The position numbers and the translations under genes are program-made. A stretch of DNA of 64,000 nt from Acanthacorydalis orientalis. Lineage: Eukaryota; Arthropoda; Insecta; Megaloptera; Corydalidae. Under the pieces are notes generated by a model. The model had not been told where the DNA came from and made no database searches. It saw only the letters and a list, made by a program, of their open reading frames with translations. This document shows, piece by piece, positions 1 to 64,000 of this stretch (within the stretch, counting starts at the first letter, position 1; every line of letters begins with the position of its first letter). The stretch spans positions 15,353,010-15,417,009 of the forward strand of contig CM068315.1 of the NCBI GenBank assembly GCA_034766995.1. Direction: 5' to 3'.

Positions 1-1650
1 GAAATTCTGGCTCTGTATGTTTCTACATTCTATGAGGATCATATGATCTTATATCCAAAGCAGAATGCATGAAATGATGAAATAAAAAAGATAAATCATA
101 AAGAGATGAGAGTGGATCAAAGAAAGTAAAGGGAGTTGGTGGCTTTTTTGAGATTTAAAGTGAATAATATAACAGATTTTTTAAAAAATTAACACTTAAA
201 GCATGTTTCACTTTTGGTATAATAATTGATTTTCGACATTTCAACATATTTGTCATGAGTTTATTTGAACATCGCTAGATTGACTTGTTAGTTCACTCAG
301 GTACCAATCCTCAGAAGGCATCAGATTACCATAGTATGTCACCTCTTAAGAAATGGTGTCAGAACGATTCAACAAAAAGTCCCTCTTTAACACGTAACTA
401 AAACAAACTCGTGAGAATTCTTTGCTTCGCAGAAATTGTGTGCCTACCTAATGCTCCAAGTTCATTTATTAGTGGTTGTATTTTATTTTCTAAACTGAAG
501 GCTGGTACTAGAGGAAGAAGATTCAGTATGGATAAGAAAGTACGAAAATATGTTTTTAATTCTTTTAAAAATAAAGGTTATGAATATTTTCATAGTGTTA
601 CAGAAAATTTTTATTAGACGATAATAAAAATTTATTAGAATGAAACGTGATAATTTTAAACATTTTTTTTCTTTTAAACTCATTTTCTTAATCTGACAAT
701 CTTTTCACTGTCAGAATATTATTCGGAAGTTGTCGTTAAATCCACTTTAAAAATGATTTTTTTTCTCATTCCATATACTACAAAAATTTTTGATTAAACG
801 TATTTAATAAATGATTATTAATTATTTGTGATTTTTTCTTATACGCTTTTTGATAACTATTCCACCATCCTTGGAGCATTAAATTACAGAAAAATCTGAT
901 TTGTATCTATCTTAACGCTCGCTATATGATTAATTTCATGGTACCGCATATATTTAGAATTGTATACGTATATGCGTTCAAAATAAACCACAAAAGAATG
1001 TACGGTGTATGTATAAATGTAATGAACACACAGGCACGTAAAAAATAAACAAAAATATTAAATATTTTCTTAGTCACACTTCACCTTGAAGACAGTTCGC
1101 ATGGCGTTTTTAAAATGAAAATTAATTACAAATACGTCTCATTACTGAAATTAATTTAAAAATGATGAACTAAGAAAATAATTGAACAATTATCATATTT
1201 GTCCGCTTACATTGAACACACCGTTCTTCGAGTTATTCTCTTTTTTAATTTAAAATGTTTTTTTTTATACACGAATTGTCATGAGATATTATTTTGTTGT
1301 TTATTTAATTTCGAATGAAATTCATATAGCCGGATTGTTTGTTTATGTCGATTCTAACTTCCAATTTAATTAACTCATCTTACTGATTTTAATATGTTTT
1401 ATTTTCACAGTTATTGAGTAAATATTATTAAAATGAATATTCATTCAAAAAGAAATTAATTCTTGCTGAGAGGAAATTATTTTCTTTTAATAAAAACAGA
1501 TCATTAGATACACATTAGATTTTTTGTACGATTAATTTTTGGGACATCTGTGAAATTATATAACTAAGTGTGAACAAATATCAAGACATTTCCCACAAGA
1601 AAAAGTTGTTGTAATTCAAAATGATCTCTATATAAAGAAATATAAGAAAA

Positions 1651-1840
1651 GATTGCTTTCGCAAATGAATTCTTTTTTCATCACGTAAATTATAAAAAAA
1701 TCAGGCCAAAAATGTTCAATAAATCATTATTGATTGTTGTCAATGCGCATTTAGATTACAATCCTATCATATTCAAAGTTCCAAGGTACAGATTTTTTTT
1801 TGTAGTTTGTGGGACGAAAAAAATAATTTATTAGTGAAGA
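1651..1840. repeat. Hairpin (foldback) repeat family, copy
   Basis: Left arm with CAAATGAATTCTTTTTTCA, AAATGTTCAATAAATCATTA and ATGCGCATT words; shortened right arm with GTTTGTGGGACGAAAAAAAT and TTAGTGAAGA. Family marks: an outer word GTGGCTAAATTCACTTTCAC, a middle word GTTCAATAAATCATTATTGA and an inner word ATTTCGATGGCAATGCCATC. Confidence 0.75.
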
Positions 1841-3565
1841 TTTGAATTTTTATTTTGTACAAATAAAATTTGACACTCTCATGTTTTGGATTTTGTTGTA
1901 TGCTTATTCTGCACTCTTTTCTATATTTTCTTTGTTTAAAAAAAGTGCGTATAACACAGTACGCACGTCCGTATTGAAACACCTTTACCATCGGTTAAAA
2001 TGTAAACATTTTTAAGAGCATTGTATCATGCATGATAAGCGAATGATTCAGTTTTTGTTTATTGATATTTTAAGAATCAGTTAACGAGAGAGGACAAAAG
2101 ATGGAATTTAGTATAAGAGGAAGACGGTAAATATAAAACAATAAGAATTGAATCAGAAAATTAATATTTTTTTTTAATATTTCATCAACTTTCATGATTT
2201 TTTTTAGTGGGGATTCAATTGGTATAACTGTTACTATGGGCTTATGATGACTGAAATATGAAATGCATGTTTTGGGTTATATGTTTTGAAGATATTGTGA
2301 AAAGACAGAATCTATAGTAGTACACCTATTTTTTTATCATTGCGATTATGAGATCAGTATTCATACTTAAATTAAGTTTTTCACGTAGAAAATTAACAAA
2401 TAGCGTTAAATATTCTGATGCTAAATTGACATTAAAATCTCCATTGAGAATCATTGCTAGTTTAACCTCTCCTTTGCCAAGGAATGTTGCACCTCAATGA
2501 GTAGTATTGAACGGTGTATAAAGTAGATTATATTATCCTTTTTTATTCGGAGAAATGTAATTCGCTACAATTACAATTGTTTTCTGTCTTCCATTTTACA
2601 TTCAGCAGTGCAGAATTCGCCAACTGCTGTTACCGTCACACCAAATAATTTGAATTGTGCAACAGTCATATCTATAAACGGAGTAACAATGTTAACTAAG
2701 CCGTCGATCGCTTCTACCGTCTACGCATGAGCCAACCCCCTCCCCACTATACGTACTAAAAACTTCCGTAAAACTTGTTTGTATTGGCTTTGAAAATTTA
2801 CTCCCAACGCAGCTAAAGAAGTTTCACTTCAAAAAGATTCGATTTTTCCTTACCTTGTTACTCTGAAGTAGAAGTACAGTTTCAAAAATATTATGAAAGT
2901 ATGTTTTTATATCTACTTTTCGGAAAATTTAGTACGAACGGAATACTGTCAATGCCTAAATTCGAGAAAACATTCGATCTTAGTGCAAATCGTATATAGT
3001 GGATAGAAATATTTTCAGTTATTTCTAAACGGTTACCAAAGACAAACGAATAAAATAATAAATCCATAGTTTCATAAATGATTTATCTTTTACTCTACAT
3101 ACTACAAAATATCTTTTTGATTATCACTGTTTCCTATAAAAATAGTTTCAGAATACAGTTTAATATGTAAAGATGTATTTGATTAAAAATGTTGTCATTA
3201 GAATGAAACTATATGTGAAAATATAACATTTTAGATTTGATATTTATTCATTCTATAAATAAGTAAAATTACGTACCAATTGAGACACTGTCTAATCACT
3301 AATTTTAAGCTCTCTAGATATTATTATTTGTAGTGAAATATTTATTGTGTCGAAATATTAACAATATTTCGAATAAAAAATAGAAAAGTGAGTAGCTATT
3401 ACTTATGATCTTTTTATTAAAATTTGGTACAATATCTAAATATACTATTTTATTCAGATTTCTCGTAGTAATATACAGATAAAATATAAATAATTACATT
3501 TTAGTTGTACTTAAGGTCATAATCATAGTCCCTACGAGCTAGTTGTATTCTCTTTTCTATTATAA

Positions 3566-3704
3566 TGAATTTTTCACTCTCCATATAAAATACAGAATCG
3601 TGTGTAATGATAAAAACGTTCAATAATTGATTATTTTTAATTTTTAATTATCGCTTGAATGAATTTAGATGGCGAATCTATCACTTTAGGGCGTTTATCT
3701 ACAG
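3566..3704 (+). repeat. Hairpin repeat family, single arm
   Basis: One arm only, with TTTTTCACTCTCCATATAAA, GTTCAATAATTGATTATTTT and GATGGCGAATCTATCACTTT words. Confidence 0.6.
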
Positions 3705-3760
3705 AAACTTCTTAGTACGAGATGAAACATTAATATCTAGCACGATCACAAAAACAGTTT

Positions 3761-4022
3761 TCACGCTGTGGCTATATTCACTTTTATTACAAACCATACC
3801 AAACTTTTTCAATTAAAAATATTCAATAAATTATTGGTTATCTTTAATTGTCGCTTATGCGCATTTCAATGGCAACGCCATCATCCTCAGAACGCCAAGT
3901 TACCAAAACATGGATCCGAATAAGCAAAAATTAAAAATAATCAATAATAATTTTTTGAATATTTTTGTTAGGGAAAATTTGATGTAATTTGTGGGGTGAA
4001 AAAAATAATTTATCTGTGAAAA
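3761..4022. repeat. Hairpin repeat family, full two-armed copy
   Basis: Left arm begins at GCTGTGGCTATATTCACTTT and reaches GGCAACGCCATCATCCTCAG; right arm returns through AATAATCAATAATAATTTTT to GTGGGGTGAAAAAAATAATT and CTGTGAAAAC. The arms pair over most of their length. Confidence 0.8.
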
Positions 4023-4524
4023 CCTAGTACGATATTCAAACATTTTCAATACTTTTAGAAAATGTCAGTTATCCCATTACAAAACGACTGATAAAACTAT
4101 TTATTCATTTTTTTTTACTTCCAAACTCAACCGATGTAAAACAATTTAAGTATTTCCAAAACAAGGCGCAGTAGTTTATAGCATAGCGATTTTTATTATT
4201 GAATTAATTAAATTTGTTATAACGAGTCTCATACCGAACAAAAAAATACATCAAAAATGTGTTTTTGATTATTTACAATGTTCGATAAAATATAACCTTT
4301 TCATGTAATTCGACAAATAGATGTGTTTTTTTTTCAATAAAAGTGCTGATAAGATAATTTCATTGACTGTTAATACATTTAATATACTCGTAGTCGTGAT
4401 ACAGATTGAGAACCATAATTATTTATAAATAGTATCAGCATGATAATTACATAAATTAATATTTATATTGAATGTGATTAGAGAAATTAAAAATAGTTTT
4501 ATGTAAATTTATAAAGTATATGTA

Positions 4525-4533
4525 TATATATAC

Positions 4534-4631
<98 letters not shown>

Positions 4632-4744
4632 GAATATTCGTGCAGATTCACATTAATTGCATCGAATGTAACAGATGTAAAATACTTTAAAATATATGTA
4701 AATTGTCGAACAAATAATGTCAATGAACTCATTGACAACAACAT

Positions 4745-4812
<68 letters not shown>
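4525..4812. repeat. Two (TA)n microsatellites separated by 120 bp
   Basis: (TA)n at about 4525-4628 and 4748-4812; the first has a few CA interruptions. Confidence 0.95.
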
Positions 4813-4814
<2 letters not shown>

Positions 4815-5484
4815 AAAAAACAAGACGGGAAACACAAAATTAGTCACATTTGTGCCACACTGCAGTTTTGAGAATGAGCTACCTGTCGTATCTCATCCAT
4901 ATTGATATACTTATTTGGTTCTTGATTCATTCCATGCAAATTGAATAGTTTTCACTGGAGAATGCATATGAACGAACATATATTATTGATTTATAGAAAA
5001 GTAACGACAGTGAATGCCGTATTATTATTTATAATTAAATAAAATATATTTCTAGTTGATATAACTGTATATATTTATTAAATTCTACTGCTATATATAA
5101 ACATGACATTTAAAAGAATTCAACAGAAATATTATCTTATTTAAAAAAAAGTATCAGAATAAATTGTATCTCTAAAACGTAGAATATTTAATTACTCGGA
5201 ATAGTTTCAAACATTTTTTATTTATAACACGTAACAAATAAGAACAATTGAAATTACTTTTTTGGTGTAATGTTTTTTTATAATACTTTTTTAATTAAAA
5301 TTGCTCTAATCCATAACGACATAAATTACATGATTCTTTTGTGTTAAACAAAATAACTTATAGATTAAAACCGATAATAATTTTGAAAGTAATATATGAT
5401 TTCGAAATTTGTTAATGTTAATTAAAAACGGATAATGATTAAATGCATGGTCAATATTTTTTAGTAATATTTGGTTACGAAATT

Positions 5485-5580
5485 ATAAATTTTTATTGGT
5501 ATGAGATTTTGGTTGTTGCTTATACGTATTTCGATGAGGATGTCATTATCTTCAGAGAGCCAAGATAAAGAAAAAATCTC
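5485..5580 (+). repeat. Hairpin repeat family, single arm
   Basis: Inner half of an arm: TGGTTGTTGCTTATACGTAT then GATGTCATTATCTTCAGAGA and CCAAGATAAAG. Confidence 0.6.
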
Positions 5581-6049
5581 ATTGTCTCTCTGTTTATGAT
5601 TGGTACACTTAACTCCAAAATTAAGACATTTAACCTGTTGGACTCATTATATATATATTTGGAAAAAAATTATAATTATTGTGTGTTTCTACTTATTACA
5701 ACCTGATCTTGTTGATATATTGTCCTTATGATCTTCGTCGTTTGGAATCACTCGAGTTTTTATATTCTAGTATTAATTCCAGCACGTATGCCATTGATAA
5801 ATGTTATTTAAATCTACCTGAAGATATTACACGAAGATGTGCCGAAACTAGATGTGTAAGATAAAACTTCGTGTAATTCAAAAGGAAGAAGGATATCAGG
5901 ATATTTGAAATAACCTGAAGATGTAGGCTTTAGTTCTTATTTTATCCTAATGAGCAACATTTCGTCGTTTCCTGGCGATTGAATTGCATTTACAAACGTA
6001 AAATATTTCAAATATGTATGGATATTTTGAATTTTATTTCTATTTTGGT

Positions 6050-6612
6050 CACAGATGTTTAGTTATTCATTATTGAAGAATTTTTATTATTGGTTATTTG
6101 CATTTCGATCAATGTCATCTTTAAAGTGTCAAGGTATAGAATAGTTTTAAAAAACGTTTTGCAGAAAAAATATATGAAAAAGTATGAAATCTGCTTAGGA
6201 CAAATATCATTCCTTTTTCTTACTTATAGATATTTAATCTTCTATCTTAATGTAAAATCTGAAAAAATCAGTCAATTATATATAATGCACAGATTTTTTT
6301 TAAAAAAATTTAGTAAAGTGTTTGATATTTTTTTTATCACAATATAATTATGACTCTGTAGCTAAATTCATTTTTTATTACACTGTAGCTAAATTCACCG
6401 GAATAATTCAGTTGTAAAAGTTCATTTTGCATTTTGTGGTGGAAAAAAATAATTTTTCGTTCCAAAAACAGCAAAATATTTTTCTGTACCTTGGTGCTCT
6501 GAAGATGTTGGAAGATATAAGAAACAATCTAATATTCTGAATAATAATTTATGTAAAATTTTTGACCACAAAAAATTGTCTGTAGGTTGAAAAACGAGTT
6601 AATTTGTGAAAA
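6050..6612. repeat. Hairpin repeat family, clustered arms
   Basis: A left arm at about 6050-6145, a direct duplication of the outer word CTGTAGCTAAATTCA at 6355 and 6383, then an inverted arm (ACCTTGGTGCTCTGAAGATG to GGTTGAAAAACGAGTTAATT) ending at 6612. Looks like nested or rearranged copies. Confidence 0.6.
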
Positions 6613-6894
6613 TAGTAGTATTAATAATGAATTCCTGTCTAGTTCATCAAAAGTATTCTTTCATCTACAAACATCTCTTAAGAATAAATTAAAAATTGAA
6701 TTAAATTTACATTCATTTCGTTATGTCAGCGATAAAGAGACAACAAACAATAGCAATCATAAGAAAGGCGACATAAATAATAGTTAAATGAGATTGTAGG
6801 CGAAGAAAATAAAAAGTTTTCTTCTTTATTCTATTACATTGTAAATCACTAAAGAAGTTTTGGCAAATAAATCAATATTACAAAACACTTAACA

Positions 6895-7092
6895 TTCTTT
6901 TAATATGTGTTCAATAATTGTTCATTGTTCATTTTTATCATTTATAAGTATTTCGATATTGATACAATTATCTTCAAAACGCAGGATACAGAAAATCTCA
7001 TAAAATCATTATGACATTTTTATAAACAATTTATGAGCATTTTTAGAACTATTTTGTGGCGTTTGGGGTAGTGATTTATTTATGGAAGTGTG
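6895..7092. repeat. Hairpin repeat family, diverged copy
   Basis: Left arm GTTCAATAATTGTTCATTGT to ATTATCTTCAAAACGCAGGA; right arm reduced to TTTTGTGGCGTTTGGGGTAG and a terminal TTTATGGAAGTG. Confidence 0.55.
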
Positions 7093-7455
7093 TTTAATAA
7101 CTAAGTCAAAATAGAATCACTAGAGATCATTAAATATTGTATTTGGGTTAAAACTAATTAATTTCTATTTTTCATTATATTTTCATGAATAATTTTATGT
7201 ATTTGCATACTTTAATAATGACATAAAAAAATGATAACTGTACATTCTAATAATTGACATGCGTTGGTTCAATACAGATTGTTCTACGTTTATTTTTATT
7301 CCTTGTTTTTTTTTTCACGTACAGCACATATAAATTATTTGACATATATTGAAAAATATTTTCGATGACTAACAAATGATTCGGATATCAAAGATCAAAG
7401 TTCAACTCTGATAGAATCGACTGAAATCTGTAAACAAATTAAGTAAATACGCCAC

Positions 7456-7613
7456 CTGTGTTCAGAAATCCTTGCAGTGAACACATAGCTGAGCACTAGG
7501 CACGCTGTAAAAATGAACGGCACGCACAGGAGGGCCAAGTTCCGTTTCTGGTATTTCCCGAAATCACCGAGCTCCTGCAGCACGATATCGAAATCAATTT
7601 TTTTTGATGCCAT
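7456..7613 (-). CDS. SLC22-type transporter paralogue A, first coding exon (partial gene)
   Basis: This is the first coding exon of an organic cation/carnitine transporter-like gene (major facilitator superfamily, SLC22 group, plasma membrane). The ATG is at 7613, and the encoded 52 residues open MASKKIDFDIVLQELGDFG and continue through a KYQKRN motif into the first membrane helix. The exon closes at AG before a GT donor (7455-7454). Its length (158 bp), phase and sequence match exon 1 of the complete gene at 34803-21550, including the KIDxD, GxFGKYQKRN, VPFIF and SYVF blocks. An in-frame GTG three codons upstream is unlikely to be the start. No later exon is recognisable between 1 and 7455, so the remainder should lie left of the window behind a first intron of at least 7.4 kb; alternatively this is an orphan exon. 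The reading frame is intact. The family call is strong; whether the gene is functional is unknown. Confidence 0.82.
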
Positions 7614-8434
7614 TTTCGTCACAATGAATTCGTTCGTGACTATTTACGCTCTTCCACAATTTGAATAAAATAATACTGCTATTTTTAACTTAGTGTTTTA
7701 TTTATGTACACACGAACACAGCACACTCGCGTTGAATTGTTTTTGAAAAAAAAATACCACTGTAAGTGCAGAAAAAAAAGATGTTTATCGTTTTGCCGGC
7801 GAAATTCTTTCACTCGTCTAGTTCAATGTTAAAATTTTCTCATCTTCCAACTCGTCTTTAGCGCACCGGTCGCTATAATAAACATAAAATGTGTTCAAAT
7901 GGTATTCTCTACAACCCGCCACTATTCAGTGCTTGTATTCGACTGTGGCATGACCATTATGTTTCTGGAAATATATTCTGATACACATGTGTGTATGCAA
8001 AAGTAGTGAATGCTTTCTATGACAATTCAGTTCCGGATTAAGCCAGTTTTAATAAACGGACGCGATGGATGTAATAACTGACAGGACGGGGCGTCGTAGA
8101 CAACGTGTACGGTTCTCTTGTTATTATTTCTACTCTTTTTTTGATATAAATAATAATTATACATCTGGCACGAAGAGAAAACAACACGCATCGAAATGCA
8201 GTCTAAATGGAGAAAAAACCGTTTCAGAAAAAAGAACAACCGTATTAATCTAAAAAGTGTGACGATTTCTTTATTAAAACAGATCCACTTGTTCAATTGT
8301 GTTGCTGTTTTTGAAGTTTACTTTCTTTAATTTTGACTCGTTTATCGATACGTTCAGTTCATTGATCCATTTCTCATTTAACCTAGTTATATTTTTCATT
8401 TTTTTTTCTTAATCTATAATATAAGGTGAAATCG

Positions 8435-8590
8435 AAAAGTGAATTTCCTTATTCAATAATTAATAAATAGGCTTTAATTTTTAATTGGACAAAAACGTTT
8501 AATAAATATTTATTGTTTATTTTTGACCGTTGATTATGCATATTTCGATGGTAATGCTACCATCTTCTGAGCTTCAAGATACAAAACAAT
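8435..8590 (+). repeat. Hairpin repeat family, single arm
   Basis: AACGTTTAATAAATATTTAT, GATTATGCATATTTCGATGG and GCTACCATCTTCTGAGCTTC follow the family order. Confidence 0.6.
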
Positions 8591-9000
8591 ATGAAGTTTT
8601 TTATTTTTTAATCAAACAAATTATACAAAGATTTGGCTAGCTAATGTTCAGTTTATTTTTTAATACAGTCAATGTATTTATTCTCAAAACGGAAGATCAA
8701 ACAGCCAAAACCCCGATAAAATATTTCTTCTACAGATAAAGAATACAGTTTTCTGTTCGACACTATATATCTGGATAGTTAATTAAAAGAGTACTATAAT
8801 GTTTGGCATCGGATTATTGATAAGTTAACCACAAGGTACTAAATTTTCATTTTTCACGTTTTTTATAGTTTTTATTTAACATCAGAGAGACAGCAACTTA
8901 TTTCTTTTCTCTCAATTTTTCTTCGTAGATATTTTATTAGTAAAAATACAACGTGAAGGAATAGCTTTACTAAAATATGAAAATAAGATCAGTTACAATA

Positions 9001-9180
9001 CAGTTCTAACACTGTGGTTAAATTTAATCCCACAAGTGAATTGTTTTTTCATTGCCGCACAAAACCTTATAAAATTTCTCTGTTAAAATTATTCAGTGAA
9101 TCATTATTGATAATTTCTGATTGTTGCTTACGCACATTTTGATGATAATGTCTTCAGAGCATCAAGATACAGAAATATCT
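9001..9180 (+). repeat. Hairpin repeat family, complete left arm
   Basis: Shows the extended outer end CAGTTCTAACACTGTGGTTA, then the usual middle and inner words to TCTTCAGAGCATCAAGATAC. A short second piece is at 9525-9600. Confidence 0.7.
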
Positions 9181-10663
9181 GGTACAATGTATAGAAAAAT
9201 CAAAGAATGTTATGATAAGATACAATCGGGGAATTTTAAGCACAAAATACTATGGTCTCTTATCAATTTACCTATTCCACTCCTCGCGTTGAAATACTCA
9301 TGCTGTCATCGTCAAGAAATCGAGGCCGCTTGTATTTCTAGTATAAATTCTGAGAATTGTACAGGTCTAATTAATAAGATAAATGCGAAATTAATTTATA
9401 TTGATTTATAGCATTTGTTCGCAGAGTAAATTCCTAACAGGTCATTGTCTTTTTACTACATTTCTCATTCACAACATTCTATAAAACGATCAAATGTTTG
9501 AAAATCGCATTCTAAATTTAAGAAATGAATTATTTTTTCACTCCACAAACCACAAAGATTTTTTTCTGAAGAAATAGATCAATGATTAAACATTAAAATA
9601 AGATCAGTCACAGATTGTATAAGAAATAAATGTAAACAACATGATAAACATAAAAAATAATATTAAGAAGAATGGAGAAAATTTTCTATTTAAATAATAT
9701 CATATGTGATGAATGAATAAAGTATGAAGCAAATTTCAAAATTAACATAAAATAGAAAAATAAATGAAATAACATAAGAAGTAATCAGGTTTTCATTTTA
9801 TTTGTATTCACCAGCGAAATTTCAACACTAAGACGCTTAATATATTCAAATCCAGTTGAAACACACTTTTAGTGCTAAAGACTAAATTAAGAAATCAGGG
9901 TCTGATTATTTCAGATCTAAGCTAATACTATCGGACACAAAAGCTGTTGTCGAGATCCTGTAGCCCCGGTATGGCCAGTAACATCGCGATTTACAAACAA
10001 TACGACCAAATACTCAAATAATAAAAAAATATTTTAGATTAAAAATGAACCCTTTTAAAAAGATGGAAGAATAAAACAATGTCATTAAGATAGTAACAAA
10101 TTGATTGAAAGAGAATATTGCATTTTATTCACAAAGTTGCAAACTGTCTCCAAAGTACGCTTGGAGTTAAAGAAGACATCAACTTTGATAAAGTTTTTTT
10201 CATTAAAATAAAATAGTCTTCAAGTATTGATTATCTTATAAGTTACTTACTATATTATATGAGTGAGCAGATTGCTTAAAAATAACTGGAATTCCAGATA
10301 GGATTCTAAAAGGGATTTTTTAATTATCCAGATTGAAGAATACGATTTTGAACCAATGTCTCAACACTTGAGACAAAATGATCGTCGCTAAAAATTCTAA
10401 ACAAAATAAAAAACGGAGTGAATAAATGTAAAAAAAGGTTTGTTTAAAAATCGAAAACTGAATTGGTTGTGAATTTGTAATCAGCTCCTTGAGCCATCCC
10501 TCACTGCGAATACCGACCACTGAAGCTCACAACTCGAATCGCCGAAATGATTTTGTAGAGGATTTTCGCTAAAAGAAGAAACACTTTTTTATAGCTTCTT
10601 GAGTTTATCCATTGGATTTTCAGATAGTCCACGACAAAATCTTATTAACCTACAATTCGGGTA

Positions 10664-10935
10664 CTAGTTTCATTCATTTTTACAAATTAATTCCTTTTTC
10701 GTCCCACAAACCATAAAAAATTCTAATCAAAAAATGTTCAATAGATCATTATTGATTGTTGTTTATGCGCATGTGAATAGAGATTATATCATCTTCAGAG
10801 CGTTAAGGTGGAAAAATATGATTTTTTGTACCTTGGAGCTCTGAAGATGATTCGTACAAGCAACAACCAAAAATGATCAATAATGATTAATTGAACATTT
10901 ATGACAGAATTTTTTATTTTTTATTGCATTATGGA
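10664..10935. repeat. Hairpin repeat family, full two-armed copy
   Basis: Left arm TACAAATTAATTCCTTTTTC to ATCATCTTCAGAGCGTTAAG; right arm ACCTTGGAGCTCTGAAGATG back through AATGATCAATAATGATTAAT. A clear inverted pair with a loop of about 20 bp. Confidence 0.8.
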
Positions 10936-11345
10936 AAATGGATTTATGTATGAAGATAGATTCAGAGCTACGGTATGAGAAATGTACATTGGTATGTCTC
11001 TGAATCATCGCCAAGAAATCTGTATTTAATTTTAACTCGAGGTCGTTTGAAAAAACGTGCGTGAACAAATTCATAAAATTTCGATCTGACGTCTCTCAAC
11101 TAATTTTTTAATCCGTCTCTGGAACTTTCATTAGATTAACACGGATAGACTTAGAGTATGTTTTGTTTTGACTGCTATTCGTAAATATTACCATCTCCAC
11201 TAAAAGATTAATAAAATGAGTATATATTGGCAAACATTCATTCATTGTCCCTGAGCCAAAACTAATGTACGGTCACACGTGCAATTCACGAAGCAAGGCC
11301 AAATATAGATTCATAATACAAATTATTATCAAATAACACCTCGAA

Positions 11346-11368
11346 TATATATATATATATATATATAT
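11346..11368. repeat. (TA)n microsatellite
   Basis: Short uninterrupted TA run. Confidence 0.9.
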
Positions 11369-11700
11369 TTATACTGATAGATAAATATATATTTACATTG
11401 TATCATATCAGCTGTATACAAAAAATTCCTACAACCACATGATATTGCAACGTCTGCCCTAATTCTTCGACTATACGAGTATTCTACGCATCGAACGAGA
11501 CGGACAAAACCACAATGTTTTAATTGAAACGATAATAATTTCATATGGCCTTGTAGATGAATGCAAAAAGAACAAAAAGTGCTATAGGAAACCTGCTGTA
11601 TAATAGAAATCGATTTTATATATTTAACATTTTAGGATATTTGTATTATTATTGTTTTAGTCAGCTGTTGAGTATGTCCAGATTTAATAAAAAAAACAAG

Positions 11701-11940
11701 GTCTCACTTTCACAAATTAATTCCTTTTTCACTCTACAAGGAACGTAAAAAATTCTTGTGAAATGTTAATAAATTATTAATGATTTTTGATTATTTGACC
11801 CTCTGAAGGTGATCACATCGTCATCGTCGAAATGCATATGAGCAACAATGAAAAATGATCGATAATGATTTATTGAATCTTTTTGATCAGATACATTTTT
11901 ATGATTTCTGGAGTGAAAAAGAATTTATTTGAGAAAGGAT
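11701..11940. repeat. Hairpin repeat family, two-armed copy with deleted loop
   Basis: CACTTTCACAAATTAATTCC on the left and GAGTGAAAAAGAATTTATTT on the right; the inner part passes through CCCTCTGAAGGTGATCACAT. Confidence 0.75.
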
Positions 11941-12360
11941 GTTAACTACCTACAATAATTTATTAACTACCAGATCGATCAATATTTAATACTAATTTTA
12001 ATTAAAACATCTTTATTTTTTTTGATTTGTTTTTATTTTTTCTTTATACAAAAACATCTGTTCAATGGATAAAAGAAGACTTCTTTTTGAAGTGATATAG
12101 TATCTTTTGATGACTAAAACTATGATAATTATATTGAAAAAAGAGGAGTGATGTAAAAATTATACAAAAAAACATATATAGAGTTGGAGTAGGTGTTTTT
12201 TTATGAGTAAACATTAATTTTATGCCTTTAAATTGATCCATTCATAACCCTGTTTTAAAATTTTATCGTTATTTTAGGATTTTGAATTCCAACCTTAACA
12301 TTTAAAAATACTATATGTCTTGGCCAATCAGTTGGAATAACCTCACAAAACAGTAGTGAC

Positions 12361-12705
12361 CATGATGGCGTCCGAAAGCAGCATATTAAGCATTGGATAC
12401 TTTCCGTATTTAAGTTGAAAAAAATGATGCTGAGGCCACGAGAATGATTTGTTCAGCTACGGGGGAAGGTGTTGTGATGCATAAAACATGTAAAAAATGC
12501 TAAAACAGAGGAAGAGGTCCGAAAATGCATTACGACTTCGACTCGAAGCCGCTGTCTTTTTTTCGACAAGGGATTTGTCAGTTAACAGACAGATGGAACA
12601 AAGCTATATAAAAGAATGGGTGATATTTTGAAGATTGAAATGTATTCCATTTTCCCGCAATCAATCATTTTCTATTAAAAATGCACAAAATTAATTCGTA
12701 CACCT
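12361..12705 (+). mobile_element. Internally deleted mariner, copy 1 of a pair
   Basis: Translation gives KKNDAEATRMICSATGEGVV (mariner N-terminal helix region) followed after a short gap by SFFRQGICQLTDRWNKAI*KNG*YF (mariner C-terminal FYxxGIxxLxxRWxxxI block). The whole catalytic core is missing. A sister copy with the same deletion is at 21115-21440. Confidence 0.6.
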
Positions 12706-14840
12706 AATGGATTTTGGTTAGTTTTTTTACCGTATTATTTTCTGGCTTCGTAGAAAAGACACTAAATCAAGACACGTAAACCAATGTTCTGTAGTTGCCC
12801 TTGTTATCCAGGGGCAACAGTTCGATTGACAAACCTTGGACGGACTTACGACTTAGACGTATTCTTTTCTTCCCTTTCCTCTCCTCACCCAAGTAATCTA
12901 TTTTTTGGAAATATTTCCGAAATAATGGACATTTATGACAAGCATCTGCTACAATAATTCCAAGACAATAACAAAATATCAAGTAATATACAGGTTTTCG
13001 GGGCTTTATAACCTCACGGAACTGTACCAACAATTCGGGTACACAAAACTACAAGCGAAAACCACTCAAATGTCTAAAAAAATGTTTAATTTACTTAATG
13101 TCTAATTAAAAAAGATTAACGACTTATGGGTACCCTATATAATAAATAATTACTAGTAAATTGTTGTAGTAATTCAGTATCTCAGATTTTTACAACGAAA
13201 TATCAAAAATTGTCTTTATTTTGTCATATATAAGTTTTTCTTATTTTATTAACAATTAATGTTTTTTAAAACAATTCTGTCGATTCAAATAAATCTTAAT
13301 CACAGGTGGAACAAATTTAGATATTAGTTGATTCGATTTAGTTAATATTCGTTATTTCAATTTTCGATATTTTTTTATAATCTGCATTGTGTTTGCATTG
13401 GTTTTATGTTTTTAGTCCATGTATCCTTATCAGTTATATGATAACATTACATATATGCTAATCAGTTAAAATGATCAGCATATCAGCGAACTATTGTTAT
13501 GATTAATGAAAAATACTCCATTGATAACACGAGGATTGACACTGAGAATTGAACTGAATAATTTATTGTTTTAAATAAACAAAAAGTATAATGTATTGAT
13601 TTGAAAAAAATATGTCAAGAGCAGTATTGTAGAGATTTGTTTATCTAAAAGTGTTGATTCGAATAAAGTATTCGTAGTAAAACTCGAATATAAATTGTAT
13701 ATAAGAAATTATAGATTTTTATTGTACATTTATTTTTTTTCAGAAAAAAATAATAGGTTATTCTATTAGAATTGGGCGATTTTTCAAGTAATTTCATTAA
13801 AAAGGTGTATGAATACAAATGACTATAAAATGAGAAGAATACAGACCACTCGGAGACAAAGACAAAAACAGATTCAGTGAAAGATAAAAAGTGTGATTTG
13901 AGAAAAGAGGCAGTTTAGGTTGTTACTAGATGTTTTCTTAGTTGAATATAAGAACAAGTTAAATTGAAATTTGAAAAGAGATTTTAAGAAGAACCTAGGT
14001 TCTATATTTAGTAAAAAGGACAAAGAAGAGTCTCAGTGTATGGTAGATAAATTCAAAAATAAAAATAAAGATTAGAATTTAGGAAATGAAATAAACAAGT
14101 AATGAAATTGTGTAACGTTAAGCACCTTAGATTGTGAATAAATAAAAGAAGAACTTCCTGAAAGAAACTCAGTCTAGAAGAATAAAAATTTTTATTCAGG
14201 TTCGAAATTGTATTTTTTAGGATAAAAAAGGTATGAATAGATTTTTATAAAAATAATATAAATTCATTCAAAATTGGACAGATTCATTGATTAACTAAAT
14301 ATTAAAAATGAAAACTATCTAACATTTAGATATGACATGCCGTACATTGAGCAATACTGACCGAAGAGAACGTGTATGCCATGTGTTTTGGTTCTCGTTG
14401 ACACGCGTTACCGTAGCAACGAACCATCAACATTATCTGCTCAGGAAAACAGTGATAAGCCTTAGAAATACTCTCTCTCTTTCACACATACACAGGGAAA
14501 ATAATTCGCAGTGGTTGATAATAATGAAATAAATAACATTATTTCATTATATACTACACATTCTATTAGTCAGGCCATATACAGATCAGTGACCATTAAT
14601 CAGTAATAAAATGATTACAAATTTAAAATGTGTAACCTAATATTACTGATAAATGCACATTCTAAATATAAATATATTTTATAAACATACAATTTTATAA
14701 AAATTTTTAATTATTCGCTAAACTCAATAATCTATTTAAAACAATTACAGCACTTGTATTGATAATGTTTTAATAGATTTATTATTAATTCTATTAATAA
14801 AATTATATGTATATGTATATACATATATATATATATATAT

Positions 14841-16018
14841 AAAGTCTCTTTTTATGCGATAGGTACGTTTCACAGAAAATCGCATATAAAAAAATTGCAT
14901 AAGAATATATAACTTATGTTGAAAAATTAGAGATAATTTTCATAATTTTGTAAAACCACATAAAACCAAAGCAATGAGTTAAAATATACCAAAAATCGCA
15001 TAAAAAACGTTGATGAAAATTCAGAAAAATAAGAATTCCTAAAAATTCCTACGAAAATCTGAAATTGATATAAAACTTAAAATAATTTTGTTTTAAACTT
15101 TATTTGTTTAATTTTATTGAAAAGTAATAATTCTTTTTACATTATTTCATCAGAATTAACGTCACTATCTAACAATTTTCGGAAATATTTGCGAACTGGT
15201 GCGAAATCACTTTCATCACTAGAACAGATAGTTAGCGTATCAGATCTGCATGGTAAAGACAATGGTTTTTCACAAACAGAATTAGCATCAACTTCGCTCT
15301 CGTTTTGTGTTGATTTTTTTTCTCTGACAATGTAATCAGTGATTAAACTTTGTGATGATGACTTTATTAATTTTTTATGCAGTTCGCGATATCCACACAT
15401 ACAATTCTATAGTTGACGTTGGAATTTGAAGGCACGTTCAGAATTAGTGTCATGAACAAGAAAATGATTTTCCAATTTATTGCAAAGTTAAACATCTTCT
15501 TGAATTATATTTGCAGTCAGGGGGATAGGTTTTTCTTCCGCTTCACTATCGTTTTCTGGATCTTCAACGATATCTGAAGTTATATTAATTATATCATTGT
15601 CACTTAAGGCTTTATCCGCAAGCAATTCGTCAAAATTATTATGGATAAATATATCAAAACCGTTTCCATCAATTTCATGTGCTAAAGTAATGATTTTAGC
15701 TGATAATGTCGATGTTTGAATGGTTGCACTGTTTGTAACACAAACAGGTCAAGCTGCTTTCCAGTAGACATTTAAAGTTTGTGGTTTTATTTCAGTGATA
15801 GCAGATACAACATGATTTAAACAGTCCAAAATAGAAAATTTTAAATTAAAAAACATAAATTTAAAAAAATATAATATTTTAAATTTAAATTTTTTTAAAC
15901 AACGCGCAGCTCATGTATGTTATACAACGGGAAAACCCGGAATTTGTATGAAATATGCACCGCATAACTTCATAACCGCATTAAAAAGAAAAAAAGAAAC
16001 GCATAAAAACAGTTTCGA

Positions 16019-16020
<2 letters not shown>
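14841..16020 (-). mobile_element. Tigger/pogo-like DNA transposon remnant between two (TA)n tracts
   Basis: Both ends carry an inverted TTTTTATGCG word (left AAAGTCTCTTTTTATGCG; right, inverted, CAGTCGAAACTGTTTTTATG), with extra GCATAA words inside each end. The minus strand between about 15830 and 15120 reads SAITEIKPQTLNVYWKAA*, an acidic stretch LSDNDIINITSDIVEDPEND, then LHKKLIKSSSQSLITDYIV, which resembles the C-terminal part of Tigger/jerky transposases. The DDE core is not seen. It lies exactly between two (TA)n tracts, as expected for a TA-target element. Confidence 0.5.

Positions 16021-16021
<1 letters not shown>

Positions 16022-16068
<47 letters not shown>
16022..16068. repeat. 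(TA)n microsatellite right of the Tigger-like element
   Basis: TA run; a shorter one (14816-14840) lies on the other side of the element. Confidence 0.95.
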
Positions 16069-16071
<3 letters not shown>

Positions 16072-16072
<1 letters not shown>

Positions 16073-16110
16073 TAGGTTGGTAGAAAAGTAATTGCATAGA
16101 ATAAATAAGA
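16072..16110 (+). mobile_element. Lone mariner-type terminus after a (TA)n tract
   Basis: TTAGGTTGGTAGAAAAGTAA resembles the termini at 62629 and 63194. No matching inverted end was found nearby, so this is a solitary end or a chance match. Confidence 0.4.
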
Positions 16111-16220
16111 TACAGATTTTTCTAAACTTTGGCTCTCTGAAGATGATAGTATAGCCATTGATGTTGAATAGAATTTTTGTTGTTTGTTGGGTAAAAAGGA
16201 ATTCATTTGTATAAATAAGA
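16105..16220 (-). repeat. Hairpin repeat family, single arm
   Basis: CTTTGGCTCTCTGAAGATGA then GTTGGGTAAAAAGGAATTCA in the inverted orientation. Confidence 0.6.
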
Positions 16221-16255
16221 TGTTGATTTCCTTTCAGCCTTCAATTTGCAGTTAT

Positions 16256-16990
16256 TTATACAAAACGCAGAGTTTTATCTATTATAATAGATTTTATGGA
16301 TTTAATTTTTTTTAAGAAAAATCTGAGTAGCAGCAAGAGTCCTGTGGCCATTGAGATCGAGTAGCAACCATTGAGGATCATGACTCGTGTAGCACAAAAC
16401 ACTGAAATAATTGCGGTTTTGGGTTGCGAAGTAGTGGAGCAATATTTCATAGCCCTCTGATAGGGTCGCATCTTGGTGTCAGACCAATGGAGCTTCAGGG
16501 TACCTGCAACCTTTCAGTGTTCTGTTCGGATGGCTGAAATTAGGCCGGCTCGCAGTCAACTTGTCAATTGTTGCCCTGCGACGCAAGTACCTTCAGCTGT
16601 TTTTGTCGGTAGTGCTCGGCAACTAGGTTTAAAAAAGAACTAATGCATGTTTTAATAATAAATGTTTAAATGTTTAAAATGCATGTTTTAATAATAATTG
16701 TTTAAATAAATGTTTAGTATTTATATAGAAACTAATTTATAAACTTAAACGTATAAACTTTTTTCAAAACATTTGTACTTATCCGTATTCACATTACTTT
16801 TTGAACAATTCTTTCTCTTTCAATAAAATAATTAGTTGTGATGTGCTCATTAAATACGAACGGCTGGTATTCCAGACGCCCCTCTTATTTAGTTTAAATA
16901 ACTTGATTAAAATCATAACTGCGTCTATTAAATGTCAAAGGTCTTCGACTCTTCACCTGTTGCTGGTAAAATAAATTTATGTTTTCAAAA
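16256..16990. other. GC-richer unexplained segment
   Basis: 16320-16640 is much richer in G+C than its flanks and has no long open frame (71 codons at most) and no similarity I can name. It could be a decayed transposon or a structured non-coding RNA. Confidence 0.3.
16640..16725 (+). repeat. Short direct duplication
   Basis: AATGCATGTTTTAATAATAA plus ATGTTTAAAT occurs twice in a row with a period of about 38 bp. Confidence 0.6.
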
Positions 16991-17347
16991 AGTGTGCTAA
17001 ACACACAAAAACTTTTTACACGATAATGCAACACTAAAAAGTTTCTCAATTAATATTAATCTCCTTTATTAATATTATTACACGTCAACTCTGTGATTTT
17101 CACTCTGCTATTTTTAAGTCGTGAAGTTGTGATTTAATATCTTTCTATATACGAATTCATTTTGAAGCGAATACAATGTTTCAATTATAAGCAAAATAAA
17201 AAAAAATAATTCAACAGCAAACAACATCATCATTAATAAAAACATTTTGTAAAATTTTGTTTGTGTGTTTTTAAAAGTGTTATAGTTGTTGATAACTTGT
17301 TCCCACCTACATGCATATATCAATTAGACTTTTGAAAAATTCCTGTT

Positions 17348-17348
<1 letters not shown>

Positions 17349-17407
<59 letters not shown>
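17349..17407. repeat. (TA)n microsatellite
   Basis: TA run of almost 50 bp with a GTATATATA tail. Confidence 0.95.
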
Positions 17408-17674
17408 AATACATAACTACATAATAATTATCTTCTTATTGGCTTTTTTAATGTAAGTAGACACGCAAGCAGATTTCTATGTATTATTATAAAAATATTT
17501 CATAATCTTCGCATTACAATTAATAGATTTTAATATCAAGTACACGAATGTCGTTTTTTGATTTTGATAAAAAACGACAGATTTTTTTGTTTCATGTAAT
17601 TATATATTATTATATTTCATGTACAACAAGTTTTTTCTATAATGTATACAAATAATTACAATTATCACAGTGTA

Positions 17675-18211
17675 CGAGGGCGAGTCAAATGAAAACCTTA
17701 AAGTGGGGACAGGGATTCGAAAACGTTCTGTACACCGTTGTAAATGGAGAGCGTCGCTAGTAAATATTCGAGGAGTGTCCTATAGGTAACCGCATGGACA
17801 ACATATGCTGCATGACGTTATTATTACATTGTAAATATGGCAGCCCCATTGGAGATATGCACCGGTGCTACGAAGCCGATGATAATAAATGTCTTTCTCA
17901 TGTCAGACGAATGTCTTTTTCATCTTCCGTACTCACCAGCCCTCGCTCCAAGTGAATAGCACCTCTTCGGACCTTTCAAAGAGTTTTTTTAAAGTCTTTC
18001 AGGTTGCATGAACAAGTGAGACATGTGGTTGTACAAAAATGACTGAGAACGCGAATAAAAGGCTTTCTAGAGGAATTCAGGCACTAGTTAGATCCTGGAA
18101 GAATTATATTGAACGAAATGAAGACTATGTTGGAAAATAGTTCAATTGTGTGAAACTTCCTTGCAATATATGATGAAAAAGAAATTAAAGTTTTCGTTTC
18201 ACTCACTCTCG
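17675..18211 (+). mobile_element. Internally deleted mariner of a second lineage
   Basis: Termini CGAGGGCGAGTCAAATGAAA and, inverted at the right, TTTCGTTTCACTCACTCTCG, with TA on both sides. Only 537 bp remain. Around 17920-18140 a C-terminal transposase remnant reads LPYSPALAPSE*HLFGPFKEF and further on toward a mariner-type end. Stops are present; non-autonomous. Confidence 0.8.
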
Positions 18212-18603
18212 TAATATTTGAGAGAGATTAATTCTAGTTAGGTTCTAATTTTCGGCCACTCACAAATTATGGAATCTACAAATATTTTGAAAAGAATTTT
18301 GTATGGGTTGTTGAACAAATAGTACTTAGTATGATAGAGAAATGGATTAAAATGTAATAAAAATAAGATTCAGTGCCAAAAAATATTGTGAATATTTTTG
18401 TTTCCCACGAAATCAAAAAAGTCACAATACAGTGTAAAGTTGTGGATGTTATAACATACATTGTTGAAATAATTTGATCGTCGACTAGATCAAGGAGTTT
18501 CGCTAAAAGGACAAACACTTTCTTGGTCTCCCGAGTTCATGCCGTGTGTCTCTAGAGTATTCACAAAGGAATCCTATTAATAACGTACAAAATTTTTAAT
18601 TTA

Positions 18604-18852
18604 GTTTTCACACTGTGACTAAATTCACTTTCACAAATGAATTCTTTTGATCTCACAGATCACAAAAATGTTCAATAAACCATCATCGATCATTTTTCAT
18701 TATTGTTAATTCGCATTTTGATGGCAGTATCATCATCTTCAGAGCATCAAAGTAACGAAAGAAACACGCATAATTAATAGTCAAAAATAATCGATAATAA
18801 TCTATAAAACGTTTTTGTTATTTGCGGGGTGAAAAAAAAATTATTTGTGCAA
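18604..18852. repeat. Hairpin repeat family, full two-armed copy
   Basis: Left arm from CACACTGTGACTAAATTCAC to ATCTTCAGAGCATCAAAGTA; right arm from CAAAAATAATCGATAATAAT to GGGGTGAAAAAAAAATTATT. Confidence 0.8.
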
Positions 18853-19364
18853 GAAAAATGGTTCAAGTCAATCAACGAATAACATATGTGCAAACATGAA
18901 TAAAAATAAAAGTATACATGTGAAAAAACATAGATATGTACATATATTCGCACGAAACGTGACTGTGGAATTGAAATGACGATTAATATTGCTCTCACAG
19001 TCTTGACATTGTACCAAGGGCCCGGACGCAACTAAATCCGACACTGAGTCAATGATTAAATCCAAGATCGGAACTTGGCCTTTCCAATCACTCGTTTTAT
19101 CGTCACGGACATTTTTATTTGTATGCATGGTTTTGAACGAAATTATTGTTACATTAGAGTGACCTATAATTACATGCATGTTTAATTAGAGGATACATTT
19201 ACATTGCTTGTATGTGCTTTGAAAAGAATTTAATAACTGAGAAGTAAAAGAATATTGCTAGTTTTATATTTTTTTATAAATGTGTCTTTTTATATACGAG
19301 TAATTATTGAAGTTTCTAATATATAATTAATTATAATTGCTATTATTTACTAATTAAAAACACA

Positions 19365-20285
19365 AAAACTTTTTCTAATCAAAAATGTTCAATAAATCAC
19401 TTTTGGTAATTTTTGATTGTGTGATTCCTTATGTGTATTTCGATGGCGAATCAGTCATATTCAGAAAGTCAAGGTATAAAAAATACAATTTGTTTTTTTT
19501 TTGGAAAAATTGATTTCTAAATCACAAATTTTTATTTTTCTACAATTTGACGTTTAAATCCAAAATTCTGATTCTTTTAAAATTTCATTCATAAATTCTA
19601 AATTTCAATTTTTGTAAAATTTGATTTTTAAATACCAAATTTGAAATTTTCTGAGATCTGACTTTCAAATCCTAAATTTGTTTTTTTCTAAAATCTGATT
19701 TTTTAATCATAAATTCAGGGGTTTTCACAATATAATTTTTAAATTTCAAATTTTGATTTTTTGAAACTCACTCATGTCTTCAATTTCGATTTTTCTAAAA
19801 TTTCATTCATAAATCCTCAATTTCGATTTTTCTAAAATCAAATTTCTAAATCTCAAATTTCGATTTTTGTAAAATCTGACGTTTAAGACTTAAATTTCGA
19901 TTTTTCTAGAATATGGTTTCTAAGTACTTAATTCGACTTTTTCTGCAAAATGATTTCTAAATTTCACATTTTGATTTTTCTAAAATCTCTTACATAAATA
20001 CTTAATTTTGATTTTTTTAAAATCTGATTTCTAAATCTCAAATTTGTTTTTTTTCGAATATCTGACTTAAATAGTAAATTTCGATTTGTCTAAAATCTGA
20101 TATCTAAATCATAATTTAGATTTTTCAAAAATCTTGTTTCTGAATCCCAAATTTGTTTTTTCTAAAATCGAAAAGCGCGTACATAACAATGAAAAATGAT
20201 CGACAATCATTTATTGAATATTTTTGCCTAGAAAAATTTTTGAATTTTTCGAGACAAAAAAACAATTATTTTGTGAAAGTTAAAC
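19365..20285. repeat. Hairpin repeat with a 37-bp minisatellite in its loop
   Basis: Left arm about 19365-19490, right arm (inverted) about 20165-20285. The interval between is made of about 18 degenerate copies of a 37-bp unit whose core is GATTTTTCTAAAATCTGATT then TCTAAATCTCAAATTTC. Other copies of the hairpin family lack this array. Confidence 0.8.
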
Positions 20286-21114
20286 CAAGTGTGTTCCAAA
20301 ACAAAATAGTTTAAAACAAAAAAAAATTATTCAAAAATCAAATTATATGTTTCAGTTTGTAATTTTACCAAAGAATAATTTTTTGTATATTGTGATTATT
20401 TGTTGACTGCCAGTCATATTTCACTTTCATGCTTGACCCTATTAGATTTCTGCACTGTCTGAGTTACTTGCAGATATTTATGTGAATTGAAATGAGTGGA
20501 GAGGCGATCAAGGCGAAATACTGGTTTCCTTATATGCATGAAACATTTCAAACTGAATTTATTAAATAATATTTTACACTTATTTTCGTATTGGTTTTAT
20601 AACTATGAGTAGAATGCAATAATAAAAAGCGTGTTTTTCTGATTAGTTCAATTCTACAACGTATCCGTTTTATATGAAACGATTTAAATGAAATGTGTGA
20701 TAATCGTGTAATGAATATTAGTACGACAGTTATTTATTTTTGCCGTCCTTGTTGACTCTCAATTTGATAATTGCATTGTTATAATAGTTTTTGTAAAGGT
20801 TTGTACACATGTCCTCAATGTCGCATACATCACTGCAGTGAATTCGAACGGGGAATTGCAGGAGATACCGATTTAGTGTTAAGGAACTATATAATCATAT
20901 TTTTCTATTTTATTTCTGATCATTCTATAATGTTATCAAGATTGAAACTTATGAATGTTTTTCTGTCAGAACGACATCTGTTTTTTAATGACATGATATC
21001 TCTACAATTATAACACGATTATAAGAAGTTATATCTTTTAATTATTTAGACGGGATTAACGGTTATGTTAATTGAAAATATAAATAGTGTAGATGATTTT
21101 AGAACTAAATTTTA

Positions 21115-21440
21115 TAGTTTAGAACTAAATTTTTCACTGCCGAATGCCGACTTATAATGTCGAAGCCATCGGAATGATTTGTTCAGCTTTGAGAAAGGTG
21201 GTGTGACATATAAAACATGCAAAAAAAGATAAAACAGCGAAAGAGTCCGAAAAATGCATTATAACTTCATTTACTAAAAGCTGACATTTTTTTCGACAAG
21301 AGATTCGCAGTTACTAGACAGATGGTGCAAAGTTATGTATAACAATGAGGGATATTTTGAGGATTGAACTATGTTTCAATTTTCTGTAAATATTAATGTT
21401 TTATAAAAAAGTCATCGAATGAATTTATACACTTAATAAT
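21115..21440 (+). mobile_element. Internally deleted mariner, copy 2 of a pair
   Basis: Matches 12361-12705 along most of its length, for example GGAATGATTTGTTCAGCT, ATAAAACATGCAAAAA and TTTTTTTCGACAAGAGATT. The same junction of N- and C-terminal remnants suggests that both derive from one deleted progenitor rather than from separate deletions. It lies just downstream of transporter gene B. Confidence 0.6.
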
Positions 21441-21487
21441 TTGGAAATAAGTCTATAAATTACAAGAGCGTATGCTTTTTAAAAATT

Positions 21488-21493
21488 TTTATT
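21488..21493 (-). promoter_or_regulatory. Polyadenylation signal AATAAA of transporter gene B
   Basis: A perfect AATAAA on the minus strand about 57 nt after the TGA. In AT-rich DNA this can occur by chance, but its position fits a short 3' UTR. Confidence 0.5.
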
Positions 21494-21549
21494 AAAAAAA
21501 TACGAATATAATAAATAACACAAAAATATATGGAATAATTCTCCTAATA

Positions 21550-21705
21550 TCACTGTATAGTTTTTCTCTTGCCGACATTCTTCGCTTCTTCGATCGTGTC
21601 TGGTAAACTAATATTAAGCGTTTCTGGAAATGTTAACGTGATGATCGCTGCTACTGTCGCCATTATACCGAATAAAAGGATAGGTAGAGATGACCAGATA
21701 ATTGC
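21550..21705 (-). CDS. Transporter gene B, exon 8 (stop codon)
   Basis: Begins AIIWSSLPILLFG (last helix), continues TFPETLNISLPDTIEEA, and ends GKRKTIQ with TGA at 21552-21550. FPET...LPDTIEEA is the usual SLC22 C-terminal pattern. Confidence 0.92.
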   Translation of the reverse strand, partial: AIIWSSLPILLFGIMATVAAIITLTFPETLNISLPDTIEEAKNVGKRKTIQ

Positions 21706-24700
21706 CTGAAAGAAAAATGAAAAGTTTTCAATAATAATTTTCTCGAGATTTTAATTTTTTATGTATGATTGTGTAATGTATGCATGTGTGCATCGAATCA
21801 GAAAAACATATATTCTCAATTGTGCAAAGCTATAAAAAAAGTGTCTGTCCAAATACTGTTTACAACTTAGATTTCTCTATATAAACATTTAACTGGAATG
21901 TGAACAAATTTATACATGGCTGTAATGAAGAGAGAAAAAAATGTTTAATGAACAATATAGTCTTGAATACAGTTCTGGCACTATGAAGAAATTTACTTTC
22001 ATTTTTTTCATTCCCAAGTCAATAAATCATTTTTGATTCATAATTATATACATATCGATGAAGATACCATCATTTTCAGAGCGCCAAGGTACAGAAAAAA
22101 ATGTACTTTAAAAATTACTTTTGGCGGAGAAAAATGAATCTGTATAACGAAAAATTGTATTCTGACATTATGTATAGCTTTTATGTTAAATAAGTTTTGT
22201 GGGTTTTATAACAATAAATATTTTAAAAATTATTCATATTTCGGAACAAATCAAATTATTTTATAAATAGAATTATTCAGAATGTTTTATTTTCAAGATC
22301 ACTCAGCAAGATGTATTATCAAAATGAGAGAAATTATTGTGACTCTTTTGCTATGGAGGGTAAACAAGATTTGAAAATAGTGTTTAAAGTGTGTTTCATA
22401 TGTTCGGTATATGATCAGGGAAAGATAAAACATATTAATATCATATGACTAAAATGAAACTGTGCAACTGTTTTAAAGATGATGCATTGCCATCGAAATA
22501 TGCATAAGCAAGAATCAAAAATGATCAATAATGATGTATTGATCAGAAAATATTTTTTTTTTTGGTTTATGGTTAATTTATTTGTGGAAACAAACTTGAA
22601 TATTTATAAAAAAAATCGTTAATAGTGTATATATCTTTACCAAAAGAGGAGTTTGTGGCGCTAACATCGATCCAATCCTTCCGAACATCGAACACGTCGC
22701 AAGAAGAGAATGTCTGATCGATGTAGGAAATAGTTCCGCTGTGTAAACGTAAATTGCAGTGAATGAAACGGTAATCGAGCATTTGCCGATGAGGAAAAAT
22801 GGAAGATTGAGGAATTCGAAACCTGAAAAAAATAATTCATTTATTACCTACATCCAAATATATTAATTCGTATATATATATATATTCGTACAACCTTACA
22901 TCCATGTAAAATGTTTGCATATAAACAAGATAATTTTAATATTTATTTTCCTTCTTAAATATTTATTTCATTCACACAGGATTTTTTTTTCAGTACACAA
23001 ATGAAAAAAATTTCTGGTCAAAAATGTCCAATAAAGAATTATTTTCTTGTTATGTCATTATATAATCTACCTTACTCAAAATGGCTGCTGCGTTTCTTTC
23101 ATCTGCTTTAAGTTAGAAATAGTTTTTAGTCTTAAGAAATTCTAATTGGTAATCTTTGTTCGTTTTATTTTTTATACTTTTATTCCTATTGGTTTCCATG
23201 TTATTCTGATTTAGTTTTTGCCCGTTTTCCGAGAATATTTTTTTTGTTCTATGAATTGTATATTTTATTCTATTTTCGATATCTGCTATAGTATTTTTAA
23301 TTGAATGTTTTTTAAATTTCGTTTTACATAAATGAAAATATATCTCGAATATTTGTAATTTAGGTTTTTTTTTAAAAAAAGAACATTCTTTAACTGTCAA
23401 ATAACTAAAGATACCTCTTTGCATTTGTTTGTTATCTGATTGTATTTATTTTTTATTCAGAGAATTGTTCTGGCTTTCATTTTATCTTCTTAATTAACAC
23501 GTTCCGTGCAGCGTGTACAATTTTCGGTACACACCTGAACCTTGTCTTCTGGCCAGGTTTTATTATTGTCATTGACAAAGTGCAAGAAAACAATTATTGG
23601 CATCAATATTGCATACTGCAAAATGATGTTAGCAGCACTTTTTAAGCCGTGTACCGATAACGGTACACCGACATAGTGAAGAGTTGTATGTTGCATAATT
23701 CAGATTTTTTTAGTTTTTTCTTTTTTACATATTTATCAAACTCTATATCGTGTACCTTTATTGGTACATGTGGCCTGGTAATGATACTTGTTTAAAAACG
23801 ATTCGGTACGGAACGTGTTTACTTCTTGTGCATGAATCACGAGTTATTATCAGTTTTTAAACACTTTTTCATTTTGTTGCCAAACCTTACTAAAATAAAT
23901 ACAACACTGTCCTATCCGAAGGCATTCGAGTACTACGATAAAAGAATACTTTGGAAATAAAATAAAGATTATTTTATTAGAAAAAAAATGTCGATTTTTC
24001 GTACTTCCTTTCAATTTAAATAGCCAGTTTGTATGCATTATTTCATTAAAATAATATAAGCACACGGGAATAGATAACATTCTTGTGATCTTTGACGAAA
24101 AAATAATTAATTTGTGAAAAGATTAAGAACAGAAGTACTCACGAAATCAATAAGAAGATTATCTAAATTTGACATACATGCAAAGAAAAGTAAAACTAAC
24201 TTTCGTACAAAACACAATACCTGTAGGAATGAGAATAAAGGAAACGCATGCGAGTCCCGCGACGAAAAACGATACACTCTGAGATATTCTCCTGCCATAT
24301 TTATTGAGTACGAAAGCGGTGATGATCGTTCCCGGAATTTCTATCAGCGAAATAAAAATGAAATTCAGATAGATGTTCCCGGATATTCCAACCGAATTCA
24401 ACGACAATCCGTAATAGACAAATGTGCATGTGATCCAGCAGATCGAACATTTGATTAGTCGGACACACAGAGTCCTACTTTTGAATAAGTCACAGATTGG
24501 ATACGATTCTTTCGGTTTTTCAGTCTGTAGCTCGTCTTTCTCGTTCTGGAAATTATAAATATTTGTTAAACTAGAAAAATACTTTTTTAATAAATTATTA
24601 ATAGATGAAACGTACGTTCATAGACGCCGATAATTCCAACGCCGATAATTTCTTCAACACTTCGTCGGAAAAATGTACTTTATTCTCTTTTGCAACATTT

Positions 24701-27700
24701 CTCAATATCCTTTCCGCTTCGTCATGCCGTCCTTTGAGTATCAGCCATCGGATTGATTCAGGGATTATCCATATGAAAGATAGGATTAGTATGGCAGGCG
24801 GATACATAATTCTGAATTGCGTTCTCCATGAATCTATCGTCCACGCTAAACAGCCAAGAAGAGCTTCTCCAATTGGAAACACTGCACTGACGATCGCTCC
24901 GACCAAAACACGTTTACTTGGGCCAACAAGCTCCAGTCCTACGGTTTGAATATATTTTATACAAACTGATTTCTTCGAAGATAATAGTATATACTGAAAT
25001 AGGTCTATATAATGCCTAACATCTGTGGCTAAATTTAGTTTCATAAATGAATTCTTACTTTCTCCCCCTAAACAAAAATGTAGTCAAACATTTTCAATAA
25101 ATCATTATCTATCATTTTTGATTGTTGTTTATTATGCATTTCGATGGCAATTTCGTTATCGACAAAACGCTAAGATATAAAAAGTTCTCTGATTGTTTCT
25201 TCTTCTATTAATATTCTAAATTATTTATAATCTACCAATATATATTAGATTGGTGCAAAAATAATTGCGTTTTTTGCGTATCGAGTTGAAACACGCATAT
25301 ATCAGTTTAAAATTATATTTATTTATCAAAATAAAGACCATTGGCCTGTGCACATTCCTCAAGTAGGAAACAAGTTTGTTTATTCCTAGAAGATAGAATT
25401 CCGGAATCCTGGAATTAACGAATTCATCGAAAGCGCATTGAGCGGATGCTTGATCTTTGAAATTTTCTCTCGTAGGAAATTACTCAAATATTAAAAAAAT
25501 GATAATCTGTCCGAAACAGGTCACAAGAGAATAAGGTGGGTGAGGTAAGGTTTTATAACTCAGTTAATTTATTTTTTTTAAAATCATTTGTGAGACGTGT
25601 GGTCGGGCGTTGTCATGAAGAAGATTTGACCCTCTTCGATTGACTAATGCTGGCTGTAAATGATGCAAATTGTCATGCATTTTTTCAATTTTCTGACAAT
25701 ATATTTTTGCTGTTCTTGTTTCACCTGATTTAAGAAGTTGTAGTGAATGATGCCACTTGCTGACCATCAAACAGTGGTCATAATCTTTTTTTTATGAAAC
25801 TTCGGTTTAGTAAACTGTTTTGATGCTTCTCCTCGGTCTAGTCATTGTGATGAACGTTTACGATTGTTATAGAGAATCTATTTTTCATCACATGAGAAAA
25901 TTCGATCAAGAAAGGGATTTTTGTTGTGCAAAATAATTTCTGTTGCTTTACGTTCCAATTTAAATTGATACAACAAAATCGGATGAATTTACTTTTTTTC
26001 ATGATTTATTTAAGAGGTTATATCCAACAATACTAAAGAATGAAAAAATAGACATAATCAGTAGTGTTAATTTCATTGTTTACAATGATGTATCACGTGA
26101 CTATAACAAAATAAAACGGTAATTAGAAAATTGTCACCAAACTTAAAATGATAAAAACCGTAATTATTTTTGTACCAACTTAATAAAGACATAAACCAAA
26201 ACAACATAATAAAGCATTTTATTTCTAATTATTTGAAAGAGTTTATTTAATTTCAACGTATACTGAATTTAAAAAAAATAGATATGTTCGTATTTCTTTT
26301 TTTATCTTAGCCATGTATGTAACTATGACAAATACAATGATAAGTTTGAAACACGATTTATGCTCGATTTGAACTATTAATTATATTGTTTAAACTTGAT
26401 AATTATTACATATATTGAAATTGAATAAACAGAATAAATGATCAATTTTTCATCAAAGAAGTTTTTGTAGTTTGTCAGATGAAAGAGGAATTCATAGCGG
26501 TGAACTAAAATCTTATTTTTGCAAATACTTTTGTTATGATTGTTTATTTTCAAAAAATAATTATTTTCCACTTCATAAATCACAAAAAAAATTTTTCAGA
26601 TCAAAAAAATTCAATAAATCATTTTTTTATTATCGCTTATGCACGTTTCCATAGCGATGCCGTCATTTTTAACGATCAAAGGTATAGAAAAGTCTGTGGT
26701 TCTGTGAAAAGTGTGAAATATGCATAAGAAACTAACAAAAATGAACAATTATAATTTATCTAGCAGTTTTGAACAGAAAAACTTGTAGGTTGAATTTATA
26801 TACCTAAAATAATCTATTAACTATTTTAATGATAATTACTGATTGCTAATTAACATTACAAAAGTATTAATAATTATTTATTTATATTTTATTCTTCTGT
26901 ATACAAATATATCTGTTTAATGGACCAAAAAATTACTTACTTTTTGAGAACTATTACTTTTTTGTGTGTCTAATAATCAACAAAAACATAATAATTGTAT
27001 TAGCATGTATAATATATCATCGAAAAATAATACATTTCTTCAAAATGAAGACTTTTTTATTCATTAAACATATATATTTGTATAAAAAAATAAAAACAGA
27101 GAGACAGTAAAAATTATATTAAAAACATGTATAGAATTCATAAAATTATTTTATCTGTGTTTGTATTAATCATTCAATAACATTTTTCATTTAGTTTCAA
27201 TGTATGTAATATTTATCAAGTGTAAACGATATGATTAATAGTTCAAATCAAACAAAAATCATGTTCCAAAATTTATCATCAAATTTGTTATACTTATATG
27301 AATGTTTAAGATAACAAAAATATAAACTTAATCTCTTTGTTAAAATTTAGAATTAAGTTGAATAAATTTTTCAGATAATTAGAAATAACTTGAATCAGAG
27401 ATTTTTCTGTATATTGGTATTTTGAAGATGAAGGTATCCAGATCTAAATGCGCATAAGCAACAATCAAAAGTTATTGATACTATTTATTGGATACTTTCG
27501 ATCAGAAAGTATTTTCTGGTTTATGGAATGAAAATAGAATTCGTACTTCAAAGTGATCGAATTTAAAATTGTAAGAACTTTAAAAAAATTAAGAAAAAAT
27601 TAATAAATCATGATTTTATGATTTCATAAAAAAACTGAACACTTTTGATCAAGACATTTTTTTTGGTTTATAAATTGAAAAAAGTTTTAAATACATTTAT

Positions 27701-30700
27701 ATTTCAGTTTGTAATTTGTAAATACATTCCTGATGAAAACTATTCAATAAATGTTTATCTATCATTTATGAATAATACTCAAGCGCATTTCGATTTAGAT
27801 GCCATTATCCTCAGACGGTAAAGGTAAACAAAAATTTCTAAAATTTTATTCACAATATTACATGGATTATATTTTCACCCCAAAAATCATAAAAAAAAAT
27901 TCTGATTAAATATGTTCAATAAATCATTATTGATCATTTTCGATTTGTGCTTATCTGTTAGTTTATGGTGATACTACCGTTTTCAGATTTTCTTTGTACC
28001 TTGTTGGTCTGAAGAAGATGGAATTTTTATCTAAATGCACATTAGTAACAATTACAAACTATCTATAACGATTTATTCAGTAATCAATGACGATTTATTT
28101 ATGAAACATTCAAAAATGATCATTAATCATTCATTGAATATTTTTTTATTATTTCTTGGATTGTGGTACGAAAAAAAAAGATTTATTTGTGAAAGTGAAT
28201 TAAGGCATATTGTCATGTCTGTATTTTTTATCCACAAACTTTATCAGCCCCAAGCACCAGTCTTTGTAGAGTAATATCGATTTAAAATGAATCAAAAGAC
28301 AATTCAATTTTTCTGTAAACAAATATTGAAACTTGTACAAACCCAAAACGAATCCAGCACTAAAAACACCTCCATTCACAATAGCATCGATCAGTTCAAG
28401 TAGAATGTAAATAGGATATGTGGGTGCGAACGATCTGGTCAGACCGACGACCGAACTGGCGGTAATTCCAGCGACAAAAAGAGTCCTGCGACCGTATCTG
28501 AAAATATTGTTATTAATATTGTATTCTTGATTGAAGTACATACTGTTTATTACCTATCGGATAGAAATCCTGTCACTGGTAACGATATAAACATGCCAAT
28601 ATTGTTAATTGTACCCACTAGAGTCAATTTCCAATTGTTCTCTTCGCATAATATGTTGAACTACAACGAATAGGATAGTAGTAATATATAAATTTAATTT
28701 TTTTGAAGAAATGAGGTGGAGTGTTAAATTATGAGACTGTTTCTTTCGAGATGTATTAGAAACATTTTAAACATGATTTAATTCTTTATGTGCTGTAGGA
28801 CTTTCAAGTCCCTTAAACAAACACATTTTGTAACTAATATTACATAATCAATGATTCATTATCCAGCTTACGTGATTTCTATGTTCGAAAAAATGCTTCA
28901 AAATTGAGATTTTTTTAAAAATATTATGAACTTTTTACTTGTGTTTTCAAATATTATTATGTTTTATAATCAAAACGATTTTGTTCCATTTTGCATTTTA
29001 ATTAATTGAGTAAACAAAGTTTAATTGAGTAAAACATTTGAATTTAGAAGAAAAAATGTATTTTTTTTGTAATTTTGATTGTTGAATATGTAATTCCTCA
29101 ACATAAATGCAATTAAATTAATAATTAGAATCACATTTAGTTATAAAATATCGTGTTTTGCATTAAAAAAAAAACAAGAACATTTTTCTTTCAACGAAGA
29201 CTGGTGATAAAAACAAAAATAAATTTAAAAATGAACTTTTCAATCATACTACAAACCATAAATTATTTTTAGAATAAAATTGTTCAAAGATTAATTAGTA
29301 GTCATTATTAATTTTTGCTTATACGAATTTCGACTGTAGTTCTCTAAGACTCTGAGTGCCATTTAGAATTTATTGTATCTTACCACTCTGAGGACGATAG
29401 TATTGTTATCGAAATGCGAATAAACACTAATCAAAAATGATCAATAATCAATTATTGAACGTTTTTCGTTAGAAGATTTTTTGTGGTTTCTGAAGAGAAT
29501 GAAAAAAACAATTCCTGGAAGTGAATTTAGCCACAGTGCGAAAATTATTTCCAATAAGTAGTTCTGTCAATCATTTTATTATTTACGAAGTTTTAATTTT
29601 AGTTTGAAATCTATCAAATTTCATTTAATTATAATAAAATTGATTTTATTTTAGACGTTATTCTGCGTTTTATATTGGTTTATTTTCTTTTTTACGCAAT
29701 TTTAAGACTTATTTTTAAACACGTTTCAAATTAGAAACAAATTTAGTCTCTTTAAGCATGACAAACGTTTTTTCGGATCAAAATGTTAAATAATTGATTA
29801 TTACCCATTGTATAATAGTTTATATTTCGATAGTGATCTCTGATTTTTGCGGAAATGATGGCTTCAGTATTGAAATGTGCAAAAATTATTATCAAAAATG
29901 CCAAAAAACAGCGTTTTTCATTTCGATCAAACAAAAATCGTGGTTTTGGAGTGAGAGCATTCATTTTTAAACAAATTTGGCCCAATAAAATAAATGGCAA
30001 AACTGCACTGTTTATAAATTTTATTGAATATATATTATAAAAAAAAACAATTTACTCAAAATTTTCTTAAATGTGTTAAGAAAAACTACGTATGTTCAAG
30101 AAATGACATTGGTTATTGATTAATACTCGAAATATATTCTGTTTTCAAAATATACCTCCAGTAATATATTAACCTTAACGAACACAGAACTTTTTATAGT
30201 ATACTTATAAGATATGGTGACCAAGAAATCGGACACAGATTTTTAAATCTTCCTAATGTTATCAAAACGTGTGTTTTTTATTTAAAATTTTAGTTAAGGG
30301 AATGATAGTCATATTGTGGGTAAGACCGGAGAGTATGAGAGATTATTAAGAATATGACAGTATAAGATACTAAAAATACTTTTTAATCTGGAAATTGTTA
30401 CGCAAGAGATACCGACTGCTTTGTTTTTGGAATTTTGAGAAAATTGTTCAGGTTATGGCATCAAATTTTTCAAAATTTTCCAGTTATAATATGACTTAAT
30501 TAAAGTAATAATGGTGATGTTAAAAGGTTAAAACAAGTTTGTCTTGAATTACTAAATCAATTTAGATTTTTTTACAACCAATTGTGTATAGTATAATTTA
30601 TTATTTAAATATGTCCGGAATTCGATTGAAAATCTATGAGAAATATCAACTCACATCGTTTGCAATATTCGTCTTTTTAGAAGCGAACACGAACTGATCA

Positions 30701-33700
30701 CAAGTCTCAATGACTTGTTTATTGAAAGATTCTGCTGAGCATTCTGTCGTGTTCAATACCGGTAGGTATCTCTCGCACCGTTTCGGCACAGTTCCTCGGA
30801 ATGGAATCGCGTTCGGTAACCATTCCGGTATAAATTCTACTTTTGAAGATGAATTTTCACATTCGGGTATGTGACACCTGAAACAATATAATTTTCGTAT
30901 ATTTTAAAGAATAAAGTGTATAGTTGTTATACAATCCTTATATAGACAAACTTCTTGAATCTATGTAAAATATCCTGAAATGAAGTTATAATTTTTACAA
31001 ACAAATTGTTTTCTCGCATATAAATCACCAAAAAAATCTGATCAAATATATTCAATAAATAATTTATGATTATTTTTGACTTGCTTTGCGTATTATGATG
31101 CCGATGTTATTTTTGATCTCTCAGCGCTATTAGAATGAAGGAAATACGAATCAAACACAACATGTGGCACATTTTCCTGTAAGGCACATAGATATATGAA
31201 AGTAGTTTTTGAACAGGAAGTATCGATTTTAAATGTCTAGAAGCCGTGTCATCACCGCGCGACCAGTGGGCTTTCTTGATTATGACATTACAGAAAGCTG
31301 AAAGTACCACCACGACAGTAAGTCGTTCGTTTGTGAAGTACTGTTCTCGATATTCAATAAATGAAAGCACTACTGCCGTAAGGTAGTAGTACTGTAATCA
31401 ATTCTACGCCGAAGCATCGATTAGCAGTTCTTGTTTTGAATTTAATTTCGAGTTTCAAGTTAGAACAGCTACTAATAGTAGAATTGATGTTTGTTATGTT
31501 TTTGGGTATCCTTCAATCAATATATGTATAAATTAGAAAATATGTCAACATTTTTATGTTAGTGGTTAAGGTAAAACATATTCTTAGCCATTAACGACTT
31601 GCTATGAAAAATGTTAAATAATTGATTAGGCCTTTGATTCTGGTGTAAAGTGCAGTGGTCAAAATATATGATATTGACTACTATACATGCGGCTTAGGTT
31701 CGATTCTCAAGTACGAAAATATATGAACCTCATGAACCGAGCAGCGGAGTTCAGTTTATCCAATCGATTTTAAAATTTAAAAATTTGAATTCTTTTTCTA
31801 GTTAATTAATTATTTCAGATCTATGCATGCAAGTAGATCTAAATAAACTCATATATCATATCATATAATCGGATGACCCTTAAAGTGACAATGAGTACCT
31901 GTTGTTGAAATAATGTGACCGTTTCTTATGCCGGAGACTTTTGTTAACGGATAGAGCAATTTTTCGTGGTACTTTGACTTGGTTGTTTCTCTCAGATCAG
32001 CCAATAAAACTCTACATTCCTCACGAATATACGATTTTACTGATTTATAGACCGATTTACAGCTTAAAACATTCTTGGTTTAAACACCAACTGCAGAAAT
32101 TTTTTATTGTTAGCAAAACGCACTATCCTGACTTTTTTGAATACTACTTTCGAAAACGCAATTCCATTAATTTTGGATATTGGTAGGTACTGTCTAAGTG
32201 CTAATGCTTTAATAAACGAATGTCAAGAAAAAGTGATCTAAGTCAAAATTTAAATTCAATTGAAACACCAAGTATTTTCTTATATCACACTTAACGGATG
32301 AATAATTTGAAATCATTCTTTAAAATTAAAATTATTTTGAAATCATTCTTGTACTTTTGTTTATTTAACAAATTGAATGCCGGACCAATTTTATATGATT
32401 TCCCAAAGCGCCGTAACGAATTTGTTGTTGTGTGATGCATATTGTGTTAAAATATAATACACAATAGTTAAGTTGAACTATATTATCATGTTTTATGCAT
32501 TTATCGAAGTGAGGGTCATCGATGTCCCCCCCCCCCGGGATGGAGTTGGTTTTTTCGATGACTCTTCAATATTCCATGACGAACTAGTTTTTTTATACCG
32601 TGAAAATAACGATAATAATATTGAAAATTTTATAAATGTTGCTATTTAATTGAATTATGTGTTTTCACTAATCTTGGTATCACCGGTCACCGATGATCCC
32701 TACGGCGCTTCAGGAAAGTTGAGTCACTGGTGACCCCCACGGCAATCAATGTATTAAAGTTTGTAAATTAATTGTCATCAATTTTGTATTAAATTATCAT
32801 TTATGCTTGATATTAATAAAGAATAGGGACAAACGTTAGAAACAATAAATATTTATTTGAAAGGAAATGCTTTTGTTGTAGAATGTTCTATGTTGTTACG
32901 TCAGAGGTCAATAAACAAGCAGACTACAAATTTCCGGATCAATTAATTAAATATGCGTAATATTAGTTTGATGCAAAAATAATTGCAGTTTTTATCATTT
33001 TTAGTTTGGAGCCAATTTTTCAAGTTACCGTTATCTGTTGTTATAAAAATGTGATACATCATAATGAAGAATGCAATTAAAATTACTGATTTCAGTTTAT
33101 ATCTATTGTTTTCATTCTTTAATATTGTTGGATAAAACCTTTTAAATTAATCATGGAAAAAAAGCAAATTCGCCACATTATGTTTTGTGAGTTTAACTTG
33201 GGACGTAAAGTAACAGAAACTGTTCGAGATATCAAATTTGTTTTTGATGAAGAGTCAATTAGTTAAGGTACAGCACAACACTGGTTCCAAAAATTTCATA
33301 ATGGAAACGAAAACCTTGATGATGAGGAGGGTCGTAGATGTCCTTCAGCTATAGTCAATAATGATTTAAGAACCATTATTGAAGCGGACACACGTAAACC
33401 AAATCGAGAGTTGGCAAAACAACTCAATGTTAAACATTCAACAGTTGTTCGATATGTGAGCGTAATTAGAAAAACAAAAAAAGTGGATAAACGGGTGCCG
33501 TTTGAACTAAACGAACATCAAGCAATTCGGGTACACGACGTCTGTTCTGCGCTTCTTTTACGTAACAAAAATAATATATAGAAAGAGAGAGTCTAGGTCG
33601 CATTGTTACATGTGATGAAAAGTGGATTATTTACAACAATCGGAAAAGTTCATCCCAGTGGCTATACCGAGAAGAAGCACCAAAACAGTTACCTAAACCA

Positions 33701-34803
33701 AAGCTTCATGGACAAAAGATTATGGTCAATATTTGGTGGTTGGCAAGTGGCATCATTTATTACAACTTTTTAAATCCTGGTAAAACAAAAACAGTAAAAA
33801 AATATTGCCAGAAAATTAAAAAAATGCATGATAATTTGCATCATTTATAGCCAGCATTAGTCAATCGAAGAGGGCCAATTCTTCTACACGACAACTCCCG
33901 ACCACACGTCTCACAAATGACTTCAAAAAAAATTAAATTAACTGGGTTATGAAACCTTACCTCGCCTACATTATTCTCCTGACCTGTTTCCGAGAAATTA
34001 TCATTTTTTTTAATATTTGAGTAATTTCCTATGACAGAATATTTTCAAAGATCATGCATCATCTCAAAGCGCTTTCGATGAATTCGTTAATTACAGGACT
34101 CCAGAATTCTATCTTATAGGAATAAACAGACATGTTTCCTATTAGTAGAAATGTGTGTAGGCCAATAGTCTTTATATTGATTAATAAATATAATTTTTAA
34201 CTGATATATGTCATTAAATTCGATACGTAAAAACCGCAATTATTTTTGAACCAACCTACTAGTTCTGAGATTGTGGCTAAATTCACTTTCACAAATGAAT
34301 TCTTTTTCAACATATTTAGTGGAACGAAAAAAATATTCATTTATGAAAGTGCATATAATTCTTCTCTTTCAATGTTATTTATAAAGACGGTTTTGGTTCA
34401 GTTTTATATTAGATATTTATTTCACAAATAAATATATATTTCTTCATCCATAACAGATATTCTGTTGATTGTATAAATTAAATGATTATAACAATCTGCA
34501 CTCTTTTTTTGCGGAATTACTAAGTAACCGGCAACTGATTACTAGTAAAGTGCGTTTTAATGTAAACAAAGAATTAAGTTTTATCGTAGAACGTGCTTTA
34601 CTCTATGCGTGTAAACTAATTTGATGATTTCAGACCAATGCGTACCTGTAATCAGGAATCCTAGCCGCAAACACATACGACAAGGAGAACATTGCGGCGA
34701 AAATGAACGGCACACAAATAAAAACGAGATTTCGTTTCTGGTATTTTCCAAATTCGCCGATATCCATCAGCACATCATCGAGATCGATCTTCTTCGTAGC
34801 CAT
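21550..34803 (-). CDS. SLC22-type organic cation/carnitine transporter, complete eight-exon gene
   Basis: The product is a predicted 542-residue plasma-membrane transporter of the SLC22 organic cation/carnitine family (MFS, normally 12 helices). Exons on the minus strand are 34803-34646, 30877-30655, 28660-28554, 28497-28343, 24938-24616, 24545-24221, 22822-22641 and 21705-21550. They sum to 1629 bp, join in one frame and all have GT/AG borders. Family marks: N-terminal KIDLDDVLMDIGEFGKYQKRN; a large cysteine-containing extracellular loop after helix 1 (residues about 53-130); GFLSDRYGRR near 158-167; ELVGPSKR at 217-224; PESIRWL at 274-280; a second MFS loop LNKYGRR at 402-408; and YTAELFPTSIRH at 457-468, the most diagnostic block. 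The length is usual for the family. The substrate cannot be inferred. The introns hold a mariner, a deleted mariner, two piggyBac-like MITEs and several hairpin repeats, but none interrupts coding sequence. Confidence 0.93.
21966..22150. repeat. Hairpin repeat family, copy in intron 7 of transporter B
   Basis: Outer end TACAGTTCTGGCACTATGAA, middle AATAAATCATTTTTGATTCA, inner CCATCATTTTCAGAGCGCCA; short right arm GGCGGAGAAAAATGAATCTG. Confidence 0.65.
22466..22592 (-). repeat. Hairpin repeat family, arm beside exon 7 donor
   Basis: AAGATGATGCATTGCCATCG, CAAAAATGATCAATAATGAT and GGTTAATTTATTTGTGGAAA; ends about 50 bp from the exon 7 splice donor. Confidence 0.65.
22641..22822 (-). CDS. Transporter gene B, exon 7
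   Basis: Encodes GFEFLNLPFFLIGKCS, then YTAELFPTSIRHSLL and MFGRIGSMLAPQTPLL, the most strongly conserved SLC22 block. Acceptor TTTTTCAG at 22823; donor GTAAAG at 22640. A hairpin-repeat arm lies within 50 bp of the donor. Confidence 0.93.
23494..23821. mobile_element. piggyBac-like MITE with internal GTACC/GGTAC hairpins (intron 6 of transporter B)
   Basis: Left end TTAA|CACGTTCCGTGC, right end, inverted, AAACACGTTCCGTACC, i.e. about 12 bp of inverted terminus with a TTAA-type target (intact left, one change right). Inside are three small palindromic elements, the best being GTGTACCGATAACGGTACAC at 23649. No transposase. Confidence 0.6.
24221..24545 (-). CDS. Transporter gene B, exon 6
   Basis: Separated from exon 5 by a 70-bp intron. 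Opens with a charged stretch (NEKDELQTEKPKES, end of the central loop), then helices from CDLFKSRTL through the second MFS loop LNKYGRR to SFILIPTG. Donor GTATTG at 24220. Confidence 0.92.
24616..24938 (-). CDS. Transporter gene B, exon 5
   Basis: Opens LELVGPSKR, encodes the helices leading to PESIRWLILKGRHDEAERIL, and ends SASMN before donor GTACGT (24615). PESxRWL in the central cytoplasmic loop is a family signature. Confidence 0.93.
25030..25185 (+). repeat. Hairpin repeat family, single arm in intron 4
   Basis: TTTCATAAATGAATTCTTAC, TTTTCAATAAATCATTATCT, and GCATTTCGATGGCAATTTCG, directly beside the deleted mariner. Confidence 0.65.
25245..26183 (-). mobile_element. Deleted mariner element (intron 4 of transporter B)
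   Basis: Same family as the copy at 32963, opposite orientation. Ends TTAGATTGGTGCAAAAATAA and TAATTTTTGTACCAACTTAA-like, with TA duplicated on each side (25243-25244, 26184-26185). It is 939 bp against about 1.3 kb. Positions 25770-25564 keep a transposase stretch with KIYCQKIEKMHDNLHHLQPA and LLHDNARPHVSQ. Much of the N-terminal half is lost. Confidence 0.88.
26450..26790. repeat. Hairpin repeat family, rearranged copy
   Basis: An inverted outer end at 26460-26510, then a left arm (CAATAAATCATTTTTTTATT to GCGATGCCGTCATTTTTAAC) and a right arm through ATGCATAAGAAACTAACAAA. Confidence 0.6.
27395..27550 (-). repeat. Hairpin repeat family, single arm
   Basis: ATTTTGAAGATGAAGGTATC, ATGCGCATAAGCAACAATCA, then GGTTTATGGAATGAAAATAG. 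Confidence 0.65.
27742..28203. repeat. Hairpin repeat family, clustered copies
   Basis: One left arm (27742-27830) followed by a two-armed copy (27855-28203) whose right end reads ATTTATTTGTGAAAGTGAAT. Confidence 0.7.
28343..28497 (-). CDS. Transporter gene B, exon 4
   Basis: Completes the Arg of the MFS loop (DRYGRR) and encodes the next helices to SAGFVLG. Acceptor TTTTCAG at 28500-28498; donor GTTTGT at 28342. It ends in phase 1, matching exon 5. Confidence 0.9.
28554..28660 (-). CDS. Transporter gene B, exon 3 (helix 2)
   Basis: Begins FNILCEENNWKL after acceptor TAG and runs through helix 2 to GFLSD plus the first two bases of an Arg codon. Donor GTAATA at 28553. The following intron is only 56 bp. 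Confidence 0.92.
29231..29546. repeat. Hairpin repeat family, full two-armed copy in intron 2
   Basis: Right end complete: GTGAATTTAGCCACAGTGCG. Left arm runs from CATACTACAAACCATAAATT; inner words CTCTGAGTGCC and CACTCTGAGGACGATAGTAT face each other. Confidence 0.78.
30655..30877 (-). CDS. Transporter gene B, exon 2 (extracellular loop)
   Basis: Acceptor TTTCAG then G at 30877; completes an Arg codon and continues CHIPECEN. It encodes most of the large cysteine-containing extracellular loop, up to CDQFVFASKKTNIAND. Donor GTGAGT at 30654. Phase 0 at its end. Confidence 0.92.
31010..31125 (+). repeat. Hairpin repeat family, single arm
   Basis: CTCGCATATAAATCACCAAA, ATTCAATAAATAATTTATGA, then a decayed inner part. 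Confidence 0.5.
31641..31720 (+). other. tRNA-derived sequence or SINE head
   Basis: A B-box match GGTTCGATTCT (31698-31708) lies at suitable distance after an A-box-like TGGTGTAAAGTGCAGTGG (31641-31658), with GACTACTATACATGCGGCTT between them as in tRNA-derived repeats. Arms do not pair well enough for a functional tRNA. Confidence 0.45.
32365..32757. mobile_element. piggyBac-like MITE with TTAA duplications (intron 1 of transporter B)
   Basis: TTAA at 32365-32368 and 32754-32757 flank imperfect inverted ends (CAAATTGAATGCCGG; inverted right TACATTGATTGCCG). Subterminal GGTCAYCGRTGAYCCC motifs recur three times (near 32512, 32685 and 32725), one next to a run of 12-13 C. No coding content. 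Confidence 0.65.
32963..34258 (+). mobile_element. Mariner element, near full length, decayed (intron 1 of transporter B)
   Basis: Inverted termini TTAGTTTGATGCAAAAATAA and, at the right, AATTATTTTTGAACCAACCTA; a TA flanks the left end and a TA at the right end is merged with the terminus. The transposase ATG is at 33153 (MEKKQIRHIMFCEF). Recognisable blocks: helix-turn-helix region with NRELAKQLNVKHSTVVRY; KKVDKRVPFEL; catalytic IVTCDEKWIIYNN; LLHDNSRPHVSQ. There are several stops and a frameshift after LLHDNSRPH. In the shifted frame YSPDL is present, but the third catalytic Asp of the PxDYHFF block reads Asn (PRNYHFF). Inactive. Confidence 0.9.
34259..34350. repeat. Hairpin repeat family, minimal copy abutting a mariner end
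   Basis: Only the two outer ends remain: AGTTCTGAGATTGTGGCTAA ATTCAC on the left and GAACGAAAAAAATATTCATT TATGAAAGTGC on the right, about 90 bp in all. Confidence 0.7.
34646..34803 (-). CDS. Transporter gene B, exon 1 (start codon)
   Basis: ATG at 34803; encodes the cytoplasmic N-terminus and helix 1, ending AG|GTACGC at 34646/34645. It is the same length and phase (2) as the orphan exon at 7613-7456. The ATG is the only one that gives the conserved family N-terminus. Confidence 0.93.
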
Positions 34804-35350
34804 CGCGTTCGCAAATCTTCCCTTCGCCGAATCTCTCTAAACTGAACTATATACAGAACACGCGCACGCTTTTCATATTATTCTAATTTATTGTTTATTT
34901 GAGAATGAGTGTCACTCAGATAAGGAATATATATTAAAATAAATAAGGTGTTTGAACAGTAAAGTAAATGAACTTTTTTTCTCGAAAACACATGTTCACC
35001 GAACAGATATTTGAACTTATTTTAATTACGATAATAGAATAAATAAATAAATGGAACGTTGCGGAGTAAAAAAAAATAAACAAACGTTGAACGCGCGTTT
35101 GTTGCTTTCTTCTTTGTGTCCTGACCACGTTAGGTCACGAATTGTACTAAAACGTTTATATACAACACGTTCAGTCACTGCAATCAGTGCCTCGTCATTT
35201 ACGTTCGATGTTTGTAGAAACTGGATAAAAGTGGTGAAACGATGCGTTTATTCGCAAGAGTTATCGCGCTTCGAACAGTCGAGCGTGACTAAAATAACCG
35301 TGAAAAAAATATCAATATAACAAATGTAGTAGTTAAGTTTCCATCATAAA
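34804..35350 (-). promoter_or_regulatory. Probable 5' UTR/promoter region of transporter gene B
   Basis: The stretch just upstream of the ATG is less AT-rich than its surroundings and free of recognised repeats. It holds an everted pair TGACC (35121-35125) and AGGTCA (35131-35136), resembling nuclear-receptor half sites. No TATA box or transcription start can be placed with confidence. Confidence 0.35.
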
Positions 35351-35539
35351 AACCTTATCGACCACTTTTCAAGTATTAACTATCCGATAGGGAATTTATC
35401 AATCAACGCATAATACAGGTAATTAAAACATTTTTTTTCAATTGGAAGAGGCAGCCGACCTGACCTAGAAACACAAACCTATATAAGCGAACAGACAATT
35501 CTTTCGTATTTTTATAATTATTACTTATTACATTTACAA

Positions 35540-35850
35540 ATTTCATCCAATAAACTACACACTTTTCTTCTGATAAAAAATGTTAAATACATCATTATCT
35601 CTTTATTTTGAATACGGATTGTAGGCATTTCGATGACGATTTCATAATTTTCAGAGTGTCAAGGAACGGAAAAATTTACAAAGTAGTTAAAAATATACTG
35701 AACTGTATTACAAAGCTGTGAAGAATGTAGTAACGTCATTGAAATGCACATTAAAAACGTTTAAAATTGATTTATTGAACATTTTTATTCAGAAACATGT
35801 TTTGTGATTTGCGAGATGAAAAATAAAATTTATTTTTGAAAGTGGACTCA
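35540..35850. repeat. Hairpin repeat family, two-armed copy
   Basis: Left arm with TTTCGATGACGATTTCATAA; right arm with GTCATTGAAATGCACATTAA and GATTTGCGAGATGAAAAATA. Confidence 0.65.
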
Positions 35851-35859
35851 TTTCTTTAT

Positions 35860-36310
35860 CTTTATATAACAGAACATTGAAGACAGTTCCTCATTTAATT
35901 GACAATCGGTTTTCTGCCATAGACGTATATATTTACAAATTTCAATAGTGGATCCGAGGACTATGTGCCTTTGAGGCCACTGTGACCGAATTTTTCTTCA
36001 TCATGACAATACAAGGTCATAGAATTTAATATATTCCATAGAATCCCTAAAATAGATGTCCCATAAATTTAATGTCCTATAACTCGCACATGCTTCTTTA
36101 ACCCACATTTGTCGTCATTTGATTTCCACTTATTCCTAATAATAAAATGCATTCTCAACTAAGAGTATGTTCATTTTAACGGCTAAGTAAAAACTTGCAG
36201 TAAAGACTGGCTGAAGGTGCAAACATGAAATGACTTAAAACTTAAGAAAAAGGTATCCATGTTGGTGGTTTCATGTTGAAAAATAAAAACATTATTTGAA
36301 ATGATTTTGA
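35860..36310 (+). mobile_element. Degraded mariner C-terminal remnant, copy 1
   Basis: Reads FFFIMTIQGH/HHDN-like around 35990 and SSFDFHLFLIIKCILN near 36115-36160, then KTCSKDWLKVQT, i.e. the decayed mariner C-terminal pattern. The segment and its right flank to about 36560 match 41990-42680. Confidence 0.5.
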
Positions 36311-36689
36311 CTAAATTTTTCTTTATTTTCTTATTTTATTTAAATATCTCAAAACATTCAACATATATTAACACATTTTTAACCATCTTTCATTATCAAT
36401 AAGATATTTTTCATCGAAAAAGAAAAAAAAACAATTTTCAAGGATTTACAATAGATAATATTTAATTGATTTATAAACCTATCTTTTTTTAAAAAAAAAT
36501 GCAATAATATGTGTAACATACAAATACGAACAAAAAATATCTTTTTTGTACCTGTGCGTTTCTGTAAAATATTTAGTATAGATATTTATAAATATTGTAT
36601 AAACATTTATACAATATTTATATATACTGTATAAATATTTATTATAGAGGATGATGGGATTGATCAAAAAACAGCGTGTAAAAACAATA

Positions 36690-37000
36690 AAAATTGATCA
36701 ATAATTATTTATTGAACATTTCTGATCAAAACATTCTTTGTAACTTGTAAGGTGAGTAAAGTTATAGAAATGAAATTTTATTTATTAGTTACATTGTTTA
36801 ACAGATATTTCCTTAAATGAAGTGTTTCTTCCTCGTCCAGAAATTGCCTTTCATTTTCCACAAACTGCACAAAAAATTTTCTCTGATTAAATGATTAGTA
36901 ATCGATTATCGATCATTGTGATTATTATTTATGCATATTTCTTTGGCGATGCCATTATTTTGCGAGAGCTAAAGTATGATAGAGAAAGTATTTAGAAAAA
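36690..37000. repeat. Hairpin repeat family, right then left arm
   Basis: An inverted arm at 36690-36765 (TCAATAATTATTTATTGAAC, TTGTAAGGTGAG) and a direct arm at 36850-37000 (ATGCATATTTCTTTGGCGAT). Confidence 0.55.
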
Positions 37001-37267
37001 TATAAATATTTTCTGTGCCATAGCGCTTTAAGTATAAAAGCTATGATAAAAGTAAAGAATGTAGTAGCGGAAAAGAAAAGAAAAAAAAAGAACAAATATT
37101 TTTATACTGATGTCAAAGAACTAAAAATTATCTTAATTTTTTGATGTTAATACCATTAAATCACATGTAGCGCTAGCAGGAGTAGAATTTTAAATTGTTA
37201 TATTTTCTGAAAATTCCAGTGCTGCCTTCAACGGTAGCGACTGAAGAAACTGAAAAGTAGTAAAAAA

Positions 37268-37680
37268 GATTTTCACAAATGAATTCTTTTTTTCTGATCA
37301 GAAGATTATATTTTTCTGCATCTTGTCGCTTTGAAGATGGTGGAATCACCATCGAAATAGGCATTAATAAAAATTAAAAAGAATCAGTATTGATTTACTG
37401 AACATTTTTGATTAGAAAAAAGTATTGTGGTATGTGAGGTTAAAAAAAGTGTCCATTTGTGTAAATAATAAATAAGAATTATAAAAATACGAAACAATTG
37501 TTTAAGTATAAAAGTATTTTTGTTTCCATGTCATTTCGGATGAATAAATGATTTGTTGAACCAACAGCTAAATAACATGTAGAAAATTTTGCCCAGAACA
37601 CATTTTGTGGTCTACGACCTGCGAAAAGAATTCATTTGTGATGGGGAATTTGATCATAGTGTCAGAACTGTGTTATGTAT
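37268..37680 (-). repeat. Hairpin repeat family, two arms
   Basis: GTCGCTTTGAAGATGGTGGA to GTGAGGTTAAAAAAAGTGTC at 37268-37465, then a second outer end at 37590-37680 with GCGAAAAGAATTCATTTGTG and the extended terminus ATAGTGTCAGAACTGTG. Confidence 0.6.
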
Positions 37681-37859
37681 GGGAAAGAAGGGAGTTAAAT
37701 AGCATGTTAATATTGTACATGTCTCTGTATTTGTCAACACGAAAGTAGTGTTAAATATTCTCAGTCTAATATATTTGCATATGCGAATGCATAAAAAATC
37801 TGTGTTCTTAACAATTTCACAAGTAACCAAAATTGAGTATCGTTCGGTAAAAAAAAGAT

Positions 37860-38445
37860 TCTGACAAAAGAAGAGGTTCATCGCACCAATAAAACGATTA
37901 GATGGCGCATATGAGGAACCTTCCCCTCTATACTCCGTGGTAGAAGAACGACCTAAAAGATTTCGGAAAGAAGAAAAGTCATTGGAAGATGAATCGCGTC
38001 TCGGTCGCCCTGTGGAAGTGTTCACAATCGATTCCGTTGCACTTGTCAAAGAACTGGTGCTTAGTGATCAGCACTTAAAAGTTAAAGATTTATCAGAAAT
38101 ATCCAGTCTTTACAAACAAGGAAGGCGTGCTTTCTGTTTGGCAATCCATACGTTCACACCGCTACTGTTTTCCAAGCCCCTGTCTGAGAGTGTGGCTTCT
38201 AAGAACTGGATCATCCATCCCATAGTCTAGACATGTCTTCTACCGATTATTACCTTTTTTGTTATTTGAAAAATGACTTACATGGACACCATTTTAATGT
38301 TCAAAATAAGTTGAAAACAGCCGTAACTGACAACATTGACACAAAAACGGGAGATTATTTTTATAACGGTATAGAAATTCTAATTAAACGCTGTGAAAAA
38401 TTTATTAAAGTTAAAGAGGATTACATAGAAAAATAATAAAACCTT
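37860..38445 (+). mobile_element. Deleted mariner fragment
   Basis: Positions 37937-38070 read RFRKEEKSLEDESRLGRPVEV, the mariner N-terminal pattern (RFRxGDxSLEDxxRxGRP), and 38233-38436 read MSSTDYYLFCYLKNDL to KVKEDYIEK, the mariner C-terminal pattern with the third catalytic Asp in PTDYxLF position. The region between is too short and broken. Termini were not identified. Confidence 0.75.
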
Positions 38446-38894
38446 GTTTTTTTATTTACATTTTTCGTATCTAAGCCGAGAATATTTGTCTCTACTTTCG
38501 TAGATGTTAGAAATTAGTATCCGTAATTAAAGGATTTCCATTTATGATCTGAAATAAACATTAATGGAAATAAAGATGATAAATAATTCTGCCAATCTTT
38601 ACATTGTGACATACAGAGTAGTGCTGCGTAGAACTTGCTTTTTCTAGAGCGTTCAGCCTTTAATATGTCACAGTCTCAACAAATAAATTTAAAAATACGA
38701 CTTATTGTATTTTTTTTTCTGTTTCTAAAAGCCTTTTATACTGTACTGTAATAGTCTATATCTTTATAACAATCTTAATAAAGAAGAGAACATGTATTGA
38801 TATTAAAGATAGAATTGTAAAACTTATTCTTGTTCATTATTACTAATTGATAATTAATTTATATATAACGGAGAATTCTGTATCTAAGCGCTTT

Positions 38895-39010
38895 TGCGAT
38901 GTGTGCATTTTTATCAGTTCAATGTGCATAAATGTCAATCAAAAGTAATCAATAATCAATTTTTGAACTTTTCGATTAATTTTTGTAGTTTGTAGGGTGA
39001 GAGAACAATC
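38895..39010 (-). repeat. Hairpin repeat family, single arm
   Basis: AAAAGTAATCAATAATCAAT then GTTTGTAGGGTGAGAGAACA. Confidence 0.55.
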
Positions 39011-40032
39011 CAATTTCCCATTGACAAACTCTTTCTGAAGACTTTTAAGGTTTAAAAAATTATAAATGATTCAATAAAAGAATGGACACACATTCAATTG
39101 ATAATTTATTAATATTAATATTATATTATATTAATATTAAGAGATAATTCATCACCAGATCGATTTCAAAAAATTAATTTAAAATCTAAGGCCTATATAC
39201 AATGATAATTTAATTTTTATATATTTATCCAAGTTTTGTTCAGGAGTATTTTTTATTCTAGTATGAGAGGAGTGAAAGTGAATTTAGGCACATGTCAAAA
39301 ATATAATTCTCACAATTAACTTCAAATATGTAATCAAATTTGTGTATCATAATTTATTCATATATGATTTTCGAACAGCGATTATTGAATGGAGATCAAT
39401 CAAATCGAAATCAATCTCAGAAAAAAACAAGTGCGATTAAAAAATAATATCATCAGTATATAATTGACGCATGAAAAATCAAACTTATAGAGATAAATCA
39501 ATTAAATACTCAGGCGATCAATGATTTTTTTTGAATTTCGTACTTATTTTTTAAGAGTGATAATTACACTTAAGTTGAATAAACTTCACAGCGATATTAC
39601 AATACAAAAAGATAAGATTTAAGTAACATGACTACCACATGTGACAATTAAGTGAATAATTTCCAACACTTCCTCCGAACTGAAATCTTTAAGTATGCTC
39701 TTACATATTTGTCTAGAATATTCATCTTGTTTTTATTTTGAAATAGAGTTAACATCGACACTTAATGACAATAACAGAAAGACAAAGATAAATTGTTAAG
39801 GAATTAATTATCGGTTTTAAATAATCGAATATTAATCAAAATAAGTCGTGTATTTTAACAAATGGAGAAGATACGGGTGTTTGATAAAAGTGAGTAGTTT
39901 GTTGTAAAAAGTTGTAAAGATAAAATTATCATTTTATATTGTCCTTAGTTAGGTTATACAATAATTAGTTAATAATTGTAATTTTTCAAATGGGAGATTG
40001 AAAAATACCGTTTTAGATACAAAAGTCTTCAC

Positions 40033-40595
40033 AATATAATTCTTGTACTGTAGCTAAATTCATCCCACCCTATAAATCATAAAAAAATCAGATAAAAAAT
40101 GTTCAATAATTTGTTATTGATAATTTTTGACACCTGCTTGTGCTTTTTTGATGACAATACCATCACATTCAGAGTACTTCAGTACAAAAAACTCCGTTAT
40201 GTGTAAATAAAATATTAATTACTAATTTTAACAAAAGTATTATAATTTTGTCTTCATTATCAATACACGTTCATTTCTTTATTAAAATTCATATAGAGGC
40301 CATCGATTTTGTTAACTGTTTCGTTATAGTATAAGAATGTAATTAATAATTATTTTCATTATATATATATATATATATATATAAATTAATTCATATTCTT
40401 AATTCATATTCACCTCGCGACCATCCACAAATTTGATTCATTATTTTTAATAGACTATCCTGTAATCTGGTGCCCTGAGCATGATGGCATTTTCACTGAA
40501 ATGTGTATGAGCAACAAATGAAAATGATCAGAATATTGAACATTTTTGATCAAAATTTTTTGCTGTATGTGGGTCGAGAGAAAAATTAAATTTAA
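40033..40595. repeat. Hairpin repeat family, copy with a (TA)n in the middle
   Basis: Left arm 40033-40190 (outer word TGTACTGTAGCTAAATTCAT), right arm 40470-40595 (GTGCCCTGAGCATGATGGCA). Between them lie a duplicated TTAATTCATATTC and (TA)n at 40364-40383. Confidence 0.6.
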
Positions 40596-41374
40596 AAATT
40601 CAAAAGTCTTAAAACATGTAAGATAATTTTGTTACTAATAGAAAACAAAATAAAATACAGCGTTTATTAGAAATCAGACTAAATAGACCGCAAACGCGTT
40701 TCACAAAAAGACCCGCATGAATTCTTCAGTGAATTTTCAAGTTTGCAGTGTAATTTGCGTCTGCCGGGAAGTCTCACTTGTGTTAATAATTTTCAAACCG
40801 ATTTAATAATTTAAGTATCAATTAGTACAACGAATGAGTGCGTCCGCGTGAACTTATTTTTAATATAAACTCGACTTTAAATTATTTAAATGCATTCTTG
40901 ACCATCTTGAAGTCTGTTTCTGGAAAATTACGCATGGTTAGATACGCTTCTTTAATAAAAAAAAGTCATTTTCAGAATTAAATTATGCTCATGTGTCTCA
41001 AATTTAAAATATCTGAAAATATTTTCGTTTAATTGTAAGATTCCGTGACAATACGAAATAGCGGTAAACAGTACCATGTTAATTTAACGATCGTTTTAAA
41101 CGAATTATTTAGATGCCAATTAGTCTAGAAAATAGATTGAATAATCACATTTATCTGGTTTCGGCGTCAATCCAAGATTGTTTTGGCATAGTTACTGGGT
41201 TTTATTGACCAATTGGCCGAATTATTATTTACTGTTTTCTGAGAAAATGAAACACACGTACTGATAAGACAAGTTGAATTGTTCATAATATCAAAATGAA
41301 GTGTACAAGAGAGCTTATAAATCTGGGAAGTATATAGATTTTTTCTATAATGAATTTTCATCGCTCATAAATGG

Positions 41375-41500
41375 TACATTTTTTTGGAACGAAATGTTCA
41401 ATAATTATTATTGATTTTTTTATTTTTTTTGCGAGAATTTTGCAGATAATATCATTATCTTCAGATTATTGAGATTTAAAAAAGTCTGAAAAATCTTTAT
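41375..41500 (+). repeat. Hairpin repeat family, single arm
   Basis: GTTCAATAATTATTATTGAT then AATATCATTATCTTCAGATT. Confidence 0.5.
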
Positions 41501-41592
41501 GAATACTCAGCCACATTTTATCTTGTTTTCGATTTTTCTTCTTAAGGTTTTTAATTAAAAACAAATTTAACAAAGTATTAATTAAAATTTTG

Positions 41593-41596
<4 letters not shown>

Positions 41597-41644
<48 letters not shown>
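41597..41644. repeat. (TA)n microsatellite
   Basis: Uninterrupted TA run. Confidence 0.95.
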
Positions 41645-41647
<3 letters not shown>

Positions 41648-41749
41648 AAAAATACTAGTTGTTTTCCAGAATTTTTATCGAACATTATGTAATTATTTTG
41701 AAGATACTTTTGAATATGAAATCTATTTAAAATATTCCCGGATAGATTT

Positions 41750-41990
41750 TGTTACAGATGTGTATTTCTTATGTGCATTTCCATGCTGATATGATCATCT
41801 ATAGAGCGCCATGGTATAGAAAAATTGATTTATCTATATTTTAATGTACTGAAGATGATGCCTTTGCCATAGAAATGCACATAAGCAACAACCAAAAAAG
41901 AATCAATAATATTTTATTGGATATGTTTGATTAGAAAAACAAGTTCGTGGTTGGTATGGTGAAAAATTTCATTTGTAAAAATGGATTTAT
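41750..41990. repeat. Hairpin repeat family, two-armed copy
   Basis: Left arm ATGTGCATTTCCATGCTGAT, right arm ACTGAAGATGATGCCTTTGC to GGTGAAAAATTTCATTTGTA. Confidence 0.65.
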
Positions 41991-42440
41991 GTCTTCATAG
42001 AACATTATACACAATCTTCATTTAATTGAAAATCGGTCTTCTGCTGTAGATATTGGGATACCTTTGCAAATTTTAATAATTTTAGTAGCAAATCTGAGGT
42101 ATATGTGCTATCGAGGTAACTATAACCGAATTGTGCTTCATCATAACAATTCAATGCCACATAATTTAATACACGCCCAGAAATAATTAAAATGGAACAA
42201 ATTTCATTTATTACACTTCGCCTACTCTGCTTTTAGTCCATTTGGCTTCTACTTATTCTTAGCACTAAAATGCAATCTTAAAGAAAAGTGTTTTGTATTT
42301 AACGGCCAAGTTAAAGTTGTCATTAAAGATTGGTTGGAGAAGTAAACAATAGATACTCTACAGGTTGATAAAAATGAGTTGATAAAGGTGGAGATTGTGT
42401 TCGAAAATAAATATATATTTTCAAATGATTTATATTAAAG
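41990..42440 (+). mobile_element. Degraded mariner C-terminal remnant, copy 2
   Basis: Reads IVLHHNNSMPHNL near 42135, then FSPFGFYLFLALKCNLKEK and FNGQVKVVIKDWLEK near 42230-42345. The match to HHDNxxxH and SPxDFHLF blocks of mariner transposase is clear, but the catalytic acids are changed. Homologous to 35860-36310 including the flank up to about 42680. Confidence 0.55.
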
Positions 42441-43439
42441 TTTCTCTGTTTTTATTTCATCCCAATATCTCAAATCATTGAAGATTTATAAGTCCATTTT
42501 GGAGTGATATTTATAATCAATAAAACATTTTTCATAGAAAAAACGAAAATAAAACACTTTTCAACGATTAACAATAAACTTTTATTTAATTGACTTATAA
42601 ACCTATTTTTATAAAGTGCAACCACGATTGCAGTATACAAATAGAAAAAATGTTTATATTTACTTTCATAAAAAAACAAAATTCGGTTTAAAAATTTCCA
42701 CGACGTTGTTTAGCAAAAGACAAAAAGTTAATATTATGTAAAAGTTGTGTAAAACTAGACGAAAATTAAAATAGAATTAAATAAACACTCAGTTGAGAAA
42801 TATTCGCGAACAAATATTATCTTTGAGTAAATACTTGTTTATCTTATCTACGAAAATTCAATTTAATGTGTGATTTCAACTGTGTCGCGTGTCAACAGTA
42901 CTTTAATTACTCTGTATAACTCTTTATAAATGTTTTCTTTAATTAAATAGGATTAATTAAGAAAATTGTATTTTTAGAATGACGCATTACAGACATACTA
43001 AAAACATACAATTTAACGAAAGATAAAAGGTGAAAAAATTATGAAGAAGTATTGTAAAATTTACGAGTAGTAAAATTTAAACAATAGATTTTTTTAAGAA
43101 TCAATATTAAGTAGGAAAATTAAATAGAGCTTTTAGAATAAAATGACATTAATATTACAGATTTTGTTGGGATTTATTGGTTGAGAGGGGAACAATTTTC
43201 GATTTATTTAAAATGTAACTAAAAAATGAGTAAGAGATACGTTCTTTTGGTGAAGATTGACATGGATCACTTAGATAAATTGGAAATAATTTGGATGACA
43301 TAGATAAATCTAAAGGACAAAGACAACGAAGATATGCTTAAAAGATTAACTCTTATTAAAAGATGTATTTTTTTAAATTTAAAACTAATAAAATATAAAT
43401 AATATTTCTATTGAATAGAAAAATCAAATACAACTTATA

Positions 43440-43600
43440 GACTTTTACAAATACATTTTTCTTCAGCCCATAAGCAACAAAAAATTCTTGACAAAAAATT
43501 ATCAATAAATAAGTATCAGTTATTTTTAATTGTTGGTGTTTCGATGGCAATGTTATCACATACAGAGAACTAATGTACAGGAAAATCAGTGTTATTTTTT
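43440..43600 (+). repeat. Hairpin repeat family, last copy before KDM1A
   Basis: TTTTCTTCAGCCCATAAGCA, TATCAATAAATAAGTATCAG, GTTTCGATGGCAATGTTATC. No further copy is seen until 52.5 kb. Confidence 0.55.
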
Positions 43601-43899
43601 TTCTGTTAATCTATTATTGAAAACCTAAAAAATAACTTTGAGAATAAAATAAAATATTAACTAAAGAATTTGTTTAGAAATGCTGATCGAGATAGAAAAT
43701 TAAATCTTTAATTTATCTAAAGTAGGTCTAAATAGCTAGTAAACACTGTGTTTTAAAGATAACAATAGATGATCGATTAGAATGATGGTGTTTTAAGTAA
43801 AAAAACATGATACTAAATTAATTAATTAATGGTGTTTAATGAATAATTTCAAGTTTTCCAGGAAAATGTATACTAGAATGCCAAACTGTAACTACAAAG

Positions 43900-44280
43900 T
43901 CATACATAATATGTAAATTAAATAAGAGAGAAGTTGATTAGTAAACGATGAGAAAAAATTAAGATCTGATAAAAACATTTATTAAGAAAATCTAATAGAA
44001 AATATAAAAAATTGCAATTATTAAATTACAATCACTGATTTATATAGAACAAAATATGAATAAGAGAAAAGCTGAGTAGTAAATGTCAGAAAATGAAGAA
44101 TGTTGTATTAAAAACATTCATAGGTAATTGAAGAAGTCCAATCGAAATTTAATAAAAAATTGAAATTTTATTTACTAGTAAAATGATTTAGTGCTTATTT
44201 TATATGTTCCAATAGAGATATGATAAATTAGATAAGAGATGGAAGATATTGCAAAGTGCTCGATGAGAGAGACTGAAAAC
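43900..44280 (+). repeat. Degenerate tandem repeat, purine-rich
   Basis: Units of about 140-165 bp, each with a (A)TAAGAGA-GAAG-TGATTAGT-like word (43920, 44058, 44230) followed by AAACATT-ATA and AAAAAATTG-AATTTTATT stretches. The plus strand is strongly A+G biased. It sits directly before the KDM1A promoter. Confidence 0.45.
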
Positions 44281-44354
44281 CAATTGTGTATAGTTTGTCT
44301 TTATTTGTAAATTTGTTTTTAAAAGCAATTCAAAACACTTAACCTCATTCAATG

Positions 44355-44360
44355 CACGTG
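44355..44360 (+). promoter_or_regulatory. E-box (CACGTG) upstream of KDM1A
   Basis: A perfect palindromic CACGTG about 80 bp before the KDM1A ATG. It fits a proximal promoter or 5' UTR, but no other promoter element is clear. Confidence 0.3.
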
Positions 44361-44436
44361 TACTTTAATGTCAAAACGAGAATTGTTTGTTTATGTTGTA
44401 GAAGTGATTGAGCCGGCGTTCAAATAATCCAGGAAA

Positions 44437-46320
<1,884 letters not shown>

Positions 46321-48470
46321 TAGTATTTATATTCTTTTAATACTCAAAGCATTAAGTTGTTATATTAACAAAAATGGAAAAAAGATATAGTTATTAATAT
46401 AATAATAGTTTTTGAAATAATCATCAAATTTAATATAGTAGTTAAAAATTAATAAATAGTTCTATTTTAGAAATAAGAAATATAAATCCGTTCAATTACA
46501 AATTTGAATAGGGATTATAATATTAAAGTTATTATAATATTAAGTTTTGTTTTAATTCCTTAGAAAATTCACATTCCATATTCTTTAGTAATTACTATGT
46601 CCTGTACAGAAATGCTGGGCAAGTTGCAGCACACTCAGTGAGAAACTTGAATATAGGGTTACTCATACATAGCAAAAAGTTAATTTTGTTTTGATGGTAT
46701 GATCATGATATGATTTTAACATCATATTTTTATAGTTTGAATCGCTTAATTTGAATTGTTAGCTCAATGTGCTGTTATATTTGCTATGAATATTGCAGAA
46801 TTCGTTTTCTAAGATTAAAACCTTATGTTCATTCCTGTAATTTGTATATTGGTTATTATATCTATATTTTACACAGGTTGTTCGCTTATAAGTATTTTTT
46901 TTTATAATTTTATTGTAGCAAATATACATCTAATCTACTGATTTTATTTATTTACGGCTGATACTTTAAGAATTTGAATTTTTTAAATAGTTGTTAGTTT
47001 AACCAGCTAAATGGACTTTTGAGCTCTTTTCGGGTTTTAATAGATGGTTGTTGTGAGACATTGTCATATATCGAGAATATAAAATTTGGCCAACTATGCC
47101 TAATATTTTAAACTATGTATAAATTTAATTTTTTTTTATTGTCTTGTAATTTATTTTATTTCATTCACAAGCATATTTCAGGTTTCAAGTAATTTTGAGG
47201 TTTTGAGGCATTGTTATATTTCAAAAGCACGAAATGTACAGTCAACTGTAGTATTTTAAATCATTTATACATTTTTTTTTAATGACCGTTAATTCATTTC
47301 ATTTTATTCACTATTTTGAGACATTGCCCTATGTTATAAAAACACAAAATGTTCTGTTTTCTAACTAAGAGTAGTAAAATTTTAAATTAAATATATATTT
47401 TTAAATGCCTTTTAATTAATTTATAATAAACAACTATTTTAAAATTAAATGTTTCACAGATAAGAACAAATTGTTTTAGTATTATATAGACATCTTATGA
47501 AAATGGTTTGAGGATTCGATATAATAAATTTACATATATTAAAAATGAATTACTTATAAAAACACGTTATTTGTTCATAGTTTAAAATATTGTATATAGA
47601 TGGTCATACTTGTATGATGTCGACGAAAGTTAAAATGGTTTCTGAACGACCAAGCATTGAAGCACGCGCTGACGAAACCAATTAATTGAATAAAATCTTA
47701 ATAAGTTAATAAAATAATTTAACAATAAAATCGTTTGTTTACGAATTCGTCATAATTTAGTATATTTTATATTTGAAATTGTGTTTGTAAATAATTATAA
47801 AAATTATAGAACATAAAAAATTCAAATCATTTTCTTCTGCGACATTTTCTAATCGAATCAAAGAAACGTTTCCAAGTAAATAATCAAAATAAATCTTGAA
47901 TAAATATCGTAAAATTAAATGTTTTATTTAATGGTAATTTCGTACGTTGTCTTCAAAATAGACTGCTGTAAATAATATGCAAAACGTTCTATAATTGACT
48001 ATGCAAATAATAATTACGCTCCTGGCGTATAGTTCTGGTTAAGACACATTCAATTTGTATGTTGAGGCTTTTGTATTTTTTGTTTCCAAAATAGTTCTGT
48101 ATGTTTAACACGTAGGGAATTCTTACAGTGCATGAGATTCTAACAACGACGTACGTTATTCATGTACAGGGGTTATAAAATTAGATAATCAAACATAATC
48201 TCTTTTTTTTACATTTTTTAAAAGATGTAATAGAAGAAAAAACTATAAATGTTAAAAAACAATTAACAGATACTATTTTACACTAGTTATGAAAACAATA
48301 TTTTTAAATGACTGCTTCTTCTTCAGAAATTCTTTTTCATATGTCATTTTCAATAACATTTTTCTATGTTTCTGGAGATACTTTTTTAAATTCTTAAGAG
48401 TTTGATTGTTACATATTTGTTTTATTTTCTTTCTTAGCAGTTTTATAATTTGTAAGTCGATCGATAATAT

Positions 48471-48475
<5 letters not shown>

Positions 48476-48532
<57 letters not shown>
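48476..48532. repeat. (TA)n microsatellite in KDM1A intron 3
   Basis: Uninterrupted TA run of about 55 bp. Confidence 0.95.
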
Positions 48533-48536
<4 letters not shown>

Positions 48537-49059
48537 GATATAATTATAACATTTTAATGATTTGAACTCGCGTCACTTTTAGTGTGCTGATATCATTGCT
48601 ATGTGTAGTGAGAAATTAATTTTCTAAAACTAAGGGTGTATATTCATTTCATCAATTTGTATACTAATTATTTTGTTTATATATCACATGGATGATTTGT
48701 CCGTTTTATAAATTTGTAGTAGCAGATATACAGATGAATTTATTAATTTTATTTATTCTTCTTTTATTGTTGGTATAACTAATAACCGATTGAAACACTC
48801 CGACGTCCTCTAAATCAGGTAAATGGAAAGCCGTATAAAATCTAGCAAGAATGTAATAATAGATTAGTTTTGAAAAAAATGTCTCAAACTTTTATAGTGT
48901 CTTTAGATGTGTGCGCTGTAGAATTGTTATTGCAAACCAAAAGTGTTCTTGATAATTTTATCATCGCCTTATACTGTTCTGTATCAGTAGTTATCGGCAT
49001 TTTTTTCTCCAAAAATGGGATTTATACATCTTTATTATATGATGAATACATCAAAAATG

Positions 49060-49305
49060 AATGTAGAATGAATACAATGGTTCTGATTTATTTTTCTAGG
49101 ATTCTTGAATTACACAACAACCCATTCTCTTTGCTACACTGTCTGTATACAGTATTTCATTCTAAAAAAATAGAGTTTACACATTTTTATAGCACTGACT
49201 AAATCAGAAATTAACTCAGAATTCATACAATGATTTTGAATTATTTTTCAAGGATTTGTTGAATTATACAGTATGCAATTCTGTTTACTCAACTTGGAAA
49301 TTATA
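49060..49305 (+). repeat. Degenerate 155-bp direct duplication
   Basis: GAATGAATACAATGGTTCTG then TTTTTCTAGGATTCTTGAAT at 49065 is echoed by AGAATTCATACAATGATTTT then TTTTTCAAGGATTTGTTGAA at 49220. Confidence 0.5.
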
Positions 49306-50737
49306 AATAGTTTTTCTTTTTTATGATATTATTGCAATACATATAAAAAAATGTTGTCTTTGTAGTACTGTTGGAATATTCATAGTCTTTTAGAGTCAGT
49401 TGTACCATATAAATTGTACAGAGGAAAATATATAAATCTCGTATTAATACCTAGTAGTTACTATTAAGACATGTCTAAATTAGATTAGATTTTAAATTCT
49501 TCTGGTCAATATTTAAGTATGTTAATTTACAATTCTTTTTCTTTGTATATGTGTTGAAGTGATTTATTCACAACCTGTTTGTATATCTTGAGTTTGAAGT
49601 TGTACCCAACTGTCGAAATTGCGAAAAGAATAATCAAATAGTTTGAGAAGACAGTAACATTCTTGTTTTGTAAATTCTACGATTTTCTTTTTGTAGCACT
49701 GAACAGTTCTTCCCGATATAAATTTTAACTATTGAAATAGATGTATATTAGGCTATTAGAGAGTCCCTTCGTAGGAATTTTGGAGTTCTGCTGGTTGAAT
49801 TACGAGAAGTGGTTTCTTTTGGGACAGGCACGAAAAATATTCCATTTTTTAACGGCAATATAGAGAGACAATATAGATTTATGAGACATAGAGTACACTC
49901 GAGAAACATTAATTATGAGCCTCTGTGTTAACGAGGGAAAAATGGTTTTCGGTTTGAAAAAATACAACAGGAGATGCGAATATTGTTTTGTAATACACTT
50001 TACACGCGTCGTCTATTTTGTTTGACTTTTTGTTTTGAAAAAAATAATTTAACAAAAGATAAAGTTTTTATAAATGAAAGATTCATTTTTCTTCAACCTG
50101 TAATATTTGTCAAGCCGTGATCGAAGATAAACGAAACATGTATTTTATCAAATATTTAAATTGAAACCATCTCGTGCAGCTGAAATAAAATTTAAGTGTT
50201 AGAAAACTCTATAAAATAATACCAAACATGTGACCGACCCGTCGTTTTCATTTAAAATAATAATAATATTTGTCAGTGTGACATCGTATTACATTAGACA
50301 GGAAAACAATTAAATTAATATATGAATCTATCAAAAAAATTGTTCTTTCGACGTTTATGTGCAGAACTTTCGTATAGAGTTACGATAATGACTCGAAAGA
50401 GTATTATGTTCGTTGTTGGAAAAAATTACAAGTGTGTAACAGAAAAGGCGGATGATTTAAAACAAATTGTTATTGGAAAATTATACAGTACAAGACTGAG
50501 AATGATTACGGATAAAGGTGCGCGTTTATTACATTGTAAATACTTTTACAGATAGATTATTTTTATTTATTTGGAGATTTGTGTAAAATAAAATAGTTGA
50601 TAATAACTTAATGTCGTCAATAAGGTTTCAGGTTTCGTTTATTGTATTTTTTCAATTTATTCAACTATTTTTAAATTGTGTACGGGTAGGGCTTCATGTA
50701 AATACTTACAAATATATTTGTAGTAATTCTTTTTTGT

Positions 50738-50740
<3 letters not shown>

Positions 50741-50812
<72 letters not shown>
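50741..50812. repeat. (TA)n microsatellite with CATA interruptions
   Basis: TA runs on both sides of CATACATACAT. Confidence 0.95.
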
Positions 50813-50813
<1 letters not shown>

Positions 50814-51159
50814 ACAGCAATGAACTAAAAAATAGGCACAGGAAAAATTTTTAAGGAATTTACTTCCAATTGAAAAATGAGTAACATTTTTATATAATAT
50901 TGTTTTTATTTATTTTTAACTAAGTGATGTTTTATTTAATTCACAGATATTTAAAATTTATTTATTAATATATAGAAAACACCTGTTGTAATTGTGCTAC
51001 ACCTAAAAGCGTTGGTAAAAAAGTATAAAGCTTAAAATTTAAATTAAGTATTTAATACTGTACAAGATCGTTTCTTTAAATAAGTTTTTTTTTATTTAAT
51101 ATTTAATGGTTTATCCGTTATTGTAAAGCACTAGCTCGCATAGTCGAGACATCGACCAC

Positions 51160-51900
51160 CACCAATGAGTGACATTTTTCTGCTGGAATAGTGGTACCAT
51201 GCACTTGAAATTTCCTCCTCAATTAATCTCCATTTCGAAACGTTTTTTTATAAACTGTATTTTTCACTTCACTGCAGAAATTTTCAAGTGGGTATAAATT
51301 CGGAGATTGTGCTGGCGAGGGCGTAACTGATATTGTATTTTCTCGTAACCATTTTTTTTTTACCTTCTTTGAAATGTGTTTTGAATCATTGTCCTGATGC
51401 AATGTTCTAATTAGTGGTATATTTTCTTCACCACGGGGATGCATTACGTTTTCAAGAATATCGAAATGAGTATGCTGTGACATAGTATCTGTTATACATA
51501 TGGCCCGACGCATTACCACGAAAAACAGTCCAGTGTCATAATATTTACATCTGCAATGTTTGACTATCTTTTTGTTAACTAAGAGTTTTGTATTACGTGG
51601 ACGCCGAACAAATGCTGCTTCATCAGGACTACACAAATTAATAACCTTCTGACTGAGAATTTTCGTCAATTTTTTTATCCCTATTACATCATTCCAATAT
51701 TTATACTGTGCTGCAATTTTTTTTCTTTTTTTTAAAGTGGAACTTTCCGAGGTGATATTTCATACAAATGGATTTCATTCAGTCTTTTGCGAATTGTTCT
51801 AGTACTGACATTTTCATTAAAGTGATGAAGTATGCAGCCAAGTCTTACGCTAATATTTTATAATAAAAGGCGTTACTATTGTTAAAAAGTAGAATGAAAA
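51160..51900 (-). mobile_element. Tc1-like transposase fragment
   Basis: The minus strand reads FDILENVMHPRGEENIPLI, LHQDNDSKHISKKVKKKWL, then SVTPSPAQSPNLYPLENF and CSEVKNTVYKKTF. This is the Tc1 DD34E signature: QDNDPKHTSK with the second Asp, and SPDLNPIENLW with Glu kept in PLENF. An N-terminal part (about 51860-51660) is frame-broken. Termini not found. Within KDM1A intron 3 or beyond it. Confidence 0.8.
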
Positions 51901-52078
51901 AACACTTTGAAACATAAAAGTAATTTTATCATATATATTTTTTGGTCAATGGTTATATATATATATGTACGCATGTGTAAGTACATATGCACATACAAAT
52001 ATAAATTTAGAACTGTGTGTGCAATTCCAATGCCACGTTGTCACTAATTTTGTATTGTTGCGCCTACAGGGTTTAGTA

Positions 52079-52082
<4 letters not shown>

Positions 52083-52134
<52 letters not shown>

Positions 52135-52160
52135 ACATATATACACACATGCACACACGC
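52083..52160. repeat. (TA)n/(TG)n/(CA)n compound microsatellite
   Basis: TA run followed by GTGTGTGTGTAC and ACACACATGCACACAC; a short TA run also lies at 51953-51966. Confidence 0.95.
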
Positions 52161-52441
52161 TACGGTAACTTAAATTGACACGAACTGACCGTGTTAATAA
52201 GATAGTTGGTCAAAGTTAACCCGCCACCCGCCTGGTTCTGCCGTAGGTGTATGCACGTTAAAGTGTCATCTCGTGCGCCATAAAGCATGTAGCTTTAACA
52301 AGACACAATTACCGAGCTAATGAGGAAAATATTCCGAGGACATTTTACTATCAACGAGAGAAAAAGAACGTTTCGTTGTGTTCCGATTTTTGTTTTTTGT
52401 CGAGTTGACCTACAGATCGGTCGACGAAAATGAACGAGAAA
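52150..52441 (+). other. Candidate 5' UTR and first coding exon of an unidentified plus-strand gene
   Basis: This stretch is clearly less AT-rich than its surroundings and free of recognised repeats. It ends ATG AAC GAG AAA (52430-52441) followed by a strong donor GTATGT. A short ATG exon with a phase-0 donor is the same layout as KDM1A exon 1. No downstream exon could be tied to it, so product and reality are open; it could also be a conserved non-coding block. Confidence 0.35.
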
Positions 52442-52576
52442 GTATGTGTATATTTACGGGGAATGAAAAATATTATTTATGCAAATTTGTTCAAATTACA
52501 ATTGAAATAATACATATTTTTTTGATTTTATAGAGATTTATTTTTAACAGCTAACATCTAAAATGTTTATTTTTAC

Positions 52577-52800
52577 AAATCGTTTCATAAATTATTTTTT
52601 CATCCAACAAAGTACAAAAATTAGTTAGATTTTTGTTGTCCCTCGGCTTTCTGAAGATGATGGGATTACCATCGAAATGCGTACTGGCAACAAAAAATAT
52701 CAGCCATGATTTATTTAATGTTTTTGGTCAGAATCATTTTTGTGATGTGTGGGACAAAGAACAATTATTTGTAAAAGTTAATTTAGTCAGTGTCAGTATT
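52577..52800. repeat. Hairpin repeat family, copy
   Basis: Short left end TTATTTTTTCATCCAACAAA; long right arm CGGCTTTCTGAAGATGATGG to TTAATTTAGTCAGTGTCAGT. Confidence 0.65.
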
Positions 52801-52989
52801 GTGTTGTAAAACCTAAAATATTATTAACCGTCGCTTTAAAAAACAGTATTGTATGGTCTAGTGGATTAAATTGAAAGGCATCTTCCTAAGATTATTTCGA
52901 ATAGAAAAAGTTCTGTAAATAAGGGTCCAATTCACTTTCTATTTTTTTTTCTTTTTCGTTTCTCTCTATCTGCCTTTCAGCGTGGGAAC

Positions 52990-53345
52990 GGTCTCAGTTC
53001 ATCTCTTCCATCCATCTCTGCTACTGGTCAGTTTCTTCATCTCTTGCATGGTGCTTCCTTGCCCTCGTCCAAGCTACTATGTACTCTTGGAAACATAGTT
53101 CTTGGTTTCCGTCTTCCTATTCTTTCTTGGCACCTTACTTCTAAACATTTCCTCACTTTACTTTCCTCATTTGATTTGTATGCATATCCATACCATTTCA
53201 ACTGTCTCTCCTTCAGAATATCTTTCATGGCCCGTATCCCCAAGCTTTCTCTAATCCTCTCATTTCTTATGTAGTTTTTCCTTGTTTTCCCTGTTACGTT
53301 TCACAAAAACTTCATTTTCGCTACCATGATGCGTCTTATGTACTT
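52990..53345 (-). mobile_element. Non-LTR retrotransposon fragment (C-terminal end of reverse transcriptase ORF)
   Basis: The minus strand reads RKNYIRNERIRESLGIRAM then KDILKERQLKWYGYAYKSNE and RRKPRTMF. The pattern IRNExIRExLG...RQLRWYGHVxR is typical of the region after the reverse transcriptase domain in insect LINE-type elements. Stops interrupt it; 5' parts absent. Confidence 0.7.
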
Positions 53346-53372
53346 AACTCTGTAATATGCCTCCTTCAAATA

Positions 53373-53530
53373 ATAATACTTTCATCGAAATGCGCGTAAG
53401 CAACATTTAAAAATGATCAATAATGATTTATTGAACATTTTGGACCAGAACATTGCCTGTTTGCGGTTTGTAATGTGAAAAAGAAATTCATTCCTGAAAG
53501 TGAATTTCGCTACAGTGACAGATTGTATTG
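53373..53530 (-). repeat. Hairpin repeat family, single arm with complete outer end
   Basis: TTTCATCGAAATGCGCGTAA to GTGAATTTCGCTACAGTGAC. Confidence 0.7.
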
Positions 53531-53963
53531 AAAGTAAAAAAAATTCAAAAACGATTGTATTTCATTTGATAATTTGAACTAATTCAAATAATCTGGTCGT
53601 TGACTACGAAATCGAGATTGAACTGTTATACTACGTTAATTTGCGTTGTGTCCAAAGCATAACTAGTAAAATTTATAACGTCTCAAAATAAAATATATCA
53701 AACTATTTATGGTTCTGCTTGAAATCAGTATCAGAAATTGAGTTACAAAGTAGTCTTCCAACTTGGTTCTAAATGAAAGTTATGTGAAGTAAAGAATCAA
53801 AAATTTAAATTATTATAACATCTGTGTGGTACCTACTTGAAATATCCTGAAAATAAAGTAGTTTTTTAGCAAAGAATCATAAATTTCCACAATCTATATT
53901 TTTATAAAAATCTTCGATTTGATCTGTGCGATTTCCGAGAAGTACTCTTCTATGAAATTGAAC

Positions 53964-53965
<2 letters not shown>

Positions 53966-54013
<48 letters not shown>
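53966..54013. repeat. (TA)n microsatellite
   Basis: Uninterrupted TA run. Confidence 0.95.
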
Positions 54014-54017
<4 letters not shown>

Positions 54018-54109
54018 TACATGATGACGTGTTCGCACGAACAGTGAACTAAAGTTTGGTCCGTACGACAAATAAACGACGACGCCTGTTAACAGATTCA
54101 ATAATATAT

Positions 54110-54400
54110 TTTAATTAAATCAAAGTCTGCAACACGTATTCATTTACGTATAAGTAAATAAATATCGGACGCGATACGATCTCTCGCTTTTCAACGCCCC
54201 GAAAATCACTTATCTCCGGGAATCTGATTGTAAATTCCATAAACGATACGCACTGATACGGTGTATCGGCCATTCAATTAACAACGCCACATAAAATACC
54301 ATACGGACGATACGTGCGAGAGACAGAGACAACAGATCGTTTGCACGGACCTAATGAGATGGTTACGGTGGTATAAGAACGTATGATTTTTTGAGTTTGT
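54110..54400. other. GC-richer unique island, function unknown
   Basis: About 290 bp with repeated GATACG/CGTATC-like words (for example around 54175, 54245-54265 and 54300-54320), no long open frame and no transposon similarity that I can recognise. It could be a promoter, enhancer or untranslated exon. Confidence 0.3.
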
Positions 54401-55024
54401 TTTCATTACTTTTGTAAATATTTGTTCGAGACAATTAGTGTGAACGAGCACAGGTTGAGTTATGAATTCATATGTTGCTCTACTAACTATTTTCAATCTA
54501 ATTTCTTCCTATTTACAGCTCGAACTTCTCAATATTATTCAAATTTCAGATATTTAATAATTTCTAATAGATTTCTAATTCGTATAGTGCACATGATTAT
54601 TCAAAAATGTTTTGTATAATTTTCAATAGGTTAAGTTTTTCATCTAATCCATTGTATTGGTATCAACAGAGTCGGGTTGTCTTTCTATATCGGGTTTCAA
54701 TATCGGAAATTCGATCGTAACACAGTTTCATATTGTTAATCTGGAAGATTAAATGGTACAAAGCCGCGTTTATTGTAATCGTACATTTGAAAGGAATAGG
54801 GCTGTGCATCACTTAAAAAGGTATTTGTATAAGGGTGAAAGGTCCCGAATTCAATTCAAAATCTAGCATTGATCTAATTTTCTTTGTTACATTTTTTTAA
54901 TCTGAATTTAATAACAGACAATTACTGTTATGCATTGCCGAGAAAAATTATCTATTTTTATCTGTCTCATATACACATTCATATATCAATACAAATACCA
55001 CACATTCGCTATACTCGCGATCGA

Positions 55025-55750
55025 ATGTATTGTCCATCTCTGGTAATATTTTCTTTCAAATAAATATCTAATGTTCAGAAAACATGCAATTTATTTCAGT
55101 CTTTCACATCTCTATTGAAAGTCAGATATTTATCAATATTTATTCTTATAATAGTTAATATATTCAACAATTACATGTAATTATAATTTCTTATCCACAA
55201 AGACATACTGATCTTACTGATCTTTTTTGTTTACTTTAATTGTGAATTCGTTATATTCATATTAGGTATAGTCAATATCGACCGTATTATCCATCTTTGG
55301 TAATATTTTCTCTAAAAAAAATCTAATGCTCAAAAAATATGTTTTTTATTTCAATTTCTTACATCTCTATATTGAATATCAAATGTTTATCAGCATTTAT
55401 TCTTGCGATTTATAACATATTTAATATTTACAATTTTAATGTTTTGTTTGCGAAAGCACAGTCTTACTGGCCTCTTTTCTTCACTTAAATCGTGAATTTT
55501 TTCATATTTACTTTCGTTGTATTCAAGATTGACTGTATTATCCATTTTTGATAATATTTTCTCTCATATAAAATCTAACACTCAAAAAACACGCTTATAT
55601 TTAAGTTCTTCTCTAACATGTCTATTGAAAATAAAATATTTATCAACAGTATTTCTTATAATTTTGAATTTTATTTTTATAAATTGATAATTTTCACCAC
55701 TATAAAACAGATTAACTTTTGTTAATGAAATTCAGTGGTGAATTTTTGAT
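55025..55750. repeat. Tandem repeat of about 250 bp, nearly three copies
   Basis: The word ATTRTCCATCTTTGGTAATA followed by TTTTCT starts at 55029, 55286 and 55537 (spacing 257 and 251). Each copy then carries AATCTAATGCTCAAAAAA, a CATCTCTATTGAAA word, TATTTATCAACATTTATTCT and a TTAATTGTGAATT word. A partial tail of an earlier copy precedes 55025. No long open frame. Confidence 0.8.
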
Positions 55751-56128
55751 AATATCACAAAAGACAAACAACAATTCTTCTCATTCATCCACGTTATGCT
55801 ACACGGAACGTCTAGCATTTATTTTAAGTGACACGAGTTCTTCCTTTGCTATGAAAAGAACGTATATGAACGTTTTAGACGAAAAAAATGTGCAAGTGAC
55901 ACGAACGGCACATTCTTTTGAAAACTGATACGCAGGAAACGTATACATTGATGCAATGTCTTTCGGTATAGAATTTTTTTTCATTTCACGACAGGAAGTT
56001 TTATGTGAAACAAACACTACCGACGATTCCAATCCTTTTTTTGATGCGGACGGTGTGTGAAGAGGCCGACCTTCTTGTCGGTTTAAGAGAAACCAGAATA
56101 CACGAAATACATACATACGCACAAGCAT

Positions 56129-56129
56129 C

Positions 56130-56160
<31 letters not shown>

Positions 56161-56181
56161 ATATATACTTATATATACATA

Positions 56182-56224
<43 letters not shown>

Positions 56225-56306
56225 TAGGGAGCTTCGCCCCTAGATCGCTATGCTCAGTAACCTCCAAACTTGCTGCGCTCGCCCACTTGTCAGTTATAAG
56301 CATGTC

Positions 56307-56340
<34 letters not shown>

Positions 56341-56343
56341 TAG
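56129..56343. repeat. (TA)n tracts surrounding a GC-rich segment
   Basis: TA/CATA runs at 56129-56219 and 56310-56341, with an 86-bp segment of quite different composition between them (56220-56306). Confidence 0.9.
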
Positions 56344-56494
56344 TATGTTTTTATAATGATTATCGTAGACAGATTGCATCGTGTTATTTTATATATGAGT
56401 TAATACATATTTGGGTATCATAGAAACCACGACGTCAACGTCATAAATAAACAAGTCAACGTCATCGAATTCTTTGTGGATAATTTTGATTTTA

Positions 56495-56566
<72 letters not shown>
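56495..56566. repeat. (ATCT)n then (TA)n microsatellite
   Basis: About seven ATCT units followed by a TA run that ends TATACACTAG, the same junction word as at 56217-56227. Confidence 0.95.
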
Positions 56567-56567
<1 letters not shown>

Positions 56568-57011
56568 TAGATTGTAAAAAGCAAACCAATTGTAGTATCG
56601 AGAATCATTTTCATTAAATGAGAGCAATAAGAAACCAATAAAACGAATGTCAAGTACTAATGCATCTTGTATTTATAGATTCTTGAAAAGTTTTTAACCT
56701 CAATAATATATATTTGTACCGAAAATCAAGGCATAGAAGTGAAATATATTGATTTTTTATAAAATATTTATAAACATGTAGTTGTGTTCATGTGACAATG
56801 AAAAATGATAAGGAAAAATGATCTGGAGAAAGATGTAAGATAGGAAAAAATAATTTTGCTAAAATTTTGCGATTAAAAACAAGTCTGTAAAATAGATAAT
56901 ATTATAAAAGTGTATCTGTGTATAAAAGATCAAGTATTGAATGGAAAATCAATTAAATTTTGATTAACAAAATTATATGAAAATGAAAAAAAATACTCCA
57001 TAAATCATTAA

Positions 57012-57165
57012 AAGTATGTCTGGTTAAAATTGTTCAATAAATGTATATAGATCTTTTTTTCAGTTGTTGTTTATGCGCATTTCATCATCCTCACAGCGTC
57101 AAAATACAGAATTGTCTTTTTGTTAATAGCATCGCTATCGAAATACCTGTAAGCATCAATCGAAA
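57012..57165. repeat. Hairpin repeat family, decayed copy
   Basis: TTGTTCAATAAATGTATATA, ATGCGCATTTCATCATCCTC, then an inverted ATCGCTATCGAAATACCTGT. Confidence 0.5.
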
Positions 57166-58179
57166 GAGATCAGTCATGAACATTTTTTAATTATTTGTTT
57201 CACACAGTTATTCTAGTTATTTACTAAAATTAGTTGAGATTTTTTTTAATTACCAGGAAGTGTACTTCAAGTTAATTTTTGGTTTATATTTAATTTAAAT
57301 TTCATGCTTAAAATAGAAGAGAAAACAACGAATAACATAAAATTAAACTACTTGAAAATGTTTATTGTGTTGTTTTCTTGTGTTAGTCAGTCTTGCTTAT
57401 TTTGGTATACGAATATGGTAGGTGATGTGCGAGTTTATTTTTTCCTACAGAAAAAGAAACGAACTCACAATAGACATACAGGATTCAAAGAAAATAAAAT
57501 CTAAAGATGACTGAAAAGATACATTTCGTTGCTGCAGTTTAAAGAACAGCAGTTATGAAAAATACAACATAAATCAATACATCATTACAAAAAGATTGTA
57601 GACAAACAAATATGAATTATAAGCGCTTGAATTTTATTTTCAAATGTTAAACGGTATTGAGAGTGTAATTTTTTATATCTCTTTTATATTTAACCTCTTC
57701 TTTGTAAAATTTATTTTTCTTTATACAGCCATTACGTTTTCTGTAAAATAATAAATAGTAAGAGTAGTGTGCTTATTCGAATTAGTAACTGAGTGCGTCA
57801 ATAATATGTCACTTTTTAAAGTGTAACTAAGATAAAATCATAGTTATTACGGCTGAATCTCAAAGAATTCAATTGATTAATTGCAACAATGAAGCAAGCC
57901 TCAATGATGATGAATAAGTATTCAGTACTATTTTGTTTATATAAATCTAATTAAAAAAATGGGTTATCCTTGATTTTTGGTCCTGGTGATTCACTTAAGT
58001 ATTTGTCTGCTACGACTAGCTTCGGTTCTTGAATTATTCTCATATTGTTGATAAATTAAATGAGTTTATCAACAAGCTTCTGAAGATTCTTCAGGAATCT
58101 AAACTAATTGTGGTAAATAAATACTGTTCGATTCGCCAGAATTACGACTACCAAGATAATATACCATCGGTGTCTTCTT

Positions 58180-58690
58180 TTTTGATGGTGCTATAGCCCA
58201 AATAAAACTTTGGTCTCTACAGTTTTCTGCCTCCAGACATCTCTCTCCATGGCTGTCCTTCTCCAGTTCCCTACTCTCCACAGTTCCACTGCATCATTCT
58301 CTACATCTGAGCCTTGGTTTTCTCACAGGTCGTCTCTCGTCTGGTTATTCATCTAAGACCTTTTTTGGTACACTTGAGTCCTGCATCGACTCATTGTGAC
58401 CCGCCCATCGCAGGTGTAGCATTTTTATAAAGATGGCTACTTTTGGTTCCTTGTAGACTTTATATAATTCAAAGTTGTAGCGTATTCTTCATGTACATCC
58501 ATCGTTTACTGACCAAAACGTCATTCTCACTATTCTTCTTTCGATGGTATCCAACATTTTTACGGTTTTAGCTGACATGATCCACGTTTCACCTCCATAA
58601 GATATAGTAGTACGGATGAGAGTTTTATACAATCTGGTTTTGGTCTTCCCATCCACATTTTTTGATTTCATTACCTGGCAAGAGCACGAA
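58180..58690 (-). mobile_element. Non-LTR retrotransposon fragment, second copy
   Basis: The minus strand reads KTKTRLYKTLIRTTISYGGE, TWIMSAKTVKMLDTIERRI, VRMTFWSVNDGC, then LHLRWAGHNESMQDSSVPKK and a decayed tail to about 58190. The order (LYKTLIRP...YGxETW...ExxLRRIFG...LRWxGH) is the canonical 3' end of a LINE reverse transcriptase ORF. Confidence 0.75.
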
Positions 58691-58999
58691 ATATGTTCTA
58701 TTAGCTGCTATTATGTATTTCTGGAAGTTCTTGAGATTCCTTATTTCCATTGGCGATGTTTGAACAAAGGTATGTGTGATTTTTTTATAACCTTGAAACT
58801 TTAATCGTTCATGATGATGTCAATGGTATTACAAGTATAAAAATAGACAATTATACTTTTATCCTTGATTATTTGAGTTGTGAATTCTATTTCTCTTTCG
58901 ATACATATTTCTTGTTTGAAAAAAGGTATCAAGGGTATCAAAGGGTCGATGTAGCAAACTTTTATATACCTACTGTGCGTCTAATAACTATTTCAAAAC

Positions 59000-61900
59000 A
59001 GTAGTCGTCATCACAAGAACGATTGAATCTAATCAGGAAGCAGTATAATCTGGAGTACACTTGTTGACCATAGTTGAATGTAACACAATACTGTTATTAG
59101 GGCACAATCCGGGCCGACGTCATTTTTGTCATGTGCACGCCTTTCAATAGTCGAAGAATTGAGAAACGTATATCAGGCAAAACCGTTTGTCGGCCTTTTT
59201 TCTTCTTGAACAAGAGTGCACGAAGAATTTTTTTTTATTCGAAATTTGCCAGGTTAAATTCATCACGTGATAAAGATTGTAACAGTTACTACAGATTGAA
59301 AGTTTTATTACTTTTAACTGCAATATTTTTTTTTAAAATATTTAGATTTATACTACAAAATTTTGATTAAAAGAATGCGTGCAGTGTAATTGATTCTTGT
59401 TACATAAAGTAAATCGTTAAATTAATTTTCTAGCGATTTTATTTTAATAAATTTCAAAGCGTAATATAAATATTTTAAGTTGATATAAATTATACAGAGT
59501 AGCGAATAAATTCAATTCGTGCACAGATCTTATTCTCATGTTAACATAGATAATGATAATATAGTTTAACATGTTACAGTGTACTAAACACGAAATAAGA
59601 CCTTTAGGGGATGAAGAGCTGTTTGTAGTGTACGAACTCGTTTCTACATAACACATTTGCTGTTCTTTGTACTCTTGTTATTGTTGATCAAGCGTATTGA
59701 AACTCTGTTAGTGTCGGACGAATAGAAAAATGTAACGTTTTTATTACACTTATATTTTTTTAATTTGTATTTAAAATATATTTTATTTTGTTTGGTATAC
59801 AAAAAAGAAATACAAGTGAAATACTGCAGAGTCTGTCACTTGAAAATAAAAAAAAGCTAGGAGATATTTAAGTTATTGGAACATTGTTTCTTTAAAATTA
59901 AATCTGGAATTAAATATGAATATAATACTCGATACATTTCTGACAGTGGCTAAATTAATTTCACAAATTATTTTTTTCAACCCATAAATAACAAAATTGA
60001 GCACATATAAAGGTGTAAACAAGTACGCAGAAAATAATTTTTCTGATACTCCAGGACTAGATACCCTGATAGAATTGTCAATGCCCTATTTATGTTATTG
60101 TATTTAAAGACTATCAATTTTTATCGAATCTTTTGTCTACTATCATATATTTATAGAAATTATGTTTCTATTAAAATCGTATTTTTTGTCTTAGTTACTT
60201 CTGGTTAAATATATTCGATATTTTTGTCGAAAAGAGCATAGAATCAATTTTAATAAGCGAATGTTTTTACTGAACTGGCTACGTGCCTCACTGTCACCGT
60301 TTGTCTGGAACATCTCAGTGCAGTAGCCTCTCTCTAGATTTTTAATTTAACCCAAAGCTCCAAGTACCACCACGACAAGTGTATCTATTGTCCAGTCGTG
60401 AAGCACGAGTCATGGGTTCTTGTGCCCGGCACTCTGCGAACGAAAACACTGTGGTCGTAACATAGCTAGTGCTATGGTCAAACTGCGATAATGTTGTCAG
60501 AATTTTAATAACTTTTGTATTGAAAAGATTGATGAAATTGAAAAAAAATTTTTGTTTTTCTGTAGAATTCTGGACTTTATTTCTGTTCTAAGTTTGTATA
60601 TTCTCAATTATAAAAATCGTTTCGTAATTCCGAAAATTGATTAACAAAACATAAATGATAAAGTTATGTATAACATAAATGTCAGATCAATAGTGTATGT
60701 CATAAAAATGGTATTATTTATATACACTAATTACGTATGTAAATATCATGCATGTTATAAAAATAATAAAACAGTAATAATAATAATAACATAGAGAACA
60801 AATGAGTACATGCTGAACGAAACACTTTCATTTTAATTTTTATAAAAAGTATTTATTGCTCGAATCCACACATGCTCATAAACAATTACTGAAACTATTT
60901 ATCGGAAAGGTCAGAAAAAATAGTTCTCTTATAAGACGTGCGCTGTACGTTGATTCTGATTAAAAATTCAACTACCTAAAAACCCACAAGTCACAAATAA
61001 GCATTATTAGACATGGACACACATACACCGTTCGTGCAAATAACAGGTAGTCGTAATTCGAAATTAATAAATTTGTAGATAATTGAACGTATCCCTCGAG
61101 AGACTTTCACAAAAGCTAGTTACACAACGATTCTTTTGGTCATTATAAACTAATATTTATCATCGTAATGAACAGAGAAAAAAATAATAATAAGGCGATC
61201 TGTAATTTAATAATCGTCTATACGCGGCAACGAAACCTGCTTTGCTATTAAAAAAAGGATATTAAACATATTTTAATAAGTACGTTGCGGAGTATACGAA
61301 AAAAACTCACATTACAGCATTATAATCGTTTTACATAGCTTTTGTTAACTACGTTCATCAATCATATTGTTGGGAATCGATAATATTTTTTTTGTTTGTT
61401 TACTTATTTATTCGTCAGAATTATTCATCGTTTTTAAATATCGGATTTCGGAGAGATGTTTTATGTTTAAGTGATTCTTTCGAGGGTTTTTTTTGTGAAA
61501 AAAAACATTTTTTACCGAGTGCATTAGGTTCAGACGCAAAATCGTCTGTTTTTCGAGAGCTATAATTTAATATATACATAATTCTGAAAAAGTATTTTTT
61601 ATTTAATAATGTAATTTTTGTCATTTGGTACGATCTTTCTCCATCTATTAACGAGATTTTCAATTTTATTTTTGAAAAAAGATGGTGTGTTCGATGCAAG
61701 ATAACCAACCACCACACATGTGGTTTTTGATATCTGCTATTGGGATAAATTATTCTCTTAGAGTATGTTGCAGTGAACTGAATAATAATAAGTGATAATC
61801 AGATGGAGTGATCTTTGAACTGTACAAAAAGAATGTGGTAGGCTTTTCCAATTCAGTTCGTATTGCTTGCGCCGTGTTCTGTTGCCGTATGCAATCTGGC

Positions 61901-62200
61901 GTAGAAATGATGTAATATTACTTCTTTACGATTGATTCAGTATCCACACTTCCCTTGAAGTTTTTCATTTAATTTTTCCAATTATTGATAGTATAGCGCT
62001 TAATCAACAGTTTGATTTATGTTTAAAATTTCCTCATGACTTACATATTTTATATCCCACCAGACAAACCATAACTTTTTTATGATCAAATGTAATCCTT
62101 GGTATTTGTATGGGCGCTCCTCTAGATTTAACCACTGTTTTTCTCTCTCTACATATTATAGAGAATACACTTTTCGTTTTTGGTCATTATCTTGTTTAAA
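59000..62200. other. Non-coding stretch, mostly featureless
   Basis: AT-rich sequence with no exon, terminus or tandem array that I can support. 60280-60480 is less AT-rich, and one word in it (AAGTACCACCACGACA, 60369) also occurs at 31305. Confidence 0.4.
59942..60010 (+). repeat. Hairpin repeat family, outer end only
   Basis: GACAGTGGCTAAATTAATTT then CAACCCATAAATAACAAAAT. Confidence 0.5.
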
Positions 62201-62213
62201 AAATTGTTAGATT

Positions 62214-62500
62214 TTAACGATTTAAGAGATTAAAGCCCAGGTCACAACTCTGTCCGATAAATTTAATTTGAATAAAAGATGCGATATTTGAATGCCGCAC
62301 TTGTTTATGTAGATATCGAAGCACTGTTGATTGTGAGATCTTCATCTTTTCTGTTAAATCACGTATAGTGATTTTTGTGTCAAAATCCACTATGATAATA
62401 TTATCTTCTGATCGCTGAATACCATCCTGATCGTGGTTTGACTTCAAGGATGGTGCTAACGGCTTTACTTATCGACGCGTCTTTAAACCCCAAATAATTA
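62214..62500 (-). mobile_element. Second mariner-type DNA-binding remnant, adjacent
   Basis: On the minus strand reads QRSEDNIIIVDFDTKITIRD then LTEKMKISQSTVLRYLHKQ, a helix-turn-helix segment like that of mariner transposases. It follows the deleted copy at 62629-63194 in the same orientation, but the two sequences differ, so it is a separate insertion or an older relative. Confidence 0.5.
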
Positions 62501-62628
62501 ACCAAACATTGACTTCGAGGCTTTAATTTCTTGAAAGAATTTTTTAAACCAACTTTGTCAAAGTAACATTCTTTACCTTAAGCATTTTGAATATCTTTTG
62601 TATTTATGCTTGCATGTTTGTTGTTTTT

Positions 62629-63194
62629 TTATGTTGGTCGAAAAGTAATCGCTGTTTATGACCTTCAAATTCATATACATTTTTTTTAAATTTTCTTAGC
62701 TGTTTTAAGTGGTCCAGAACTGTTGGATGACTAACGTCTAAATTTTGTGCAAGCTCTCGAATTGTTATGTGTGGTTATGATTCAAACAACGCCTTCAGTT
62801 GGCTGTTATGAACTGAAGGATGCCCGCGATTTTCTTGATCTTCTAGGCTCTCGTACCCAGTAAGAAATTTCTGGAGCCACCGTTGCACTGTACGTTCCTC
62901 AACAATAGCCACATCAAAAGTATCGTTCAGTTTACAAGCAGTTTCTGCTGTTTTACCAACTTTTTTGAATTCATAAAAAAAAATTTGCTCTTATTTGCTT
63001 CTTTTCCATCTTTAATTTAATATGCCAATTTGAAGCAAAATTAATAGTAGAATTAAAGTCGATGTTACTAAAATCAAACCGAAAATGCACTTTAAAATGA
63101 TATTAACATGAACATGATGAAATGTAATTTTTATTGAAAAAAAGTTAGGTAAGCATCTAGAAAACAAAAACTGAAATTATTTTCCTACCAACGT
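62629..63194 (-). mobile_element. Deleted mariner keeping the transposase N-terminus
   Basis: Left end TTATGTTGGTCGAAAAGTAA; right end, inverted, TTACGTTGGTAGGAAAATAA. On the minus strand from about 62970 it reads KVGKTAETACKLNDTFDVA, then EERTVQRWLQKFLTGYESLE, GHPSVHNSQLKALFES and ITIRELAQNLDVSHPTVLDHL, the paired helix-turn-helix half of a mariner transposase. The catalytic part is missing. Confidence 0.7.
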
Positions 63195-63199
63195 AATAA

Positions 63200-64000
63200 A
63201 TTCGTACATCATATATCTTAAGTGCATTAGATCACAGGTCGTGGTAAACACGTTATTTTTGATCTCCGAATTTTTTATATGGTTTGTAGGGTGAAAAATA
63301 ATTCAATTTTGAAACGCCAGAAATATTTTGTCTGGATAAACGTCTATTGATTGCGTTATGGGACATTTTCTTTAAGTGTATGTTGATTCATATTCGTGGC
63401 AAAAGTCAATTTTTGGCAATTCTGCAAAAAAATTAAGGCGAAAAAATAACATTTTTTAATTATTGTTTGTGTATAAAATATGTTTACTTATTTATCATAT
63501 AGTTATTTAGGAATCTTTTTTGAAATCCATCAAGTGCTGTAAGATTTTATTATTTACAAGACTTGCAACTTGATACACAGTTACTATAAAATCGATATAA
63601 TTATTTTTCATCGTATCCCATAAATTTAGATTAGTAGTTTCTTTACTTTGATATATTTACATAAACGATAGTGGTTATAAAGCTTGTACTTGCGTTACAA
63701 AAATGTATATCGTTTAAAGTACATAATTTATAGGCACGTCATTCTATAGATCAACTGATAACTATTTTTCGACGCTTTCGTATTTTTGATATTTGAAGTT
63801 TACGTCGCGTGGATGCGAATAAATTCCGTTTTATTAAACAAACACGAATATAAATTATTAATAAAACGTATAGTTGGCAATCAACGCGAAATCACCTACG
63901 ACGTGTACACGTTTTTATAATGTTACATACACTCCATGTCCGCCGGGTTCACTGGACTCTCTGTGCAGTAATCAGAATTGCATCTACTAACTTGAATACG
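63200..64000. other. Right end of window: no gene seen
   Basis: A hairpin-repeat outer end at about 63270-63320. The last 250 bp are less AT-rich (CGTCGCGTGGATGCG, TGTCCGCCGGGTTCACTGG) and might belong to an exon or promoter beyond the window, but no frame is convincing. Confidence 0.3.

What the first reader, a model, noticed from the sequence alone, without database searches (positions are those of the whole stretch)
1651..43600. A dense, apparently unnamed family of long inverted-repeat (foldback) elements
Seen: one arm of roughly 150 bp recurs about forty times in both orientations. Ordered words are CAGTTCTGACACTGTGGCTA (outer), ATTCACTTTCACAAATGAAT, CACAAACCACAAAAAATT, GTTCAATAAATCATTATTGA, TTGCTTATGCGCATTTCGAT and CCATCATCTTCAGAGCGCCA (inner). 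Full copies (3761-4022, 10664-10935, 18604-18852, 29231-29546) are two such arms facing each other with a short loop, so the transcript would form a hairpin of about 120 bp. Inference: a non-autonomous element with very long inverted repeats, moved by an unknown transposase. Its hairpins could also be a source of small RNAs. I recognise no named family.
Basis: partly seen in the sequence, partly recalled or inferred. Interest (0 to 1): 0.8.

Follow-up and report, generated by a model that had tools for sequence, protein, structure and literature searches.

The report
Ancient palindromic mobile elements in lacewing
The repeats are the decayed remains of one family of short, hairpin-shaped 'jumping' DNA elements in an insect genome that looks like a lacewing's; it is a real and dense family, but of an ordinary, well-known kind.

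Summary
The repeat is real. A profile of one arm, trained on the window's own copies, finds 59 arms (31 plus, 28 minus) and none in six control sequences. Arms cover 11.2% of the window. The arm is about 183 bp. Its tip, CAGTTCTGACACTGTGGC, directly follows TA in 8 of 15 preserved tips (P = 4.6e-5), with 0 to 4 of 15 at neighbouring offsets. One copy keeps both tips, with TA on each side. This is the anatomy of a non-autonomous, TA-targeting element (MITE), most likely of Tc1/mariner type. Forms include head-to-head palindromes, an asymmetric form, a tips-only form and one with internal sequence. Of 46 arms tested, 25 have no detectable partner. Copies differ from consensus by 22%, and in 8 of 10 pairs the two arms of one element are no closer than arms of different elements, so the family is old and decaying. 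The neighbouring LSD1-like gene is closest to Chrysoperla carnea, so the host is probably a lacewing. No transposase could be tied to the tips. The host genome search did not complete, and no repeat library was at hand, so 'unnamed' is untested.

The parts
10653..10984 (.). Best preserved full palindrome: two arms head to head, both tips kept, TA on both sides
3754..4025 (.). Full palindrome, left tip CAGTTTTCACGCTGTGG kept, inner part of right arm lost
18602..18856 (.). Full palindrome, left tip kept, right arm partial
29224..29547 (.). Full palindrome, right tip kept; its arms are 62% identical to each other
35533..35849 (.). Full palindrome; part of its right arm and the next ~620 bp are shared with 41913-42615
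41763..41989 (.). Palindrome with truncated left arm; its right arm lies partly in the shared two-copy segment
11704..11938 (.). Palindrome, left arm eroded
26543..26785 (.). Palindrome, right arm partial
27860..28219 (.). Palindrome in a cluster of arms; right arm in two pieces; right tip preceded by TA
29758..29982 (.). Palindrome, both arms partial
56996..57189 (.).
6866..7111 (.). Arm with a weak partner that lacks its inner part
   Evidence: p = 0.005
1654..1840 (+). Asymmetric form: one long arm plus only the outer part (to about position 70) of the other
   Evidence: (p = 0.003)
52558..52801 (-).
   Evidence: (p = 0.005)
6450..6613 (-). Probable asymmetric form; partner weak
   Evidence: p = 0.033, counted there as without partner
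37269..37466 (-). Probable asymmetric form; partner weak
   Evidence: p = 0.016, counted there as without partner
34261..34356 (.). Tips-only form: outer parts of both arms joined
40040..40598 (.). Long form: two facing arms with 268 bp between them, the first ~110 bp of which recurs at 38762-38873
38762..39015 (-). Arm plus the same internal sequence as in 40192-40298 (77% identity over 112 columns)
723..892 (+). Near-complete arm preceded by TA; no partner by score
9001..9175 (+). Complete single arm, TA before tip
21970..22097 (+). Single arm, TA before tip
25023..25183 (+). Near-complete single arm
53350..53522 (-). Near-complete arm, second best score (119 bits); no partner by score

Best explanation
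The arms are decayed copies of one family of non-autonomous DNA transposons (MITEs) with very long terminal inverted repeats. The element inserted at TA, duplicated the TA, and began with CAGTTCTGACACTGTGGC, as Tc1/mariner-superfamily elements do. It was most likely cut and pasted by a Tc1/mariner-type transposase supplied in trans by a full-length element that was not identified in this window. The palindromic form probably arose when the inside of a parent element was lost, leaving its two long ends joined; later deletions gave the asymmetric, tips-only and single-arm forms. Shown: arms, tips, TA, forms, divergence. Inferred: the transposase, the cut-and-paste route, the parent element and the order of the forms.
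For: 59 arms against 0 in six controls. TA directly before the tip in 8 of 15 tips, P = 4.6e-5 against a TA frequency of 0.104; at the twelve other offsets from -6 to +6, 0 to 4 of 15. The one copy with both tips has TA on both sides. Of 17 outer flanks of 150 bp compared, three pairs share short matches (14, 24 and 32 bp), the rest nothing at E < 0.01. Four loci look asymmetric; at three the second arm stops at about position 70 and at the fourth at 57, which suggests a subfamily that itself spread. Mean divergence from consensus 22.1%, K2P 0.267, with C>T and G>A the commonest changes. In 33 near-full arms the core (positions 79-118) is little better kept than the rest once base is allowed for: A 0.86 against 0.83, T 0.88 against 0.83, C 0.61 against 0.60, G 0.63 against 0.59, as expected of neutral decay. 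That TA plus CAGT marks Tc1/mariner is recalled.
Against: 7 of 15 tips lack TA at the exact position, and only one copy shows TA on both sides. The 32-bp flank match between 10656+ and 18603+ (87.5%, E 1.5e-7) is unexplained. No transposase or autonomous relative with these tips was found. Of 46 arms, 25 have no detectable partner, which a simple palindromic element does not predict. Two of the four asymmetric loci fall short of the p < 0.01 limit. The arm shows no internal direct repeats of the IR/DR kind.
Confidence: 0.8

Rival explanations
1. The arms spread by local segmental duplication, not by transposition.
For: Density is far higher in the left part (53 of 59). One pair, 35771-36493 and 41913-42615, shares about 620 bp beyond the arm. 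Other duplications occur here, e.g. 25246-26185 with 32961-34258, inverted, 79-86% identity. One 32-bp flank match.
Against: Other flanks of the 17 tipped arms share at most 24 bp. TA precedes the tip far more often than chance. Both orientations are about equally common.
Confidence: 0.05
2. A TA-targeting MITE of another superfamily; the CAGT tip is coincidence.
For: No transposase could be linked; no IR/DR repeats.
Against: TA duplication together with a CAGT tip is typical of Tc1/mariner (recalled).
Confidence: 0.1
3. The parent is the decayed mariner at about 61.6-63.0 kb, with the weak arms at 59938-59998 and 63255-63319 as its ends.
For: The two arms (23.3 and 22.1 bits) face each other across the remnant and match only outer positions 4-70 and 7-87, about the length shared by both ends of the asymmetric form. 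The left one is preceded by TA. The remnant has a Mos1-type HTH.
Against: The left arm lies about 1.6 kb beyond the C-terminal words of the remnant (61602-61646). The two arms with 200 bp each are no more alike than random pairs (score 21, 8.3% of 1000 random pairs reach it), and the 130 bp inside them share nothing notable. Homology with a second mariner copy at 33142 stops at 63020, but that is only about 10 bp before the start codon, so it does not fix the end of the element. Not supported, not excluded.
Confidence: 0.05
4. The hairpins are kept as small-RNA or regulatory units.
For: One copy folds very strongly (z -10.6); 4 of 5 folded copies beat every shuffle made.
Against: In 8 of 10 pairs the two arms are about as alike as arms of different elements; only 3756/3914 and 10656/10823 are clearly closer. 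The core shows little constraint once base is allowed for.
Confidence: 0.03

Closest known systems
MITEs of the Tc1/mariner superfamily, for example the Bari-related MITEs of Drosophila (PMC4877112, passages including part of the abstract)
   Same: Short, non-coding, AT-rich repeats with inverted ends; the paper proposes internal loss from a longer element, describes long-ended elements (about 250 nt) and both very short (116 bp) and longer forms. TA target shared (recalled for Bari).
   Different: Here the inverted repeats make up nearly the whole palindromic form (about 183 bp each). Repeats like Bari's three 18-nt direct repeats are not seen. The parent is unknown.
Foldback elements such as Galileo and Tetris of Drosophila (PMC4168063 and PMC4079207: search listing and start of abstract only)
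   Same: Very long inverted repeats and a fold-back shape.
   Different: Galileo is of the P superfamily (start of its abstract). A TA target and CAGT tip do not fit what I recall of Foldback and Galileo (8-9 bp duplications).
Tc1-like elements with long inverted repeats, such as Minos and Quetzal (recalled)
   Same: Long ends, TA target.
   Different: No coding part found here; tip sequences not compared.

Membership tests
MITE (non-autonomous DNA transposon) | Short, repeated, inverted ends, no coding part | tested here: met
   59 arms; forms of about 0.1 to 0.56 kb. Coding was tested only by one open frame through one arm, no relative
MITE (non-autonomous DNA transposon) | Defined tip and target-site duplication | tested here: met
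   TA before tip in 8 of 15, P 4.6e-5; on both sides in the one copy with both tips
Tc1/mariner superfamily | TA target duplication | tested here: met
   both-sided in one copy only
Tc1/mariner superfamily | Transposase of the IS630-Tc1-mariner type encoded by an element with the same tips | tested here: inconclusive
   Tc1/mariner remnants occur in the window (weakly); none could be tied to these tips; genome search not answered
Bari / IR-DR group of Tc1-like elements | Three 18-nt direct repeats within each end | tested here: not met
   Ungapped test on the consensus arm: best internal direct repeat scores 7, shuffles mean 8.2, 98% at least as high
Foldback / Galileo | 8-9 bp target duplication (recalled) | tested here: not met
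   One copy testable: flanks of 10653-10984 share TA but no 8-9 bp duplication
Any named Repbase or Dfam family | Consensus match | not testable with these tools
   No repeat library on hand; Rfam gives no match at gathering score in the window

The most novel reading that the evidence does not exclude
This family is one of the main unrecognised components of the very large 'unclassified' repeat fraction of lacewing genomes. If its density here (11% of 64 kb) held genome-wide, a single ancient palindromic MITE family would explain tens of megabases.
Probability: 0.15. Interest if true: 0.4.

Novelty: new member of a known kind. Interest (0 to 1): 0.25.

Why it matters
The Chrysoperla zastrowi sillemi genome paper reports 342.5 Mb of repeats (57.31% of the genome), with a high proportion, given as 53.8%, of unclassified repeats (PMC11830793, passages read). 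A family with defined tips and target would let annotators name part of that fraction. Its divergence (K2P about 0.27 from consensus) suggests insertions old enough to be shared among lacewings. Nothing about the mechanism is new.

Tried and rejected
Tried without result: whole-genome search with the copy 3761-4022. Exact patterns of the arm in viral contigs: a 20-base inner word, 0 hits; an 18-base tip, 2 hits, L001 and L002, in which the arm profile finds nothing at E < 0.1 (the file scanned holds both), so I take them as chance. Exact patterns in genome contigs, 0 hits. Protein search with a 72-aa open frame through one arm (52591-52806), no candidate. Rfam at gathering score, no match. tRNA scan, none.

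Rejected or not supported: internal direct repeats as in Bari; an older fold-back of the arm itself outside its core (outer part against reverse complement of inner part scores 12, shuffles mean 11.8); the mariner remnant at 61.6-63.0 kb as the parent, which is not supported but not excluded. The core of the arm is itself a near-palindrome of about 40 bp (score 53; largest of 300 shuffles 41), which explains weak antisense hits over the core.

An earlier profile at E < 0.01 gave 56 arms after removing overlaps; the 59 are from the longer profile.

Not done: comparison with Repbase or Dfam, empty sites, small-RNA mapping, other lacewing genomes.
Full report
What is there. The best preserved copy, 10653-10984, reads TA-CAATTC at one end and TA-CATTTC (reverse strand) at the other. 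Building a profile from the arms and iterating gives 59 arms at E < 0.001 after removing overlaps (62 raw), 31 plus and 28 minus. The reversed window and five dinucleotide shuffles give none. The profile was trained on the window's own copies. Arms cover 7193 of 64000 bases, 11.2%: 15.0% of 1-43600 and 3.2% of the rest. The model consensus has 178 positions, CAGTTCTGACACTGTGGCTAAATTCACTTTCACAAATGAATTC...CCATCATCTTCAGAGCGCCAAGGTACAGAAA. In the 36 arms that reach its inner end, the next five bases are most often AATCT (26, 20, 26, 16 and 22 of 36), hence 'about 183 bp'.

Ends and target. Of the 59 arms, 15 reach the first five positions of the model. Directly before the tip, 8 of these 15 have TA, where the window's TA frequency is 0.104 (P = 4.6e-5). 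At the twelve other offsets from -6 to +6 the count is 0 to 4. The seven without TA have AA, TT, AA, AC, CA, CA and AT, mostly one change from TA or shifted by one base. Of 17 outer flanks of 150 bp, three pairs match at E < 0.01: 723/21970 (14 bp), 18603/53350 (24 bp) and 10656/18603 (32 bp, 87.5%, E 1.5e-7). The last is unexplained.

Forms. (B) Four loci (1654, 6481, 37313, 52635) with one long arm followed by only the outer part of the second arm. At three of them it stops at about position 70, at 37313 at 57. In the stricter test only 1654 and 52635 pass (p 0.003 and 0.005); 6481 and 37313 do not (0.033 and 0.016). (C) 34261-34356, the outer parts only. (D) 40040-40598, two arms with 268 bp between them; the first ~110 bp of that interior recurs beside the arm at 38876-39015 at 77% identity. 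(E) Arms without a partner: of the 46 arms whose match reaches model position 140 or beyond, 21 have a partner on the inner side within 200 bp that beats 99% of 1500 random places, and 25 do not. For some of the 25, such as 723-892 and 53350-53522, I think by eye that a badly decayed partner is present, but it did not reach the threshold.

Age and constraint. In 54 arms with enough columns, identity to the consensus averages 77.8% (66.7 to 86.0%); over all cells 22.1% differ, K2P 0.267. C>T and G>A are the most frequent changes. I compared the two arms in 10 facing pairs (one arm used twice, with two right-hand pieces; the pairs at 18603 and 11794 were not in the set). Only 3756/3914 and 10656/10823 rank among the closer pairs (5 of 109 and 16 of 113 other comparisons are closer); in the other eight, 32 to 76 of 99 to 113 are closer. 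So the hairpin has mostly not been maintained. In the 33 near-full arms the core at positions 79-118 is 82.5% conserved against 74.2% elsewhere, but most of that is base composition. RNA folding of five copies: z -10.6, -1.6, -2.9, -4.1, -4.4.

Mechanism. A Tc1/mariner-type transposase acting on these tips in trans is the simplest reading of TA plus CAGT. The superfamily assignment by tip is recalled knowledge, not a test. The window holds other Tc1/mariner remnants: 51223-51759 (rve and DDE_3 matches below Pfam's cut-offs) and 62604-62990 (HTH_48 of Mos1, above its cut-off). None could be tied to these tips. The most tempting case is the mariner between weak arms at 59938 and 63255, which match only the outer 70-87 positions and face each other. 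Against it, the left arm lies about 1.6 kb beyond the remnant's C-terminal words, the two arms are no more alike than random pairs (p 0.083), and nothing notable is shared inside them. Homology to a second mariner copy stops at 63020, but that is only about 10 bp before the start codon and so does not settle the end. It stays a lead.

Host. The ORF at 44753-46078 plus an exon at 46159-46311 encodes part of an LSD1-like demethylase. Of 2104 matches (7998 candidates scored, best 120 listed) the best is a Chrysoperla carnea protein, P0001, 88% identity over 88% of the query; the other 119 listed are 66 to 79%. By tblastn the identity to P0001 is 77.7% over 422 columns of the long exon and 96% over 51 of the short one. 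So a neuropteran is likely; the species is not known.

Known or new. Seven literature searches were made. Their listings show no such family in lacewings. The library lacks most subscription journals, only two papers were opened, by passages, and repeat libraries could not be searched. The closest described kind is the MITE of Tc1/mariner elements with long ends, such as those of Bari in Drosophila (PMC4877112, passages). Bari-type direct repeats were not found here. I therefore file this as a new member of a known kind, with the caveat that a library match could make it already known.

Noticed in passing
44753-46323: LSD1-like gene closest to a 487-aa Chrysoperla carnea '1A-like' protein that ends inside the catalytic domain. 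A second, 746-aa C. carnea LSD1 is 68% identical to it over 484 columns. In this window too the match ends at about the same place (46311-46314), and no match to residues 458-746 is found in the window: perhaps a conserved truncated LSD1 paralogue in lacewings.
   Followed up: partly
35771-36493 and 41913-42615: Two copies of a segment of about 720 bp (68% identity) that begins inside a right arm and runs outward past its tip; either a duplication or a larger element that carries the arm.
   Followed up: partly
26887-27095, 26801-26947 with 11947-12090, 12028-12113 with 27017-27098: Apparently a second palindromic repeat lying next to arms of the main family.
   Followed up: no
12424-12708 and 21154-21437: Direct repeat of about 290 bp, 74% identity, found with the arms masked.
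   Followed up: no
19498-20168: Tandem array with a 37-bp unit (18.3 copies, 67% matches) lying between two arms.
   Followed up: no
25246-26185 and 32961-34258: Inverted duplication, 79-86% identity, beside a sugar-transporter-like ORF at 24598-25083.
   Followed up: no
61600-63020 and 33142-33323: A decayed mariner (Mos1-type) transposase remnant and a second copy of its start (67%); another weak Tc1-like remnant at 51223-51759.
   Followed up: partly
flanks of 10656 and 18603: A 32-bp match (87.5%) in the outer flanks of two otherwise independent copies.
   Followed up: no
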